This document shows, one piece after another, positions 1 to 64,000 of a stretch of DNA of 64,000 nt. The DNA comes from Eubacterium sp. Lineage in GTDB: Bacteria > Bacillota > Clostridia > Lachnospirales > Lachnospiraceae. Under the pieces are notes generated by a model that worked only from the letters and a program-made list of their open reading frames with translations, was not told the DNA's origin and ran no database searches. Made by a program: the position numbers and the translations under genes. Position 1 is the first letter of the stretch. The number at the start of each line of letters is the position of its first letter. Location: positions 1 through 64,000 of the forward strand of contig JAFYHN010000055.1 in the NCBI GenBank assembly GCA_017539165.1, written 5' to 3'.

Positions 1-6
1 CATCAT
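1..6 (-). CDS. First codons of a gene leaving the left edge
   Basis: On the minus strand a strong ribosome site (AAGGAGG, complement of 18-24) is followed about 11 bases later by two consecutive ATG codons at 6 and 3, so a gene most likely starts here and runs off the window. Only two codons are visible and no product can be named. A TATAAT-like box lies further upstream near 35-45, without a convincing -35. Confidence 0.4.
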
Positions 7-91
7 AGGCGGCAAACCTCCTTGAAATGATACTATAATTATATCATAAAAAGGGCTGTAAAACCAGTAAATATAAGGGTTTTCAGCCTTT

Positions 92-123
92 TGACAAAGA
101 AAAATCAGGGGCGATGCCCCTGA
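92..123 (-). terminator. Intrinsic terminator of the GH18 gene
   Basis: Perfect 8-bp stem (TCAGGGGC at 105-112, GCCCCTGA at 116-123, three-base loop), followed on the minus strand by TTTTTCTTTGT. It lies downstream of the GH18 stop codon. Confidence 0.8.
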
Positions 124-139
124 CTTTGTCTACAGTCTG

Positions 140-176
140 ATATGACAGTTGAAATCAGTGATTTCAACTGTCATAT
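140..176. repeat. Palindromic repeat, copy 1 (perfect)
   Basis: An 18-bp perfect inverted repeat around one central base: left arm ATATGACAGTTGAAATCA at 140-157, right arm at 159-176. The same ATATGACA...GAAATC core recurs at about 3821, 4058 and 10310, always between or at the ends of genes. It sits between the GH18 stop and its terminator. Confidence 0.85.
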
Positions 177-195
177 TTTCATTTTGTACACTTAA

Positions 196-1359
196 TTATC
201 TGTCTTTGTAAATATTTTCACTTCCAAGATAATCATCAACATAGCCCGTAAGCTTCTTTCCATTCTCCTTTATAACATCTCGATAGAAATCCCAAAACAT
301 GATACCACCGAGTCTTCCGTCATATTCATTCTTGATTAATTCACATCTTTCTTTAAGAGTTTCTTCAGAGTAACATTCCAATCTGTCATCCTGAACCCAG
401 AAACACTGACCTACCACAAGCTGTCTTCTTGAATTAACGATATCTGCAAAATATTCAACCTCACCCTTGGCATCCTCTATATCTCTGTAACTCATGATAT
501 TGATATACTTGAAACAGTTAAGAGCATCTTTACTAATCTTGTTCTTTCCGTTTAGTTTAAGACTATCTGAATCAATTGCAGTAGTAAGGATTAATCCTCT
601 TGAATCACATTCTCGTTTCAAAGCCTGTACAAAATAGCTATAATTATCCCATACATACTGTTCTGCCCACTCACCGTCCGATACATAAATTTCGATATCA
701 AGATCGATGCCATCCAATCCAAGATTACTTACTGTTTGAGCAAGGAACGCTGCAAAACTTTCAAGATTTGCAGTCGAACTATTCTTGAATATTTTTAAGT
801 ATTCATTATAATTTTCATCTGAATAAACTTTGCCATCGTCATAAGCTCCACCAAATGAAGCAATTACAGAAACATCCGCCTCTCGAAGTGTTTGTACGGT
901 TTCTTCAAGATCATAAGGTTGTTTACTTAATTCAAATTCACCATCACCAACCTGTTTTGCCTGAAAGAACGCAAGATCTGCGTATGTAATGCATGAACTA
1001 TACTCATCTCTTATAGCTTTGGCACTATCAAGATATTTACCATTAATGTACATCGTACTAACATAACTACCATCGCTTAATGTTTCACTATCATCTGTTG
1101 TATCCGTTACCCCTGTGATGGAACCATCTGTAGTATCATCAATTGTTTCATCTGTTGTTTCGTCTATAGTTTCATCTATAGTATTGTCTGAAGTATCGTT
1201 TATCTGTTCAGTATCTTCCTCAATTATACTATCATCTTCCGTAACTTCCAATACAGAATCTCCCTGGTCATTTGTTGTATCAACGTTTCCCACACCACAT
1301 GATGTCATTGCACACATTACTGCAAGCGCAATAGCCAACACATAATTTCTTTTTTTCAT
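196..1359 (-). CDS. Secreted GH18-family lipoprotein
   Basis: 387 residues. Start set at the ATG at 1359 (AGAAGGG ribosome site just upstream), giving MKKRN, a hydrophobic stretch and the lipobox MTSC-G, so the protein is predicted to be lipid-anchored outside the membrane. An Asp/Thr/Glu-rich low-complexity linker (TIDETIDET-type repeats) follows, then a GH18 barrel with SFGG, the diagnostic DGIDLDIE motif (last Glu is the catalytic acid), the YINIMSYRD strand and the C-terminal GGIMFWDFYRD strand. GH18 enzymes cleave beta-1,4-GlcNAc links (chitin, or endo-beta-N-acetylglucosaminidase on glycans or peptidoglycan); which substrate applies here cannot be told. No separate carbohydrate-binding module is visible. 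It is a single gene with its own terminator. Confidence 0.85.
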   Translation of the reverse strand: MKKRNYVLAIALAVMCAMTSCGVGNVDTTNDQGDSVLEVTEDDSIIEEDTEQINDTSDNTIDETIDETTDETIDDTTDGSITGVTDTTDDSETLSDGSYVSTMYINGKYLDSAKAIRDEYSSCITYADLAFFQAKQVGDGEFELSKQPYDLEETVQTLREADVSVIASFGGAYDDGKVYSDENYNEYLKIFKNSSTANLESFAAFLAQTVSNLGLDGIDLDIEIYVSDGEWAEQYVWDNYSYFVQALKRECDSRGLILTTAIDSDSLKLNGKNKISKDALNCFKYINIMSYRDIEDAKGEVEYFADIVNSRRQLVVGQCFWVQDDRLECYSEETLKERCELIKNEYDGRLGGIMFWDFYRDVIKENGKKLTGYVDDYLGSENIYKDR

Positions 1360-1517
1360 ATTTTTTGTTCCCTTCTTTAAATACCTTCTCGTTCCCCACA
1401 TTGAAAATGTACATTATCATATTTACAGATTTAATCTATCATTAATTAATTACAATGTAGCATCACAAAAAACTCATTTAGGCTTCAAATAATTATCAAA
1501 ATGGCAAGCATAACAAA

Positions 1518-1605
1518 GAGTGTCACTTGCGACACTCTCCGTGCGAGACGCATCCTTAGCGTAGCGTTTATTATGTAATAAGGAACGCAGTTTCCTACTA
1601 CATAA
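1518..1605. repeat. Intergenic run of hairpins
   Basis: The gap between the GH18 gene and the peptidase terminator carries several fold-backs: GAGTGTC/GACACTC (1518-1537) and a longer imperfect one with arms TTATGTAATAAGGAA (1571-1585) and TTTCCTACTACATAA (1591-1605). No ORF is seen. This may be a remnant of a small fold-back element; function unknown. Confidence 0.45.
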
Positions 1606-1643
1606 AAAAGCCGCCGCACTCAGTGAATATCCACTGAGGCGGC
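1604..1643 (-). terminator. Terminator of peptidase paralogue 1
   Basis: GC-rich hairpin (GCCGCCTCAGTG paired with CACTGAG..GCGGC, small bulge) followed by TTTTTT on the minus strand, 26 bases past the stop codon of the upstream gene. Confidence 0.85.
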
Positions 1644-1668
1644 AGCCAATTTGATTCCAATGATTATG

Positions 1669-2628
1669 TTATTTTAAACTATCCTCGTAGCTCTGCGAGA
1701 AACTATGATTCTTAATCAATTCTCTTATCGAAATATTGTCAGGGCTTTGTTTTTTTGTTTCCCTGATTATTTCTGAAGGTCTTCCCTCGTGACTCATTGA
1801 ATCATAATGTGAGAAATCAGAATCTAAGTATTTTTGCCATACCTCACCGATAGAATCATCCTTAAACTTTGTGCCTTTAAAAAGCATTGGCCACACCTTT
1901 TTCGGCCAATCAGCTGATTTATAATCTCTGTCTGAACATACCTCAAAATAATCACGAATAATATCCTTGTTAGATGAATGGGTTTCATAATCAAGCCATA
2001 CTAAAAATCTTACCGAATGTTCAAGACCATTTTCTTTTTTTCTATCATAATAAGTATCCTCAAGGTTCCATACTTGGTCATTATACTTTCCATCTTTACA
2101 TGCATAAATGTATCTGCAATAATCGGCGAAAGCTTCAACAAAACCATCATCTTGAAGGTAATTTCCATCCCAACCATTCTGTGTTATATGTGCAAGCTCA
2201 TGAGTAAGGCGATCATAATCCGGGCCGCCACTTAAAAAATCTGAAGCACATTCAATTTGATCTCCTCCAGTTGATGCAGCAACTCCTTCTGGAAGATCAG
2301 CTACAAAACTTATAGTTATATCTGTAGGAGCATCTCGGTACGCTCCAAATCTATCATACAACTGTGGATATACCTCAAAAAACAAATCTCTAACTACTTT
2401 TATATGCTCATCAGAGATTCGCCCACTCACTTTTTCAGTGTTAATTGTAAGCGAATAATCAACTCCTTTTACAGTGTCAGTATAATAACGTATGTCAGAA
2501 CTAGCTGCACTTACATTGTGAATCCCGGATTTTGTCATTAATGACGGAGCATTTGACACCGGCGCTCCAATAACAAATGTGGATACTGCAACGATCGCTA
2601 ATCCTCTGCTTAATTTTTTTAGTTTCAT
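1669..2628 (-). CDS. Secreted zinc peptidase-like protein, BSP type, paralogue 1
   Basis: 319 residues with an N-terminal signal peptide (MKLKKLSRGLAIVAVSTFV, cleavage region near SNA). The zinc motif HELAH lies at residues 143-147 and a downstream glutamate in VEAFADYCRY (Glu165) fits a third ligand. HExxH, then E..ADY.R, then a RFLxWLD block is the layout of the plant/bacterial basic secretory protein (BSP, PF04450-like) peptidases; the family assignment is from memory of motifs. A conserved YPQLYDRFGAY block lies at about 87-97. Start fixed by AAGGAG upstream of the ATG. It is first of three tandem paralogues that share length, signal-peptide style and C-terminal layout; the substrate is unknown. 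All probably act outside the cell. Confidence 0.65.
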   Translation of the reverse strand: MKLKKLSRGLAIVAVSTFVIGAPVSNAPSLMTKSGIHNVSAASSDIRYYTDTVKGVDYSLTINTEKVSGRISDEHIKVVRDLFFEVYPQLYDRFGAYRDAPTDITISFVADLPEGVAASTGGDQIECASDFLSGGPDYDRLTHELAHITQNGWDGNYLQDDGFVEAFADYCRYIYACKDGKYNDQVWNLEDTYYDRKKENGLEHSVRFLVWLDYETHSSNKDIIRDYFEVCSDRDYKSADWPKKVWPMLFKGTKFKDDSIGEVWQKYLDSDFSHYDSMSHEGRPSEIIRETKKQSPDNISIRELIKNHSFSQSYEDSLK

Positions 2629-2754
2629 CTTTTTTCTCCTTCACTTTTTAATAATTTTAAGATACTGATAATCTATCAAATAAATCAAACAGTTTCTGAT
2701 CCAAAATGCCTCTTTTATACATCAGAGTTGTAAACAATCATAAATATCCGGATA

Positions 2755-3744
2755 TTACATTCCATCCTCATATTTCTGCGAGAAACTATGATTTTTAAGA
2801 TATGTTCTGATATCCTCTCCGCCCCTCTTGCACTCTCTGATTATCTCAGGCGTATATCCATTAGTTGACTTTGTTCCATAATGCGAAAAATCACTATTTC
2901 TATATTCTTTCCAAACATCATCTATATTTCTACCTTCAAATCTTGTTCCCTTGAAAAGAATAGGCCATACTTTATCATGCCATTGACTTCTAGAAAAACT
3001 TCCATCAGTACAGATTTCATAAAAATCACGTACTATATCTTTGTTGGATGAAGTAGTTTCCCAATCAAGCCATAAAAGGAACCTATCAGAATTATCACGA
3101 GTATCTTCACCTTGTTTTACACTCTTCAGTTCCCAACCTTTATCATTATATTCTCCATCATTGTATCCATAAACATATCTGCAATACTCTGCAAAATTCT
3201 CAACAAAGTCATCGTATTCAAGTTTAGATCTATCCCAATCATAATATCTTTTTGTTTTATCATCCCATACATTTTGAAGCGCATGAGCCAATTCGTGTGT
3301 AAAACAATCATAACCAAGATTATTCTTAAACTGTGCATCATTAAGATATACCTTATCTCCGATTGACCCACCAGCATATTTATAATCATGAACAAATTCT
3401 ACATCTATCTTTGTTGGTGATTTTTTATATCCCCCAAATCTATCATACATTTGTGGATATACCTGATAAAATAATTTTTCTAAAAGTTCAATCTGATCAT
3501 CTCTGGTTGTATTAGCATTCTTCCCTCTACTAAAACTAACAGAAAAAGTAATACCATTAATCTTTTTGCTACTGGAACGTACTAACGTTAATTCATCCTC
3601 TTCATCCATATCACCTGTTTTATCTGTGACCTTTAATTCGGATGATACAAATGAATTTGTTTTTGCTACTACTGGTGTCGTCACCAGAAGCGTCGACAAT
3701 GCAACTAACGCCAATCCTTTCCTAAATAATCTGAGTTTTCTCAA
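2755..3744 (-). CDS. Secreted zinc peptidase-like protein, BSP type, paralogue 2 (TTG start)
   Basis: 329 residues. I place the start at TTG (3744), not at the upstream ATG at 3786: an exact AGGAGG lies eight bases before the TTG, and the resulting N-terminus (MRKLRLFRKGLALVALST) lines up with both neighbours. It keeps HELAH followed by QNVWDD, a longer insert (KTKRYYDWDRSKLEYDD), then FVENFAEYCRYVY with the presumed third zinc ligand, and the RFLLWLDWE block. It has YPQMYDRFGGY like its paralogues. Secreted; presumed metallopeptidase of the BSP group. Intergenic distance to the other copies is over 100 bases, so each may have its own promoter. Confidence 0.65.
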   Translation of the reverse strand: MRKLRLFRKGLALVALSTLLVTTPVVAKTNSFVSSELKVTDKTGDMDEEDELTLVRSSSKKINGITFSVSFSRGKNANTTRDDQIELLEKLFYQVYPQMYDRFGGYKKSPTKIDVEFVHDYKYAGGSIGDKVYLNDAQFKNNLGYDCFTHELAHALQNVWDDKTKRYYDWDRSKLEYDDFVENFAEYCRYVYGYNDGEYNDKGWELKSVKQGEDTRDNSDRFLLWLDWETTSSNKDIVRDFYEICTDGSFSRSQWHDKVWPILFKGTRFEGRNIDDVWKEYRNSDFSHYGTKSTNGYTPEIIRECKRGGEDIRTYLKNHSFSQKYEDGM

Positions 3745-3803
3745 TATTTTTTCCTCCTGTTTATAATATATTGTGTAAAAACGCACTCTTTAAAAATACT
3801 TCG

Positions 3804-3853
3804 CGACAGCTGAAATCATGTGACAGCTGAAATCAGATTTCATCTGTCATATT
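3804..3853. repeat. Palindromic repeat, copy 2, left arm duplicated
   Basis: Inverted repeat TGACAGCTGAAATC (3821-3834) / GATTTCATCTGTCA (3836-3849) around a single A, with one arm mismatch. An extra copy of the left arm (CGACAGCTGAAATCA) sits directly before it at 3804-3818. It lies in the 385-base gap between paralogues 2 and 3. Confidence 0.75.
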
Positions 3854-4056
3854 TTCAACCATAAAACGCACTTATAATTGTTGATAAGCTAATAAACGCG
3901 CGTACTTTGGAAGGATAACAGGCAGATGTAATCATTTTGTAATCTTGTGTTACTCAACATGTAAATGAACGTTATCCAAATAAACACAATCACCTGCAAA
4001 CCCGCATAAAATGTATGTTTTATTCTATAGCCGAGTCATCTTAAAACCTAAAAAAA

Positions 4057-4111
4057 ATATGACAACTGAAATCAGATTTCAATTGTCATAAGATTTCAAT
4101 TGTCATATTTT
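4057..4111. repeat. Palindromic repeat, copy 3, right arm duplicated
   Basis: ATATGACAACTGAAATC (4058-4074) faces GATTTCAATTGTCAT (4076-4090), and the right arm is then repeated at 4092-4106 with the terminal TATTTT. It is the mirror situation of the copy at 3804. It lies just downstream of paralogue 3, so on the minus strand it may also act as its transcript end. Confidence 0.75.
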
Positions 4112-4129
4112 AATCAATTGCTATGATGT

Positions 4130-5089
4130 TTATTTATGCTTGGACTCATAACTTTCTGAGAAGCCATTATCTTTTAGGTACTGTCTTACATCTGTTTTCT
4201 TGATAAGCTTTGATTTTCCACTTCCATCTGTTGCTAAAGACGAGTAAGTTGCAAAATCAGATTTTTTGTACTTAGCCCAAACATCATCTATACTCATTCC
4301 ATCAAACTTTGTTCCTTTAAATAGATTCTTCCACGCCTTATCATGCCACTTATCCTTTTTATATTCTCTATCGCAACATAACTCATAATAATCACGAATA
4401 ATATCACGATTTGAAGAAACCAATTGATAATCAAGCCATACTAAAAATCTTACTGAATTACTACGTTTAGTTTGATGATTAACATCCTGCAATTCCCAAA
4501 CCGAGTCATTTATCTTTCCCTTATTATACGCATATATGTATCTACAATAATCCGCAAATGTTTCCTCATAATTCATATCTTCCATGTAATTTTTATCCCA
4601 GCCTTTCTGAATTATATGACCAAGTTCGTGAACAATACAATCGATATGCTTAGGATTTTTACCCAAAAACTCATCACTAACATAAACTACTCTTCCACCC
4701 TGTTCTGCACATGCAACACCCTCATGTTTATATTTATTCTCAAATCTGATTTCTATATTAGTAGCACATGATTTATACGCTCCAAATCTATCATATAATT
4801 GAGGATACGTCTGGAAAAATACTTTTACTACATCTTCTACCTGTTCCTCGTTAGTATATTTGCCACCTTCTTCAAGGTTAATGATAAGCTTAAAGTTTAT
4901 TCCATTAACTTTTTGGCTATAGCTACGTTTATTACGCTTAGAAGATTTTATTTCAGGAGCAATCTTCCCCCCATTTGAAATATCAACTTTCGCATTCACG
5001 TTTGTCTTTGCTGACACAGGCATTGCCAACATCATCGTTGATAGAGTTACCAATGCTATACCTGTACGTAACTTTTTAAATCTCATCAT
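4130..5089 (-). CDS. Secreted zinc peptidase-like protein, BSP type, paralogue 3
   Basis: 319 residues from the ATG at 5089, eight bases after AGGAGG; the ATG at 5086 is also possible. Signal peptide MMRFKKLRTGIALVTLSTMMLAMPVSA with a likely cleavage after VSA. A basic stretch (KSSKRNKRSYSQ) follows, which could be a propeptide. The zinc motif is HELGH, then IIQKGWD and YEETFADYCRYIY with the presumed third ligand; the RFLVWLDYQ block is conserved. Same family call as the two neighbouring paralogues: BSP-like extracellular peptidase, substrate unknown. Confidence 0.65.
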   Translation of the reverse strand: MMRFKKLRTGIALVTLSTMMLAMPVSAKTNVNAKVDISNGGKIAPEIKSSKRNKRSYSQKVNGINFKLIINLEEGGKYTNEEQVEDVVKVFFQTYPQLYDRFGAYKSCATNIEIRFENKYKHEGVACAEQGGRVVYVSDEFLGKNPKHIDCIVHELGHIIQKGWDKNYMEDMNYEETFADYCRYIYAYNKGKINDSVWELQDVNHQTKRSNSVRFLVWLDYQLVSSNRDIIRDYYELCCDREYKKDKWHDKAWKNLFKGTKFDGMSIDDVWAKYKKSDFATYSSLATDGSGKSKLIKKTDVRQYLKDNGFSESYESKHK

Positions 5090-5218
5090 ATTATCTTCCT
5101 CCTTCACATCTGTAGATGCGTTATATTAGTCTTATATTTTAAGCTACACATCTTACAGTTTTTTCATATGACTCGGTTACTTTATCAGACAAGCATAGCT
5201 AAGTTGCATCCAAGATGT

Positions 5219-5310
5219 AACAAACTGGCATCCGAGTTGTAAATTCCCAAAAAGCAAGCTGTGCATTTCCTTCTTTCATTCCTTCTACAAGACTTTCAGG
5301 AATAGGAAAA
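5219..5310 (-). pseudogene. Remnant of a second CPBP protease gene
   Basis: Bases 5254-5310 match 7014-7070, inside the intact CPBP gene, with one mismatch in 57. Bases 5219-5248 match the sequence just downstream of that gene (from 6497) with few changes. The two blocks are fused, so this is what remains of a CPBP gene copy plus its 3' flank after an internal deletion. A related 14-base unit (CATCC.AG.TGTAA) occurs at 5207, 5229 and 6507. No reading frame survives. Confidence 0.8.
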
Positions 5311-5412
5311 TATCTTAATATAGAATTAATACTGAGTTAAAGTATCTTAATGTTCCTTCATATAACATATAAAGCGAAGATAAAAAATCTATATGATGAA
5401 AGGAAATCCGAG

Positions 5413-6498
5413 ATGAAAAAAACGTTTAAAATATTAGGCAGAATAATATTGGGACTGATCGCGTTATTGATGGCATTTGTGTTATTTACAATTTTTTTTC
5501 ACAAAATAAAGACCAAGAAAGAAATCAGTGATTTAAAAGGAAGGGGGTATTACAATCCTGTATCTGTTGGAGATTATAGTCTTAACGTTTCGAGCTTCGG
5601 AAAAAATAACGGTAATCATACGGTAGTCGGTCTTGCAGGACTCGGAATGGGAGATTTTTCCGTGTCAGGAAGAAAGATGACCGAATCTATAGAGAAAGAT
5701 AATCTCGTTGTATTTGTTGATCGAGCTGGATATGGAATTAGTGAGGATACTAATAAAGAAATGACTAATGAGAATATCATTGAAGACTATCGTTTAGCAT
5801 TAAAAAACGCTGGGGTAAAGCCGCCTTACGTTCTTATGGGACACTCCGTTGGTGGCATGTATGCCAGCTATTGGGCAAGTAAGTATCCTGATGAAATTGA
5901 AGGCGTTGTTATGCTTGATGGAAGTGTGTGCACAGATCCGAGTTATTGGGAAAATACCGAGGAGGAAGGGCAAGATTATACTTTTCTTGCTAAAATGGGT
6001 ATGTTAAGATATGTTCTCAGAAAAGAATGGAACGTGTGGATAGATGATATATCAGACGAAGACAGAAGATTATCAGATGCACTCATCTTAATGTCAGTTG
6101 ATTCAAATACAATAAATAAAGAAGATCAACTCTTTGCGCAGAATTGTAAAACGGCAGCCGATTCTTTAGTAGTAAATAATGTTCCAAAGCTGTATATAGG
6201 AGCCACCTCAGGTTTGATGACCAAGGAAGATGTTATAGAATATAATAAGTGGCAGAATGCTCAGATAGAAAAATACAAATTAAAAGAAGATTTACTGCCT
6301 ACAGAGTACGATGATAATGATGAGGAATTAGTGGAAATCCTTGAAATATGTAAACGTGATAGAGAACAGATAAATAATTATGCGAACAAACTAGGAAACT
6401 GTGAGATAAAGTATCTTCCGGGAAACCATGCTATATATTGGCAAAAACCAGAAGAATGCGGAAAACTCGTGAAAGACTTTATTGATGGACTCAATTAA
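5413..6498 (+). CDS. Membrane-anchored alpha/beta hydrolase
   Basis: 361 residues from the ATG at 5413 (AAAGGA about ten bases upstream); an upstream in-frame ATG at 5350 lacks a good ribosome site. One N-terminal membrane helix (residues about 8-28), then an alpha/beta hydrolase fold with GLAGLGMGD (oxyanion-type loop), VDRAGYG, the nucleophile elbow GHSVGG (Ser145) and the catalytic His in LPGNHAIY (His339). The acidic member is not clear by eye. Residues 75-165 resemble prolyl-aminopeptidase or lipase-like hydrolases; substrate unknown. This is the only plus-strand gene in the first 19 kb, and it lies between the CPBP remnant and the intact CPBP gene. Confidence 0.75.
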   Translation: MKKTFKILGRIILGLIALLMAFVLFTIFFHKIKTKKEISDLKGRGYYNPVSVGDYSLNVSSFGKNNGNHTVVGLAGLGMGDFSVSGRKMTESIEKDNLVVFVDRAGYGISEDTNKEMTNENIIEDYRLALKNAGVKPPYVLMGHSVGGMYASYWASKYPDEIEGVVMLDGSVCTDPSYWENTEEEGQDYTFLAKMGMLRYVLRKEWNVWIDDISDEDRRLSDALILMSVDSNTINKEDQLFAQNCKTAADSLVVNNVPKLYIGATSGLMTKEDVIEYNKWQNAQIEKYKLKEDLLPTEYDDNDEELVEILEICKRDREQINNYANKLGNCEIKYLPGNHAIYWQKPEECGKLVKDFIDGLN

Positions 6499-6524
6499 CA
6501 AACTGACATCCAAGTTGTAAATTC

Positions 6525-6559
6525 CAAAAAAGAAGGCTGACAACTCCTCTGTCAGCCTT
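6525..6559 (-). terminator. Terminator of the CPBP gene
   Basis: Nine-base perfect stem AAGGCTGAC (6533-6541) / GTCAGCCTT (6551-6559); on the minus strand it is followed by CTTTTTTGG. It lies in the convergent gap between the hydrolase and CPBP genes. Confidence 0.8.
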
Positions 6560-6577
6560 CCAAAATATTTAAAATCA

Positions 6578-7417
6578 TTATACATTTGCAGAAATTACTT
6601 CTACTTCAGTCACTCGATTATCTTCTGTTTTTTCTCCTATGAATACAAGTGCGATCACAAGCAGGATTGCTCCAAGAATTACTATAGGAATATACATATT
6701 TTTAGGAACTTCATATCCTGATAAATTTAAAAATGTTGAAAAACTGTTATTTGCGATATGCATAACTATTCCAGGAATAAGTGAACCTGTCTTAACTCTG
6801 AGTATGTTCATTACAACTCCAAGGAGTGCTGCCCATGCAGCCCAGAGAATCTGTCCATGACAAAGTCCGAATACAATTGATGTGATAAGTATTGCTACCC
6901 ATGTGCTCATAACTCTGTTTAATCTTGAGAATACAAATCCTCTGAATACTACTTCTTCAAGAATCGGAACAACGATTGATGTTGATACGATTGCCTGCCA
7001 TACAGAAGCATTTGCAAGCTGTGCATTTCCCTCTTTCATTCCTTCTACAAGACTTTCAGGAATAGGAAAAACTTCTAATCCAAAGGATAAAAATCCTATA
7101 CATCCGGCTGCAGCCACTAAAGAAAGAAAAACTGACTTAGCAGAAACTTTCTTAACAGAAGCTTCTTCAATGAACTTATGCTTTCTTACTTTTGTTATGA
7201 TGAAATATGTCGTAAGTACAACTACTGCTGCTACAAGATTAATTAATCCAATATTTCTTGCAAGTATATCATTAAGAACTGTTGCATCTGCACCACCGTT
7301 CGCACCGGCATAAATCGGAATAATTAAACCAGCTGCCAAGCCAACTACCACTTGAGCAATAAGATAAACAAGAAAATATCCTAGAGCCTTACCTATTTCT
7401 TTAAAAAAATCTTTCAT
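6578..7417 (-). CDS. CPBP-family intramembrane metalloprotease
   Basis: 279 residues, about seven to eight hydrophobic segments. It carries the CPBP (Rce1/Abi, PF02517) motifs: EE..FRG (Glu154, Glu155, Arg159), FGLCHG (His187) and HIANN (His220, Asn224), all expected in the membrane active site. Family members cleave substrates within the membrane, for instance CAAX-type or bacteriocin-related peptides; the substrate here is unknown. Start supported by AAAGGGTGG upstream of the ATG. A deleted copy lies about 1.7 kb away at 5219-5310. Confidence 0.85.
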   Translation of the reverse strand: MKDFFKEIGKALGYFLVYLIAQVVVGLAAGLIIPIYAGANGGADATVLNDILARNIGLINLVAAVVVLTTYFIITKVRKHKFIEEASVKKVSAKSVFLSLVAAAGCIGFLSFGLEVFPIPESLVEGMKEGNAQLANASVWQAIVSTSIVVPILEEVVFRGFVFSRLNRVMSTWVAILITSIVFGLCHGQILWAAWAALLGVVMNILRVKTGSLIPGIVMHIANNSFSTFLNLSGYEVPKNMYIPIVILGAILLVIALVFIGEKTEDNRVTEVEVISANV

Positions 7418-7542
7418 GTTAATACCACCCTTTCATATTTTATAGCTTTGTTATGATCTGATAGTACAACATTAGACTCGATTTGGGCGAAATCTGTTGT
7501 AAAATGTCTGTTATATGTCGTGAAGTGTATTTTGTTGATCCG

Positions 7543-7781
7543 TTGTTACTATTCACGGTTGATATAAAATCAGCTATATTAAGCGTGGTTGCAAGCAAAC
7601 TAAGACTTATATAGCTGATTATATATCATACCTGCGAAGCAGGTGACTTAAAAAACACGATTCAGTGCTGCGATAGCAGCAGTAGAACATTGAACAACGA
7701 CTTTTCTATGCTTGCATAAGGAAAAGTCGTTGTTCAATGTGGACTTAAGAGTGTTTTTTAGTCAACTGTGAATAGTAGCAA
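7543..7781. mobile_element. MITE-like fold-back element with 20-bp terminal inverted repeats
   Basis: The 374-base gap between CPBP and trpF holds a nested fold-back. The outer inverted repeats are 7543-7562 and 7762-7781 (18 of 20 match, both differences G/T-compatible). Inside are arms 7649-7658/7751-7760 (10 bp, perfect), a 20-bp perfect stem 7687-7706/7721-7740 with a 14-base loop, and a further AATCAGCTATAT-type stem at about 7568-7580/7608-7618. No ORF. There is no clear target-site duplication, so a structured RNA is the alternative. Confidence 0.6.
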
Positions 7782-7791
7782 TCAGTTAATT

Positions 7792-8409
7792 CTATAATGC
7801 CTTACGAACCGCGGAAACAAATCTACGTATTTTCTCCGCATCTTTTATTCCGTCAGTCTCAACGCCAGAACTTACATCTACGGCATATGGTCTAATGTCA
7901 GACATTACCCGTTCTATATTGTCGCAGTTCAGCCCTCCGGCAAGGAAGTAAGGTCTCTTCACCCCTTCCAATATACTCCAGTCAAATGTATTTCCGGTTC
8001 CTTTTCCTGAATCAAGAAGTATATAATCTGCGCCCGAATTCTCTGCTGTCTTAAATGTCTCAAGATCATTTACCACAAATGCCTTTATAACCTTACAACC
8101 ACTTCTTGTCTTGATACGCTGGATATAATCTTCATCTTCCGAACCGTGCAGCTGAGCGATATCTATGATACCCTCATCAAGAAGAGAACATATAAAGTCC
8201 TCGTCCGAATCGACAAATACCCCTACCGCCTTAATACGCTTATCAAGTCTCTGTTTCAAAAGTCGGGCAGTCTCCTTGGAGACATTTCTCTTGCTCTTCT
8301 CAAAAAAAACAAAGCCGATATATTCCGGAAGGAGTTCATTTGCTATATCGATATCCTCGAGTCTGGATAGACCGCATATTTTAATTAATGTTTTAGCACT
8401 ATTCATCAT
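7792..8409 (-). CDS. trpF: Phosphoribosylanthranilate isomerase
   Basis: 205 residues, normal length for TrpF. It converts N-(5-phosphoribosyl)anthranilate to CdRP in tryptophan synthesis. Visible marks: the N-terminal KICGL strand with the catalytic Cys, GFVFFEKSKRN, VGVFVD, QLHGSED, the DSGKGTG phosphate loop and FLAGGLNCDN. Two adjacent ATGs (8409, 8406) can start it; AAGGCGGGG precedes both. Last gene of the trp operon here, 28 bases after trpC. Confidence 0.95.
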   Translation of the reverse strand: MMNSAKTLIKICGLSRLEDIDIANELLPEYIGFVFFEKSKRNVSKETARLLKQRLDKRIKAVGVFVDSDEDFICSLLDEGIIDIAQLHGSEDEDYIQRIKTRSGCKVIKAFVVNDLETFKTAENSGADYILLDSGKGTGNTFDWSILEGVKRPYFLAGGLNCDNIERVMSDIRPYAVDVSSGVETDGIKDAEKIRRFVSAVRKAL

Positions 8410-8437
8410 TTACCCCGCCTTCAGTACGAAGGATTTT

Positions 8438-9241
8438 TTAAACTCTCTTGAGCTCGCGAATAAGGCTCTTCTTATCGCTGCTTCTCATAAGCATCTCTCC
8501 GATAAGAACTGCATCTGTTCCATTCTCCTTGAGAACTTTTATATCCTCCGGTTTTGACATTCCGCTTTCTGACACGAAGATTACATCGCTCGGAACCATC
8601 TCTCGAAGTCGGATACTGTTATTTATATCCACAGAAAAATCTTTCAGATTTCGGTTATTTACTCCGAGAATTCTTGCACCGGCATTCAGGCATCTGTCAA
8701 CTTCCTCAGCATCATGTGCCTCAAAAAGGCAAGACAGGCCGAGAACATCTGCTATCTCAAAATACTGTTTCAGTTCCTTATCAGAAAGGATTGCCGCGAT
8801 CAACAGAACCGCTGACGCACCCATGAGTTTAGCCTGATATATCATATAAGGATCGATCGTAAAGTCCTTTCTCAGAACTGGAATACCAACTTCTTTAGTT
8901 ATCGCTTTCAGATATTCATCGCTTCCCTTAAATCTGTCTGGTTCGGTGAGGCATGATATTGCATCTGCGCCACTCTCCTCATATTCTTTCGCGATCTCAA
9001 GATAAGGAAAATCTTCAGCGATTATCCCCTTGGATGGAGATGCCTTCTTCACTTCTGAGATGATAGACAATTTCCTCCTTGATAAGGCTTCTTCAAATGG
9101 ATAATCAAACTCCTGAACTTCCATTTCCTGAGCAGCAAGGAGCTCTGCATCACGCTGAATGTTGCGTGGAGTATAGAGCTCTTTCTGCTTTTCTATTCTT
9201 ATTCTGGTTAAATCAGCTAATTCGTCGAGAATCATTTTCAT
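8438..9241 (-). CDS. trpC: Indole-3-glycerol phosphate synthase
   Basis: 267 residues, full length. It catalyses CdRP to indole-3-glycerol phosphate. Motifs: SEVKKASPSKG (catalytic Lys), ISCLTEPDRFKGS, VLRKDFTIDPYMIY (Lys proton donor), LLIAAILS, GVNNRNLKDF and VSESGMSKPED, in TIM-barrel order. Ten bases separate it from trpD. Confidence 0.96.
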   Translation of the reverse strand: MKMILDELADLTRIRIEKQKELYTPRNIQRDAELLAAQEMEVQEFDYPFEEALSRRKLSIISEVKKASPSKGIIAEDFPYLEIAKEYEESGADAISCLTEPDRFKGSDEYLKAITKEVGIPVLRKDFTIDPYMIYQAKLMGASAVLLIAAILSDKELKQYFEIADVLGLSCLFEAHDAEEVDRCLNAGARILGVNNRNLKDFSVDINNSIRLREMVPSDVIFVSESGMSKPEDIKVLKENGTDAVLIGEMLMRSSDKKSLIRELKRV

Positions 9242-9251
9242 CTCACCTTTT

Positions 9252-10271
9252 CTATCTATTACTTACTTCGATAAACTTTTCAAGTGTTGCAGTTGCTTTT
9301 CCTGAAGCGATGATCTCCTTAGCAAGCTCGATTCCGTCTTTCATAGAATCTGCTTTTCCACCTATATAAAGTGCTGCTCCGGCATTAAGGAGTGTTGCAT
9401 TTCTCTTAGGTCCTGTTTCTTCACCGCTAAGGATTCTTCTTGTGATCTCAGCATTTACTGAAGGATCTCCACCAACAAGGTCTTCCTTCTTACACATTTC
9501 AAATCCAAAATCCTCTGGACGAATTACGCTAGTTCTATACCAGCCGTCTCTTATCTCACATACTGTTGTTGGTGAGCTGAGTGATATCTCATCAAGTTTA
9601 TCCTGACCGAAGACTACCATTCCTCTCTTAACTCCAAGATCTGCAAGAACCTGAGCAAGCGGCTCGACAAGATACTCATCATATACTCCGAGGAGCATCT
9701 GAGTTGGCTTTCCAGGGTTTGTAAGTGGTCCAAGAATGTTGAATACAGTTCTGAATCCAAGTTCTTTTCTGATAGGTCCAACATACTTCATTGATGTATG
9801 GTACTTCTGAGCGAAGAAGAAGCACATTCCGACTTCCTTTAGAAGCTCAACACATTTGTCAGGATCCTGCTGGATATTTACACCAAGTGCCTCAAGACAG
9901 TCAGCTGTTCCGCACTTAGATGAAGCTGCTCTGTTTCCGTGCTTAGCAACCTTCATTCCACCTGCCGCAGCGATAAGAGCGGAAGTAGTGGATATATTAA
10001 AGCTGTGTGCATTATCTCCACCTGTTCCTACTATCTCAAAGATCTCCATACCTGTATCAACAGGAATTGCATTGTCGCGCATAGCTGCTGCACATCCTGC
10101 TATCTCATCCTTAGTCTCAGCCTTTGCACTCTTTGTAGAAAGAGCTGAAAGAAATGCCGCATTCTGTGTAGGCGTTGTTTCACCGCTCATTATCTCATTC
10201 ATTACAGCATATGCCTCATCATAAGTAAGATCCTGCTTATTAACGATTTTCTCTATAGCCTCTTTGATCAT
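9252..10271 (-). CDS. trpD: Anthranilate phosphoribosyltransferase
   Basis: 339 residues, standard length. It joins PRPP and anthranilate. The PRPP site [14 protein letters not shown] and the anthranilate-side [21 protein letters not shown] are intact, as are [22 protein letters not shown] and the Mg-binding DE (QDKLDEIS). Start: ATG nine bases after GGAGG. The 67-base gap before it, unusually large for this operon, is taken up by a palindromic repeat that begins inside the end of trpG. Confidence 0.96.
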
Positions 10272-10308
10272 TTATATATACCTCCGTGTTAATGATTAAT
10301 TTTTGAAA

Positions 10309-10347
10309 AATATGACACTTTAAATCTGATTTCAACTGTCATATTTT
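10309..10347. repeat. Palindromic repeat, copy 4, overlapping the trpG stop
   Basis: AATATGACACTTTAAATC faces GATTTCAACTGTCATATT, a diverged left arm against a right arm identical to that of the copy at 140. The trpG stop codon (TGA, 10339-10341) lies within the right arm and the last trpG codons use the TATTTT flank, so the repeat sits at the extreme 3' end of a coding sequence inside an operon. Confidence 0.7.
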
Positions 10348-10926
10348 TATGAAGTTTCTGAGGATTCCCATTCCTTCCGGTGTAAGGATTGATTCCGGAT
10401 GGAACTGAAGTCCATAGATAGGATATTCAGTATGTTTTACTGCCATTATCTCGCCGTCGTCATCTGAAACAGCTATAACCTTGAGGCATTCTGGGATTGT
10501 CTTCTGCTTTGCTGCCAGTGAATGGTATCTCGCTACTTCCAGTTTTCTGCTGTTCTTATCAGCATTTATTCCGACGCCATCGAAGATCGGATCATCTTCT
10601 ATAGTACATACTGACTGTTTTCCATGCATCAGTCTTTTGGCATATGTTACTGTTGCTCCGAAAACTTCACATATCGCCTGATGTCCCAGACATACTCCCA
10701 TGATAGGAATCTTTCCACCTATCTTTCTTACCACTTCTTCACATATCCCGGCGTCTTCCGGCTTTCCCGGTCCCGGTGAAAGTATTATATGTGACGGATT
10801 TAAAGCTTCTATTTCTTCAACAGTCATCTCATCATTTCTGATCACTTTAATATCGGGAGTTATGCTTCCTATAAGCTGATATAAGTTATAAGAAAAACTA
10901 TCGTAATTATCTATTAAAAGTATCAT
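10339..10926 (-). CDS. trpG: Anthranilate synthase component II (glutamine amidotransferase)
   Basis: 195 residues. Class I glutamine amidotransferase that feeds ammonia to TrpE. Triad marks: Cys in MGVCLGHQAI, and His/Glu in LQFHPES. NYDSFSYNLY and SPGPGKPEDAG are also typical. It could serve folate PabA function as well; no pab gene is nearby. The stop lies within a palindromic repeat. Start preceded by GGGAGGCGGAG. Confidence 0.95.
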   Translation of the reverse strand: MILLIDNYDSFSYNLYQLIGSITPDIKVIRNDEMTVEEIEALNPSHIILSPGPGKPEDAGICEEVVRKIGGKIPIMGVCLGHQAICEVFGATVTYAKRLMHGKQSVCTIEDDPIFDGVGINADKNSRKLEVARYHSLAAKQKTIPECLKVIAVSDDDGEIMAVKHTEYPIYGLQFHPESILTPEGMGILRNFIKI

Positions 10927-10944
10927 TACTTCTCCGCCTCCCTT

Positions 10945-12402
10945 CTAAACTAACTCGCTTGATTTGATGGCACTCACTACAGCCTTCGCCTTATTGATGC
11001 ATTCCTGATATTCTTTCTCAGGAACTGAATCAGCAACGATTCCTGCACCACTTCTAACGAATACCTTGCCATTCTTCTTATACGCTATTCGAATAGCGAT
11101 ACAAGTATCCATATTTCCGGTAAAATCTATATACCCTATTGCTCCGCCATATATTCCACGCTTGTTGTTCTCCAGTTCATTTATGAGCTGGCACGCTCTG
11201 ATCTTCGGAGCTCCCGAAAGAGTTCCTGCAGGAAGCACTGCCTCAATAGCATCAAGTGCATCCTTATCTTCTCTGATCACTCCTCTGACTGTCGAACCTA
11301 TATGCATTACGTGTGAGAATCTCAGAACCTCCTGGTACTTCTCAACCTCAACTGTGCCAAACTTACTTACTCGACCGAGATCATTTCTTCCCAGGTCAAC
11401 CAGCATGTTGTGCTCAGCCAGTTCCTTCTCATCCTTTTTAAGCTCCACTTCCAGTGCCTTGTCCTCATCCGGATTCTTTCCTCTCGGTCTTGTTCCAGCA
11501 AGCGGAAATGTATGAAGCACGCCATTCTCTAACTTGACAAGTGTCTCCGGTGATGCACCAGCAACCTCAACGTCTGTTCCAGAAAAATAGAACATATATG
11601 GTGAAGGATTGATCGTTCTGAGTACTCTGTAAGTATTCAGAAGACTTCCACTGAACGGAGCTTCCATCCTGTTTGAGAGAACTATCTGGAAAATATCACC
11701 TTCAAATATATGTTTCTTTCCTTTTTCGACCATCTCACAATACTGCTGCTCATTGAAGAATGGTTTGAAATCTCCTTCAACCTTTCCTTCTGGTTCTTTA
11801 GCCTTCTCACCGTTCTTCAGAAGATCGATCAATTTTCCCAGTTCCTCGGATGCTCTCTTATATTCGTTATCCGGGTCATCAAGTTTGACATTTACTATCA
11901 GAACAATTCTCTGTCTCACATTATCAAATGCAATCACTTTGTCAAACAGCATCAGATCCATGTCTTTAAATTCATTTTCATCCTTTACATCTGAAGCAGT
12001 TGTCGGCTCGCTATACTTCAGATAATCATATGAGAAATATCCCACAAGACCACCAGTAAATGGAGGAAGATATTCTATTCTAGGACTTCTATACTGATTA
12101 AGCACCTGTCTCAGATAGTCCGACGGATTATCAGTATGTATTGTTTCATCTCCTGCCTTTAGTTCTCCGTCTATGCAGCTTATCTCCATACGTGGCTCAT
12201 AACCGAGAAATGTATATCGACCCCAATTCTCATCCGCCTGTGCCGACTCCAGCATATATGTATGTTCAGATGAATTTTTAAGGATTCTGAGCGCTTCTAT
12301 CGGAGTTATAAAATCCGATAATATCTCACAGCTTACCGGTGCAACTGTGTACTTATCTCTGCTCAGAGTTTTTATCTCTTCCAGTGATGGTCTGATCTCC
12401 AT
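10945..12402 (-). CDS. trpE: Anthranilate synthase component I
   Basis: 485 residues, normal for TrpE. It converts chorismate plus ammonia to anthranilate. N-terminal feedback site LESAQADENWGRYTFLG (LESx...GR) suggests tryptophan inhibition. The C-terminal chorismate-binding domain shows FQIVLSNRM, PSPYMFYF, GASPETLVKL, PLAGTRPRG, ELAEHNMLVDLGRNDLGRV, and AGTLSGAPKIRA. It lies 18 bases before trpG and 25 bases after the ACT gene. Confidence 0.96.
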   Translation of the reverse strand: MEIRPSLEEIKTLSRDKYTVAPVSCEILSDFITPIEALRILKNSSEHTYMLESAQADENWGRYTFLGYEPRMEISCIDGELKAGDETIHTDNPSDYLRQVLNQYRSPRIEYLPPFTGGLVGYFSYDYLKYSEPTTASDVKDENEFKDMDLMLFDKVIAFDNVRQRIVLIVNVKLDDPDNEYKRASEELGKLIDLLKNGEKAKEPEGKVEGDFKPFFNEQQYCEMVEKGKKHIFEGDIFQIVLSNRMEAPFSGSLLNTYRVLRTINPSPYMFYFSGTDVEVAGASPETLVKLENGVLHTFPLAGTRPRGKNPDEDKALEVELKKDEKELAEHNMLVDLGRNDLGRVSKFGTVEVEKYQEVLRFSHVMHIGSTVRGVIREDKDALDAIEAVLPAGTLSGAPKIRACQLINELENNKRGIYGGAIGYIDFTGNMDTCIAIRIAYKKNGKVFVRSGAGIVADSVPEKEYQECINKAKAVVSAIKSSELV

Positions 12403-12427
12403 GATAATCTCCCTTCATTAAATAATA

Positions 12428-12832
12428 CTATATAGTCTTGTATCCCTTACTCTTAAGGCTTGCCTCTACCTCTGTATATCCTACTACCTTCATAACAGCC
12501 AACGGTGTTTTTGCATCTCTGCTGTAAGATACGTAAAGATAATCTATATTTATATTGCATGTGTCTAATGTATCTAGAAGTGCCGTAAGACTTCCAACAT
12601 CATCCGGTATCTCCACTCCGATAACCTTATCGAGCTTGCACATATATCCTTTTGAAGTAAGAAGCTCCTTAGCACGTTCTGGTTCTGTTACAAGCATTCT
12701 TACAATCCCGTATTCCGCACTGTCATTTGTTACTACATTAGAGATATCGATTCCAGCATCCGATACAATCTTAGAAACCTTGAACATGGAACCTTTGATA
12801 TTCTCTGTGAAAATTGATAACTGATTGATCAT
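12428..12832 (-). CDS. Small tandem ACT-domain protein, first gene of the trp operon
   Basis: 134 residues comprising two ACT folds: about 1-65 (NQLSIFTENIKGSMFKVSKIVSDAGI..) and 70-134 (GVEIPDDVGSLTALLDTLDTCNI..). There is no catalytic domain. ACT pairs bind amino acids, so a ligand-sensing role in tryptophan or aromatic control is inferred from its position between the T-box and trpE. Start: ATG after GGAGG (ACGGAGGATTAAATC). Confidence 0.8.
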   Translation of the reverse strand: MINQLSIFTENIKGSMFKVSKIVSDAGIDISNVVTNDSAEYGIVRMLVTEPERAKELLTSKGYMCKLDKVIGVEIPDDVGSLTALLDTLDTCNINIDYLYVSYSRDAKTPLAVMKVVGYTEVEASLKSKGYKTI

Positions 12833-12844
12833 GATTTAATCCTC

Positions 12845-13246
12845 CGTAAAAACAAAAGTCCCAGCAGTCTAATCACTTAAACTGCTGGGACAGGATATCT
12901 AAAATTATTCCTGCGGTGCCACCCGGCTTGGTGTATTCTTACACCCTCTTAGCGCCTGCCTCAATCTAATCGCTTATTGAAACAATTATCTATTTACAAG
13001 CCGAATTTTGTTTACGAAGATTCCTACTCCGTCTCCCATACTATTAAATTCTATTGAACCGGCCTTCGCATCTATGTTAATGAGCATATGCACATGTCAG
13101 TTCTCAAATCTATTTCAGGTTGCCCTCTGAAGTCCATTCAGTAACACACTTAACGCCACAATCTCACCACCTGCGGCTCTCTGTAATCAAGGAGGTCTTA
13201 CCTACTTACTCTTCATCCTTGGTTTATCCGCTATTAAGTTAAATAT
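12845..13246 (-). promoter_or_regulatory. T-box leader, tryptophan specific
   Basis: Minus-strand leader of the trp operon. The T-box antiterminator core GCCGGGTGGCACCGCAGG lies at about 12913-12930, followed by a terminator with an 11-bp perfect stem (GTCCCAGCAGT, 12881-12891 with 12858-12868) and TTTTGTTTTT. Upstream, stem I shows AAGAGTAAGTAGG and GAGAGCCGCAGGTGGTG, and the specifier-loop region GAATGGACTTCAGAGGGC contains UGG at 13136-13134, the Trp codon. Uncharged tRNA-Trp would pair with both regions and allow read-through into the ACT-trpEGDCF operon. Confidence 0.92.
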
Positions 13247-13252
13247 AGAAGA

Positions 13253-13282
13253 ATACTATCACCAGAGGCTACCATTTGTCAA
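13253..13282 (-). promoter_or_regulatory. Promoter of the trp operon
   Basis: -35 TTGACA (13282-13277) and -10 TAGTAT (13258-13253), spacer 18, directly upstream of the T-box leader. Confidence 0.75.
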
Positions 13283-13316
13283 TCACTTTTATAACTCAGA
13301 TACCTTGGATTTTGAA

Positions 13317-15416
13317 TTAGTTTACGCTGAAAAGAAGCTGTCCATAGCTTGGGAATGGCCAATCCTTCTGTGATGTGAGCATCTCAGCTTCATCAACGTA
13401 TGATCTAAGTGTATCCATCTTAGGAAGCATTTCATCTCTTACAAACTCTGATGACTTGAATACATCTGAAAGACCCTTGAATGTCTTAAGAGCTTCTTCT
13501 AGATCCTTAACTGAATCAAGGATATGATCTGTAAGTTCTGAAAGTCTCTCCATTGTAGATACTTCATAGTTACATTTAACCTTATCACTAACCTGTCTCA
13601 TAAGAGATGTTGTCTCTGCAAGTCTGAAGAGGTATCTCTCAATCGCTGGAAGATAATTCTTACGAACCATGTCTACCATTGTAAGTCCTTCGATATTAAC
13701 CTGCTTTACATAGTTTTCAAGCATGATCTCGCATCTTGACTCAAGCTCAGCCTCTGTAAATACCTTGTGAGCCATGAGCATTTCCTTGTTCTTTGCATCA
13801 AGGAGATGTGGCATTGCATCAGCTGTAGTCTTAAGATTTGAAAGACCTCTAACCTCTGTAGCTTCCTTAACCCACTCATCACCATATCCGTTACCGTCGA
13901 AGAGAATTCTCTGATGATCTGTGATAACTCTCTTGATAAGTGCATGAAGATCTTCCTCAAAGTTAGCTGACTTCTCAAGCTCATCAGCATACTGACGAAG
14001 GCTTTCTGCTACTGCTGCATTTAACATGATGTTGCAGCAAGCGATACTATTCGAAGAACCGAGTGATCTGAACTCGAACTTGTTACCTGTAAATGCGAAT
14101 GGTGATGTTCTGTTTCTATCTGTTGTATCTCTACTGAATCTTGGAAGTGAACTTACTCCAAGCTTCATAACTACCTTCTCTGTTCCTTCGTATGGAGTAT
14201 CATTTCTTATAGCATCAAGGATTGCTGTAAGCTCATCTCCAAGGAAGATTGAAATGATTGCAGGAGGTGCTTCATTAGCTCCAAGTCTGTGGTCATTTCC
14301 TGCAGTAGCAACTGAAAGTCTGAGAAGATCCTGATAATCATCAACTGCCTGGATTACTGCACAGAGGAAAAGCAGGAACTGTGCGTTCTCATAAGGTGTT
14401 TTTCCAGGGGACAGAAGGTTGATACCTGTATCTGTTCCGATTGACCAGTTGTTATGCTTACCTGATCCATTTACACCTGCAAATGGCTTCTCATGAAGAA
14501 GACATTCCATACCATGTCTTGAAGCAACCTTCTTCATTATCTCCATTGTAAGCTGGTTAGCATCTGTTGCTACATTTGTTGTCGAATATATAGGCGCAAG
14601 CTCGTGCTGTGCTGGAGCAACCTCGTTATGCTCTGTCTTTGCAAGGATTCCAAGTTTCCAAAGCTCCTGATTGAGGTCTGACATATATTCCTGTACACGT
14701 GGCTTGATAACTCCGAAATAGTGGTCGTCCATCTCCTGACCCTTTGGAGGCATTGCTCCGAAAAGTGTTCTACCTGTATACTTAAGGTCAGGTCTCTTGT
14801 TAAATACTTCTTTATCTACAAGGAAATATTCCTGCTCAGGTCCAACGCTTGTTCTTACATAATTTGCATCTGTTCCGAACAGTTTGAGAATTCTTTTTGC
14901 CTGCTTGTTGATAGCCTGCATAGATCTGAGAAGCGGTGTCTTCTTATCAAGTGCTTCTCCGGAATATGAACAGAATGCTGTAGGAATGCAGAGTGTCTTG
15001 TCCTTGATAAATGCATATGATGTTGGATCCCATGCTGTATATCCACGAGCTTCGAATGTTGCTCTAAGTCCTCCTGAAGGGAATGATGAAGCATCAGGCT
15101 CACCCTTGATAAGTTCCTTTCCAGAGAACTCCATCAGAACTCCTCCGTCAGGTGAAGGTGATATAAAGCTGTCGTGCTTCTCAGCTGTAACTCCTGTAAG
15201 TGGCTGGAACCAATGTGTGAAATGTGTTGCTCCGTTCTCTATAGCCCAGTTCTTCATCTCTTCAGCAACTGCATCAGCTACTTTCTCATCAAGTTTTTCA
15301 TTCTCATCAATAGTCTTTTTCAGTGATGCATATACATCATCTGAAAGTCTGGCTCTCATTACTCTGTCATCGAATACCAGTGATCCAAATAACTCAGGAA
15401 TATTTGTCTTTTCCAT
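13317..15416 (-). CDS. glnN: Glutamine synthetase type III
   Basis: 699 residues, the size of GSIII and much larger than GSI. It makes glutamine from glutamate, ammonia and ATP. Marks: N-terminal FGSLVFDD and HWFQPLTG, the metal/glutamate block [59 protein letters not shown] and [16 protein letters not shown], plus a long C-terminal helical region. It has its own promoter and hairpin leader with a terminator, apart from the glnA-like operon upstream. A second, short GS-like gene lies 0.8 kb away. Confidence 0.95.
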
Positions 15417-15486
15417 CTCTTTTATATCCTCCTTAATGTACCGGCTTACCGGCAGTAATTATTTACGATTTAGATTTATAAAACAG

Positions 15487-15569
15487 AAAAAGCGCCCTAG
15501 AGATTATTCTCTAAGACGCCTTTGTCTTCTACGAGTAATTACGATACTCCTATATTTTTTAAATGTCAA
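15487..15569 (-). promoter_or_regulatory. Promoter and antitermination-type leader of GSIII
   Basis: -35 TTGACA (15569-15564), -10 TATCGT (15546-15541), spacer 17. The transcript then forms AAGAC-AAAGGC-GTCTT (15528-15513), a 5-bp stem with a hexaloop having A at 1 and G at 4. The loop and 3' arm are re-used as the 5' arm of a terminator (AAAGGCGTCTTAGAGA with TCTCTAGGGCGCTTTTT, 15523-15487). The two structures exclude each other, as in ANTAR-regulated leaders. The known second ANTAR hairpin upstream (P1) is not evident because the leader is too short. Confidence 0.8.
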
Positions 15570-15587
15570 ATGTTTTTTGAAAAAATT

Positions 15588-16166
15588 TTAATCATCAACT
15601 ATTTCTTCTGCCACCTGACGCTTTGTAAGTCCTCTGTTCATGGCCTCTCTGATGATATGTTCGTGTGCTTCACTCTCCTTCATTCCACGTTCAACAAGAA
15701 GAATCTTGGCACGACTCACAACCTTCAGTTCATCCATCTTCTCCGTCAATGTCCTTATCTTCTTCTGCGCCTGTCTCAATCTGTCATTCATCGCAATAAG
15801 AAGCTTGACCATCCTCTCCATCTCGGACAGTTTCAGTGGTTTTGAGATCGTCAGCACACCATAATCTATCAGATGGTCATTAGCATTACTATATAGCTCT
15901 GTTGGCACGGCAAATATGATTCCAGAGCTATGTTTATCAACTATATCCATAACAAAATCAGTGCCCATTCCATCCTGAAGCGGTGCATTGATTATTATGA
16001 TGTCATATTCTCTGACAAGAAGTTCCCGCCTGGCAGCAGATGCGCTTTTTCTTATCTCTACAACATCAAAACGTCTGTCCGGAAGTATCTTCTTCGTCAT
16101 CGTATTAAATTGTTCTGAAGACGATACTATAAGTACCGAATATCTTTTATCTGATTTTTCTTTCAT
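15588..16166 (-). CDS. ANTAR-domain RNA-binding antiterminator with pseudo-receiver
   Basis: 192 residues. Residues about 8-120 fold like a response-regulator receiver but lack the acidic pair (Ser15/Ser16 in LIVSSSE) and have Asn60 where the phospho-Asp should be (DIIIINAPL); the KP pair is kept (SKPL). A helical linker leads to an ANTAR domain (about 135-190: SRAKILLVERGMKESEAHEH..AMNRGLTKRQVAEEIV). ANTAR domains bind paired hexaloop hairpins in nascent RNA and stop terminator formation, as for EutV and NasR. It ends a unit pyrG - GS-like - ANTAR, 23 bases after the GS-like gene. Its likely targets are the five nitrogen-gene leaders in this window. Activation is probably not classical phosphorylation; direct contact with a ligand or a GS/PII partner is inferred. 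Confidence 0.88.
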   Translation of the reverse strand: MKEKSDKRYSVLIVSSSEQFNTMTKKILPDRRFDVVEIRKSASAARRELLVREYDIIIINAPLQDGMGTDFVMDIVDKHSSGIIFAVPTELYSNANDHLIDYGVLTISKPLKLSEMERMVKLLIAMNDRLRQAQKKIRTLTEKMDELKVVSRAKILLVERGMKESEAHEHIIREAMNRGLTKRQVAEEIVDD

Positions 16167-16189
16167 GGTACCCCGGTTCAGAATAGTTT

Positions 16190-17362
16190 TTAGGATATAT
16201 ATTTATCTACAATAGTTTTAGGCAGTATGCTCTGTATAAATTCACTCTCTTTAGCAATCTTCATAGCTTCTTTTCTTGACTTCGGAAGCATATTTACTTC
16301 ATCGGAAACTTCATCCGGAAGACTGATCTTATTCTTTATTCCATAAAGCCCCGCATGGATAAGCAGCGCATAAGCAAGATAAGGGTTACTGAGCGCATCA
16401 GGAGAACGCAGTTCTACCTTCGTCTGTCCGCTCACCTGGTTTATGTGCATAAGTCCGGAACTACCAGTACTTGTCCAGTTAACCTTGTCTGGTGCAGTAC
16501 CTGTTCCGAAACGGTTATAAGATGCATCTGTAGGATTCAGGAATATAGTTATATCCTTAATCTTGGAAAGGATTCCTGCAGCCGCATATTTAACGACGTC
16601 ATTTCCATCCTTATCCTGCGCAAAAATATTGATATGATATCCATTTCCTGGTTTATCAGCTATCGGCATCGGAGAAAAGTCCGCATAGAGTCCATTTCTG
16701 TCGGCAACAGTAGCAACAACCATCTTAAATGTGGTCATCTGATCTGCTGCTTTGAGAGGTTTTCCGTAATGAAAATCGATCTCATTCTGTCCCGGCCCCC
16801 TCTCATGATGAGAACGTTCCGGAGTAAGACCCATCTCTTCTATGATGAGACAGATCTCTCTACGTATATTTTCACCTCTGTCGAGAGGCGCGATATCCAT
16901 ATAGCCGGCCTCGTCATAAGGTATCTTTGTCGGCTTTGCTTCGTCATCAGTCTTGAACAGATAGAATTCCATCTCAGAACCGAACTTGAAATCAACTCCT
17001 GCTTCTTTCGCCTCTTCGACAGCCCTTCTAAGTATATTTCTGGTATCTGCTTCAAATGGCTTTCCATCTACTGTACAGACATCGCAGAACATTCTGAGAA
17101 CCCTGCCGGATTCCGGTCTCCAAGGAAGAACCGAAAGGGTTGATGGGTCCGGACGAAGATACAGAGTAGCCTCATCGCTTCCCTCAAATCCCCTGATAAC
17201 TCTTGCATTAATCGGAATTCCATCTCTGAATGCCTTATGGATCTCACTAGGCATTACCGAGATATTTTTTTGCACACCAAATGCATCTCTGAATGCAAGT
17301 CGGATAAACTTGGCATCTTCTTCCTCGATGTATTCCATTACCTCTGATTCCGTATAATTCAT
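16190..17362 (-). CDS. glnA: Short type I glutamine synthetase-like protein
   Basis: 390 residues, about 50 shorter than typical GlnA. Conserved: AKFIRLAFRDAFGVQKNISV (N-terminal beta-grasp), SEMEFYLF, HHERGPGQNEIDF (metal glutamates), GNGYHINI and KVELRSPDALSNPYLAY. Odd: the segment that normally reads like NRS..VR(V/I)P, carrying arginines for ATP and phosphate transfer, is here TGSSGLMHINQ, so both arginines are absent. Activity may be altered or lost; a sensor role with the adjacent ANTAR protein is possible. The surrounding sequence reads cleanly on both sides, so this is not a frameshift. It starts 45 bases after pyrG. Confidence 0.8.
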   Translation of the reverse strand: MNYTESEVMEYIEEEDAKFIRLAFRDAFGVQKNISVMPSEIHKAFRDGIPINARVIRGFEGSDEATLYLRPDPSTLSVLPWRPESGRVLRMFCDVCTVDGKPFEADTRNILRRAVEEAKEAGVDFKFGSEMEFYLFKTDDEAKPTKIPYDEAGYMDIAPLDRGENIRREICLIIEEMGLTPERSHHERGPGQNEIDFHYGKPLKAADQMTTFKMVVATVADRNGLYADFSPMPIADKPGNGYHINIFAQDKDGNDVVKYAAAGILSKIKDITIFLNPTDASYNRFGTGTAPDKVNWTSTGSSGLMHINQVSGQTKVELRSPDALSNPYLAYALLIHAGLYGIKNKISLPDEVSDEVNMLPKSRKEAMKIAKESEFIQSILPKTIVDKYIS

Positions 17363-17407
17363 ATCTGTTCCTTTCTTTTTAATCCTTCACTCAGGATAAC
17401 ACTTCTC

Positions 17408-19144
<1,737 letters not shown>

Positions 19145-19175
19145 TCATGAGCTGCAAATAGTAACTTCACTCACC

Positions 19176-19283
19176 AAAACATAGAAGGCACTTCGAGCTA
19201 TAAACCCGAAGCGCCTTTGCTTCATAACATAATATTAATTTTCTAAACAATTTCTAGTATATTACTTTAAAATTAAAAGTCAA
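19176..19283 (-). promoter_or_regulatory. Promoter and antitermination-type leader of pyrG-glnA-ANTAR
   Basis: -35 TTGACT (19283-19278), -10 TATACT (19261-19256), spacer 16. The hairpin GAAGC-AAAGGC-GCTTC (19223-19208) has the A1/G4 hexaloop. Competing terminator AAGGCGCTTCGGG with CTCGAAGTGCCTT (13 pairs, about 19217-19185) is followed by a weak CTATGTTTT tail. If the ANTAR gene is on this transcript, it controls itself. Confidence 0.78.
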
Positions 19284-19422
19284 GAGGGGAAATGCGAATT
19301 TTTCATATAGTTTATCACATTTATTTAATCTTGACCGTTTTAGGCGTACCAAAATCCGTTTTATATAATAGTAGGAATAAAATCGGCGAATATAAATCTC
19401 AAAAAAATTTTGAAAAAATGCA

Positions 19423-19451
19423 TTGACAAGAATCTGAATTCGGAGTAATAT
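19423..19451 (+). promoter_or_regulatory. Promoter of amtB
   Basis: -35 TTGACA (19423-19428), 17-base spacer, -10 TAATAT (19446-19451). Divergent from the pyrG promoter about 140 bases away. Confidence 0.85.
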
Positions 19452-19463
19452 GTGTTCTCGTAA

Positions 19464-19509
19464 AGAACAAAGGCGTTCTGGAAAGTTATTTTCTGGGACG
19501 CTTTTTCTT
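19464..19509 (+). promoter_or_regulatory. amtB leader attenuator 1 (ANTAR-type hairpin and terminator)
   Basis: AGAAC-AAAGGC-GTTCT (19464-19479) forms a 5-bp stem with the A1/G4 hexaloop. It competes with a terminator formed by AAAGGCGTTCTGGAAA (19469-19484) and TTTCTGGGACGCTTT (19490-19504), tail TTTTTCTT. The 5' end GTTCT (19454-19458) could also pair with AGAAC, giving a third alternative fold. Confidence 0.8.
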
Positions 19510-19522
19510 ATATAATCTTATA

Positions 19523-19597
19523 ACTGTCATAACGACAGTATTTATCTATGGAGCAATGGCGCTTCGGACTTTGTCATAAGTCTGAGGTGCCTTTTTT
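19523..19597 (+). promoter_or_regulatory. amtB leader attenuator 2 (ANTAR-type hairpins and terminator)
   Basis: A second complete unit: hairpin ACTGTC-ATAAC-GACAGT (about 19523-19539), then GGAGC-AATGGC-GCTTC (19550-19565) with A1/G4 hexaloop, overlapping terminator GGCGCTTCGGACTT (19558-19571) / AAGTCTGAGGTGCC (19578-19591) and TTTTTT. This one has two hairpins in the ANTAR order, although the first loop does not show G at position 4. Confidence 0.8.
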
Positions 19598-19647
19598 AGT
19601 ATTCGCGAACTAATGGCTTTTAGAAACATGAGAGGAGAGAAAGTTTT

Positions 19648-21411
19648 ATGGAAGAGATAATGAAAACAGTGAATGATAATATTTTCGCGGTGTGGTTTTT
19701 GATAGGTGCCGCGCTCGTGTTCTGGATGCAGGCAGGATTCGCGATGGTAGAATCAGGTTTTGCAAGAGCTAAGAATGCAGGTAACATTCTTATGAAGAAC
19801 CTGATGGATTTCTGTATAGGTTGTTGTGTTTTTATCCTGATAGGATTTGGACTTCTTCTTGGTGAAGACCTCTTTGGTTTTATCGGAAAACCAGGATTCG
19901 ACATCGTTACCTCTTATCAGAATTTTGACTGGTCGAACTTCGTATTCAACCTTGTATTCTGTGCAACAACAGCAACTATTGTTTCAGGTGCTATGGCAGA
20001 GAGAACTAAGTTCCTCAGCTACTGTGTATACTCAGGAATCATTTCAGCACTTGTTTATCCTATAGAAGCTCACTGGATCTGGGGTGGTGGCTGGTTAGCA
20101 CAGCTTGGTTTCCACGATTTCGCAGGTTCTTGTGCAATTCACATGGTTGGTGGTATTTCAGCACTCATTGGTGCCAAGATGGTTGGCCCTCGTATCGGTA
20201 AATTTGAAAAAGATGAAAATGGTAAGGTTACTAAGGTAAATGCCTTCCCTGGTCACAATATTGTAATCGGTGCTCTCGGTGTATTCATCCTCTGGTTTGG
20301 ATGGTACGGATTCAACGGTGCAGCTTGTACTTCAACAGATCAGCTTGCATCAGTATTCCTCACAACAACAGTAGCACCTTCTATCGCAACAGTAGTATGT
20401 ATGATATTTACATGGGTTAAGTATGGTAAGCCAGATGTTTCAATGTGTCTCAATGCTTCACTTGCAGGTCTTGTAGCAATCACAGCTCCTTGCGATGTAA
20501 CAGATGCATTTGGTGCAGTAATTATCGGTGCAGTTGCAGGACTTCTCGTAGTATTCGGTGTATGGCTTCTTGACTTCAAGCTTCATATCGATGATCCAGT
20601 TGGTGCCGTAGCAGTTCATATGATGAACGGTATCTGGGGAACAATCGCAACAGGACTTTTCGCAACAACAACAGCTCCTGGAAATGACAGTGTACAGGGA
20701 CTCTTCTACGGTGGCGGATTCCATCAGTTAGGACTTCAGTTACTTGGTTTCGCAGCTGTAGCAACATGGACAGTTATTACAATGATAATCGTATTCACTA
20801 TAATCAAAGCAATCTTTGGTCTTAGAGTATCTGAGGAAGAAGAGCTTGAAGGTCTTGATTCAACAGAGCATGGTCTTGCATCAGCTTATTCAGGATTCAG
20901 TATCATGGATATGTCAAATGCAGCAATGCTTGCAAATGAAAACACTAACCTTGGTGTTCCAGAATATGAGGATGCCAGCGAAGCTCAGAAGAATGCTTCT
21001 GTTCCAGTACAGAACGTAACTGCAGAGATGGGAAATGTAGCTGGTGTAACAGATACAGGTATAAACAAAGTAGTTATCATTACAAAGCTTTCACGTTACG
21101 ACAAGATCAAGAAAGCTCTCAATGCACTTGGTGTAACAGGTATCACAGTAACTCAGGTAAGTGGTTGCGGAATCCAGAAGGGTGCCGGTGAGAAATACCG
21201 TGGAGTTGAAATGGACGTAACACTTCTTCCTAAGATTAAACTTGAAGTAGTTGTTAGCGGAATCCCTGTAGACAGTGTAATCGAAACTGCTAAGAAGACC
21301 CTCTACACTGGAAAGATCGGAGATGGAAAGATCTTCGTATATCCAGTAAGCCGCGTAGTCAAGATCAGAACAGGCGAAGAAAACTACGATGCGCTTCAGG
21401 ATGTAGAGTAA
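19648..21411 (+). CDS. amtB: Ammonium transporter fused to a PII signal domain
   Basis: 587 residues. Residues about 1-410 are an Amt channel: eleven-helix pattern, QAGFAMVESGFARAKNAGNIL, DFAGSCAIHMVGG (first pore His) and AVAVHMMNGIWGTIATG (second pore His). A loop of about 60 residues links to a C-terminal PII domain (about 472-575: NKVVIITKLSRYDKIKKAL..., KYRGVEMDVTLLPKIKLEVVV, GKIGDGKIFVYPVSRVVKIRTGE). In free GlnK/GlnB the T-loop tip has uridylylated Tyr51 (RGAEY); here Met replaces it, so that modification is unlikely, while the ATP/2-OG loops look intact. Fusion would give built-in gating of ammonium uptake by 2-oxoglutarate and adenylates. Start at 19648 after AGAGGAGAG; two attenuators precede it. 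Confidence 0.95.
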   Translation: MEEIMKTVNDNIFAVWFLIGAALVFWMQAGFAMVESGFARAKNAGNILMKNLMDFCIGCCVFILIGFGLLLGEDLFGFIGKPGFDIVTSYQNFDWSNFVFNLVFCATTATIVSGAMAERTKFLSYCVYSGIISALVYPIEAHWIWGGGWLAQLGFHDFAGSCAIHMVGGISALIGAKMVGPRIGKFEKDENGKVTKVNAFPGHNIVIGALGVFILWFGWYGFNGAACTSTDQLASVFLTTTVAPSIATVVCMIFTWVKYGKPDVSMCLNASLAGLVAITAPCDVTDAFGAVIIGAVAGLLVVFGVWLLDFKLHIDDPVGAVAVHMMNGIWGTIATGLFATTTAPGNDSVQGLFYGGGFHQLGLQLLGFAAVATWTVITMIIVFTIIKAIFGLRVSEEEELEGLDSTEHGLASAYSGFSIMDMSNAAMLANENTNLGVPEYEDASEAQKNASVPVQNVTAEMGNVAGVTDTGINKVVIITKLSRYDKIKKALNALGVTGITVTQVSGCGIQKGAGEKYRGVEMDVTLLPKIKLEVVVSGIPVDSVIETAKKTLYTGKIGDGKIFVYPVSRVVKIRTGEENYDALQDVE

Positions 21412-21446
21412 TAAAGTTAATAATCTATAGTATGTATAAAAAAGAT

Positions 21447-21491
21447 AGAGTGTGTAAGTTTCTGATAACAAACTTACACACTCTGTTTTTA
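21447..21491 (+). terminator. Terminator of amtB
   Basis: 15-bp perfect stem AGAGTGTGTAAGTTT (21447-21461) / AAACTTACACACTCT (21470-21484), then GTTTTTAT. Confidence 0.92.
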
Positions 21492-21541
21492 TATATTTTA
21501 TACATTTTCATATATGGGTGTTGTAAGAATTCAACAAAGTG

Positions 21542-21617
21542 TTAGCGCTCGCTAAATTGTGCACAAATAACATTTTTGCGCATCGTTTTTGTGCATATAC
21601 AACAAGTTTTCGCGAAA
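21542..21617. promoter_or_regulatory. Operator-like palindromes upstream of the xylanase
   Basis: Three symmetric sites in 76 bases: TTAGCG-CT-CGCTAA (21542-21555), TGCACAAA / TTTGTGCA (21560-21567 and 21588-21595), and TTTCGCGAAA (21608-21617). Their position 100-170 bases before the xylanase start fits binding sites for sugar-responsive repressors or activators (LacI/XylR/catabolite type), but no regulator is identified. A TACAAT box at 21660-21665 may be the -10. Confidence 0.45.
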
Positions 21618-21710
21618 TATTTCAATTTTTTTTGGAAATCAATTTTTTAAACAATGTGATACAATAATTTCACCTAATTAACTAAATATTTATACATAAG
21701 GGGGGTTACC

Positions 21711-23915
21711 ATGAAGGTAAAAAGATTTAAAGGCATTATTGCCAAAATTATGGCGTTTTTGTGTTTATTTTCAATGGGCTTAGCAGGATTAGCCGTAGAA
21801 ACACACGCTGCAGATGCAACACTCTTGAATACATATGGCAGAACATATGGATATTCAGGAACATGTATTAATCTATATCAGTTAAATGATGCAAATCAGT
21901 TAAAGATTCTAAAGAAACATTTCAATTCGATCACTCTCGAAAACGAGATGAAGCCAGATGCTTTGCTTGGAAACTCAGCTAAACTGATCTCAGTATCAGA
22001 GGCAAAGAGCAAGGGATACTATATTCCAGACGGCTATAGTGAATCTAAAGTACCTCAGTTGAATTTCAGTACAATAGATAAAGTAATGAAAATCTGCAGC
22101 CAGAATGGTCTTGGCATGAGAGCCCACACACTTGTATGGCATTCTCAGACACCATCATGGTTCTTCAGAAGTAATTACTCTGGAAACAGCGGATTCGTAA
22201 ATCAGAAAACAATGGATGCTCGTCTTGAAATGTATGTAAAGACGGTTATGAATCATGTTTATTCAAATCAGTATGGTGGATGCGTTTATGCCTGGGACGT
22301 TGCAAACGAAGTAATTCATGCAAAGAACTCAGGTTGGGAATCAGTTTATGGAAATAACAGAACTAATGCTTCTTATGTAAAAAAAGCATTTAAGTATGCT
22401 TATGAAACTCTTGAGTATTACAAGCTTACTAATTCCGTAAAACTTTTCTATAATGATTACAACACGTATCAAGAAGTACAGAATATCACTACCCTTGTTA
22501 ATTATATTAATAAGGATAAAAAAATATGTGCAGGTGTTGGTATGCAGACACACCTGGGAGTAAATAATCCTAATGTTAATACATATATCAAAGCTTTAAA
22601 GTCATTCCTTAATTCAGGATTTGAAGTACAGATTACAGAGCTGGATATCAAGAATTCAAGTGATAGCAGCATGGCCAGTTATGCTTATGATCTCTTTACA
22701 GAGATTAATAAGATAAAGAAAAATGGCGGAAAAATCACCGGTATTACCTGGTGGGGATTATCTGATCAGACAACATGGATCAAGGATTCAAAACCACTTC
22801 TATTCTCATCACCCGGTCAGCCAAAGCAGGCTTACAACAAAGTTATTCAGGCATATACGAAGGTTATCGGTGAACCTGGCAGCGCACAGTCTCAGACACA
22901 GCCTCAACCGCAACCACAACCTGGCAATGGACAGAACAACGGACAGAACAATGGACAGTCTGATAAGAAAGATGATAAGAAAGACGACAAGAAGGATAAT
23001 AATAGCGGACAGTCTAGTAGCGGTAAGACAAATAACAATGCAACAGCAAACATTCCTGATGGATGGTACTATCTGAAGAATACTCTTTCACAAAAGTATC
23101 TCTCTGTTAAGAATGATACAGCAAAGAAAGTAACCAATGTTCAGATTGAAAAGGGCACTGGATCTAAGGGCCAGAAATGGTATGTTCAGAATAAGGGCAA
23201 CGGTTATATAACTCTTAAGTCAGCTCTCGGTGATTTCATGCTTGATGTAGCCAGCGGAGAAGACAAGGATGGCGCAAACATTCAAATTTATGATGCATAC
23301 GGTCATGATGCTCAGCAATTTACCGTAAAGACTACAAAGACTGACGGAGTCTATACGATCGTAACAAAAACATCTAATGGCAAGAGAGCCCTTGATGTAT
23401 ATAATCACGAGACATCAGCCGGCACAAACGTATGTCAGTGGACTTTCTCTGGAAAGCCTAATCAGGAATGGATATTTGAACCAACACAGAACGGTTCAAG
23501 TAAGAACGATTCACACAAGTCTGATTCAAGCAAGAAAGATACCGATAAAAAGGATACTGATAAGAAAGACACAGACAAAAAGGATACTGATAAGAAAGAT
23601 ACAGAAAAGAAGGATTCTTCGAAAAAGACTGTTGATGTCAGCTATTCTGTTAACAGCTGGGGTTCAGGATATACAGTATCAATCAAGCTTAAGAATAACA
23701 CAAACAAAACCGTAAAGGATTGGTCACTTAAAGTTAAGAAGAGTAAAGTTAATATCGGTGACGGCTGGAATATGAAATTTAAAACCAGCGGAGATTACTA
23801 CGTTATCACTCCTGTTGATTGGAATAAATCTATCGAAAAAGGAAAGAGCATAGAGATTGGTTTCATTGGTAACGGAAAGATAGATAACTCAGTAAAATTT
23901 GAAGTAACATATTAA
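21711..23915 (+). CDS. Modular secreted GH10 endo-xylanase with ricin-type and CBM2 modules
   Basis: 734 residues. Signal peptide about 1-33 (cleavage THA/AD). GH10 barrel about 40-388, with acid/base Glu200 in WDVANE and nucleophile Glu310 in VQITELDI; WHSQTPSW and TWWGLSD are also present. Then a Gln/Pro/Asn/Lys-Asp linker (about 388-448), a beta-trefoil ricin-type module (about 450-598: DGWYYLKN, QxW repeats such as GQKWYV, QQFTV, NQEWIFEP), a KKDT repeat linker (about 612-642) and a C-terminal CBM2-like module (about 645-734, with conserved Trp at SWGSGY, DWSLK, DGWN, DWNKS). It hydrolyses beta-1,4-xylan outside the cell and binds the polysaccharide. GGGG-containing ribosome site (AAGGGGGG) just before ATG. 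It is single, between terminators. Confidence 0.95.
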   Translation: MKVKRFKGIIAKIMAFLCLFSMGLAGLAVETHAADATLLNTYGRTYGYSGTCINLYQLNDANQLKILKKHFNSITLENEMKPDALLGNSAKLISVSEAKSKGYYIPDGYSESKVPQLNFSTIDKVMKICSQNGLGMRAHTLVWHSQTPSWFFRSNYSGNSGFVNQKTMDARLEMYVKTVMNHVYSNQYGGCVYAWDVANEVIHAKNSGWESVYGNNRTNASYVKKAFKYAYETLEYYKLTNSVKLFYNDYNTYQEVQNITTLVNYINKDKKICAGVGMQTHLGVNNPNVNTYIKALKSFLNSGFEVQITELDIKNSSDSSMASYAYDLFTEINKIKKNGGKITGITWWGLSDQTTWIKDSKPLLFSSPGQPKQAYNKVIQAYTKVIGEPGSAQSQTQPQPQPQPGNGQNNGQNNGQSDKKDDKKDDKKDNNSGQSSSGKTNNNATANIPDGWYYLKNTLSQKYLSVKNDTAKKVTNVQIEKGTGSKGQKWYVQNKGNGYITLKSALGDFMLDVASGEDKDGANIQIYDAYGHDAQQFTVKTTKTDGVYTIVTKTSNGKRALDVYNHETSAGTNVCQWTFSGKPNQEWIFEPTQNGSSKNDSHKSDSSKKDTDKKDTDKKDTDKKDTDKKDTEKKDSSKKTVDVSYSVNSWGSGYTVSIKLKNNTNKTVKDWSLKVKKSKVNIGDGWNMKFKTSGDYYVITPVDWNKSIEKGKSIEIGFIGNGKIDNSVKFEVTY
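23528..23618 (+). repeat. 15-base tandem repeat coding for (D)KKDT linker
   Basis: About five to six in-frame units of AAGAAAGATACNGAT type encode repeating KKDTD between the ricin-type module and CBM2. Such low-complexity lysine/aspartate linkers are flexible; copy number may vary between strains. Confidence 0.85.
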
Positions 23916-23952
23916 GACAATTATATAATTCCATTAACCATTTTATACACCG

Positions 23953-23986
23953 AATAACCCGAAGGTTTCATCCTCCGGGTTATTTT
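23953..23986 (+). terminator. Terminator of the xylanase gene
   Basis: AATAACCCGAAGG (23953-23965) pairs with CCTCCGGGTTATT (23972-23984) with one mismatch, then TTTTC. Confidence 0.85.
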
Positions 23987-24049
23987 CATGATGGAAGTTG
24001 TTTTTCACATATCGTTTCGCTATACTGTCTATGTCAAATATATGGATTT

Positions 24050-25744
24050 ATGGAGTATTATATCAACATGATTATTAAGAATTATAAACTCAAAAACAAG
24101 AAACATTATATAGGTGTTCTTATAAATATATCTATACTTTCATCATTTTTGTGCAGTTGCAGTTTGTCCGATCTGAATATTCCCGGACTACATAATAGCG
24201 AACCAACTACAGAAGTTGTCACAGAGGCAGTAACTCAGGAACAAACACCCACTGAAGCCGCTAAAGTGATTAAAACAGCAACCGCTACTGATTCTGCGTT
24301 TGATAAAGCAACACCTACTAAAACAGAAAAAAAGAATCCCAGAGAAGATATCCTGATTGCGATAGACCCTGGACACCAGAGTGAAGATATCGATATGAGC
24401 GACACCGAACCGAATGGTCCCGACTCGTCAGAAATGAAAACCAAAGCTGCAGAAGGTACTGTAGGTGCTTATACTGATGTACCGGAATATCAGCTTAATC
24501 TTGATATTTCTCTCAAGCTTCGTGATGAACTGAAGAAAAAAGGTTACAAGGTAATCATGACTCGCGAAAACAACGAGACAGCCATAAGCAATATGGAACG
24601 AGCTTGTCTTGCCAATGACGCCGGTGCCGATATCTCTATCAGAATACATGCCAACGGAAGTGATGACCCGAGCATAAACGGAGCTATGGCACTAGTTGGC
24701 TCATCCTCTAACCCATATGTCGGAGAACTTTACGATGACAGCTACAAACTAGCTGAATCCGTACTTGATAACTATTGTGAAACAACAGGAATGTATAATG
24801 AAGGTGTATCTACCAGCGACACAATGACTGGAATAAACTGGAGTACTATACCTGTAATGATACTGGAAATGGGATATATGACCAATCCAGATGACGACAC
24901 AAATATGCAGGATCCTGATTATCAGGAAAAAATGGTAGAAGGAATCGTAAATGGTATCGAAGCATATTATAATCTTCCAGAAAATGTCAGCGATGATAAC
25001 ATTTCTCCAAAACTGAGTAATAACAGCAGACAGATCATGGATGAATCTCTTGAATATCTTGAAATGTTGCGAAGCGAAGGCTCCTTATGTTCTGCATATA
25101 TGAAGAATCTCTCGACAGGCGAAACTATCAAGCTTTCAGATGGGAAACAGAAAGCAGCGAGTATCATCAAGCTTTTCGTTGCTGGTGCCGCCTACAGAAA
25201 TATAGATGATCTGATTAAAACAGGTTATTCTCGGTCAGAGATAGAAGAACTGATTAAGGATATGATCACAATAAGCGATAATGATGCATGTAACGAACTC
25301 GTCACTATGCTCGGCGGGGATGACCCAGACGCAGGAATGTCAGTCGTAAATAAATATATAAGTTCATTTGGCTATAAAACCACCAGAATGGGGCGACTTA
25401 TGCTGGATTTTGAAGCACAGAATGAAAACTATGTAGAAGTATCAGAGGTCGGTGACTATCTCGAGAAACTATATACAGGCAAAAATGTAGAAGGTGCCGA
25501 TAAGATCGTATCTTACATGATGCAGCAGGAATATACTGAAAAGATTCCATCCGTCTTACCAGAAAACGTAGCTGTCGCCAATAAAACCGGTGATCTTGAA
25601 GATGTCGAAAGCGATGCGGCCATAGTTTATGGCGAAACAACTGATTATATAATATGCGTATTTACAGATAAAATAGAAGGAACCGACACAAGCAGCGAAA
25701 CGATACGGAATATCTCTGAGATAACCTATAAATACTGGGAATAA
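24050..25744 (+). CDS. Lipoprotein: amidase_3 fused to a class A beta-lactamase-fold serine hydrolase
   Basis: 564 residues from ATG 24050; the ATG at 24068 is an equal alternative as ribosome sites are weak. N-terminal hydrophobic segment ends in a lipobox (SSFLC, Cys35 or 37), then a Thr/Glu-rich linker. Domain 1 (about 100-308) is N-acetylmuramoyl-L-alanine amidase type 3 with zinc/catalytic residues His109 (DPGH), Glu146, His200 (IRIHANG) and Glu273 (ILEMGYMTN). Domain 2 (about 325-560) has the beta-lactamase class A motifs SxxK (Ser371-Lys374), SDN (409-411) and KTG (512-514). The usual ExxLN omega-loop Glu is not obvious, so penicillin hydrolysis is unlikely; a peptidoglycan peptide or ester hydrolase role is inferred. 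Cell-wall remodelling at the outer membrane face. Confidence 0.9.
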   Translation: MEYYINMIIKNYKLKNKKHYIGVLINISILSSFLCSCSLSDLNIPGLHNSEPTTEVVTEAVTQEQTPTEAAKVIKTATATDSAFDKATPTKTEKKNPREDILIAIDPGHQSEDIDMSDTEPNGPDSSEMKTKAAEGTVGAYTDVPEYQLNLDISLKLRDELKKKGYKVIMTRENNETAISNMERACLANDAGADISIRIHANGSDDPSINGAMALVGSSSNPYVGELYDDSYKLAESVLDNYCETTGMYNEGVSTSDTMTGINWSTIPVMILEMGYMTNPDDDTNMQDPDYQEKMVEGIVNGIEAYYNLPENVSDDNISPKLSNNSRQIMDESLEYLEMLRSEGSLCSAYMKNLSTGETIKLSDGKQKAASIIKLFVAGAAYRNIDDLIKTGYSRSEIEELIKDMITISDNDACNELVTMLGGDDPDAGMSVVNKYISSFGYKTTRMGRLMLDFEAQNENYVEVSEVGDYLEKLYTGKNVEGADKIVSYMMQQEYTEKIPSVLPENVAVANKTGDLEDVESDAAIVYGETTDYIICVFTDKIEGTDTSSETIRNISEITYKYWE

Positions 25745-25834
25745 TATATTGTTTATACACTTCCAATTTGATATAATTACATCACATCTATAAAGCCAGA
25801 CTCTATACTTATCTTTTACTTATGAGGTAATGGT

Positions 25835-27754
25835 ATGGAAAGAAAAAAAGTTGCCGTTTTTCTGGCGAATATCTATAGAGATATGACAAAAGAAACTGAA
25901 TATGGAGTCATTAACGCAGCTGAGAAAAACAATATAAAGCTGATACTCTTTACCAGCTTTAATGATAACTACAGCAGCAACAAATATGCTCGTTATAAAA
26001 ATTATGACAAGGGAGATATGTCCATCTTTCATCTTTCGCTTCTTTCGGAATATGATGGGCTTATTTCCTTTGATTCTTATATGCCCGACCTATACAGAGA
26101 GCGCGTAAATGATATCAAAAGACAATTCCCCGGTCCTATTGTTTCCTTAGGTGATACTACTGATTTTTCTTACAATATTGTAAATGATCAGGACAGCTCC
26201 TTCATGGAAGTTATTGAACACTTGATAAATGTTCATGGATGCCGGGATTTTGTTTATGTGTCCAGCAAAAGAGACCGACCATTTCTGCGAGACAGAGAAC
26301 GAATTACAGAAGCTGTTATGCAGAAGCACGGTATTCCATTCCCACCTGAAAAAACAGTATACGGAACTATGAAATCAAACTGTGGTGAAGCCGTAGCTTC
26401 ACAGATACTTGATCTGTATAAAGACAAGAATCGTCCTCTTCCCGAAGCTATAATCTGTGTAAATGACTACACTGCTCTCGGTATCATAAAAGCTCTACAG
26501 AATAGAGGCTTCAATATTCCTGATGATGTATTGATCACCGGATATGACGACGTACTTCAGGCAAGATATTCCGAACCTTCTATCACATCATCCAGACAAC
26601 CATTTGAGAATGTCGGCAAAGCCGGAATTGAAACGCTGGTCGATCTTTGGAATGGCGAAAATGTCCCAAATACACAAGAACTCCCAGGAATTCTTAAACT
26701 CCGCGAATCCTGCGGATGTGAGTCCAATGATACATTCAAATACAGCCAGTTAAGAGATGCTTATGATATTCTCAATGAGAAACAGGACGACCTATCGCTT
26801 TCGGCCACTAATCTTCTACTTGGAACATATGCTTCAGAAACCCTCGAGGATGTTTTCAATGAGATAGAAGATAACTGCCTCAATGAAACAGGCTTTAACG
26901 ATGCGGTACTGTGTCTTGCAAAAGACTGGAACGGAAAACGTATCATTAACTCCGTCAAGGATCTGGAGGATGTTGAGTTTGATGTAGTATGCGGAATGTA
27001 CAACAACAAACCAATTCCACGCCAGACGCTTGCTAAGGGATGTCTTCTTCCTGATGTTATGATGGATGATTCAAAACCTTATTACATATTCCCGATCCAT
27101 TACATTCAGTACTTCATGGGATATTTTATCGTATCTCCTAATCTGGAAGATATAGGTCAGTTAAATATTAAATCCTGGCTTGTGAATATCGGCACTATTC
27201 TATTTAACTGGTATACACGATATGAACTAAAGACCGTCGTTGAGAAGATGCGCGATCTTTCGAACAGAGATATGCTGACCGGTCTTTTTAATAGACGTGG
27301 TTATGATCTCTTCTTTGGTGATTATTATAATGAATGTATAGAAAATCGCTCCAATCTAGCTGTTTTCGCTATAGATATGGATGATATGAAACACATTAAC
27401 GACACCTATGGTCATCCCGAAGGTGACTACTGTCTCAAAACAATAGCTACTTGTCTTACAAAGGCAAGTAAGCATAACGAGATATGTATCAGATCCGGTG
27501 GAGATGAATTCGTTATCATCGCTAAGAACTATACTGATGAGATGGCACGAAAATATATAGCAAAAGTAAGAAAGTACATATCCGAACAATGTCGTCAGGA
27601 CGGAAAAGAATATAACATAGTCCTCAGTTTCGGTTATGAGATCACAGCTCCTAAAGAGACAGATGATGATCAATTCAATAAGATCAAAGAATCCTATCTA
27701 AGAGTTGCAGATCAAAAAATGTACGAAGAAAAAAGAGAACACCACCACCAGTGA
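25835..27754 (+). CDS. Cytoplasmic sugar-sensor/GGDEF fusion (diguanylate cyclase)
   Basis: 639 residues, no signal peptide or membrane span. Residues about 4-285 form a LacI/periplasmic-binding-protein type sensor (KVAVFLANIYRDMTKETEYGV..., ICVNDYTALGIIKALQNRGFNIPDDVLITGYDD), but the N-terminal helix-turn-helix of LacI regulators is missing. A middle helical region of about 170 residues follows, then a GGDEF domain (about 475-635) with intact GGDEF at 555-559, DMLTGLFNRRGYD and DMDDMKHINDTYGHPEGD. The inhibitory RxxD I-site five residues before GGDEF is not present (KHNE). It should make c-di-GMP from GTP in response to a small ligand, probably a sugar. The neighbouring xylanase suggests a plant-saccharide ligand; this is inference. 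Confidence 0.9.
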   Translation: MERKKVAVFLANIYRDMTKETEYGVINAAEKNNIKLILFTSFNDNYSSNKYARYKNYDKGDMSIFHLSLLSEYDGLISFDSYMPDLYRERVNDIKRQFPGPIVSLGDTTDFSYNIVNDQDSSFMEVIEHLINVHGCRDFVYVSSKRDRPFLRDRERITEAVMQKHGIPFPPEKTVYGTMKSNCGEAVASQILDLYKDKNRPLPEAIICVNDYTALGIIKALQNRGFNIPDDVLITGYDDVLQARYSEPSITSSRQPFENVGKAGIETLVDLWNGENVPNTQELPGILKLRESCGCESNDTFKYSQLRDAYDILNEKQDDLSLSATNLLLGTYASETLEDVFNEIEDNCLNETGFNDAVLCLAKDWNGKRIINSVKDLEDVEFDVVCGMYNNKPIPRQTLAKGCLLPDVMMDDSKPYYIFPIHYIQYFMGYFIVSPNLEDIGQLNIKSWLVNIGTILFNWYTRYELKTVVEKMRDLSNRDMLTGLFNRRGYDLFFGDYYNECIENRSNLAVFAIDMDDMKHINDTYGHPEGDYCLKTIATCLTKASKHNEICIRSGGDEFVIIAKNYTDEMARKYIAKVRKYISEQCRQDGKEYNIVLSFGYEITAPKETDDDQFNKIKESYLRVADQKMYEEKREHHHQ

Positions 27755-27885
27755 TGATAATAATTGTTCAAATTGATGGAAAACAATATCTATTTAGATG
27801 GGGATAGGATGGCTTCATACTGTATAAATATATCATACAAAGAAAAAAACCTCCCTCCCAATTGAAGTTTTGTGTGTTTGTATAA

Positions 27886-27920
27886 TAAGATACCCCGATG
27901 GAATAATCCATCGGGGTATT
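27886..27920. terminator. Bidirectional terminator between convergent genes
   Basis: 12-bp perfect stem TACCCCGATGGA (27891-27902) / TCCATCGGGGTA (27907-27918), followed by TTCTTATTAT on plus and TCTTATTAT on minus. Confidence 0.85.
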
Positions 27921-27924
27921 CTTA

Positions 27925-29127
27925 TTATATAAGTCCGGCTATCCACCCTGTGATACCTTCCGGAAAACGTTCATCCATAGGTGTTCCATCATCAAGGATC
28001 AGATTACATTGTATAGGGTTCATAAGGCAGTGCTGTCCCATTTCCACTCCACCGATTATCGATGCTATTCCACCATCTCCATTTCTAACCCATTCAGGAA
28101 TAAAGATGATACAATTTTTCATCTGCTCCAGCTTTGGAAGACGTGGCTTAACTTCCTCGTCAAACGAATGGAATTCATCTCTTCTTCCCATAGCAAAAAA
28201 CAGAGTTTTTCCCTTTTCATCATATTGATCTAATATAGAATCATCAGGAAGCGCTGCACTTCCAACAGGAACAACGACATCGAAATCATCCATATATGTA
28301 TCCATAAGACGAAGTACAAAAGTTGCACCCGAGGAATTGCCGAAAATAAAACGAAGTCCTACACCATCTGTCTTCTCAGCAATAAAATTCATTATAAGCG
28401 CATGAACGGATTCAAGATATTCTTTTGACCAATATCCCCTTATATATCCATTTTCATCCTCATATTCATTAGCTACCGGAATAAGGATATAAGCACCACC
28501 CATTGTCTTCTGATAGCTTTCCGACGCATAGAACTCAGCCCCTGTATAATTGATACACAGGTCACCTACTAATGAATTACTTGTTCCATGCAGGAAGTTA
28601 AGAATCGGAAGCTTTCCATTGTCCTTAAAACCATGCTCTCGCGGATCATACCAATAATACTTCAGTGTCACGCCATCATATTCAAACTTTCCTTCATGAA
28701 ACAGATGAAAATAATGGCCGCATTCATAGGTAGGATTCTTCGAAATGAAATCCCCCTTTTCAACTTCCGGATACCATGATGCATAAAAGATAGAATCACC
28801 TTCTTCTGCACAAACTAAAACATCCATAGGATTTTCTGCATGTCTGAATCCCGGCAAAGGTTCCTGAGAACCACCTTCCTTTAAATGCCAAGTTGCCTGA
28901 ACAGGATGCATACCTGCCTCTCCAGCATTCTTCAGATCCGGAGTTCCATCTCCGATATATAGACATTCTTCTGGAAGAACATCTAACTCCTTCAAAGCAA
29001 TATCAATATTGCTTGTAATCTTCGTTTTTAACCCCTTTTCGTTCAAAGCTTCCAGCATCGAATCTGTGTCTGGACAGATATTCTCTTCCTGGAAAATCTT
29101 TTCATTAAATATAACTGCCTTAATCAT
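27925..29127 (-). CDS. Chimeric protein: HAD remnant plus esterase-like alpha/beta hydrolase
   Basis: 400 residues from ATG 29127, seven to eight bases after AAGGAGAAG. Residues about 1-85 resemble the C-terminal half of a HAD phosphatase (LEALNEKGLKTKITSN, ECLYIGDGTPDLKNAGEAGMHPVQATW: motif IV region), but the N-terminal DxDx(T/V) motif is absent (IFNEK stands there), so this part should be inactive. Residues about 110-400 look like an esterase/PHB-depolymerase type alpha/beta hydrolase: FLHGTSNS (oxyanion), GNSSGATF nucleophile elbow, and a late GQHCLMNP with a candidate His. Not secreted. Substrate unknown; an acetyl-xylan or feruloyl ester is conceivable given the xylanase nearby. Confidence 0.65.
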   Translation of the reverse strand: MIKAVIFNEKIFQEENICPDTDSMLEALNEKGLKTKITSNIDIALKELDVLPEECLYIGDGTPDLKNAGEAGMHPVQATWHLKEGGSQEPLPGFRHAENPMDVLVCAEEGDSIFYASWYPEVEKGDFISKNPTYECGHYFHLFHEGKFEYDGVTLKYYWYDPREHGFKDNGKLPILNFLHGTSNSLVGDLCINYTGAEFYASESYQKTMGGAYILIPVANEYEDENGYIRGYWSKEYLESVHALIMNFIAEKTDGVGLRFIFGNSSGATFVLRLMDTYMDDFDVVVPVGSAALPDDSILDQYDEKGKTLFFAMGRRDEFHSFDEEVKPRLPKLEQMKNCIIFIPEWVRNGDGGIASIIGGVEMGQHCLMNPIQCNLILDDGTPMDERFPEGITGWIAGLI

Positions 29128-29241
29128 GTCTCTTCTCCTTACTGTCACGTCCCCTGGGATCAATACACTTCCCAAGTTATAAACCTACAGAAACAGATTT
29201 TATTATAACAAATAACCCCAAATTATAAAACCGAATAAATT

Positions 29242-29291
29242 GTATAAAAAGAAATATCAACCCCTGCCACAAACAGAGATTGATACTTCTT
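29242..29291 (-). terminator. Terminator of the gltBD operon
   Basis: 18-pair hairpin (29249-29266 with 29274-29291, three imperfect positions) followed on the minus strand by TTTTTATAC, 24 bases past the gltD stop. Confidence 0.85.
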
Positions 29292-29314
29292 TATTATTAT
29301 ATATATTTACATCT

Positions 29315-30898
29315 TTACAGATTAGTAAATCCCATCAGATCATGGTCTACTTCACGTGCTGCTTTTCTTCCTTCAGAGATAGCCCACACAACAAGTGACT
29401 GTCCACGATGCATATCTCCCACTGTATAAACTCCGGGAACTGATGTAGCGAAGCTTCCTGCTTCGGTTTTTACATTTGTTCTGCCATCTACTTCAACTCC
29501 GAAGCCTTCTGTTACATAGCTTTCGCTTCCAAGGAATCCCGCTGCGATCAGAACAAGCTGAGCAGGTACTGTTTTCTCACTTCCTTCAACAGGAACCATC
29601 ATGAAACGGCCTGTCTTCTCATCTTTCTTTGACTCAAGTGATACCAGAACAACTTCCTTCAGTCGTTTCTCTTTCTTTCCGTCAGCGCCCTTCACTTCTT
29701 CGGAAATGAATTCTTTTACGGTAGTTTTATAGATTCTTGGATCATTTCCAAACTTGAATATAGCCTCTTCCTGACCATAATCAGTTTTCAGGACTTTAGG
29801 CCACTCCGGCCATGGATTTGAATCCATTCTTTCTGTAGGAGGACATGGCATCATCTCAAGCTGAGCAACCGACTTAGCTCCCAGTCTGACACATGTACCG
29901 ACACAGTCATTTCCTGTGTCACCACCACCGATTACTATAACATCTCTATCTTTAACTTCACTATATGGAAATACCTTATCAGCATCCTTCTCTTTTCCCT
30001 TATTTAGAATACTGAAGTCACTGTCCAGAAGACTCTTAGTTACCCTACCAAGAAAGTCAACTGCAAAATATATTCCTTTCGCATCTCTTCCAGTTGCCTT
30101 AATATCTCTTGGATTTGATGCTCCGCATGCAAGAATCACTGCATCATATTCTTTCTTTAATTCTTCAGCAGATACATATGTAACCTTATCTGAAAACTTC
30201 GTATCAATCTTCTTATTACCGCAAACATTTACACTGGTCTTAAACTCGATGCCTGCATCTTCCATAAGCTTGATTCGTCTGTCGATAACATCCTTTTCAA
30301 GCTTCATATTAGGAATTCCGTAACGAAGAAGTCCTCCAATACGATCGCTACGTTCGAAAACTGTAACCGAGTGACCACGACTATTCAGGAGCTGCGCAGC
30401 AGCAAGTCCAGAAGGACCGCTTCCAACTACTGCCACTCTCTTACCGGTTCTTACTTCCGGTGTAATCTCTTTAACGAGGTCATTCTCAAATGCATATTCT
30501 ATGATGGCCTTTTCATTCTCTTTGGTTGAAACAGGTTCCTGATGAAGTCCACAGGTACATGCTTTCTCGCAAAGGGCAGGACATACTCTTGATGTAAATT
30601 CAGGAAAGCTGTGTGTTATAGACAGTCTTCTATATGCAAGTTCCAGATTACCATCCGCTCCCAGTTCATTTAGTTCTGGTACCAGGTTGTTAAGAGGACA
30701 ACCAGATGCCATACCGGCTATCATAAGTCCCGCCTGACAAAACGGAACTCCGCAGTTCATACAGCGGGCAGCCTGATTCTTCTGTTCTTCAGAATTCAGT
30801 CTCTCATGAAATTCTTTAAAATTCTTGATTCTTTCTTTTTCAGAAATAGCAGGTGCATCCACACGCTCATATTCCAAAAAACCTGTTGGTTTAGCCAT
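29315..30898 (-). CDS. gltD: Glutamate synthase small subunit
   Basis: 527 residues. It takes electrons from NADPH to the large subunit for 2-oxoglutarate plus glutamine to two glutamate. N-terminal Fe-S cysteines RCMNCGVPFC..GCPLNN and CPALCEKACTCG; FAD loop VVGSGPSGLAAAQLLNSRGH; NADPH loop VIGGGDTGNDCVGTC; C-terminal YTVGDMHRGQSLVVWAISEGR. Second gene of the gltBD operon, 60 bases after gltB. Confidence 0.95.
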   Translation of the reverse strand: MAKPTGFLEYERVDAPAISEKERIKNFKEFHERLNSEEQKNQAARCMNCGVPFCQAGLMIAGMASGCPLNNLVPELNELGADGNLELAYRRLSITHSFPEFTSRVCPALCEKACTCGLHQEPVSTKENEKAIIEYAFENDLVKEITPEVRTGKRVAVVGSGPSGLAAAQLLNSRGHSVTVFERSDRIGGLLRYGIPNMKLEKDVIDRRIKLMEDAGIEFKTSVNVCGNKKIDTKFSDKVTYVSAEELKKEYDAVILACGASNPRDIKATGRDAKGIYFAVDFLGRVTKSLLDSDFSILNKGKEKDADKVFPYSEVKDRDVIVIGGGDTGNDCVGTCVRLGAKSVAQLEMMPCPPTERMDSNPWPEWPKVLKTDYGQEEAIFKFGNDPRIYKTTVKEFISEEVKGADGKKEKRLKEVVLVSLESKKDEKTGRFMMVPVEGSEKTVPAQLVLIAAGFLGSESYVTEGFGVEVDGRTNVKTEAGSFATSVPGVYTVGDMHRGQSLVVWAISEGRKAAREVDHDLMGFTNL

Positions 30899-30958
30899 AC
30901 TTAATCCTTTCCTTTATAGATTTTTCGCTTTGCTCAGAACGACACTGATACGTTGTTA

Positions 30959-33900
30959 CTATCCAACTAACTCTGTAAATGCCTCAATCTGAGCCTGTTC
31001 ATGTGACATGCCCTGTTCTTCGAACTGAGCTGTAAGGTGAAGCATTTCCTTGTAATCGTTAGGAATGATCTTCTTAAACTTACCTACATATTCTTCGAAA
31101 TCTTCAAGGATTCTCTTTCCTTTTTCTGAACCTGTATACTTCACATGATTCTCGATCATATCTTTAAGTTTTTCTTTATCGTTCTTTGATTCAATCTTCT
31201 CCATAAGAACCAGCTGCTTGTTGAGGTTCTTGTACAGAGTATTTTCTTCGTCAAGAACATATGCGATTCCACCGCTCATACCTGCGGCAAAGTTCTTGCC
31301 TGTAGGTCCGAGAATAACAGCACATCCACCTGTCATATATTCGCATCCGTGCTCTCCGACACCTTCTACTACTGCAGATGCACCGGAATTTCTTACGCAG
31401 AATCTCTCACCTGCAACACCGGCTATATAAGCCTCTCCGGATGTAGCTCCGTAGAGGGCGACATTTCCGATGATGATATTCTCTTCAGCGTTGTAGCCTG
31501 CATTTTCTGGAGCATGAACGATCAGCTTACCTCCAGAAAGTCCTTTTCCAAAGTAATCGTTGCTGTCTCCGACAAGTTTAAGTGTAAGTCCCTCAGGGAT
31601 AAATGCACCGAAACTCTGTCCACCTGCACCTATACAGTTGATAACAAATGTATCTTCAGGTAGTCCATCCGGATAATTACGTGTAATCTCTGCTCCGAGA
31701 AGTGTTCCGAATGTCCTATCTGTATTAGTAAGATTTATACTTAATTCACTCTTCTTAGGATTCTTTGATGCGTTCTTTCCAGATGCATCAAGTACTGACT
31801 TAACCTCTTTAGCCTTGAGAAGAACCTTCTCGTCCTTTGTCTCTTCAAGCTTGAAGTCATACGCTTTCTCGCTGTGGAATGTCTGAAGCTCTCTATTGAT
31901 TCCTGACATATCTACGAGAATCTGTTCAAGATTCATCTCTGCCTCCGAATCAGTAAGACCTTCTTTAACCTTCAGAAGATCTGTTCTACCTACAAGCTCA
32001 TCTATGCTTCTTACACCAAGCTTAGCCATGTATTCACGAAGCTGTTTAGCAACGAAGTACATGAAGTTCTCAACATATTCCGGCTTTCCTCTGAATCTCT
32101 TTCTGAGTTCCGGATTCTGTGTAGCAACTCCCATAGGACATGTATCATTCTGACATACTCTCATCATTACGCATCCCATAGTTACCAGTGGAGCTGTTGC
32201 AAATCCAAATTCTTCAGCACCAAGAATAGCTGCGATTGCTACGTCTCTTCCGCTCATGAGCTTTCCATCAGTCTCGATAACGACCTGATTTCTGAGTCCA
32301 TTTGAAAGAAGTGTCTGATGTGTTTCTGCAAGACCCATCTCCCATGGAAGACCTGCATTATGGATTGAGCTGAGTGGAGCTGCACCTGTACCGCCATCGT
32401 ATCCCGATACAAGGATAACCTGGGCACCTGCCTTAGCAACACCGGCTGCAACCGTACCAACACCGGCTTCCGAAACAAGCTTAACCGATATTCTTGCCTG
32501 CTTGTTGGAACATTTGAGATCGTATATAAGCTGTGCAAGATCTTCTATCGAATATATATCATGATGTGGTGGTGGAGATATAAGGCTCACACCCGGAGTT
32601 GAATGTCTTGTCTTTGCAATCCAAGGATAAACCTTCTTGCCCGGAAGATGTCCACCTTCCCCCGGCTTTGCTCCCTGTGCCATCTTTATCTGAATCTCTC
32701 TGGCACTTACCAGATACTTACTTGTTACACCGAATCTACCACTTGCTACCTGCTTTATGGCAGAACTTCTGTCATTCTTTGTTCCGGCTGAAGCGATTCT
32801 CTCATCACTCTCTCCACCTTCACCACTGTTTGACTTTCCGTGAATGTGATTCATCGCTATAGCAAGAGTTTGATGAGCTTCTTCTGAGATAGATCCGTAA
32901 GACATAGCTCCAGTCTTGAATCTCATCATGATTGACTCTTCACTCTCAACCTCATCAAGAGGAACTCCCTGTTCAGGATAATTAAACTCCATAAGACTTC
33001 TGAGATAACCTGTCTTCTCAGAGTCAACCATTTCGGTATACTCCTTGAACTTCTCATAGTTACCTTCTCTTGTTGAAAGCTGAAGCATATGTATAGTCTG
33101 TGGATTATATCTGTGATTTTCACCCTGACTGCGGAACTTGTGTCTTCCCATAGCAGTAAGCTCAAGATTAACCGGAAGTCCCAGTGGGTCAAATGCCTTA
33201 CTGTGCTGTGCATCTACAGCAGCAGCGATATCATCCAGTGTGATTCCACCAACACGGCTAACCGTACCTGTAAAGTACTCATCTATAACTTCCTTTGAAA
33301 CACCTATTGCTTCAAACATCTTGCTGCCCTGATATGACTGAATGGTTGAGATACCCATCTTGGAAGCGATCTTAACTATTCCGTTAAGAACAGCCTTGTC
33401 ATAGTCATCAACTGCAGCATAGTAATCTTTATCAAGTATTCCATCCTCGATAAGCTCACCGATAGTTGCGTGAGCAAGATATGGGTTAACTGCTGATGCA
33501 CCATATCCGAGAAGTGTTGCGAAATGATGTACCTCGCGTGGCTCACCTGACTCGAGGATGATAGACATTGCAGTACATTTCCTAGTCTCTACCAGATGCT
33601 TATGAACAGAAGCAACTGCAAGAAGAGAAGGAATAGCAACATGGTTTTCATCCACGCCTCTGTCTGAAAGAATAAGTACGCTTGCGCCCTGACGATATGC
33701 CTTATCAACCTCTACGAAGAGATGCTTCAGAACTCTGTTCATAGGAGTACTCTTGTAGTAAAGGATTGAAACTGTCGCAGACTTTACCTTATCCTTATCA
33801 AGATGCTTGATCTTCAGCATATCCAGATCGGTAAGGATTGGATTGTGAATCTTCAGAACGTGACAGTTCTCAGGTTTCTCTTCAAGAAGATTACCGTTCT

Positions 33901-35536
33901 TTCCAACATATACACTTCTTGATGTAACTATCTTCTCTCTCTCTGCATCGATTGGAGGATTCGTAACCTGTGCAAAGAGCTGTTTGAAGTAGTAGAACAG
34001 AGGCTGATACTCGCCTGAAAGTGCTGCTATAGGAGTATCCACACCCATGGAACCGATCTGCTCTGTTGAGTTCAGAGCCATGTTCAGGATTCCTTCATGA
34101 TAGTTCTCGTATGTATAGCCAAATGCCTTCTGAAGCTTCTGTCTCTCTTCTCCTGATATCTCAGGAACCTTCTCGTTAGGAATCTTGAGACTCTTAAGCT
34201 CGATAAGGCTCATATCAAGCCACTCACCGTAAGGATTTCTGTGAGCGTACTTCTCTTTTATCTCATGATCCAGATAAATCTTTCCTTCTCTTGTATCTAC
34301 AAGAAGCATCTTACCCGGATATAATCTGTCTTTCTTTACAATATGGCTTTCGTCCAACGGAAGTACTCCTACCTCAGATGAGAGGATGAGTCTTCCGTCA
34401 TCCATAACCACATATCGTGATGGACGAAGTCCATTTCTATCAAGGATAGCTCCCATAACGTCTCCGTCTGAGAACAGTATTGAAGCAGGACCATCCCAAG
34501 GCTCCATCATAGTAGCGTAGTACTGATAGAAGTCTCTCTCTTCCTGCGAAAGAGTATCATTATGAGCCCATGGTTCCGGAATAAGAATGCTGGCAGCAAG
34601 AGCCAGATCCATTCCGCTCATCATCAGGAACTCAAGAGTATTATCAAGCATTGCTGAGTCAGATCCGCTTGATGATATAACCGGAAGAACCTTTGTCATA
34701 GCTTCGTCTGAAAGAAGCTCTGAATCCATAGTCTCTTCACGAGCAAGCATCTTATCTGCATTTCCCTTGATGGTATTGATCTCACCGTTATGTACCATAA
34801 GACGGTTAGGATGAGCTCTGTTCCAGCTAGGATTTGTGTTAGTTGAAAATCTTGAATGAACCATAGCGATTGCTGATTCATAATCCTCGTCCTGAAGATC
34901 GAGGAAGAATGTTCTCAGCTGTCCTACAAGGAACATTCCCTTATATACGATAGTTCTGCATGAAAGAGATGGAACATATGTTGTCTCACAGCATTGTTCA
35001 AACTCTCTTCTTACAATGTAAAGGAGGCGGTCAAATGCAAGGTCCGAACCCTTGACAGATTCAGGTCTTTCTATAAATACCTGCTCGATAACAGGCATAC
35101 ATTCTCTGGCTTTACTTCCGAGAACGTTAGGATTTGTGATGACATCTCTCCAACCAAGTATCTTGAGACCTGTCTTTCTAACGATAGTCTCGAACATGTT
35201 CTTAGCCTGCTTTCTCTCAAGATCACTCTGAGGGAAGAAGAACATTCCGACACCGTACTCTCTCTTATCACCTATGTCGATGCCCTGCTGAGTACAAACC
35301 TTCTTAAAGAATAAATGAGGAATCTGGGTAAGGATTCCGACACCGTCACCGGTCTTTCCCTCTGCATCCTTGCCCGCTCTGTGCTCCAGATTCTCAACTA
35401 TCGACAAGGCATCTGCAACAAGCCCGTGACTGACCTTACCATCCATCTGAATGATAGCACCGATACCGCAGTTATCATGCTCAAAAGATGAACTATATAA
35501 GCCTTTCTCCTGCAATTCTCTCATATTCTCTTCCAT
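30959..35536 (-). CDS. gltB: Glutamate synthase large subunit
   Basis: 1525 residues from the ATG at 35536 (exact AGGAGG upstream); the in-frame extension above it runs into the leader. Type II amidotransferase N-terminus with its Cys in EHDNCGIGAIIQ, preceded by a short propeptide-like stretch. Central and FMN domains: NSGEGGESDERI, KPGEGGHLPGKKVYPWIA, GVSLISPPPHHDIYSIEDLAQLIYDLK, SGYDGGTGAAPLSSI, then the 3Fe-4S cysteines in CVMMRVCQNDTCPMGVATQ, and the glycine-rich C-terminal GXGXG repeat domain (GAGGQSFGAF, GKGLSGGKLIV). It is preceded by a leader of the nitrogen set. Confidence 0.96.
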   Translation of the reverse strand: MEENMRELQEKGLYSSSFEHDNCGIGAIIQMDGKVSHGLVADALSIVENLEHRAGKDAEGKTGDGVGILTQIPHLFFKKVCTQQGIDIGDKREYGVGMFFFPQSDLERKQAKNMFETIVRKTGLKILGWRDVITNPNVLGSKARECMPVIEQVFIERPESVKGSDLAFDRLLYIVRREFEQCCETTYVPSLSCRTIVYKGMFLVGQLRTFFLDLQDEDYESAIAMVHSRFSTNTNPSWNRAHPNRLMVHNGEINTIKGNADKMLAREETMDSELLSDEAMTKVLPVISSSGSDSAMLDNTLEFLMMSGMDLALAASILIPEPWAHNDTLSQEERDFYQYYATMMEPWDGPASILFSDGDVMGAILDRNGLRPSRYVVMDDGRLILSSEVGVLPLDESHIVKKDRLYPGKMLLVDTREGKIYLDHEIKEKYAHRNPYGEWLDMSLIELKSLKIPNEKVPEISGEERQKLQKAFGYTYENYHEGILNMALNSTEQIGSMGVDTPIAALSGEYQPLFYYFKQLFAQVTNPPIDAEREKIVTSRSVYVGKNGNLLEEKPENCHVLKIHNPILTDLDMLKIKHLDKDKVKSATVSILYYKSTPMNRVLKHLFVEVDKAYRQGASVLILSDRGVDENHVAIPSLLAVASVHKHLVETRKCTAMSIILESGEPREVHHFATLLGYGASAVNPYLAHATIGELIEDGILDKDYYAAVDDYDKAVLNGIVKIASKMGISTIQSYQGSKMFEAIGVSKEVIDEYFTGTVSRVGGITLDDIAAAVDAQHSKAFDPLGLPVNLELTAMGRHKFRSQGENHRYNPQTIHMLQLSTREGNYEKFKEYTEMVDSEKTGYLRSLMEFNYPEQGVPLDEVESEESIMMRFKTGAMSYGSISEEAHQTLAIAMNHIHGKSNSGEGGESDERIASAGTKNDRSSAIKQVASGRFGVTSKYLVSAREIQIKMAQGAKPGEGGHLPGKKVYPWIAKTRHSTPGVSLISPPPHHDIYSIEDLAQLIYDLKCSNKQARISVKLVSEAGVGTVAAGVAKAGAQVILVSGYDGGTGAAPLSSIHNAGLPWEMGLAETHQTLLSNGLRNQVVIETDGKLMSGRDVAIAAILGAEEFGFATAPLVTMGCVMMRVCQNDTCPMGVATQNPELRKRFRGKPEYVENFMYFVAKQLREYMAKLGVRSIDELVGRTDLLKVKEGLTDSEAEMNLEQILVDMSGINRELQTFHSEKAYDFKLEETKDEKVLLKAKEVKSVLDASGKNASKNPKKSELSINLTNTDRTFGTLLGAEITRNYPDGLPEDTFVINCIGAGGQSFGAFIPEGLTLKLVGDSNDYFGKGLSGGKLIVHAPENAGYNAEENIIIGNVALYGATSGEAYIAGVAGERFCVRNSGASAVVEGVGEHGCEYMTGGCAVILGPTGKNFAAGMSGGIAYVLDEENTLYKNLNKQLVLMEKIESKNDKEKLKDMIENHVKYTGSEKGKRILEDFEEYVGKFKKIIPNDYKEMLHLTAQFEEQGMSHEQAQIEAFTELVG

Positions 35537-35555
35537 TATATTCCTCCTAAAAACA

Positions 35556-35660
35556 CAAAAAGACACTTTGAGAAAAAACTCAAAGCGCCTTTGCTTTTTA
35601 TCATTACTATTTTATTTTTCGAAACTGTTTACAGTATAATACTTTATTTTCAAAAGTCAA
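35556..35660 (-). promoter_or_regulatory. Promoter and antitermination-type leader of gltBD
   Basis: -35 TTGACT (35660-35655), -10 TATACT (35638-35633), spacer 16. Hairpin AAAGC-AAAGGC-GCTTT (35597-35582) with A1/G4 hexaloop. Competing terminator AAAGGCGCTTTGAG (35592-35579) / CTCAAAGTGTCTTTTTG (35572-35556). The ribosome site of gltB follows directly. Confidence 0.8.
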
Positions 35661-35692
35661 GTATAATTTTTTATTTATTATTTTTTGTACGC

Positions 35693-35892
35693 GTGTAAAC
35701 ATATATCGCGAAAGTGCGGAAGTATTTATGTAAGACCATAAGGGTCGCGGCGCTTAACGATTCACGAGCACATGGTGCGAAGTGAGAGTTTAGCGAGCGA
35801 AGCTTTGCTGAGCGACCGTTCGGGAGATCCCGCCATGAGCGCAAGCGATGTCTTACATACATACTTCCACACAAGCGATCTTACGTTTACAC
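35693..35892. mobile_element. 200-bp fold-back element with 43/44-bp terminal inverted repeats
   Basis: Left arm 35693-35736 (GTGTAAAC...GTAAGAC) and right arm 35850-35892 are imperfect reverse complements over their whole length. The interior is itself palindromic (GGTCGC/GCGACC at about 35743 and 35811, CGGGAGATCCCG at 35821) and clearly more GC-rich than the flanks. No ORF. The right end supplies the last codon and stop of purF (GTG TAA). It resembles a MITE; no target duplication is evident. Different termini from the element at 7543. Confidence 0.65.
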
Positions 35893-37314
35893 CGGGTATT
35901 CTTCTGTGAAACATGCGGTACAAAGTGGAAGATCTCCCACCATTGTCTTAAAATCTTCCACACTCAGATATTCCAGCGAATCTGCTCCAACACTTTTACA
36001 TACTTCTTCACTTGAATGGTGAGATGCTATAAGCTGCTTAGCAGTAGGAACATCTGTTCCATAGTAACATGGATACAGGAATGGAGGAGAACTGATCCTT
36101 ACATGAACTGCCTTTGCTCCTGCCTTTCGAAGCATTTCGATAAGCTGCTTCATGGTCGTTCCACGTACTATCGAATCATCTATTATTACTATATTCTTAT
36201 CCTTCACTACATTACCGAGAACGCTGAGTTTCATATGTACTGCCGTACGTCTTTCCTCATCTGTCGGTTTTATAAAACTTCTTCCAATATAACTGTTTTT
36301 ATGAAATGCCAGCGCAAATGGAATCCCCGATTCTAACGCATATCCTTCCGCTGCCGCAAGTCCTGAATCAGGAACACCTACTACTATATCTGCATCAACT
36401 CTGGATTTTCTCGCAAGTGCTTTTCCAGCATTTACTCTCGCATCATGAATCTCAATCCCGTCCATGACAGAATCATTTCTCGCAAAATATATATACTCAA
36501 AGATACAGTGAGCTCGCTTCACCTGGCAGAGTCCTCTGTCACTGGCGATACCATCTTTGGTTATAGAAATGATCTCACCAGGCTCAATATCTCTGATAAT
36601 CTCTCCACCTACGGAAGTGATCGCTGTACTCTCAGATGCAAGTATATATGTATATGATTCATCAAATTCTTCTTTAGAAGTATTTTCCGATGATGCTGGT
36701 TTTCTGCCCAGAATAAGTGGTTTTATTCCGAAAGGATCTCTAATTCCCACAAGTTTTCTCGGACTCATGACAACAACGGCATATCCACCTCTCAGCTTTG
36801 ATGCCGCATTTTTTATAGCTTCTTCAATCGTACCTGCTTTTACTCTTTCTCCGATTATCTCATACGCCAGAACTTCTGAATCAGAAGTAGTATAATGTGC
36901 AAGTCCTCGATACATCTGCTCATTCTTCAGTTCAGATGCATTTACTATATTTCCGTTATGTACGAGCGCAAGACTACCCTTGATATAATTCATCGCGATT
37001 GGCTGTGCATTTTCTACTCTGCTTCCACCGGTTGTTGAATAACGAACATGTCCGACACCGATATTTCCTTCCAACTTCTGAAGATCTTCCTTATGGAAAA
37101 CCTCACTAACAAGTCCCATATCCTTCTTAATAGAAAGGTTCCCCATAGGACCGGACGTATCTGAAACCGCTATTCCAGCAGCTTCCTGGCCTCTATGCTG
37201 AAGTGCGATGAGACCATAGTATATATCCTGTGAAACATTTTTACCGGATAGGGAGTATATTCCGAAAACTCCACATTCCTCATGCAACTTATCATCGGAC
37301 ATAACGTCATACAT
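35887..37314 (-). CDS. purF: Amidophosphoribosyltransferase
   Basis: 475 residues from ATG 37314, seven bases after GGAGG. First committed step of purine synthesis: PRPP plus glutamine to phosphoribosylamine. N-terminal amidotransferase Cys in EECGVFGIY, implying removal of a short propeptide; GHVRYST, HNGNIVN; PRPP loop IIDDSIVRGTT. The C-terminal LCTACF fits the Bacillus-type 4Fe-4S cysteine pair. The protein stops five residues after this (EEYPV), where a longer tail is usual, and its stop codon lies in the terminal repeat of the fold-back element, so the end may have been reshaped by insertion. Confidence 0.95.
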   Translation of the reverse strand: MYDVMSDDKLHEECGVFGIYSLSGKNVSQDIYYGLIALQHRGQEAAGIAVSDTSGPMGNLSIKKDMGLVSEVFHKEDLQKLEGNIGVGHVRYSTTGGSRVENAQPIAMNYIKGSLALVHNGNIVNASELKNEQMYRGLAHYTTSDSEVLAYEIIGERVKAGTIEEAIKNAASKLRGGYAVVVMSPRKLVGIRDPFGIKPLILGRKPASSENTSKEEFDESYTYILASESTAITSVGGEIIRDIEPGEIISITKDGIASDRGLCQVKRAHCIFEYIYFARNDSVMDGIEIHDARVNAGKALARKSRVDADIVVGVPDSGLAAAEGYALESGIPFALAFHKNSYIGRSFIKPTDEERRTAVHMKLSVLGNVVKDKNIVIIDDSIVRGTTMKQLIEMLRKAGAKAVHVRISSPPFLYPCYYGTDVPTAKQLIASHHSSEEVCKSVGADSLEYLSVEDFKTMVGDLPLCTACFTEEYPV

Positions 37315-37355
37315 TTGTTCATCCTCCATAAAAATCACGAATTAATCCCGCGGTA

Positions 37356-37456
37356 CAAAACAAAAGGAGGCACTTCGAGCCTGAAAACCCGAAGCACCTT
37401 TGCTTCAATTCATATTCAATACAGCATTAGTATAATGCATAATGACAAAAAATCAA
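37356..37456 (-). promoter_or_regulatory. Promoter and antitermination-type leader of purF
   Basis: -35 TTGATT (37456-37451), -10 TATACT (37434-37429), spacer 16. Hairpin GAAGC-AAAGGT-GCTTC (37406-37391), hexaloop A1/G4. Competing terminator GGTGCTTCGGG with CTCGAAGTGCC, tail TCCTTTTGTTTTG (down to 37356). Confidence 0.8.
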
Positions 37457-37460
37457 GTTT

Positions 37461-38576
37461 TTATTTTGTTCTGAAAAAAACTGATTCTTCTCCAGACACT
37501 CCATCATGCCAATTCATTGATAATGTATCGCCATCCGGATAACCTAGCTGAATAGTTCCTGTTCCGCTGTTATAATCCTCAATCTCATCAGCCACATGGT
37601 TCTCATCATAGAAAATGTGCGTCTTTATGGCATTATCATATGTCAATACTCCTTTTCCGCTAAACTTTCCGCTGAATGTTACAGAGTATTCTTCCTTATC
37701 TTCAGAAACAATGACATTTATCGTAACATAATAAGCGTCTTCATCACGAGTGACGATCAACTCTCCACTCTGAGCATTTGTACCCTCATATGTATAAGTA
37801 CCAACGAATGAATCAGGTTTTCTTTCACCATCCATATCTTCCGTCGTTACATCCTCTTCATTATCAGCCTCATTCGGCATGATATCAACCTCAGTTGTTT
37901 TTGTTTCAACTTCACTAGTCTTTGGGGCCGGCTTGTTCTGTTCATTCTCAATGCTGTCATAGCTTACAAAAAATGAAGATCCATCAATTCCATCTACATC
38001 TGACTTAGAACTTACCCAGCCAAGTTTCGAATCAGCAAAGTACATATAGCCACTACCATCCGTATACTCTACTTCATCAGTATAATTCTCTTCATCGGAA
38101 TAAGTACGAAATGTATTAGTACAATCCGAATATTCCAGTCGATTAGTATCATTATTATACTGGGCCTTCATAGTCCAGATTGCTTTCTCAAATGCACTAC
38201 CGCTCCAACTAACCTCTACATCATACGTTCCTTTTCCTGCTTCAGATATGCTGATAACACCTCTATGAGCATGTTCTTCAGCCCATTGACCGACAAAACT
38301 TGAAGCATTAATATTTGTGGCTTCTGTACTTGAAGCCTCTTCTTTAGACTTCCCGATAGCTTTGTCAGACTTATTCTCTGAAGTAGCTTCTGTCTTCTTT
38401 TCTGTGGTAACAGACACGGATTTAACTACAGTTTTTTCTTCCTGCTGCGCCGATTCAGATGTAACCGAATCTTTTTCTCCCAATACATTATCAGAATCTT
38501 CAACCGCTCCACATCCTGCAACACAAAGTAGCGAAGCAATACAAAGACCCATGATAAGCCTTTCCCTTAACTTCAT
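37461..38576 (-). CDS. Secreted lipoprotein with two related domains, unknown function
   Basis: 371 residues from ATG 38576 (AAGGAG seven bases upstream). Signal peptide with lipobox LCVAGC (Cys near residue 22), then a Ser/Thr/Glu/Lys-rich linker. Two domains of about 110 residues resemble each other: each starts FVGxxx, has a YxVxxxxSxS strand and ends near a YxDGxGxMYF or YPDGDTLSMNWHDG strand, suggesting an internal duplication of a small beta-rich fold. No catalytic motif is recognised. It follows the AgrC-like kinase gene by 84 bases and may share its transcript. Confidence 0.7.
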   Translation of the reverse strand: MKLRERLIMGLCIASLLCVAGCGAVEDSDNVLGEKDSVTSESAQQEEKTVVKSVSVTTEKKTEATSENKSDKAIGKSKEEASSTEATNINASSFVGQWAEEHAHRGVISISEAGKGTYDVEVSWSGSAFEKAIWTMKAQYNNDTNRLEYSDCTNTFRTYSDEENYTDEVEYTDGSGYMYFADSKLGWVSSKSDVDGIDGSSFFVSYDSIENEQNKPAPKTSEVETKTTEVDIMPNEADNEEDVTTEDMDGERKPDSFVGTYTYEGTNAQSGELIVTRDEDAYYVTINVIVSEDKEEYSVTFSGKFSGKGVLTYDNAIKTHIFYDENHVADEIEDYNSGTGTIQLGYPDGDTLSMNWHDGVSGEESVFFRTK

Positions 38577-38660
38577 TAAACATCTCCTTAACCCAAATAA
38601 TAATCCTTTGGGTGAGAGTATAATTCTTAAAAGCACAAGAAAAGCATCAATTAACGCTCA

Positions 38661-39962
38661 TTAAATAACTATCTCGGTTATAAATCTTCCATCTATTATA
38701 TTATTAATATAGATACCATCATGTTTTTCGACTACTTCTCTGACACTACGCGTACCTAAACCGTGATTTAATTTATCTTTTTTAGTCGTCTGAAGAATCC
38801 CATCTTCAGGTATTTCTTCTAATATAGTGTCATTTCCAACTGATATACCAAGCTTGTCTCCTATACTCTTGACCTTAACGTCTATACTTCTATCAGGAGC
38901 TTCCACTTTATCACTGGCCTCTATTGCATTTTTTATAAGATTATAAAATATTGTACATAGATCAAAATCACTTATGTCTTCCCTGGTCCGATAAAATCCA
39001 TCATAGTTGAACCTTATATTTTTTTCATCCATAACATGAATCTGATCATTTATCACTGCATCCACGGCTCTGTTTCCTGTATATTTTTTTACTTTGGATA
39101 CATTTGCTTTCTCTTCCATACGAGACAGATACTCGATCATCTTCTCGTCGTTATTTCCATTTGCATATTCACGGAGTGCAGCGATATGAGCACACATATC
39201 ATGCCGGAATTTTCTGAGTTCCTGGTCATTCTTCATAAGTCCATCGAAATAATCAGACTGAGTTCTGAGCATATACTGGTATCTGAGCTCTTCTCTCTTC
39301 ATGAGGACATTTTTACGCATAACATAACTCTGCCATACTAAAATGAATATAAATAGGAAGAGAATCGTGATAAGAGATATACACATTATAATGTAGCTGG
39401 TCGAATCAACCGTTTGCCCCTTTATAATATTCTCTAACGAAGGGATAATAAGAAGTGATCCACCAAAACAGATTATGATTATTACCCACTGAAATGGATA
39501 TAAAGAATAATCAACTTTCTTATTGATTAGCATATTTACAATTATATGATAAAAAAGCGGGATAAAAAGAACAATAATCTTATCCAGAAGATTATTGGCA
39601 TAAATAGAACCCAATATGTGGTCATTATTTCCGCTTATTGCTGAAAGCAACAACTTAATAAATTCGGAAAGTAAATCCATTATGATCCACGACAGAACAA
39701 TGAACAGAGCGCCCTTAAGTTTATAATTCTTTTCAAAAAAGAATAACAGGAACAATGCACAGATATTGGGAATGAAAAAGAACAATCCGGCATGTTGATT
39801 TAAGCAAAAATATCCGACACAAAGTGCAACTGACATCAAAAGCCAGATTGGTATAGAAATCTTCTTTTTGCGAATAGGAATACGAAAGATCAGAATTATA
39901 CATAAAAGATATTTCATTACATCTAACAGACTATATGCCAATGTAACAACATAACTTTTCAT
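38661..39962 (-). CDS. AgrC-like GHKL sensor histidine kinase
   Basis: 433 residues. About six N-terminal membrane helices (1-215), then a coiled region and a cytoplasmic kinase part with phospho-His in FRHDMCAHIAALREY, N-box NLIKNAIEAS and G-box HGLGTRSVREVV. This is the peptide-sensing AgrC/ComD type (HATPase_c_5). Its start overlaps the regulator stop by four bases (ATGA), so they are translationally coupled. The ligand is unknown; the divergent 16-codon gene is a candidate. Confidence 0.88.
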   Translation of the reverse strand: MKSYVVTLAYSLLDVMKYLLCIILIFRIPIRKKKISIPIWLLMSVALCVGYFCLNQHAGLFFFIPNICALFLLFFFEKNYKLKGALFIVLSWIIMDLLSEFIKLLLSAISGNNDHILGSIYANNLLDKIIVLFIPLFYHIIVNMLINKKVDYSLYPFQWVIIIICFGGSLLIIPSLENIIKGQTVDSTSYIIMCISLITILFLFIFILVWQSYVMRKNVLMKREELRYQYMLRTQSDYFDGLMKNDQELRKFRHDMCAHIAALREYANGNNDEKMIEYLSRMEEKANVSKVKKYTGNRAVDAVINDQIHVMDEKNIRFNYDGFYRTREDISDFDLCTIFYNLIKNAIEASDKVEAPDRSIDVKVKSIGDKLGISVGNDTILEEIPEDGILQTTKKDKLNHGLGTRSVREVVEKHDGIYINNIIDGRFITEIVI

Positions 39963-40684
39963 GTACGTAACTCCTTAAGCAAATACCTCTGATACTCGGA
40001 TCTTACTTCATCCTTGTAACTTCTTCCTATTGTAAGTGTCTCCCCATTTTCAAAACAGACAGAACTGCCTGTCAGATTTTTAACATGATCCAGATTAACT
40101 ATAAACGATTTGTGTATTCGAAGAAATGGCATACCTTTTAGTAATCCTTCACATTCTTTAAGCGTACAAGAAATAATACGCTCTCCAGTTTCAGTATATA
40201 TAATAATGTAGTTCGAATCCGCTTTTATATATATAATATCGGATTTGCGGATAACAACAGCCCCCTTATAATCAGTAAAATTAATAACAGAGTCTGCCAT
40301 TCTCTTTTCATAATATTTCTCAAGCTTAGTATCAATATCCACTTTAGCGAATGGCTTAGGAACAAAACCGATGGTTTTATAGCCAAATGCATTCATAACA
40401 ACCTCTGGATGACTTGATACAAAAATAATCTTGTGAATGTTGGGCATCTGTTCAATCTCTTTCATTGCAGCAAGCCCATCCATCTTACCCATCTCTATAT
40501 CTAAAAATAGAATATCTATGTTATTTTCTTTTTCCTTTATAATCTCTTCACCAGAATAATAGTGAAAAATCTCATAATCTGCTCTTTTAGCATCGAAAAA
40601 ATCACTGCATACAGCACCTATTTCCTTATGCCATAAAGCATCATCATCACAAATAGCTATATTAAATGACACTGAAACCGCCAT
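39959..40684 (-). CDS. LytTR-type response regulator (AgrA-like)
   Basis: 241 residues. Receiver domain about 8-125: acidic ICDDD, phospho-Asp in ILFLDIEMGKMDG, Lys in FVPKPF. LytTR DNA-binding domain about 140-240: VVIRKSDIIYIKADSNYIIIYT, RIHKSFIVNLDHV, LTIGRSYKDEV. LytTR proteins bind pairs of direct repeats; two TGTCGTTCAC repeats lie in the upstream gap. Pair partner of the overlapping AgrC-like kinase. Confidence 0.92.
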   Translation of the reverse strand: MAVSVSFNIAICDDDALWHKEIGAVCSDFFDAKRADYEIFHYYSGEEIIKEKENNIDILFLDIEMGKMDGLAAMKEIEQMPNIHKIIFVSSHPEVVMNAFGYKTIGFVPKPFAKVDIDTKLEKYYEKRMADSVINFTDYKGAVVIRKSDIIYIKADSNYIIIYTETGERIISCTLKECEGLLKGMPFLRIHKSFIVNLDHVKNLTGSSVCFENGETLTIGRSYKDEVRSEYQRYLLKELRT

Positions 40685-40740
40685 GATAGAACCTCTTAAT
40701 ACTTCAAATGTAGCATATAGACAAAGATTTTATCATATTT

Positions 40741-40890
40741 GTTCACAAAGTACAATAATATAATGCATTTCAGCATAATATTCAGTAATTTTTTACATAT
40801 TAAAGTGAACAACTTTATAATATTTACCAAAATGATAGCATACATTTATTTATTAAAACATGTCGTTCACTCAATAAATGTGTCGTTCAC
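40741..40890. promoter_or_regulatory. LytTR-type repeat sites between regulator and peptide gene
   Basis: Two identical direct repeats TGTCGTTCAC at 40861-40870 and 40881-40890 (20-base period, about two helix turns). The shorter GTTCAC core also occurs at 40741-40746 and inverted (GTGAAC) at 40805-40810. LytTR regulators such as AgrA recognise roughly 9-base direct repeats at this type of spacing upstream of weak -35 promoters. The pair lies about 30 bases before a TATAAT. Confidence 0.65.
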
Positions 40891-40918
40891 ACAATGCCAT
40901 TTTGATTTTTTTTTGGTT

Positions 40919-40924
40919 TATAAT
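40919..40924 (+). promoter_or_regulatory. -10 box of the 16-codon peptide gene
   Basis: Exact TATAAT, with no good -35 at the right distance (region reads GCCATTTTGATT). This fits a promoter that needs an activator bound at the direct repeats just upstream. Confidence 0.6.
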
Positions 40925-40978
40925 ATAATGTGTTTATTGAAAAACGAAAGAATCAGAATGGAATTGGAGGTTATAAAA

Positions 40979-41029
40979 ATGACACGTAGCGATATTTTCG
41001 ATTGGTTCAGAGAAAACGGCTGGCCATAA
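40979..41029 (+). CDS. 16-residue peptide MTRSDIFDWFRENGWP
   Basis: Short gene with an excellent ribosome site (TTGGAGG, nine bases before ATG), its own TATAAT and a strong terminator after it; the transcript would be about 170 bases. The peptide is amphipathic with two Trp, two Phe and a C-terminal Gly-Trp-Pro. There is no Cys, no leader, no double-Gly site. Longer in-frame starts (40929, 40959) have poorer ribosome sites; the first falls at the predicted transcript start. Divergent from the kinase/regulator pair and convergent with an ABC exporter, so a signal peptide is the first guess; a small toxin or regulatory leader peptide is possible. Confidence 0.6.
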   Translation: MTRSDIFDWFRENGWP

Positions 41030-41057
41030 AAAAGTGATTACATCTCTCCCAAATTTC

Positions 41058-41099
41058 AGAAGAACGCCCAAATAATCATATATATTTGGGCGTTCTTCT
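41058..41099. terminator. Terminator between peptide gene and ABC exporter
   Basis: 17-bp perfect stem 41058-41074 / 41083-41099 (AGAAGAACGCCCAAATA and its complement) with an 8-base loop. U-tracts are modest on both sides; it probably serves the convergent transcripts. Confidence 0.75.
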
Positions 41100-41134
41100 T
41101 ATTTGGGATATCCGTATGATATTTATTTACGAAA

Positions 41135-42781
41135 TCAAGTTTTCTTTAAATCGACTGTGTTATTTATCAATCTACGCAAATCATTGTCATGCGAGATGAT
41201 GATTAAAATAATGTCTTGTGTATCACGTATAAAATCACAGAAATTAGTTTTAGTCTCCTCATCAAGATATGTAGTTGGTTCATCAAGTATTAAAACACTT
41301 GGTTTTTTTAGCAGTGCACGTGCAATTGCTATCATACGTTTTTGGCCACCAGATAAATTCTTTCCTCCCTCAACAATACTAACGTTTAATATTTCATCAA
41401 TACTCATCCCCGAAAGATTTTTTACTAATCCAACTTTTTCTATTACATCTATCACTTCCTCGCGACTTACGTTTTTATTCCCACAAATTATATTGCTATA
41501 CAAAGTATCATCAAATAGAAATGTTTCTTGAAACACAATTGCTATTTGCCTTCTTATGCTCTTTAGGGAATACTTTTTTGAATCCAAATTATTTAACTTA
41601 ATAATGCCATTGTAATTATCATATAATCTTACGAGCAGTTTTACTAACGTTGTTTTACCAGATCCATTTTCTCCATTAATTAAAACCTTATCATTCTCAT
41701 TAACTGTAAAACTGACATCCTTCAACACTTTCTTAGCATCATAATTAAAACTTACTTTTTCAAATGAAATCGATTTAATTGCTCCTATATCTGTACCGGA
41801 ATCATTCTGTCTTTCAGCTTCATCAAAAAACTTTAATCGCTTGAGTATGACAATAATTGGTTGTACCATACTGATTCCAGAAGATGCCATCTGTGCTGGA
41901 GCCATTATTAAACTCGTATACTGTGTCAACGCAATATATGTTCCCAACGTAAGATTTCCATCTCCAAATAAATATGCATACAATGCAGTAATACCTAATG
42001 AAGTCATCACATTTATTAATGTAATCATCTCTGAATTAAATGCATAACAAGTATTTTGCTTTTTCGTTTTTTCGTATATCTCTTTATTTATGACACTAAT
42101 TGAATTTCTTTTGAGACTTGACAAATTATTTGTTTTTATCTCATTCATCCCTGTTATGCTTTCATTAACATTCCTACTAAAATCAGCGTTTAGTCTTACT
42201 AGTTCATATGTTAACGCTTTATATTTGTTCGAAAATCTGTATGAAACAATTAATAGAGAAAGAAATGCAATAATATAAATCATCACCATCCGTACATCTA
42301 GATACACCACCTTGATTAAAGATAATATTCCTGTAATAGCAGAGACAATAATTGCTATAAACTGCGGGTTAAAAACTCCAGATATGGCATCTACTTCTTT
42401 AATTCTTTGTACCAGCTCCCCCGTTCTAACCTTATCAAAAAACTCATATGACGAGTCAAAAACTTTCTTTATTGTGCTTTCCTTCAATTCTCGTGAAACA
42501 TATAATCCTATTTTATTTATCGTAATGTTGTTATAGATTTTTATTATGCAATTTAATACCGTCAAAGCCAAAATCCATATAAGCACCTTGTAAATATATC
42601 CTAGATCAGATGTCATAATCCCATTATCAACAATAGCACTGTATAAACTAGGAATTGTACTTGAAATAAAAGATGACAACCCAGCCAACAATAACATAAA
42701 ACAAAAATATACATACGCTCTTTTCGGCATCACATTTTTAAACATATAATCCTTGTATGATGTATTTATAATCAAATACAT
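41135..42781 (-). CDS. ABC exporter, fused membrane and ATPase domains
   Basis: 548 residues from ATG 42781, six bases after AAAGGA. Six-helix exporter domain (about 20-320) followed by an ATPase domain: Walker A GENGSGKTT, Q-loop VFQETFLFD, signature NLSGGQKR, Walker B VLILDEPT, H-loop ISHD. It lacks the N-terminal C39 peptidase of bacteriocin exporters. It works as a dimer and could export the cluster product or the 16-residue peptide. 241 bases separate it from the GH5 gene, so it probably has its own promoter. Confidence 0.9.
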   Translation of the reverse strand: MYLIINTSYKDYMFKNVMPKRAYVYFCFMLLLAGLSSFISSTIPSLYSAIVDNGIMTSDLGYIYKVLIWILALTVLNCIIKIYNNITINKIGLYVSRELKESTIKKVFDSSYEFFDKVRTGELVQRIKEVDAISGVFNPQFIAIIVSAITGILSLIKVVYLDVRMVMIYIIAFLSLLIVSYRFSNKYKALTYELVRLNADFSRNVNESITGMNEIKTNNLSSLKRNSISVINKEIYEKTKKQNTCYAFNSEMITLINVMTSLGITALYAYLFGDGNLTLGTYIALTQYTSLIMAPAQMASSGISMVQPIIVILKRLKFFDEAERQNDSGTDIGAIKSISFEKVSFNYDAKKVLKDVSFTVNENDKVLINGENGSGKTTLVKLLVRLYDNYNGIIKLNNLDSKKYSLKSIRRQIAIVFQETFLFDDTLYSNIICGNKNVSREEVIDVIEKVGLVKNLSGMSIDEILNVSIVEGGKNLSGGQKRMIAIARALLKKPSVLILDEPTTYLDEETKTNFCDFIRDTQDIILIIISHDNDLRRLINNTVDLKKT

Positions 42782-42933
42782 CACTTTTCCTTTCTTTCTG
42801 ATGATTGTATTAAATGCAATTCCAGATATTTTAAATTTATTTTATGACTGCAGCTTTGCCCCATATATTCGCTCATGAAAAATTTTAATCTATTTTAACA
42901 TAATTATTGACGAAAGCAATGGTATCATATATA

Positions 42934-42980
42934 GTCAAAGCGAGTCAGAAAATAGCAATCCTGCCATCATCTGACTCGTC
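42934..42980 (-). terminator. Possible weak terminator after GH5
   Basis: 9-bp stem CGAGTCAGA (42941-42949) / TCTGACTCG (42970-42978) with a 20-base loop; the minus-strand tail is only CTTTGACT, so it may be inefficient. Confidence 0.4.
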
Positions 42981-43025
42981 TATTATCTTAGGAAATTTGA
43001 TTTACAGAAAAACTTTCACACACTC

Positions 43026-44063
43026 CTATACAACACTCATAAGTGAATCAATAATCTTTTTGTGTTTCCACTCAAGCTGAATACGGTCTAACAATCCAAA
43101 CGAATTCCATTCAAATGTATTATATTGATTATTATCCCATATTATACAAGTTATATTTCGCTTTCTACATTCATCAACATAAAATTTTATATATTCAGCT
43201 CTATCGTTTTCATTATCTTTGTCAATAGTTCCGAATTCACCTATAACTATAGGACGTTTCTTTTTAGCTGCCGCATTACTTAAAGAATTCAATACGTTTA
43301 TGAGATCTTCTTTTTCTTCTTTCGTTCCCCATACATTTGTTTCATCTGGAACCATACAGAAAAAATATGGATGATAAGCATGAATGGATATAATTATATG
43401 CTCATCATCATTCGGAATCTCCAGATCATTTACAGCTATATCACTTGCTTTCGCTCCATATACCGGAATAATAATTGTCCTATCTGCATTATTACTGCCT
43501 GTTTTTCTTATTGTTTCTACTGCAGCTTTATTTAATATATTTATTATTTCCCTGGCTTCTTTAGTTCCTTCATTCCACTCAAACTCCGTTCCGATCAACC
43601 TGACTTCATTCATTGTCTCAAAAATCAAATGATAATCATAATCCTTAAAATATTCTGATACCTGTTTCCATATGGATTCAAGAATAGCTATTCTTTCATC
43701 CAAATTATCTATAACCGGAATAAGCCAATCATCCTCATGATGAGCATCAATTATCACATACAGCCCCTCTTCATAAACATAATCTACTACTTCTTTTACT
43801 CTTTTCAACCACTCAGGATCTATCTGATAATTGTTATTTGAATCTATTTTTTTCCACCATGTTACAGGAACTCTGATAGTATTAAACCCAGCTTCTTTTA
43901 CCTTTAAAATCATCTCTTTTGTCGTGACTGGATTGCCCCAATACTCCTCAAACTCTTTTATTGTTGCAGTATCTTTGTTTTCTGGGGCTGTAGCATCCAG
44001 ACTATTCCCTAAATTCCAGCCAACCTTCATATCTCTTATAGTTTCAAATATGTCATTGTTCAT
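43026..44063 (-). CDS. GH5 endoglucanase-like enzyme without signal peptide
   Basis: 345 residues covering just the GH5 barrel. Marks: GWNLGNSLDA, NTIRVPVTW, IIDAHHEDDW, acid/base Glu in FETMNEVR, IHAYHPYFF, nucleophile Glu in IGEFGT and a C-terminal CIIWDNNQ Trp. The pattern is that of GH5 subfamily 4 (beta-glucanase, xyloglucanase). There is no signal peptide or membrane anchor, so it should act on imported oligosaccharides in the cytoplasm. It lies 41 bases after the DinB-like gene, at the end of the biosynthetic block; it may be a host gene rather than part of the pathway. Confidence 0.88.
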   Translation of the reverse strand: MNNDIFETIRDMKVGWNLGNSLDATAPENKDTATIKEFEEYWGNPVTTKEMILKVKEAGFNTIRVPVTWWKKIDSNNNYQIDPEWLKRVKEVVDYVYEEGLYVIIDAHHEDDWLIPVIDNLDERIAILESIWKQVSEYFKDYDYHLIFETMNEVRLIGTEFEWNEGTKEAREIINILNKAAVETIRKTGSNNADRTIIIPVYGAKASDIAVNDLEIPNDDEHIIISIHAYHPYFFCMVPDETNVWGTKEEKEDLINVLNSLSNAAAKKKRPIVIGEFGTIDKDNENDRAEYIKFYVDECRKRNITCIIWDNNQYNTFEWNSFGLLDRIQLEWKHKKIIDSLMSVV

Positions 44064-44104
44064 TAAATATCCACCTTTTTCAGAATAATCTAAATGATAA
44101 TCCT

Positions 44105-44818
44105 TCAGTCAATAATCGATAAATAATCTATGCAGGCAGGCAAATGCATCATATGATGACATGTCATTGGGGTTAATATCATCCCACCTCTCGTTAATCT
44201 TCCCCAGAATACAAGCAACCAAACCGAACGAAAATCCGTAGTAACTCCACCCACTTCAAGTATCTTCATAACCCAATCTTCTGGCACCATGGATTTAATC
44301 TCATCTAAAGTCAGTTTCTCTATGATAGCACGGGTATTCTTACCAACTGCGATCATATATTCATGCAAAGCATCTACATTTATCTTTTGTCCGAATTCCC
44401 GTATCTCTTCAGGCTCTAATGCATTTCCTGTATCAGTAATAATTGCTCCGATCTTATTCTGCCATTCCTCATCAAAGATCTGCTCCTGATCAGCCATTAA
44501 TATATTACTGACTAGATCTTCAATACGATATGCATGCCAGAACTGCCAACACAAAGGAACCATATCTGTCCCCGCATAATGAAGATCTGTATCCCATATT
44601 TGTCTCGGAACCATATCGTTTTGATTCCCTTTTAACATGTAATCCAAAACATAATCAGCAACCGTTTTTTCGGAACCTCCAGATACCTCACAAGGATGAA
44701 CCATAGCATGAACCTCTAATGTAAGTTCCTTTATCTTTTCCAGATTTTCTCCAGATAATGCTGTTTTTAATTCTTCGTATTTATTTTCAAATACAGAATA
44801 CAATTGTTTCTTGATCAT
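44105..44818 (-). CDS. DinB-like four-helix protein
   Basis: 237 residues. The histidine pattern HAMVHPCE near residue 42 and TCHHMMHLPACID near the C-terminus fit the DinB/YfiT-like metal-binding four-helix bundle, with Trp-rich helices (WQFWHAYRIEDLV, SVWLLVFWGRLTRGG). Such proteins include thiol transferases and other nickel or zinc enzymes; the function here is unknown. 62 bases separate it from the BtrH-like gene, so it may be the last gene of the long operon. Confidence 0.6.
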   Translation of the reverse strand: MIKKQLYSVFENKYEELKTALSGENLEKIKELTLEVHAMVHPCEVSGGSEKTVADYVLDYMLKGNQNDMVPRQIWDTDLHYAGTDMVPLCWQFWHAYRIEDLVSNILMADQEQIFDEEWQNKIGAIITDTGNALEPEEIREFGQKINVDALHEYMIAVGKNTRAIIEKLTLDEIKSMVPEDWVMKILEVGGVTTDFRSVWLLVFWGRLTRGGMILTPMTCHHMMHLPACIDYLSIID

Positions 44819-44880
44819 TTTTATTATCCCTATTGATTATATGCTATACTTAAAATATCAAAATTTTTTTCAACTCATAT

Positions 44881-45870
44881 TCAATTAAATTTGAATATAG
44901 TAATATTATCAAGTTCTTCTAATTCTTCTCGAAATTTATCCCAAACATACATCTCTTTATCAAAAAGTTCCTGCACCCTATCATTTATAATTTTAATTTT
45001 CTGATCTAAGTTAGTCTGAACATATAACATATTTACTTTATATCGAATCATCAGCCAATCATTTGCCAATTCTTCCGTATATCCAATTATTCTTTCAGAA
45101 TTTTCTCCTTTTATAATTCCTCGATTTCGTAATTCTTTAAAAAGCATGTTATTTGCCTGTAGCCTCTGAACAATCCTTCCTAAGTGAACGCTATTTAAAT
45201 CTTCATAAGCATGTTTTTTATACTCTATTTCTTCCATTTTCCAATAATAACTCTTCTTAACTTCTTTGAGATTATTTAATCTTTCAAATGTATTTTCTAA
45301 TAACATGTCCCTTGTTATATCTTGTATTTTTACATCTAGATTGATTTCACACCATTTAGTATTGATTCCACCTTCCATTCCTTTTTTTACTGATGTCAGA
45401 AAACTGTCTGAATCAATTGTAAATATTCCATATGTTTTATCCATATTTACATCAAAAACATAAAACAAATCTTCATCTTTATCATACTTCTGAATTAATG
45501 TTGAATGATACCAATGATCTCTACCATGGCATAAATTTTCTTTAATCCAATAATATAAATCAACCCCTACAAAAACGTATTTTCTTTCATCAAGAAGGCG
45601 TTTTATCTCCTTCATGAATTGCTCATCATTTTCATATTTTACGTCGACTTTATTGGCAAACATCTCCCCAACAATATCCCATCTTGTGAACGTTTCTAGG
45701 ATTGTATGTTCTCCTGAAGATGTTTCAACCAATCTATTACGATAATAATAATCATTATTTAATGCTATATTTCTATACTTTCTATCAATAGTTTGTAAAA
45801 TAGATAAATATAAATTTCCTTTACAATCAAACCATATATCGTCATATGCTTGAACTTTTGTTATATCCAT
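44881..45870 (-). CDS. BtrH-like cysteine acyltransferase
   Basis: 329 residues. Residues about 8-165 match the pattern of the butirosin BtrH N-terminal domain (PF14399-like): an N-terminal Cys (Cys16 in FDCKGNLYLSIL), GVDLYYW, then HWYHSTLIQKYD (His122) and FYVFDVN (Asp140), a plausible Cys-His-Asp set. BtrH moves an acyl group from an acyl carrier protein to an aminoglycoside amine. The C-terminal half is helical and charged. Located in the same operon as a carrier protein and an aminoacyl-carrier ligase, it is the likely release or transfer enzyme. Ribosome site GGGGGAG. The family call is from motif memory. Confidence 0.65.
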   Translation of the reverse strand: MDITKVQAYDDIWFDCKGNLYLSILQTIDRKYRNIALNNDYYYRNRLVETSSGEHTILETFTRWDIVGEMFANKVDVKYENDEQFMKEIKRLLDERKYVFVGVDLYYWIKENLCHGRDHWYHSTLIQKYDKDEDLFYVFDVNMDKTYGIFTIDSDSFLTSVKKGMEGGINTKWCEINLDVKIQDITRDMLLENTFERLNNLKEVKKSYYWKMEEIEYKKHAYEDLNSVHLGRIVQRLQANNMLFKELRNRGIIKGENSERIIGYTEELANDWLMIRYKVNMLYVQTNLDQKIKIINDRVQELFDKEMYVWDKFREELEELDNITIFKFN

Positions 45871-45888
45871 TTGGCTCCCCCTATATAT

Positions 45889-46863
45889 TTATGCCATCAA
45901 AACCTTTAAGATATTGTCCTTTAATAATTCTTTCTGTTCTTTAAGAACTCTGTAAAAATCATTTGCTAATTCCAAACTAATCATATTATCCCATTCCATT
46001 TTCATTAGCTGTACCTCAAGAGTCGGATATTTCGAACAAAAATATTGAAAATTCTTATACATATCACTGTTTTCGACCTTACTTCTTGGATGCTCTTGAT
46101 GATAGTTTTTGGCATCAGAATCAAAATGAAAAACGAAGCCCTGCAAAAATAATTGATAAGAGAAATCTATATCCTCAATACCATATCCTTTGTAGTTTTC
46201 ATCATATTCAAGAGCTTTATTACACAAAGTTCTGTCAAATGCCATATTTCCACCAAATGCCCTACTCCAACCTAAATAGAATCCATTTAATTCTTCTCCA
46301 TATCTATCAACCATATCAACTAAACGACTTTCCGTATAATCGGAAAGAAAGTATTTATTTATTACTTCGTCATAATTATCTCTTATATCTTGAGCTGTAA
46401 ACATTTGTTTCTCAGTCAGTTCCAACAATTCAGGATACAATGTATATATTTTAAACTCATCTATAAATTTGTACTTTACATCACGCATGAAAAAAGATAA
46501 TATCAAACACTCCTTACCAACATTTACACATTTTTCACCCGAATCTAATTTCTTTTTATGACTATATACAAAATCTTTACAAGGTATTCTATCATCATCT
46601 GTTATAATAATATAATCCCCTTTAGCAAGCTCCAAAGTAGCTTTTCTAACCTTTGAAATTCCTATTTTTTCATATTTGGCATAACAAATATTTAAATCGT
46701 TCTTATAGCTATCTATTATTTCTTTTGTATTATCAGTACTTCCATCATCAATTATAACTATTTCAAAGTCTTTATATGATTGTTGTTGATATCCGGCTAA
46801 CGTTAAATCTAAATACTTTGCTTTATTATGTGTTGTCATAACAACTGAAATCTTTTTTTCCAT
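45889..46863 (-). CDS. Family 2 glycosyltransferase
   Basis: 324 residues. GT-A fold: SVVMTTHNKAKYLDLTLAGYQQQ, VIIDDGSTDNTKEII, the metal-binding ITDDDRIP (DxD type), and a C-terminal acceptor-side motif NMAFDRTLCNKALEYDENYKGYGIEDIDFSYQL. This resembles GT2 enzymes with a galactosyltransferase-like C-terminal half. Soluble, no membrane helix. It could add a sugar to the cluster product, or act in an envelope polymer. Start after AAGGAGAAGG; ten bases after the ligase gene. Confidence 0.85.
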   Translation of the reverse strand: MEKKISVVMTTHNKAKYLDLTLAGYQQQSYKDFEIVIIDDGSTDNTKEIIDSYKNDLNICYAKYEKIGISKVRKATLELAKGDYIIITDDDRIPCKDFVYSHKKKLDSGEKCVNVGKECLILSFFMRDVKYKFIDEFKIYTLYPELLELTEKQMFTAQDIRDNYDEVINKYFLSDYTESRLVDMVDRYGEELNGFYLGWSRAFGGNMAFDRTLCNKALEYDENYKGYGIEDIDFSYQLFLQGFVFHFDSDAKNYHQEHPRSKVENSDMYKNFQYFCSKYPTLEVQLMKMEWDNMISLELANDFYRVLKEQKELLKDNILKVLMA

Positions 46864-46872
46864 ACCTTCTCC

Positions 46873-47994
46873 TTATTTTCCTATATAGTCTCTCACTTGT
46901 TCTGGCCAATTTTTAGTACACAAGCCATATTGATGGATAAACGCAATAATACAGCGTTCAATACCAAACCCAATACATCCTGATTCCGTATATTGGTTTC
47001 CTTCCTTTGAAAAATGAAATCGATTGGCAAATGTACTCCCATGCAAATTGAACGATGCACACGCAATTGTCTCTTCTGGACTACTTGATAAACGCAATTC
47101 ATATTTCACTTTAAATTTCTTTTGAATCTTTCGATAACTTTGTAGGGCTGGCAGAACAAACGGATCACTTGCTATCTCCACTTTAAACTTTAATCCAATA
47201 TTTTTAAGCTTCTCAATTACTCTTTTTAATAACTCTTCTCTTACCTTATACACATATTCTTTATCACCTATGAAAACAATCTCTCGAACGTTATAATCCC
47301 TTAATCTATGAAGTTCATCCCAATTAAGTCTTCCCTCATTCCGAAAAACATTTTGTCTAAAAGAGAAAATACTGTCTTCTTTTAATACTTGTCCTCTTAA
47401 TTCTTTATAGAGTGAAAAACATGCAGATGGAGATAACGCAAATTTAGCCTCACTTAAATATGGTTTTAAATTTCTTTCTTCTGCTGCCTTCTCTATCTTC
47501 TCAAAATTATTCATTGATTCCATAATATCCATGCATAGCATGGGATGTTGAGGCGAATTAATTAAATATCCAGTATCTATCAAAGTATCCATTTCTATAC
47601 TCGTCGGGTACTTTTTTAATATCACTGGCATATCATCTAATATAGAAACAAATAGTTGATCAAAAAACTCAAAAAGTTTAATTCCTGTTTGATCTAAAAC
47701 TATACTTCCATCATAATACTTCTTTACTATATCCCCCTGTAGTACTTCATCATCTGTCCAATATCTATCTTGTTGTTCAGTAGAATAATAAATCTCATCG
47801 TCCGTTTTCTCTTTTCTTTTTTGAAACTCTATAATTGATTTATTTAGTTCCTCTTTTTCAACTTCATCATCGCAAAGTAATTTTATTTTTCTACCTACAA
47901 CTTCATATGTTATTATTTTATCCGATATAAAACAGATACTTCTTCTAATGTCATCATCTATATCACAATTCATATCAAATTGTACAACCCTCAT
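46873..47994 (-). CDS. Amino acid:carrier-protein ligase (seryl-tRNA synthetase homologue)
   Basis: 373 residues. A class II synthetase core is visible: motif 2 FRNEGR..LHRLRDYNVREIVFIG and motif 3 GCIGFGIERCIIAF. There is no tRNA-binding coiled-coil arm. Candidate zinc ligands Cys192, Glu238 and Cys340 have spacings of 46 and 102, close to the Cys-Glu-Cys site of known amino acid:carrier ligases, which load an amino acid onto a phosphopantetheine carrier instead of a tRNA. A carrier protein lies in the same operon (56370). The substrate amino acid is not predictable here (Gly, Ala or a small amino acid in known cases). The N-terminal 130 residues are divergent. Confidence 0.78.
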   Translation of the reverse strand: MRVVQFDMNCDIDDDIRRSICFISDKIITYEVVGRKIKLLCDDEVEKEELNKSIIEFQKRKEKTDDEIYYSTEQQDRYWTDDEVLQGDIVKKYYDGSIVLDQTGIKLFEFFDQLFVSILDDMPVILKKYPTSIEMDTLIDTGYLINSPQHPMLCMDIMESMNNFEKIEKAAEERNLKPYLSEAKFALSPSACFSLYKELRGQVLKEDSIFSFRQNVFRNEGRLNWDELHRLRDYNVREIVFIGDKEYVYKVREELLKRVIEKLKNIGLKFKVEIASDPFVLPALQSYRKIQKKFKVKYELRLSSSPEETIACASFNLHGSTFANRFHFSKEGNQYTESGCIGFGIERCIIAFIHQYGLCTKNWPEQVRDYIGK

Positions 47995-48024
47995 TATAGT
48001 TATTCTCCTTGTAAAATAATCTAT

Positions 48025-48954
48025 TTATATAAAAATGTCTGATGCTTTTAAAAATATCGATACATCAGCTCTATCATGAATTGGTGCATTCTTATCAGGA
48101 TTAATAGAAATAACTTTTTTACAATTAACTATACCTACCAAATGTTGGATCATCCCAGAAATACCAATAGCGATATAGCAATTACAAGAAATACTTTTCC
48201 CACTTTGTCCTACTTGCCGGGAATAAGGAATCACACCCGATTCAACCAATGGCCGGGAACACACAATCGGAATCGATTGTTTATTAGCATACTCCATTAT
48301 TTTGGTTCTATCTCTTTCACCTACACCTCTACCTATTCCTATAACCACCCCACTCATATCATATGATTCTGTATAATACTCATTTCTAAATACGACATCA
48401 TTCAATTCTTCAGAAACATTTATATAATTAATATCAGCAATTCTTTTTCTTATTTGGGGAACAATATCTGTCGGTGCCTGTATACTTGATATTTGAATCT
48501 TTGATTTACATACAATCTTTGCCAGTAAATTATTATATGTAGTAGCTCTCTTATAAAATATGTCACCATCTAAATTCTCTAGCGATAGAACATCTGCTGT
48601 TACTCCCGCATTAAATTTTCCAGATAACCAGGCACATATAGATCTTCCAATAATACTTGACGGTGTAAAAATATAATCACACACTTGATCACTTAAAAAT
48701 CCATATACCAACTCACAATATCTATAATTGGATAACTTTTCATTATTACGCATTTTCATGACAAAAATGTTATCACATACATTTTGTAGTTCTTCATTAC
48801 ATAACTCAAACACATTTTCTGTAATCAAAACATTTACTACATCAGAAATACCACATACCGTATTTCTCACATACAAAATTGTGTAGATAAATGGGGCAAA
48901 ATTATATTCATTTTTGTCATAACTATCGCAAATCACATATATGCTCTTTGACAT
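48025..48954 (-). CDS. etfA: Electron transfer flavoprotein alpha subunit-like
   Basis: 309 residues, normal EtfA size. The C-terminal FAD-binding block is intact: IGIGRGVGERDR, CSRPLVESGVIPYSRQVGQSG, ISCNCYIAIGISGMIQHLVG, ISINPDKNAPIHDRADV. The N-terminal half is divergent. With the next gene it would carry electrons from the adjacent acyl-CoA dehydrogenase-like enzyme to a quinone or bifurcating partner. Confidence 0.9.
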   Translation of the reverse strand: MSKSIYVICDSYDKNEYNFAPFIYTILYVRNTVCGISDVVNVLITENVFELCNEELQNVCDNIFVMKMRNNEKLSNYRYCELVYGFLSDQVCDYIFTPSSIIGRSICAWLSGKFNAGVTADVLSLENLDGDIFYKRATTYNNLLAKIVCKSKIQISSIQAPTDIVPQIRKRIADINYINVSEELNDVVFRNEYYTESYDMSGVVIGIGRGVGERDRTKIMEYANKQSIPIVCSRPLVESGVIPYSRQVGQSGKSISCNCYIAIGISGMIQHLVGIVNCKKVISINPDKNAPIHDRADVSIFLKASDIFI

Positions 48955-48972
48955 ACTTTCTATCCCCTTCCA

Positions 48973-49683
48973 TCAATAAATATTTATGTTTTCACTCAAT
49001 ACCTTTCGTGCCATATCAACATCAAATACTTCTTGTCGTTCTTTATGTCTTGATTGTATTCTATCTGCCTGAACTACCTGCGAAAAAACATTAATCTTTT
49101 CGTTTTTTTCAAATCTAATCTCTTCAGCGTTAATAATATGAATATCCGGCATATTTTCTTTGACATTAAACATGTTGGGCATACCTAAAAAAACAAGATC
49201 ATCCGATAATATATTTGAACATGTAATCACACAAGGCGATTTCATATTTATTACTTCATTAAAATAATCTAAACGCTGAACACATGATAAAGATTCTCCA
49301 ACAGATATACTAACCACATTTGATGCGAACGGAATATTTAATATTGAAGCAATCGATACTGGCACATGTGCCGTTTCTCCAAATCTCGATTTGTAATTTC
49401 CTATAACAATGTCATATTTATATTTCATTAAAAATCTACTTATAATTGTTGCGGTCAAAAATGTATCTGCTCCAGCAAATTTTTCATCACTTAACAGATA
49501 GAAATTTCGAATAGGATAATCACTGCATCTTTCAATTCTCTTAATTGCTTCATTTCTGTCCATAGTCAAACAGTCTATATTTACATTCTCATAACTTTGT
49601 CTTATCGCATTTGCAATAATTAAAGGATTTAATTCGTCCTCAATATAATCATCACTTAGTCTTAACAACACTAATACATTCAT
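48973..49683 (-). CDS. etfB: Electron transfer flavoprotein beta subunit-like
   Basis: 236 residues. EtfB layout: MNVLVLLRLSDDYIEDELNPLIIANAIR, a central LLSDEKFAGADTFLTATIISRFL and GETAHVPVSIASILNIPFASNV. It is shorter and more divergent than housekeeping EtfB, and the usual AMP-loop DG...Q signature is weak. Directly follows the dehydrogenase gene (five-base gap), supporting a dedicated redox partner role. Confidence 0.82.
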   Translation of the reverse strand: MNVLVLLRLSDDYIEDELNPLIIANAIRQSYENVNIDCLTMDRNEAIKRIERCSDYPIRNFYLLSDEKFAGADTFLTATIISRFLMKYKYDIVIGNYKSRFGETAHVPVSIASILNIPFASNVVSISVGESLSCVQRLDYFNEVINMKSPCVITCSNILSDDLVFLGMPNMFNVKENMPDIHIINAEEIRFEKNEKINVFSQVVQADRIQSRHKERQEVFDVDMARKVLSENINIY

Positions 49684-49688
49684 ATATG

Positions 49689-50816
49689 TTATCCTTTTAC
49701 CCCGATCAACTTCGCAATATTATATAATTGCATTTCACTGGTACCTGAATAAATTTTGGCTCCTAAACTATCTCTAACTTCTTGTTCTATTCCAGATTCT
49801 TTACAATAGCCATATGCTCCATATATCTGCATCGCATCAAGGCACAACTGAGCATAACTTTCTCCAACATAATATTTGTATACAGAACTCTCTAAGAAAG
49901 TTATTTTTCCACTTTCCTTTATCGATATTATCTTTTCTAAATACGCCTCTCCCAACTCAATAGCAACTTTCATTTTAGCTATTTTTTCAGAAATCATCTG
50001 ATACTCACCAATTGATTTTCCAAACTGCTTTCTTTGATTCGCATATTCTATGCAATCATTCATAATCCTATTCATTTTCCCAAGATGCGTAGAAAAACTG
50101 ATACATTTTTCCCAATCAAACGCCATATTCCCAACTAAGCTGCCCATTCCGATTGTTCCAATCACTCTATTTCGAGGAACAACACAATTATTGAAAGTTA
50201 TCTCACTCATCATACAGGACTCTAGCCCCATCTTATGAATAGTCTTACCTATTTTCACTCCTTTATCATCACGCTTTACAAGTATAGCTGTATATCTGTT
50301 TTGTCCCATCTCAGCATTTTTAGCAACTACTACTATTAAATCCGCCACTGACCCATTTGAGATATACATTTTTGAACCATTAATAACAATCTTATCTTCC
50401 TCCACCTTGCAACTTGTGCCCATGTTATATGCATCAGATCCAGAATTTGCTTCAGTAATTGCATATGCTCCCACATATTTTCCTTGAATTATACCAGATC
50501 CAAATTCCTCTTTAATTTTTTTAGATGCCATTTTCGGAAATATGCCTAAATACAAAATCAGACTATTACATATCGAAAAAACGAATCCGTTGTCATTAAA
50601 ATAATAACCAATCCATTTTAACAATTTCATTATATCTCCTATAGATTCAGCCATACCGCCCATTTCTTTAGGAAGCAAATTAGCTATAATTCCAAATTCC
50701 CCACATTTTTTCCATGCTTCCTTTGAAAACTCATTTCTAGGTAACTTGTTTACATATTTCTCAGAAAAAGCTTCTATCCTTTTTTTGATAATTTCATCCT
50801 TTTCAGCTATTTTCAT
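49689..50816 (-). CDS. Acyl-CoA dehydrogenase-like flavoprotein
   Basis: 375 residues from ATG 50816, whose ribosome site (GGAG) lies in the end of the upstream gene. FAD/substrate blocks: GAYAITEANSGSDAYNMGTSC, INGSKMYISNGSVADLIVVVA, ANQRKQFGKSIGEYQMI, and IYGAYGYCKE. The usual catalytic Glu of short-chain enzymes (YEGT) is Ser here (IYSGTSEMQ), while a Glu is present in FDWEKCIS, the position used by isovaleryl- and long-chain-type enzymes. The substrate may be an aminoacyl or acyl group on the carrier protein, by analogy with prolyl-carrier oxidases; this is inference. It should introduce an alpha,beta double bond. Confidence 0.88.
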   Translation of the reverse strand: MKIAEKDEIIKKRIEAFSEKYVNKLPRNEFSKEAWKKCGEFGIIANLLPKEMGGMAESIGDIMKLLKWIGYYFNDNGFVFSICNSLILYLGIFPKMASKKIKEEFGSGIIQGKYVGAYAITEANSGSDAYNMGTSCKVEEDKIVINGSKMYISNGSVADLIVVVAKNAEMGQNRYTAILVKRDDKGVKIGKTIHKMGLESCMMSEITFNNCVVPRNRVIGTIGMGSLVGNMAFDWEKCISFSTHLGKMNRIMNDCIEYANQRKQFGKSIGEYQMISEKIAKMKVAIELGEAYLEKIISIKESGKITFLESSVYKYYVGESYAQLCLDAMQIYGAYGYCKESGIEQEVRDSLGAKIYSGTSEMQLYNIAKLIGVKG

Positions 50817-50817
50817 T

Positions 50818-52311
50818 TTACTCTCCAGCATCTATATATTTTCTTAGGATATTTTTCAATTCTAGAACATTGGAATCTCTAACATCTGAATCAATATCAG
50901 AATTTACTTTTATCATTTTTTTCATATTTTTCAATATTGCTTTAATATCTAATAATTCAAAACCCAAACTCAACAAATATACTACGGCTTGAAATCCAAA
51001 ATTCTCATTAGGAACCCACGTACTATTAGTAACGGAATTCATAATTAAATTTGTATATTGAGAAGCTACTTCACTATTCATATTATTGTGTTCCCACAAA
51101 AAATCTTTTCCTTTCAAACCAAATTCAGCAGCTCTTTCATAAATAGGAGTACTAATATCTGCGTACCATAAATTTGCTGTAAAAAAATCTATTGGACTAT
51201 CTTGTAGATATTCAATCGTTTCATATACAGTTTCTTTTGTTTCTCCTGGAAAACCCACTAATAAAAACGCAAAAATCAACAAATTATTGTCTTTTAATAG
51301 TTTTATTTTTTCTGAAAAATCCTTCCTAGTTGCCCCCTTATTCATGTTACTTAACAGCCCATCATTTGCTGATTCTATTCCAACAAATACACCTTTACAT
51401 CGAGCCTTTTTCATAAGTATAATCATATCTTCTGTCAATTCTTTTAATCTACAATATGCAAACCACTCAAATGTATATTTATTATCAATCATCATTTTAC
51501 ATACATCTATAAAATGATTTATTGGAAGATTAAATGTATCATCATAAAAACATACATATCTCTTCCCTGATTTCTCAATCATATCAAGCTTTTCTTTAAG
51601 ATTATCTTTTTCAATACATTTATACTCTTTATTTCTAATAGGAAAATTACAGAAGCTGCATTTAGCCATACATCCAACACTAGTATTACAATAAATCATT
51701 TCTTCTCTATCATAATCATTTTCTACACCCATTAATTGATCTGTTTTATCAACAAATTTTCTAACATACTGGTAAATAGTATCATAATCCGAAATATCCT
51801 TAACATAATAATCGGCTCCTATTACCTTTTCCATTTCATGATAATTATCGATACTATCTGTAGCATATTTATTATATACATATAATGAAGAAACAATGAT
51901 TTTTACATCTTTATTCAATCGTCTTATCGCCTTAACTCCTCTAATTAAAGGAAGCGCGTTAAAAAAGTTTCCCAATTTAAAAACTACACATTTGACACCA
52001 TTCTTGATTGCTGATTTAACTTCTTCTATTTGATTGTCTAAATTTGAAATATACCCAGTACTAATATTATTATGTATTAAGTATTCATATAATTCTTTTC
52101 CAGTAGCTGTTGGAATATCCATGTAATTGAATCTTATATGACTATTTAAATCGGTCAAAAGTTTATTTAAATACTCAAAATAAAAATAATCTTTTTCTCC
52201 ATCATTAACACATTGGCGCATCACACACTGCTTAGAAACTTTATCTGCAGTAAATATTCTTTCATTCACGTTATATGTAATACTACCTATTACCAAAACA
52301 TCTTTTTTCAT
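50818..52311 (-). CDS. Radical SAM enzyme with N-terminal B12-type Rossmann region
   Basis: 497 residues. N-terminal about 1-185 is a Rossmann-like region as in B12-binding radical SAM proteins, but the DxHxxG cobalamin His loop is not seen. Fe-S cluster cysteines Cys214, Cys218, Cys221 (CMAKCSFC); barrel strands YVCFYDDTFNLP, EWFAYCRL, GVFVGIESANDGLL and FLLVGFPGETKETV follow. Possible roles are radical methylation or another C-C bond reaction on the cluster intermediate. Overlaps the ribosome site of the dehydrogenase gene, so the two are coupled. Confidence 0.85.
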   Translation of the reverse strand: MKKDVLVIGSITYNVNERIFTADKVSKQCVMRQCVNDGEKDYFYFEYLNKLLTDLNSHIRFNYMDIPTATGKELYEYLIHNNISTGYISNLDNQIEEVKSAIKNGVKCVVFKLGNFFNALPLIRGVKAIRRLNKDVKIIVSSLYVYNKYATDSIDNYHEMEKVIGADYYVKDISDYDTIYQYVRKFVDKTDQLMGVENDYDREEMIYCNTSVGCMAKCSFCNFPIRNKEYKCIEKDNLKEKLDMIEKSGKRYVCFYDDTFNLPINHFIDVCKMMIDNKYTFEWFAYCRLKELTEDMIILMKKARCKGVFVGIESANDGLLSNMNKGATRKDFSEKIKLLKDNNLLIFAFLLVGFPGETKETVYETIEYLQDSPIDFFTANLWYADISTPIYERAAEFGLKGKDFLWEHNNMNSEVASQYTNLIMNSVTNSTWVPNENFGFQAVVYLLSLGFELLDIKAILKNMKKMIKVNSDIDSDVRDSNVLELKNILRKYIDAGE

Positions 52312-52348
52312 ATTATCTCTATATATCTTTCCTTACCAAAATAAAAAT

Positions 52349-53161
52349 CTAATTTCCTGCGCTTGAATAACGCTTTATTCCCGTACACCACATTTTATAT
52401 GCGAACATCACATATATCGCAGTTACGATTGGTGCTATTACCGGCGATAATCTTAACAGTACAGAGTCCATATTTTTTTCTAAAATATAAGAAATCGTAT
52501 AATATCCGGTAAACGCAAACGGTAAAATAAATGTAAGTAACAATTTTATTCCTTTACCATAGATATCCAAAGGATAATCTGCATATGTCCTTATACCATA
52601 ATCATTATTAATTATAATAGCTGTAACATCATAGCTTTTTAATATCCAAAAACTCAAAGCTCCTAAAATAACGAAAATACTAGTGTAAATTAAAAAACCC
52701 ATTATAAGAGTAACTATCAAATATAAAATTTTCCAAATATTCCAATTAACTGAAACATGCGCTAAACTATATACCCAAAAACCAATAGCTAATACCATTC
52801 TCGGAAGAAATGTATATTGAAATTGTCTAAAAACTAAATATTTTAAAGGACTAATTGGGCGAATCAAATATGAATCAAACTCTCCACTGGTTATCATATT
52901 TCCCATATCTTGCATAGGTTTCCAAAATAAATAGCTACTTAACGAATATGAAATCCAGCTTGTTGTAAACATAAAAACAAATTCATATTGATTCCATCCA
53001 TGAACATTCGTGAAATTAAAAAAGATCACATATATGCTCAAAAAGTAAATTCCTATAAGAACCATGTTTGCAATTAATTCAAACATTAATCCAAATCTAT
53101 ATTCTATTTTACTTTTTATAAATATACGAATAAATTTAAGATACAGCTTGACAACACTCAT
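52349..53161 (-). CDS. ABC-2 type permease (second subunit)
   Basis: 270 residues, six hydrophobic segments, including YIFGLMFELIANMVLIGIYFL-like and SFWILKSYDVTAIII. Resembles the ABC-2 permeases (DUF990 type) that pair with a separate ATPase for drug or lipid export. It is 26 bases after the first permease gene and 37 bases before the radical SAM gene. Confidence 0.78.
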   Translation of the reverse strand: MSVVKLYLKFIRIFIKSKIEYRFGLMFELIANMVLIGIYFLSIYVIFFNFTNVHGWNQYEFVFMFTTSWISYSLSSYLFWKPMQDMGNMITSGEFDSYLIRPISPLKYLVFRQFQYTFLPRMVLAIGFWVYSLAHVSVNWNIWKILYLIVTLIMGFLIYTSIFVILGALSFWILKSYDVTAIIINNDYGIRTYADYPLDIYGKGIKLLLTFILPFAFTGYYTISYILEKNMDSVLLRLSPVIAPIVTAIYVMFAYKMWCTGIKRYSSAGN

Positions 53162-53187
53162 TTAACTATTCCTTCCAAACATAAATA

Positions 53188-53973
53188 TCAACCACCTTGT
53201 ATAACTAATTTTCTTTTTGCATAATTCCAAATACAAACACTAAAAATAGATAAGCCAATACACCATGTGAGTTGCAAAAGTAACTGTGTCATTACATCCA
53301 CTTGCTTCTCTGCTAGCAAAATACTAATAGGTGCCGAATAAATATATTTAAATGGTAAAATATTAGAAATAGAGTTTAATGTCTTAGGCATTAAAAACAC
53401 TGGTATCCAAATCCCTGAAAAAAACTTGTATATACTGTTCAGCATCATATTTAACGGCCAAGTAACCAGTAGCCAAAAAGCTATAAGACCAATGATGTAT
53501 GAATATAAAAAATTGATAAAAAAAGAAAACAAAATAGAAATTAAAAAAAAGCAATAATAATGTAATGAAGCGATATGCTGCTTCCAGAAAATTGATGAAA
53601 CAATAACTAATGGTACTGTTCTAAAGATTAAATTTATAATATTTTCTCCTACATATGTAGAAAACAGATATGCCATATAATTCATCGGTTTTAATAAATC
53701 CATAGCAATCTCACCGCTTCGAATTTTATCATTAATCTGATTTACTATATTGCATTCCATAATAGAAAAAATAATATTAGAAATAATAATACTAGTTAAT
53801 GCTTTTGTTCTAATATCTGCAGATGAATTATCTGTACTTGTATACAACGAAATCCACAAACATACCTGTAGATATACGTATAGTATCCTTCCGATACTTT
53901 TACTCCATAAATTAACAGGGTACATTATAATGGACTGCATCGATACTTTTATATAATTCAAATATAATTTCAT
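53188..53973 (-). CDS. ABC-2 type permease (first subunit)
   Basis: 261 residues, six hydrophobic segments (for example SIIISNIIFSIMECNIV, FLISILFSFFINFLYSYIIGLIAFWLL). Features FKYIYSAPISIL near the C-terminus typical of these permeases. Its ATG overlaps the ATPase stop (four bases), so expression is coupled. Heterodimer with the following permease is likely. Confidence 0.8.
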   Translation of the reverse strand: MKLYLNYIKVSMQSIIMYPVNLWSKSIGRILYVYLQVCLWISLYTSTDNSSADIRTKALTSIIISNIIFSIMECNIVNQINDKIRSGEIAMDLLKPMNYMAYLFSTYVGENIINLIFRTVPLVIVSSIFWKQHIASLHYYCFFLISILFSFFINFLYSYIIGLIAFWLLVTWPLNMMLNSIYKFFSGIWIPVFLMPKTLNSISNILPFKYIYSAPISILLAEKQVDVMTQLLLQLTWCIGLSIFSVCIWNYAKRKLVIQGG

Positions 53974-54971
53974 AACAACACACCTTGATCAGAATCATAA
54001 ATTTTTCGAACAATATCTTCTAAACTTGTCTCTATAATATTGAACTCTTGGATATCCGGAACACTAAGAATTTTATTCATAACCTCCGAAACTGAATAAT
54101 CTGATTTATTAAATTCAACAATTATCTGTTCATTATAAGAGACTCTTATGTCATATCCATGAAATACACTTTTTAATTGCTCTACTTTATCTATCTTTCC
54201 ATGAATTATTATTGTTGTTATTTTTCCATAATTATCCTTCAGGTCCTCTATATCACCTCTAAAAAGAATATTTCCTTTATCTATAACAATTATATCTTTA
54301 CTAAGTCTCTCTATATCGTCTATATCATGCGTTGTAAGAATAATAGTAACCCCTCTATCTTGATTAATAGTCTTTATAAAGTTTCTTACTTTTTCTTTCA
54401 CGGAAATATCTAATCCGATAGTAGGTTCATCTAGAAATAAAATATCAGGATTATGTAATAGTGAAGCAGCCAGATCAGCACGCATACGCTGACCAAGACT
54501 TAACTGTCTAGCTGGTTTTTTTAAGAATGTATTCAGTTCTAAAATATCATCAAATAGCTTTAGGTTATTTTTATATTCTTCATCAGATATTTTATATAAT
54601 TCTTTAAATATATTATAAGTGTCTATTACAGGTATATCCCACCATAATTGAGTCCTTTGACCAAAAACAACGCCAAACTTTCTTGAAATAATTCTTCTAT
54701 TTTTCTCGACATTCATTCCATCAATTAGTATCTCTCCTGAAGTAGGAGACAGAATCCCTGTCATCATTTTGATTGTCGTAGACTTTCCAGCTCCGTTTTT
54801 TCCTATAAATCCCATGATGTCACCTTTTCTAACTGAAAAGGTGACATCCTTTACCGCTTGAAAATCAGTAAATTTAGGCTTAAAAATATATTTTAATCCA
54901 CCTCTGATTCCTGTATCTCTTTCAGGAACCTTAAAATGCTTTGATACATTTTTTACCTCTATCAAATCCAT
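53970..54971 (-). CDS. ABC transporter ATPase
   Basis: 333 residues. Walker A GKNGAGKSTT, Q-loop VVFGQRTQLWWDIP, signature LSLGQRMRADLAA, Walker B ILFLDEPTIGLD, H-loop TTHD. Residues above about 240 form an extra C-terminal domain (IIIHGKIDKVEQLKSVFHGYDIRVSYN). Typical ATPase of ABC-2 exporters; it works with the two permeases that follow. The AGGAGG lies 14 bases before the ATG, farther than usual. Confidence 0.93.
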   Translation of the reverse strand: MDLIEVKNVSKHFKVPERDTGIRGGLKYIFKPKFTDFQAVKDVTFSVRKGDIMGFIGKNGAGKSTTIKMMTGILSPTSGEILIDGMNVEKNRRIISRKFGVVFGQRTQLWWDIPVIDTYNIFKELYKISDEEYKNNLKLFDDILELNTFLKKPARQLSLGQRMRADLAASLLHNPDILFLDEPTIGLDISVKEKVRNFIKTINQDRGVTIILTTHDIDDIERLSKDIIVIDKGNILFRGDIEDLKDNYGKITTIIIHGKIDKVEQLKSVFHGYDIRVSYNEQIIVEFNKSDYSVSEVMNKILSVPDIQEFNIIETSLEDIVRKIYDSDQGVLL

Positions 54972-54979
54972 AAATTGTC

Positions 54980-56347
54980 TTATTTCCTCCTACTAACGCC
55001 CATATAATCCTGATTATATGGATTTGTTTTTTTAAGGATGGCCTTAACAAATTCTTTTTGATCTTTCTCAAGCTCATCATCATCACTTAAGATATGCTGT
55101 ATATTTCCTGCCCAAACAATACCTTTTTGTGTGAGTTTAATAATATCATCCTGTATAGTTATATATCCATTGCGAACAAGATTATCAATTTTGGCTTGAT
55201 ATTTACTATAATACTTGATCTCTGATTTTGATATTTTTAACAGTATTGGGAAGAAAACAACACTTCTTTCGTATGCCAATTCTTCAGAAATATGTTGTCC
55301 ATTCTCAACTGGAAGTCTGTTTTGTTCTATCAAATCTATATACTTTTCTACACTACACACATTTCTATAATTAAATCTACCTAGATAACCACGTGCAGAA
55401 GGACCAATTCCAATCATTGGATAACCCTTCAAAAAATGAACTAAACCGTCATGTGCTTCTGAATGATTTTTTGAGAAAATCATACTTGCTACCTGATCAT
55501 AATGGTACTCTTTAAATACGTCCTGTATGGCTTGAAACATCTCTAGCATTTTTTCATTGCTAGGTTTATTAGCAAAAACTTTTCCCTCATCAACCATTTT
55601 CTTAAAAACTGTATTAGGGAATAAATTCATAGAATAATCATCTACATACGTCGCATCCAGCTTAACTGCCTTTTTGACATCATTAATTACACTTTCAACA
55701 CTCTGATCCGGTATGTTATACATTAAGTCAATACTATGATCCGGAAAATCATACTTATGTACATAGTCAACCACTTTATCAATATCAGATAACGATGGCT
55801 TTAATCTTAGCTTTTTTCTTAACTCTTCATCAAATGTCTGAACTCCATAACTAATTCGATTAACTCCAGCATCTTTATATATTTTCCAATTATCACGATC
55901 CAATAAAGCTAAAACGGAACCTTCCACTGTAATCTGAGTCAATTTATTCATTTTAAAATTCTTAAAAATCACCTCAAATATCTTTTGTATATACTTTCCC
56001 TCTATTAAGCCCGGATCACCACCACCAAAATAAATAGTTCCAATATTATGTGTTTCGAAATATGGTTGCTTTGAATACATTGTAATTTCTTTTATCAATG
56101 CATTAACAAATTTTTCTTTGTCAGCATCACTTAGTTTATTATACGGTTCTTTATAATATGGACAAAAACAGCAAAATGCCTGACAAAACGGAATATGGAT
56201 ATATAATCTAACTGGCTTATCCTCTTCCGGATAGTCATGAATCATATATTCTTTTAACGCAATTCCTTCAACATTTGCTCCCCACATTTTGGGATAAATC
56301 CATTTTTCACTTATTCTTTCTTTGAAATCAAAATCTGATTCTGTCAT
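54980..56347 (-). CDS. HemN-like radical SAM enzyme 1
   Basis: 455 residues from ATG 56347 (GGAG eight bases upstream). CxxxCxxC cysteines Cys55, 59, 62 (FCQAFCCFCPYYK), then TIYFGGGDPGL (SAM glycine motif), RISYGVQTFDEELRKKL, DLMYNIPDQ and PMIGIGPSARGYLG, plus a C-terminal winged-helix-like part ending NPYNQDYMGVSRRK. This is the HemN/HemW fold, but the PYYK motif and context point to a class C radical SAM methyltransferase or cyclopropane/alkylation enzyme rather than heme synthesis. First of three tandem paralogues (with 57344 and 58690); the C-terminal NPYNQD.MG is shared with the third. Confidence 0.85.
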   Translation of the reverse strand: MTESDFDFKERISEKWIYPKMWGANVEGIALKEYMIHDYPEEDKPVRLYIHIPFCQAFCCFCPYYKEPYNKLSDADKEKFVNALIKEITMYSKQPYFETHNIGTIYFGGGDPGLIEGKYIQKIFEVIFKNFKMNKLTQITVEGSVLALLDRDNWKIYKDAGVNRISYGVQTFDEELRKKLRLKPSLSDIDKVVDYVHKYDFPDHSIDLMYNIPDQSVESVINDVKKAVKLDATYVDDYSMNLFPNTVFKKMVDEGKVFANKPSNEKMLEMFQAIQDVFKEYHYDQVASMIFSKNHSEAHDGLVHFLKGYPMIGIGPSARGYLGRFNYRNVCSVEKYIDLIEQNRLPVENGQHISEELAYERSVVFFPILLKISKSEIKYYSKYQAKIDNLVRNGYITIQDDIIKLTQKGIVWAGNIQHILSDDDELEKDQKEFVKAILKKTNPYNQDYMGVSRRK

Positions 56348-56369
56348 TTTCAAATCTCCATACAATTTA

Positions 56370-56621
56370 TTAACTCTCTATTTTCTGTTCAATTAAATTA
56401 CATAAACGACTCAAGCTAGAAAAATCATCTAATTCTATATTGCTATCTACCAAATCTACATCAAATTGCTCTTCCACAAATGCTAAAAACTTAACAATTC
56501 CTAAAGAATCTAATATATTTCCTCCCAAAATATCTACATTCTCATCTTTTTCAAGTAACTCCTTACTTTCTGCACTAGCCTCACTTAAAAGATACTCTTT
56601 TACAACTGTCTTAATTTCCAT
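56370..56621 (-). CDS. Stand-alone acyl/peptidyl carrier protein
   Basis: 83 residues, four-helix carrier fold. The phosphopantetheine site is Ser39 in ILDSLGIVKF, followed by VEEQFDVDLVDSNI. The only carrier protein in the window. It lies among the HemN-like and methyltransferase genes and, by inference, holds the intermediate that the ligase, dehydrogenase, radical SAM and BtrH-like enzymes use. No phosphopantetheinyl transferase is encoded nearby. Confidence 0.9.
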   Translation of the reverse strand: MEIKTVVKEYLLSEASAESKELLEKDENVDILGGNILDSLGIVKFLAFVEEQFDVDLVDSNIELDDFSSLSRLCNLIEQKIES

Positions 56622-56633
56622 ATTATTCTCCTT

Positions 56634-57344
56634 TTACTTAATCGCTAATATCCCTTCAAAACACATACTTTTAAAAAATTTATATATTTTTTTAAAACCA
56701 GCCTTTTTAAGTAAATCTACATTTTCCAGACTGGTATTAGGGACTAATACTCCTTTAATTGCTAATGATTTAGCCATTACCTCTTCATAACTAAAACCTT
56801 TAGATATTTTAAATTCACTATATACCATGTTTGAGATATCTTGGAACAAACCAGACTGTTCTTGTACTTTTTCAAACATTATAAACGCCCCACCATAATT
56901 CAAACTGTTATATACTTTATTGACTATACTTTGCCTTTGACTGGGATTTATAAACTGTAATGTATAATAAGATGTAAACAAATCTGTCTGTTCAAAACTA
57001 TAAGTTAACAAATCTGCCTCTTCAAATTTTACATTTGCAAATTCCTTACTTTGCTCACTAGCTTTCTCTACCATTTCTGGAACAATATCCAATCCACGCC
57101 ATTGTATTTTTTTTCCTTTATGATAGGCAGCTAACTCTCTTAAAAGCTCACCAGTTGATGCTCCTAAATCATAGCAAATACTTCCATTTCGACAAAAATA
57201 ATCACTTAGATAACAAATGATCCTATGACCTTCCGTATAAGACATAATTGAATTAGATATGTGATCGTGAAAATGATCAACTAATTGCTTTCCATGGAAA
57301 TCCCAGGAAGCATGATCTTTTTGAATTCCATCTCCAACTAACAT
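56634..57344 (-). CDS. SAM-dependent methyltransferase
   Basis: 236 residues. Class I fold: SAM motif ICYDLGASTGELLREL, WRGLDIVPEMVEKA, FEEADLLTY, FTSYYTLQFINPSQRQSIVNKV and YGGAFIMFEKV. Related to the tRNA cmo5U methyltransferase/CmoA-like and small-molecule enzymes. In cyclopropane-forming pathways a HemN-like radical SAM enzyme works with a methyltransferase like this, so a joint action is conceivable. Its ATG overlaps the preceding HemN-like gene stop. Confidence 0.85.
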   Translation of the reverse strand: MLVGDGIQKDHASWDFHGKQLVDHFHDHISNSIMSYTEGHRIICYLSDYFCRNGSICYDLGASTGELLRELAAYHKGKKIQWRGLDIVPEMVEKASEQSKEFANVKFEEADLLTYSFEQTDLFTSYYTLQFINPSQRQSIVNKVYNSLNYGGAFIMFEKVQEQSGLFQDISNMVYSEFKISKGFSYEEVMAKSLAIKGVLVPNTSLENVDLLKKAGFKKIYKFFKSMCFEGILAIK

Positions 57345-58693
57345 TATTCTGATTCCTCTCCTTTTACATTACTCGTCTTTTGCGAACGAATCATATTTAA
57401 TAAATTTATAAAATCGCGTTCTTTTTGCTCCTTGCTATAAAAAAGTCTGGATATATTTCCCGCAAATATCTTTCCGGTATTGGTAAGCTTCAGTTTTGAC
57501 CCTTCCCAACGAACATATTCGCATTCCAAAAGGTTTTTTATTGTTTTTTCAACATTCTCACCACCGATAATTTCAGACTTATCTATCCACGTCATAGAAG
57601 GAAAAAAAACCATTTTACGAAGGTCATCATCTTCATCACTTGAAACATGACCGTACTCTACAGCATTTTTTGTTATACCAATCATATTAATGTACTGATC
57701 TATTTGATTAGCATTTCTAAAACTATGTTTTTCCACATAACTACGTGCAGATGGTCCTATACCGAGCATAGGATATCCTCTTAAATATCTTTTATATCCA
57801 ATAAACGGTTCATTTTTTAATGAATACAAATTTGAAGACACCTGACTATATTCTGTATTTTCAAAAAACTGTGATACTTGAGAATACATTTCAATTTCTC
57901 TAGCACGACTGGGTTTGATTTCATAATTGCCTTCATAAATCTTTTTAAAAAAGGAAGTGTCAGGATAAATATCCATCCCATGAATATCGATATACTGAGG
58001 TTTTAACTTTATTGCGGTATTTAAATCTTCAAATAACAATTCCTTAGATTGATTGGGCATGTTGTACATCATATCAAACGAATAATCAGTAATCGGCGAA
58101 TTCTTTAATCGCTCAACCAAGTCATATATCTCCTCGTTACGAACAGATATATTCATTGTTTTCTTTAATTTTGAATCAAACGTTTGTATACCAAAACTGA
58201 TCCTATCAACCTTATTCTCAATTAAACCATCTATATATTCTGGTTTGAGTAAATTTTTAACTGTACCTTCCATGGAAATACCACATAATTCACTCAAATC
58301 AAACAAATTAGAAATAGATTTAAATATTTTATTCCAATATTTTATTGGTAATGATGAAGGATCCCCACCACCAATACATATTGTACTTACCTTCCGTTCT
58401 TGAAAGTATTTTTTTTCAGAAAAATACTCTAATTCCTCAATGATAGAATTAACAAATTTATCCAGTTTATCCTCAGAAAAATCACACATTGCTTCCTTAT
58501 AATATGGACAAAATTCACACAATTCGCTACATATCGGAATTTGAATAAATATACGAAATGGTAACTTGTTAGAGGATTCTTCATCCAAAAAATCCAACCA
58601 TCTCTCTGAATCTTTTATTAAATCTCTTTCTTCACATATAACAGGATATATCCATGTTTCTGTCATTCTCTTATCAAAGATTATTTTTTTCAC
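57344..58693 (-). CDS. HemN-like radical SAM enzyme 2
   Basis: 449 residues. Cys55, 59, 62 in ICSELCEFCPYYK; TICIGGGDPSSL; RISFGIQTFDSKLKKTM; DMMYNMPNQ; PMLGIGPSARSYVE. Same architecture and length as the neighbouring paralogues, but the C-terminal tail lacks NPYNQD. The His of the HIP motif before the cysteines is Gln here (IQIPIC). Overlaps both neighbours by one to four bases, so tight coupling. Confidence 0.85.
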   Translation of the reverse strand: MKKIIFDKRMTETWIYPVICEERDLIKDSERWLDFLDEESSNKLPFRIFIQIPICSELCEFCPYYKEAMCDFSEDKLDKFVNSIIEELEYFSEKKYFQERKVSTICIGGGDPSSLPIKYWNKIFKSISNLFDLSELCGISMEGTVKNLLKPEYIDGLIENKVDRISFGIQTFDSKLKKTMNISVRNEEIYDLVERLKNSPITDYSFDMMYNMPNQSKELLFEDLNTAIKLKPQYIDIHGMDIYPDTSFFKKIYEGNYEIKPSRAREIEMYSQVSQFFENTEYSQVSSNLYSLKNEPFIGYKRYLRGYPMLGIGPSARSYVEKHSFRNANQIDQYINMIGITKNAVEYGHVSSDEDDDLRKMVFFPSMTWIDKSEIIGGENVEKTIKNLLECEYVRWEGSKLKLTNTGKIFAGNISRLFYSKEQKERDFINLLNMIRSQKTSNVKGEESE

Positions 58694-60048
58694 TTTCCCG
58701 TTCCCATATTATCTTGATTATAAGGATTTGTTTTATCTATCATTGACTTAACTACCGTTTTTAAATTATATTCCTTTTGTTTTTCACTAAAGAAATATGA
58801 AGCAACGTTTCCACAATATATTTTTCCACGATGAGTCAATTTCAAAACATCATTTTCCCACTCTACATAACCATTTTTATGTAATATTTCTATTTTATCT
58901 AAGATTTTTTTGTCTTGAGGAATGTATTCCTTCTCTATATATCCAAGCTGCGGGAAAAATACCATTACTCTTTCCATATCCTCTTCTTGAGTTGCTATAT
59001 TTCCAGCTTCAATTGGGAATTTATATTCTGAAATTCTCTTAATATACTCTTTCACCGAACAACAATCTCTATAGCTTCTTCTTTCAATATACGTTCTTGC
59101 AGAAGGACCTATTCCTAAAACGGGATTTGATCTAGACTGATTAATAAACGTTTTGAACGGTTTTTCTCTCTTTTTAGAGAAGTAAATTGAGCCTAAATGC
59201 TTATACCCTTTCTTCTCATAACCCTCAATATACTTTTCATACATCAAAACTTCCATCTCATTCGTCGGTTTAGTGGAAAAGTATTTTCCTTCATTAATTA
59301 CCTGTTCAAATTTAGTATTGGGATATACATTGAGATTATGAATATCAATATACTCTGCGTCCATCTTTATACTTTTCTCAATATCCACATCAATGTCTTC
59401 TAATGTTTGATCAGGGAAATTGTAAATCATATCAAATGAAAAGCAGTCTAGTCCTTTATTATGTAATAAGTCGGAAAGATTATATATTTCCTCTTCGGAC
59501 GGTTTTAAAAATACTTTTTTTCTAATATTCTCATTAAATGTTTGAACTCCGAAACTTAGATGTTTTCCATCTATACTTTTAAACCAATCTAACTTTTCTT
59601 CATTTGAAAGACTCCAAACATGTCCCTCTAATGACACAACAAAATCCTCAGTAATCGTAAAGTTCTTCACAACTGTATCTAATAATTCTTGAAGGTATTT
59701 AACATCAATTATTGCTCCGTCTCCGCCTCCGAAATATAAAGAGGTTACCTTGTTTTTCTTAAAAAACTCTGTTTCAGAATACATTTTCAATTCAGTCTTT
59801 ATAGCCTCAATCAATGGCTTAATATCATCATCACTTAAGGATGAATATCTCACCTTATAATAAGGACAAAAAAAACAAAATGAATTACAATACGGAATAT
59901 GAATATAGATATTTACAGGCAGATCATTCGATGGTGCTTGATTTAAATAACTCATAAAATCCGGAAGCATAATCTCATCGCTATAATACTTACTTATTCT
60001 TGGATATACCCAAACCTCTGTTTGACGTTCATTAAACAATTGCTCCAC
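58690..60048 (-). CDS. HemN-like radical SAM enzyme 3
   Basis: 452 residues. Cys54, 58, 61 in YCNSFCFFCPYYK; SLYFGGGDGAI; HLSFGVQTFNENIRKKV; DMIYNFPDQ; PVLGIGPSARTYIE; tail NPYNQDNMGTGK as in paralogue 1. The common SYRDCCSV / NYRNVCSV block indicates relatively recent duplication. Acts presumably on a carrier-bound or free intermediate of the cluster. Confidence 0.85.
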   Translation of the reverse strand: MEQLFNERQTEVWVYPRISKYYSDEIMLPDFMSYLNQAPSNDLPVNIYIHIPYCNSFCFFCPYYKVRYSSLSDDDIKPLIEAIKTELKMYSETEFFKKNKVTSLYFGGGDGAIIDVKYLQELLDTVVKNFTITEDFVVSLEGHVWSLSNEEKLDWFKSIDGKHLSFGVQTFNENIRKKVFLKPSEEEIYNLSDLLHNKGLDCFSFDMIYNFPDQTLEDIDVDIEKSIKMDAEYIDIHNLNVYPNTKFEQVINEGKYFSTKPTNEMEVLMYEKYIEGYEKKGYKHLGSIYFSKKREKPFKTFINQSRSNPVLGIGPSARTYIERRSYRDCCSVKEYIKRISEYKFPIEAGNIATQEEDMERVMVFFPQLGYIEKEYIPQDKKILDKIEILHKNGYVEWENDVLKLTHRGKIYCGNVASYFFSEKQKEYNLKTVVKSMIDKTNPYNQDNMGTGK

Positions 60049-60073
60049 TTACTCTTTATCCTCGCTTTCATTA

Positions 60074-61024
60074 TTAATTTACAAAAGAATTTTTAATATT
60101 AGGATTATATAGTTCCGTATTTAAATATCTTTCTCCCGTATCCGGAAGAAAAGCCACTATTTTCTTATCTTTATTCTCTGGTCTTTTTGCAAGTTCCATA
60201 GCGACCCACGTTGCTGCTCCTGATGATATCCCAGCAAAAATACCTTGTTTTTTAGCCAACGCTCTCGCTGTATCTAAGGCATCTTGATCCTCAACTTTAA
60301 TTACTTCGTCTAGCAAATCCCTATCTAGAATATCTGGAATAAACCCGGCTCCAATACCTTGAATTTTATGAGGACCTTTTTTTTCGCCAGATAAAACCGC
60401 AGATCCAGCTGGTTCTACACCAATAATTTTTATATCTGGATTTTTTTTCTTTAATAAATGACCAGTTCCAGTAATCGTTCCTCCGGTTCCTATTCCTGCC
60501 ACAAAAAAATCAATTTGCCCTTCGGTATCACTCCAAATTTCTTCTCCTGTAGTTAATTCATGGGCTAAAGGATTATTAATATTTGTTATTTGAGAAGGAA
60601 TAAATGCCTTGGGTAGTTCACTAGCAATTTTATCTGCTTCCAAAAAAGCTTTCTTCATTCCAAATACTCCTGGTGTTAATACCACCGTAGCACCCATAGC
60701 TTTAATATGATTAATCTTATCAATACTCATCGTATCTGGAATTACTAATATAATTTTTAACCCTAATGCCGATGCCACATGAGCTAATCCAATTCCTGTG
60801 TTACCACTTGTCCCCTCTACAATTGTTGTATCTTTGTCAATAAGCCCCTCTTCCATAGCTTTTTTTATCATATTATATGCGGGTCTATCTTTAGCACTTC
60901 CTCCAGGATTAAAACATTCTAATTTTGCTATCACTTCTGCATATAATTTTGAATTATCTACACTTGATAATCGTACTAATGGTGTATTTCCAATCAAATC
61001 TATAACAGAATCATATATTCTCAT
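60074..61024 (-). CDS. cysK: Cysteine synthase family PLP enzyme
   Basis: 316 residues, full-length OASS-A type. PLP Lys in NPGGSAKDRPAYNMI, substrate loop EGTSGNTGIG, phosphate loop GIGTGGTITG, and the C-terminal SSGAA and FLPDTGERYL. In primary metabolism it makes cysteine from O-acetylserine and sulfide. Inside this cluster it may instead perform a beta-replacement on an activated serine to give an unusual amino acid (as SbnA-type enzymes do). No cysE is adjacent, which favours the specialised role only weakly. Confidence 0.85.
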   Translation of the reverse strand: MRIYDSVIDLIGNTPLVRLSSVDNSKLYAEVIAKLECFNPGGSAKDRPAYNMIKKAMEEGLIDKDTTIVEGTSGNTGIGLAHVASALGLKIILVIPDTMSIDKINHIKAMGATVVLTPGVFGMKKAFLEADKIASELPKAFIPSQITNINNPLAHELTTGEEIWSDTEGQIDFFVAGIGTGGTITGTGHLLKKKNPDIKIIGVEPAGSAVLSGEKKGPHKIQGIGAGFIPDILDRDLLDEVIKVEDQDALDTARALAKKQGIFAGISSGAATWVAMELAKRPENKDKKIVAFLPDTGERYLNTELYNPNIKNSFVN

Positions 61025-61070
61025 AATCCCTCTCCTATCTATTCACATTTTATTAAATGCATTATTCAAT

Positions 61071-61871
61071 TTATATTGACTTTAGCCATGTCACCGATTT
61101 TTCTATATACTCATACATGTCTTCTGCCCCATAATGTTCGATTGAGTATATTCCCTCGTATCCGATTGTCTTCAAAACATCAATTATTTCTTGTATATGA
61201 ATAGATCCAGATCCTACAGCACACGGATACAGTTTTCTTCCACTTACAGAAATAGTTGGTGCTTCATTTTTATTCTGAAGCATTGATCTATCCTTTAAAT
61301 GGACATGATGTACTTTATTCTTTAGCTTTTGGATATATTCCATTTCGTCTTCATCCCAAAATGCAAAATTTCCGGTATCAAAAACACATTTCAATGATTC
61401 ACATTGTTCAAGAAATAAGATAACCCCTTCACCTGATAGAGGTGACATAGAATTATCAAAAGTTTCAATTTCCACCGTCACATTTTTATCCTGAGCATAT
61501 TTACACAATATATTTATTCCCTGAATCATTTTATGTATCTGATTATCTTTTATATCATCACTCAACAACCCTGGCAGGATTAAAACCTCTTTTACTTCTA
61601 AGTCATTAGATATATCTATTATCTGATATTCCTTGTCATAATCCCCTTCTTTATTAAGATTACACTCATGACATATACATCCAATCTTCAGTCCGGAATC
61701 ATCCAGGATATTCATCGTTTGAGAATAATCGCTCAGTAGGAAACGAGAATTGAGATCAACATATTCCACACCCATGGTTCGAACAGTTTTTGCAGCCTCT
61801 TTAATCGAGATGTTTTTCTGTTCAGCCATAGACACTATATGATCATAAAAAATAGAGATTTTATTTTTCAT
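61071..61871 (-). CDS. Sugar phosphate isomerase/epimerase-like TIM-barrel protein
   Basis: 266 residues of the xylose-isomerase-like (AP endonuclease 2) superfamily. Candidate metal ligands: Glu in VEIETFD, Asp in CVFDTGNF, His in HVHLKD, Glu in YSIEHYGAEDMYEY. Its start overlaps the upstream radical SAM gene by 11 bases. Family members isomerise or epimerise sugars, inosose and related compounds, so it may supply or modify a sugar-like precursor. Substrate unknown. Confidence 0.75.
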   Translation of the reverse strand: MKNKISIFYDHIVSMAEQKNISIKEAAKTVRTMGVEYVDLNSRFLLSDYSQTMNILDDSGLKIGCICHECNLNKEGDYDKEYQIIDISNDLEVKEVLILPGLLSDDIKDNQIHKMIQGINILCKYAQDKNVTVEIETFDNSMSPLSGEGVILFLEQCESLKCVFDTGNFAFWDEDEMEYIQKLKNKVHHVHLKDRSMLQNKNEAPTISVSGRKLYPCAVGSGSIHIQEIIDVLKTIGYEGIYSIEHYGAEDMYEYIEKSVTWLKSI

Positions 61872-63237
61872 GTTCTCCGCTCTCCCACATCTCTCTAACG
61901 CAAGAACTTAACTTATCCAAATCATAGGCAAATGGTTGCATTTTTCTAATAGTCTTTTTATTATCACGCACGATCTCATAATTGTAATGATATGCACCTT
62001 CATAAGATATTCTCATCGTATAAAGAATACTGTACAACCACACCAGATACTTTCTTTCGTCGCTATTTAATATACTTGGGTAATCTACAGTTGTTGTATT
62101 TCCAAATGCAGTAAATAATTCAGGAGTAAGAAGTTTTTCATCAATGTCGAATTTGCAATCCTCGTACTCATTAAATATTGCATATGAACTATCAAGGTAA
62201 TCTGCAAACTTATATGTATTCTCTACTTTTTCCCATGTCTCTTCAGGAAATCCGACGATATAGAAGGCCATAGTAATGATTCCAAGTCCATTGGCGTACG
62301 CTATGATTTCCTTCATTCTTTCCGGTTTTCCTTTTACACTGTTGTATGTTTTCAGTATTTCTGCATCACCTGATTCAACACCAAAACAGATAAGGAACAC
62401 ACCTGCTTTATGTAACATCGTAATTAATTCTTCATCAAGACTTGAAAGTCGAGTCTCACATATCAACTGTACCTTTATATTCTGTTCTATTATCTTTTTG
62501 CAGAATTCCATAATTCTAGCTTTGTCCGAAGTGAAATACTGATCTCTGAACTGAATAACTTCCGCTCCCAGCTCTACTAGCTTTTTAACGTCTTCGACCA
62601 TTCGATCTACATCTCTGAATTCAACCTTTTCATAATAGAGTTTGTACGGACAATATGAACATGCCATCGGGCATCCTCTGCTCGCCTGTAGAGTAAGTCT
62701 TACCCTTTTTTCATCATCTAGATATCTTTTATAATTCACCAATGTATAATCAGGAGTAGGCATATCATTTATGCCTAAATTCTCCGAATTCGGATTCAGG
62801 TAATGTAAAGCAAATTCATCAATTGGCTCTTCGATAACCTGATTGATCTCATCAACGTTTTCGTCTATCCATTTCTTGATTATCTTTGACGCATGCCCAC
62901 CAATCTTTATTTCTGCCTCTGGGATTAACATTTTTATTCTTTTGAGAAGTTCTATATCAGAACGAATTGTAGGAGCAGTCGTTTTGAGAATAATCATGTC
63001 ATATTTTTTACCCTCGAGCTTTTTTAACAACTCATCTGGAAGCATCTTATCTTCTAGCACTGCATCAATAAACTCAACTTCATAATCCGGATTTTCTTTG
63101 AAAATAGTAGCCGCTGTAAGTAATGTTAAATCCGGAAATACATCGCGAGTATTTAAGTGTTCCCCAAGCTCACCATGTGCATCACTATGTATGGTTATTC
63201 CGTAATATGCTCTTAAAAATAATACCTTTTTTATCAT
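61861..63237 (-). CDS. B12-binding-type radical SAM enzyme, first gene of the cluster
   Basis: 458 residues from ATG 63237 (AAAGGATG upstream). N-terminal Rossmann domain with SDAHGELGEHLNT and KIGGHASKI, then the cysteines Cys189, 193, 196 (CPMACSYCPYK), VIQFRDQYFTSD, LICETRLSSLD, FLICFGVESGDAEIL and AFYIVGFPEETWE. This is the architecture of cobalamin-dependent radical SAM methyltransferases and related BchE-type enzymes; the cobalamin-binding His is not certain. Because it opens the operon, its promoter controls the set. Confidence 0.87.
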   Translation of the reverse strand: MIKKVLFLRAYYGITIHSDAHGELGEHLNTRDVFPDLTLLTAATIFKENPDYEVEFIDAVLEDKMLPDELLKKLEGKKYDMIILKTTAPTIRSDIELLKRIKMLIPEAEIKIGGHASKIIKKWIDENVDEINQVIEEPIDEFALHYLNPNSENLGINDMPTPDYTLVNYKRYLDDEKRVRLTLQASRGCPMACSYCPYKLYYEKVEFRDVDRMVEDVKKLVELGAEVIQFRDQYFTSDKARIMEFCKKIIEQNIKVQLICETRLSSLDEELITMLHKAGVFLICFGVESGDAEILKTYNSVKGKPERMKEIIAYANGLGIITMAFYIVGFPEETWEKVENTYKFADYLDSSYAIFNEYEDCKFDIDEKLLTPELFTAFGNTTTVDYPSILNSDERKYLVWLYSILYTMRISYEGAYHYNYEIVRDNKKTIRKMQPFAYDLDKLSSCVREMWESGEHEK

Positions 63238-63260
63238 CTTGCATCCTTTCCCACCTAACA

Positions 63261-63287
63261 CATCTATGTTTGATTAGACATTGTCAA
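63261..63287 (-). promoter_or_regulatory. Possible promoter of the biosynthetic operon
   Basis: TTGACA on the minus strand (63287-63282) with TAGATG (63266-63261) 15 bases on, 24 bases before the first gene of the cluster. The -35 is perfect, the -10 and spacing are poor; read-through from metK is an alternative. No terminator is obvious between metK and the cluster. Confidence 0.35.
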
Positions 63288-63299
63288 ATTTATTACATC

Positions 63300-64000
63300 T
63301 TAGTTAATATAATTCTTCAATGCCTCAACCTTATCCAGTCTTTCCCAAGGCAGGTCAATATCTACTCTTCCAAAATGTCCATATGCAGCAGTCTGCTTGT
63401 AGATAGGTCTTCTAAGATCAAGCATTTTTATTATTCCGGCAGGTCTGAGATCAAAGTTTTCATTTATAACGTCTGACAGAACGTTGTCATCTATCTTTCC
63501 GGTTCCGAATGTATCTACCACGATTGATACTGGCTTTGCTACTCCTATCGCATATGCCAACTGGATCTCACACTTGTCTGCAAGCCCTGCTGCAACTATA
63601 TTTTTAGCTGCATATCTTGCTGCATAGGCTGCAGATCTATCAACCTTTGTACAGTCTTTTCCTGAGAACGCTCCACCACCGTGTCTTCCATATCCACCAT
63701 ATGTATCTACGATAATCTTTCTTCCTGTCAGTCCTGAATCACCATTAGGACCTCCGATAACAAAACGTCCTGTTGGATTGATAAAATACTTTGTATCCTC
63801 ATCAACCATGTCTTTAGGAAGAACTAGTTCAAAAACATATTTTTTTATATCTTCGTGAATCTGCTCCTGTGTAATCTTAGGATCATGCTGAGTTGATAAA
63901 ACAACTGTATCTATTCTTAGAGGCTTTCCGTCTTTTCCATATTCAATAGACACCTGGCTCTTTCCATCAGGTCTTAAGTAACTTAAGGTTCCGTTTTTTC
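63300..64000 (-). CDS. metK: S-adenosylmethionine synthetase (C-terminal part, cut by the window end)
   Basis: The gene enters from the right edge; about 233 C-terminal codons are visible. Clear MetK blocks: [80 protein letters not shown]. It makes SAM from methionine and ATP. As a core gene it probably marks the edge of the cluster; it also makes the cofactor consumed by five radical SAM enzymes and a methyltransferase just downstream. Confidence 0.96.

Follow-up and report, generated by a model that had tools for sequence, protein, structure and literature searches.

A candidate carrier-protein pathway rich in radical SAM enzymes in a Eubacterium genome

The 64,000-nt stretch of DNA analysed here (the window) carries a gene unit that may encode a dedicated pathway of an anaerobe, in which an unusual amino-acyl residue would be built on a carrier protein and then transferred; judged from the sequence, we hold the chances for and against this reading to be about equal. 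The observed basis of the proposal is the gene content, the retained catalytic residues and a core conserved in a second genus, represented by Paenibacillus sp. S150, and from it we infer the substrate, the product, the order of the steps and the acceptor.

Layout and gene content of the unit

The open reading frame listing of the window contains 20 co-directional minus-strand genes between positions 43026 and 63261 that form one unit with intergenic distances of −14 to +62 bp, in agreement with an earlier note that described about 20 same-strand genes with tiny gaps or overlaps. The span given there, 43026..63237, corresponds to a real unit, but its last gene reaches 63261, with 63237 an alternative ATG start. 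The extent of 20 genes holds as well, except that an intact metK at the head (63300–64481), the first gene of the unit, was overlooked; it extends past the window. The gene island of the host, a bacterium related to rumen anaerobes, comprises 21 genes (20 plus metK). Profile searches confirmed the contents previously listed, namely the ligase, the acyl-CoA dehydrogenase and its ETF pair, five radical SAM proteins, the methyltransferase, the CysK-like enzyme, the isomerase, the GT2 and the ABC-2 exporter. The GH5 hydrolase and a 237-aa protein are members of the unit that had gone unnamed. Profile cut-offs are missed by the ligase, ACAD, PhpK, BtrH_N, CmoA and HutW assignments. From 3' to 5' of the unit, all on the minus strand, the features are:

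43026..44063, minus strand, GH5 glycoside hydrolase (PF00150, 215.2 bits)
44105..44818, minus strand, 237-aa protein with a weak mycothiol-transferase (DinB-like) match (NF047843, 36.7 bits, cut-off 170)
44881..45870, minus strand, candidate BtrH-like papain-fold acyltransferase (BtrH_N, profile comparison)
45889..46863, minus strand, family 2 glycosyltransferase, GT2 (PF00535, 84.3 bits)
46873..47994, minus strand, amino acid:carrier protein ligase, class-II synthetase-like (NF005479, PDB 3mey)
48025..48954, minus strand, ETF alpha (PF00766, 76.1 bits; 33% to S150)
48973..49683, minus strand, ETF beta (PF01012, 46.6 bits; 28% to S150)
49689..50831, minus strand, acyl-CoA-dehydrogenase-like aminoacyl-ACP dehydrogenase candidate, ACAD (PigA/RedW profiles, AnaB 4irn)
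50818..52311, minus strand, PhpK-like (cobalamin-type) radical SAM methyltransferase candidate (TIGR04479, 344.6 bits, cut-off 600)
52349..53161, minus strand, ABC-2 exporter membrane subunit 1 (PF06182, 160.5 bits; 40% to S150)
53188..53973, minus strand, ABC-2 exporter membrane subunit 2 (PF06182, 51.3 bits; 30% to S150)
53970..54971, minus strand, ABC exporter ATPase (PF00005, 102.5 bits; 46% to S150)
54980..56365, minus strand, HemN-like radical SAM protein RS_H1, candidate class C type (HutW, 203.5 of 400 bits)
56370..56621, minus strand, stand-alone carrier protein, ACP (Ser39 in LDSLGI motif)
56634..57344, minus strand, CmoA-like SAM methyltransferase (TIGR00740, 125.6 bits, cut-off 193.3)
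57344..58693, minus strand, divergent HemN-like radical SAM protein RS_H2 (profile search, alignment)
58690..60048, minus strand, HemN-like radical SAM protein RS_H3 (PF04055; HutW, 164 of 400 bits)
60074..61024, minus strand, CysK-type beta-replacement enzyme (TIGR01139)
61071..61871, minus strand, xylose-isomerase-like TIM barrel, possible sugar isomerase (PF01261, 75.4 bits; weak IolE, 42.4 bits)
61861..63261, minus strand, radical SAM protein RS_B of the BchE/AprD4/PhpK type (PF04055, 84.1 bits)
63300..64000 (to 64481 of the contig), minus strand, metK, SAM synthetase (TIGR01034, 605 bits, over the cut-off)

The unit is A+T-rich, with a GC content of 0.306 (43026–61871); the value is 0.385 in positions 1–43025 of the window, 0.41 in stretch L004 beyond 4481, and 0.398–0.435 in a convenience sample of eight other stretches of the genome. 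The pathway was probably acquired horizontally.

Conservation in other genomes

In Paenibacillus sp. S150, a distant relative, eleven window genes are clustered at 28–52% identity beside a BtrH_N protein that scores 41.9 bits, over the gathering score, and because this content is common to both genomes a chance juxtaposition is unlikely. The neighbourhood check thus found the core genes travelling together in S150, one other genome; the eleven-gene grouping is absent from all others of the 12 ligase loci. CysK lies within the S150 core, where its gene overlaps the PhpK-like gene by 4 bp. A blastp search of the 36 kb around this core gave no match to the methyltransferase, GT2, GH5, isomerase or an RS_B-type partner, so the corresponding steps do not appear to be core, and GT2, GH5 and the isomerase look accessory. 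The same stretch holds one HemN-like gene, and the best match of RS_B within it is the S150 PhpK-like protein.

Five other genomes carry members of the HemN-like group described below; they represent about three cluster types and were picked by match strength. All five have an ACP at most three genes away from the HemN-like gene (that of G431 recognised by eye). Only three have an adenylate-forming enzyme that close; counted from the HemN-like gene, it is the fourth gene in G1047 and the seventh in S150. The window type of exporter accompanies 8 of the 12 ligase loci. In Rhizobium binae, genes for an ACP, an ACAD, a ligase and a DUF1839 protein stand in a row.

That row would suit a surface or glycan decoration, in which the loaded and oxidised amino acid passes to an amino sugar and the radical SAM enzymes act on the sugar, not on the carrier-bound residue. 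The GT2, GH5 and isomerase genes of the unit point the same way, as do the glycosidase and liposaccharide genes near the ligase family, for which Iyer and colleagues predict amide ligation to a sugar (PMC2922099). We nevertheless regard this as improbable, given that radical SAM genes are part of the S150 core but the three sugar-related genes find no blastp match there, that the ACP keeps close to the HemN-like gene in the five genomes, and that the exporter recurs at most ligase loci.

Predicted amino acid activation and oxidation

The ligase matches PF00587 and scores 131.2 bits with NF005479, under the equivalog cut-off of 357. In the alignment with Bll0957 (PDB 3mey, E = 5.9e-26) its zinc triad, Cys192/Glu238/Cys340, falls on the three Bll0957 positions, which we take to be the published ligands 131, 176 and 279, fitting with an offset of 20 counted by hand. 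The zinc triad in this ligase family implies coordination of a primary amine. The carrier protein is encoded in the same operon. Its Pfam matches are weak (PP-binding, E = 0.013; PP-binding_2, E = 0.0083), as are those to OlsHI-ACP and AmcB, and its serine, Ser39, is invariant in nine of nine aligned carriers, which upholds the lone carrier protein reported earlier. As far as family membership and retained residues go, the view that an amino acid is held on this carrier is supported. The described ligases of the Bll0957 type have alanine, glycine or serine as substrate (PMC9437257).

The ACAD reaches 277.4 of 500 bits for PigA and 238.9 of 650 for RedW, missing the equivalog cut-offs of NF053553 and NF045652, and its best PDB match is AnaB (4irn; E = 6.6e-73 with the single sequence, 3.7e-91 with a profile). 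Glu241 aligns with the glutamate of AnaB and RedW, a position that is also Glu in the S150 ACAD and Ala in the RedW entry 6af6, and which we take to be the catalytic base. The proposed desaturation is thereby supported at family level, by an ACAD of the prolyl-carrier-dehydrogenase type accompanied by ETF.

As the nearest characterised relatives of the ACAD are prolyl-carrier dehydrogenases, proline could be the amino acid loaded; the ACAD and ETF would then yield pyrrole-2-carboxyl-ACP, the PhpK-like enzyme would act like CloN6 and methylate it, and transfer would fall to the BtrH-like protein. A pyrrole would also offer sp2 carbons to class C enzymes. The prolyl ligase of clorobiocin is of the AMP-binding type, which is absent from the Pfam matches of the 20 genes, and the zinc triad argues for a primary amine. 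Moreover, the ACAD lies far under both cut-offs, and the CysK of the S150 core would be left without a role. Precedents for the four steps, from activation through oxidation and methylation to transfer, exist in CloN4/N5/N3, CloN6 and CloN7 (PMC11218499), but on balance a pyrrole route is improbable.

Radical SAM proteins and methyltransferase

Three of the five radical SAM proteins are HemN-like. In a tree, a group of eight HemN-like proteins, three of them from the window, is split with 100/100 support from six HemN/HemW-like outgroup rows. A C-terminal N-Q/E-D motif is present in seven of the eight and in none of the outgroup rows; the CxxxCxxC cluster motif, present in all eight, is common to HemN/HemW in general. 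RS_H1 is 40% identical to its S150 counterpart and matches NocN best in the PDB (9p2u, E = 2.3e-25), with HemN next and nearly as close (1olt, E = 8.5e-24). RS_H3 has the C-terminal motif as NQD, and RS_H2 lacks it and has Phe in place of the second-SAM tyrosine. RS_H1 and RS_H3 retain this tyrosine, but so do all six outgroup rows, and its presence is therefore not specific to class C. In class C (HemN-like) enzymes the tyrosine stacks on the second SAM, and these enzymes move a C1 unit from SAM onto sp2 carbons (PMC12871812), which gives the radical alkylation previously suggested a concrete, predicted mechanism.

The PhpK-like protein is 39% identical to its S150 counterpart by blastp. A role as the PhpK P-methyltransferase is not supported: 344.6 of the 600 bits of TIGR04479 are reached, and phosphonate enzymes are absent from the Pfam matches of the 20 genes. 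RS_B scores 111.2 bits with BchE and 110.7 with PhpK, both under the cut-off; its cobalamin-type N-terminal fold is our reading of the sequence, where Pfam gives no match. The methyltransferase aligns with PDB 4gek (E = 1.4e-21), with Ser, in an alignment read by eye, at the CmoA arginine that we presume to be the carboxy-SAM residue. Together with the missed TIGR00740 cut-off (125.6 of 193.3 bits), this speaks against a CmoA carboxy-SAM synthase.

CysK and metK

The cluster CysK scores 405.3 bits with TIGR01139, over the cut-off of 350.95. Both it and the S150 CysK have Gln-Ile where the other cysteine synthases compared have Gln-Phe, namely all three other paralogues of the genome over the cut-off and four PDB entries (the best 4 of 21 matches); we take this position to be in the substrate pocket. 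The Phe to Ile change common to both cluster enzymes, and the place of CysK in the S150 core with its 4-bp overlap, count against a mere supply role for CysK and MetK, with an ordinary amino acid (glycine, alanine or serine) loaded and all else as in our preferred reading, with which this variant overlaps. Conversely, the score is that of a normal cysteine synthase, metK is host-like in GC (0.397) and has a second copy in the genome, to which it is 78.9% identical, and the substrates reported for such ligases are these amino acids (PMC9437257). A supply role is somewhat unlikely.

Predicted transfer, sugar-related genes and export

By itself the BtrH-like protein scores 14.1 bits with BtrH_N (E = 0.056), below the gathering score of 29.7. 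When combined with one homologue and compared, profile against profile, with a set of five BtrH-type proteins encoded at other loci, of which four exceed the gathering score and one falls short of it, it matches at 92.9% (E = 3.6e-07). Cys16, His122 and Asp140, which we read as a putative papain-type triad, are kept in the two-sequence alignment, in a region that aligns with the BtrH-type profiles. The BtrH-like assignment made earlier accordingly holds by profile comparison and retained residues, and not by the protein's own score. The window protein and the S150 BtrH_N protein are tied by profiles alone, blastp and phmmer giving no match. No signal peptide is evident by eye in GH5, and a Pfam search with the 237-aa protein gave no match. 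The exporter membrane pair belongs to the ABC2_membrane_6 family.

Relation to known systems

The gene combination had not been recognised from any described pathway, and no such pathway was found in a literature search covering few subscription papers. To our knowledge, the nosiheptide side-ring module has no ACAD, CysK or BtrH, and the clorobiocin module uses other ligase and transferase types and has no ETF pair or CysK. The butirosin partners are an ATP-grasp ligase, a PLP decarboxylase and a monooxygenase; these are absent from the Pfam matches of the 20 genes, which speaks against the butirosin pathway.

Bll0957-type systems of Bradyrhizobium and Rhizobium share a row of genes for a zinc-triad class-II ligase, a stand-alone ACP, an ACAD-like enzyme and a protein of papain fold. 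However, their partner is DUF1839, described as papain-like (PMC10318531), rather than BtrH_N, and the listed Rhizobium binae neighbours, from an incomplete plasmid gene table, include no ETF, radical SAM protein, CysK or exporter; the role of these systems is stated as unknown (PMC9437257). NosI/NosJ/NosN of nosiheptide combine an adenylating enzyme, a carrier and a HemN-like class C enzyme acting on a carrier-bound substrate (PMC5585349), but the substrate is an indolic acid, NosI is of the acyl-CoA-ligase type and the pathway is that of a thiopeptide. CloN1–CloN7 of clorobiocin oxidise, methylate and transfer a carrier-bound amino acid (PMC11218499), in that case proline, with two carriers. 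Butirosin BtrH and BtrI share acyl transfer off a carrier protein (PMC10318531), although the window protein lies below the Pfam cut-off. The CC-1065 cyclopropanase, in which HemN-like C10P forms a cyclopropane with the SAM methyltransferase C10Q (PMC6050322), was assayed on free compound 6 of CC-1065 biosynthesis, whereas the window methyltransferase is CmoA-like. Jaw5/Pfl2 of the polycyclopropanating PKSs are stand-alone, HemN-resembling and work with a carrier-bound chain, but a polyketide one, and have a Cx7CxxC motif against CxxxCxxC in the window (PMC13389473).

Proposed pathway

In the proposed carrier-based pathway, the cluster CysK would make a beta-substituted alanine or supply cysteine. 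The ligase, as its family and retained residues suggest, would activate the amino acid through its zinc-bound amino group and load the ACP. Passing electrons to ETF, the ACAD, which resembles prolyl-ACP dehydrogenases, would oxidise the acyl-ACP to give an sp2 carbon, on which RS_H1 and RS_H3 may place a methyl or methylene group from SAM, which metK would supply. The methyltransferase might close a ring, as C10Q does, and the PhpK-like enzyme might methylate a further carbon. NosN methylates a carrier-bound thioester (PMC5585349), a precedent weakened by work, cited in PMC12871812, that assigns it a peptide substrate in vivo. The BtrH-like enzyme would transfer the finished residue to an amine; the acceptor in this genome could perhaps be a glycoside formed through GT2, the isomerase and GH5, the weakest part of the proposal. 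The ABC transporter would export the product.

A more specific version, which we think unlikely, is a carrier route whose products would be amino acids with a cyclopropane or an added C-methyl group. In it, CysK would make the starting amino acid, ETF-linked desaturation of the aminoacyl-ACP would be followed by class C methylenation at the resulting double bond, jointly with the methyltransferase, and BtrH would install the residue. If true, this route would yield ring-bearing amino acids installed by BtrH.

Extent and composition of the gene unit

The closely spaced gene run described in the earlier note was found: 20 minus-strand genes (43026–63261) are separated by intergenic distances of −14 to +62 bp. 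The contig has a size of 100,709 bp, and the unit runs one gene past the window:

63300–64481, minus strand, intact metK, the added gene of the unit beyond the window

A terminator-like hairpin (contig 64594–64629) precedes metK, although the signal is weak, with two such matches in the stretch against 2.2 in shuffles. A SAM riboswitch ahead of metK was rejected, as the window and L004 (the same contig, reaching past the window end) gave locally sub-threshold matches only and one match at gathering score, a TPP riboswitch elsewhere (L004 15732–15836), which is close to thiamine genes upstream on the contig.

The genome carries two copies of metK, one of them in the cluster, and four genes of the cysteine-synthase type, again with one in the cluster; the latter four all pass the cysteine-synthase cut-off. 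The GC content is 0.306 in window 43026–61871, compared with 0.385 in window 1–43025 and 0.398–0.435 across eight other stretches of the genome. The low value, set against the host-like GC content of the cluster metK (0.397) and its 78.9% identity to the other copy, suggests an acquired island adjoining a duplicated host metK. Directly downstream of the unit, on the same strand (window 38661–42784, GC 0.30–0.34), are genes for an ABC exporter, a LytTR response regulator and a GHKL histidine kinase; the kinase and regulator may control the island, possibly in a quorum-sensing manner, and the exporter could possibly provide extra export.

A core shared with Paenibacillus

A profile search of genome contigs with a three-sequence ligase alignment and two peptide patterns yielded 12 ligase loci, with further relatives possible; L038 and L042 are contigs of the query members L025 and L024, leaving ten new loci. 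At one locus, L033 of Paenibacillus sp. S150, homologues of eleven window genes follow one another on a single strand.

Window genes (minus strand) with homologues in the S150 row, and identity
Exporter ATPase, 46%
Exporter membrane subunits, 30 and 40%
HemN-like radical SAM enzyme, 40%
50818–52311, PhpK-like radical SAM protein (RS_Phpk), 39%
60074–61024, CysK, 52%
56370–56621, acyl carrier protein (ACP), 35%
49689–50831, acyl-CoA dehydrogenase (ACAD), 43%
ETF beta, 28%
ETF alpha, 33%
46873–47994, ligase, 40%

Immediately upstream of the S150 core, the same strand encodes a BtrH_N protein, which passes the cut-off with 41.9 bits. The proposed check that these genes travel together, a neighbourhood search from the ligase, recovered eleven window genes and a BtrH_N protein side by side, and this common core makes chance juxtaposition unlikely. 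An exporter trio of the window type is present at eight of the 12 ligase loci (S150 and seven of the 11 others), with the ATPase split in L043. At the 11 loci other than S150, blastp with a threshold of 1e-3 matched none of the window's radical SAM proteins, nor its CysK or ACAD. Of 61 near genomes, 2 have a ligase relative, as do 8 of the 392 genomes searched in the order (own genome counted), and the HemN-like profile at E 1e-80 matched the own genome alone among 397 family genomes. These counts show that the cluster is rare, and the case that its genes travel together rests on two genomes.

In L032, an archaeal-type SAM synthetase (2793–4004, by eye) lies near a Tissierellales ligase sharing 47% identity with that of the window. 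A Streptomyces plasmid locus has an ACP, an ACAD and a ligase relative within an NRPS/PKS-type cluster.

Ligase, carrier and associated enzymes

The ligase scores 131.2 bits against the amino acid:carrier ligase family NF005479, under the cut-off of 357. Its nearest solved relative is Bll0957 (E 5.9e-26), and alignment with the published Bll0957 ligands places the zinc ligands at Cys192, Glu238 and Cys340. The window ACP is weak in Pfam, and its serine is invariant in all nine aligned carriers. The ACAD is nearest to AnaB, a prolyl-ACP dehydrogenase (PDB entry 4irn, E 6.6e-73), and its Glu241 aligns with a position occupied by Glu in the RedW entry 5zw0 but by Ala in 6af6. Because it falls under both the PigA and the RedW cut-offs, the ACAD is regarded as a relative and is not called a prolyl enzyme.

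The BtrH-like protein (44881–45870) by itself is under the Pfam cut-off; profile–profile comparison with five BtrH-type proteins, four of them over the BtrH_N cut-off, gave 92.9% (E 3.6e-07). Its Cys/His/Asp set is kept in one close homologue, and no direct match to the S150 BtrH_N protein was obtained by blastp or phmmer. Both cluster CysKs, those of the window and of S150, have Ile beside a conserved glutamine of the substrate pocket. This position is Phe in all three remaining genome paralogues that pass the cut-off and in the best four of 21 PDB alignments, and the change from Phe to Ile in both cluster enzymes suggests that the role of CysK may go beyond supply.

Radical SAM enzymes

Three of the radical SAM enzymes, RS_H1 (54980–56365), RS_H2 (57344–58693) and RS_H3 (58690–60048), are HemN-like. 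Among solved structures, RS_H1 comes closest to the class C methylase NocN (E 2.3e-25), with HemN (E 8.5e-24) nearly level. In a tree whose rows were selected by strength of match, the HemN-like group (the three window proteins and relatives from five other genomes, n = 8) splits with 100/100 support from six HemN/HemW-like rows, among them the outgroup rows G971 and G1015 (phylum matches, approximately 30% identity). This tree excludes L066, a viral-contig row with 16 aligned residues that is not a homologue; with L066 included, the group forms no single clade (two changes, 10% of bootstrap trees). Viral contigs gave eight loci at 22–30% identity in one search, four of which, including L066, were tried as outgroup rows, and zero matches in another; plasmid searches returned 93, 387 and 49 records, every one below 60% identity.

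In NocN and HemN, the second SAM is stacked against a tyrosine (PMC12871812). This tyrosine is present in seven of the eight group members (Phe in RS_H2) and in all six outgroup rows, and since the latter also keep it, it is a general mark of HemN-type enzymes. Seven of the eight group members, and none of the six outgroup rows, carry a C-terminal N-Q/E-D motif.

RS_Phpk scores 344.6 bits against TIGR04479, under the cut-off of 600, and its identification as PhpK proper was rejected; moreover, three of the four matches among 344 genomes of the family of S150 adjoin very large NRPS-like proteins (by eye). RS_Phpk and RS_B (61861–63261) are similar to cobalamin-type enzymes. As both lack a B12-binding Pfam match, their use of cobalamin is something we infer.

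The HemN-like group in other genomes

The five other genomes with the HemN-like group represent about three cluster types, or about four with the window. G1047 comes from 4 matching genomes among 398 of the phylum at E 1e-45 (a count that takes in the own genome and two weaker matches), G1168 from 2 of 46 genomes (G1047 being the other), and G431 and G747 from 3 of 344, S150 being the third. G1047 (L062 10614–20000) and G1168 (L074 3522–14429) share one type, comprising a cobalamin-type radical SAM enzyme, a prephenate-dehydratase-like protein, a HemN-like enzyme, an ACP, a subtilase-like protein, an AMP-binding enzyme and an aminotransferase; this is another uncharacterised carrier-protein amino-acid cluster. 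G747 (L079 3381–19830) and G431 (L078 8137–16938) have a second type in common, with polyketide-synthase-like and QueD-like proteins (by eye), a HemN-like enzyme, an ACP (by eye in G431) and a protein weakly matching the G1047 AMP-binding enzyme. G747 also has a confirmed BtrH_N protein and QueE-like and FolE-like genes (by eye), and these loci are possibly a deazapurine–polyketide hybrid cluster. All five genomes encode an ACP no more than three genes away from the HemN-like gene, and an adenylate-forming enzyme is the first gene from it in G431 and G747, the third in G1168, the fourth in G1047 and the seventh in S150.

Proposed pathway and its relatives

Class C enzymes act on sp2 carbons (PMC12871812). 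Methylation of a carrier-bound thioester was demonstrated for the class C enzyme NosN (PMC5585349), although work cited in PMC12871812 gives NosN a peptide substrate in vivo. A cyclopropane is made by C10P with the methyltransferase C10Q (PMC6050322). The ACAD, served by its own ETF, would naturally supply an sp2 carbon on an amino acid bound to the carrier. Together these points lead to a proposal in which the ligase would load an amino acid on the carrier, ACAD/ETF would desaturate the bound residue, one or more HemN-like enzymes would add C1, and the residue would be transferred to an acceptor and then exported. The GT2 (45889–46863), GH5 (43026–44063) and xylose-isomerase-like (61071–61871) genes of the unit make a glycoside a possible acceptor in the window genome. 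Sugar amidation was predicted for the amino acid:carrier ligase family by Iyer and colleagues (PMC2922099). In the 36 kb around the S150 core, blastp found no match to the window GT2, GH5 or isomerase.

The cluster resembles NosI/J/N in its ligase, carrier and class C enzyme, the CloN module in activation, oxidation, methylation and transfer (PMC11218499), and butirosin in transfer by BtrH. Should a ring be formed, it also resembles the C10P/C10Q or Jaw5-type cyclopropanases (PMC13389473). By membership tests it belongs to none of them. Its nearest simple relative is a Rhizobium binae run of ACP, ACAD, ligase and DUF1839, and the literature searched, by title or opening of abstract, yielded no description of this gene combination.

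The core joins an amino acid:carrier ligase to a candidate aminoacyl-ACP dehydrogenase with its ETF, HemN-like and PhpK-like radical SAM enzymes, CysK and a BtrH-type protein. Its testable set comprises six soluble proteins: the ligase, the ACP, the ACAD, two ETF subunits and one HemN-like enzyme. The HemN-like group, being near carriers in about four cluster types with the window counted, provides a mining handle for C1-alkylated or cyclopropanated residues.
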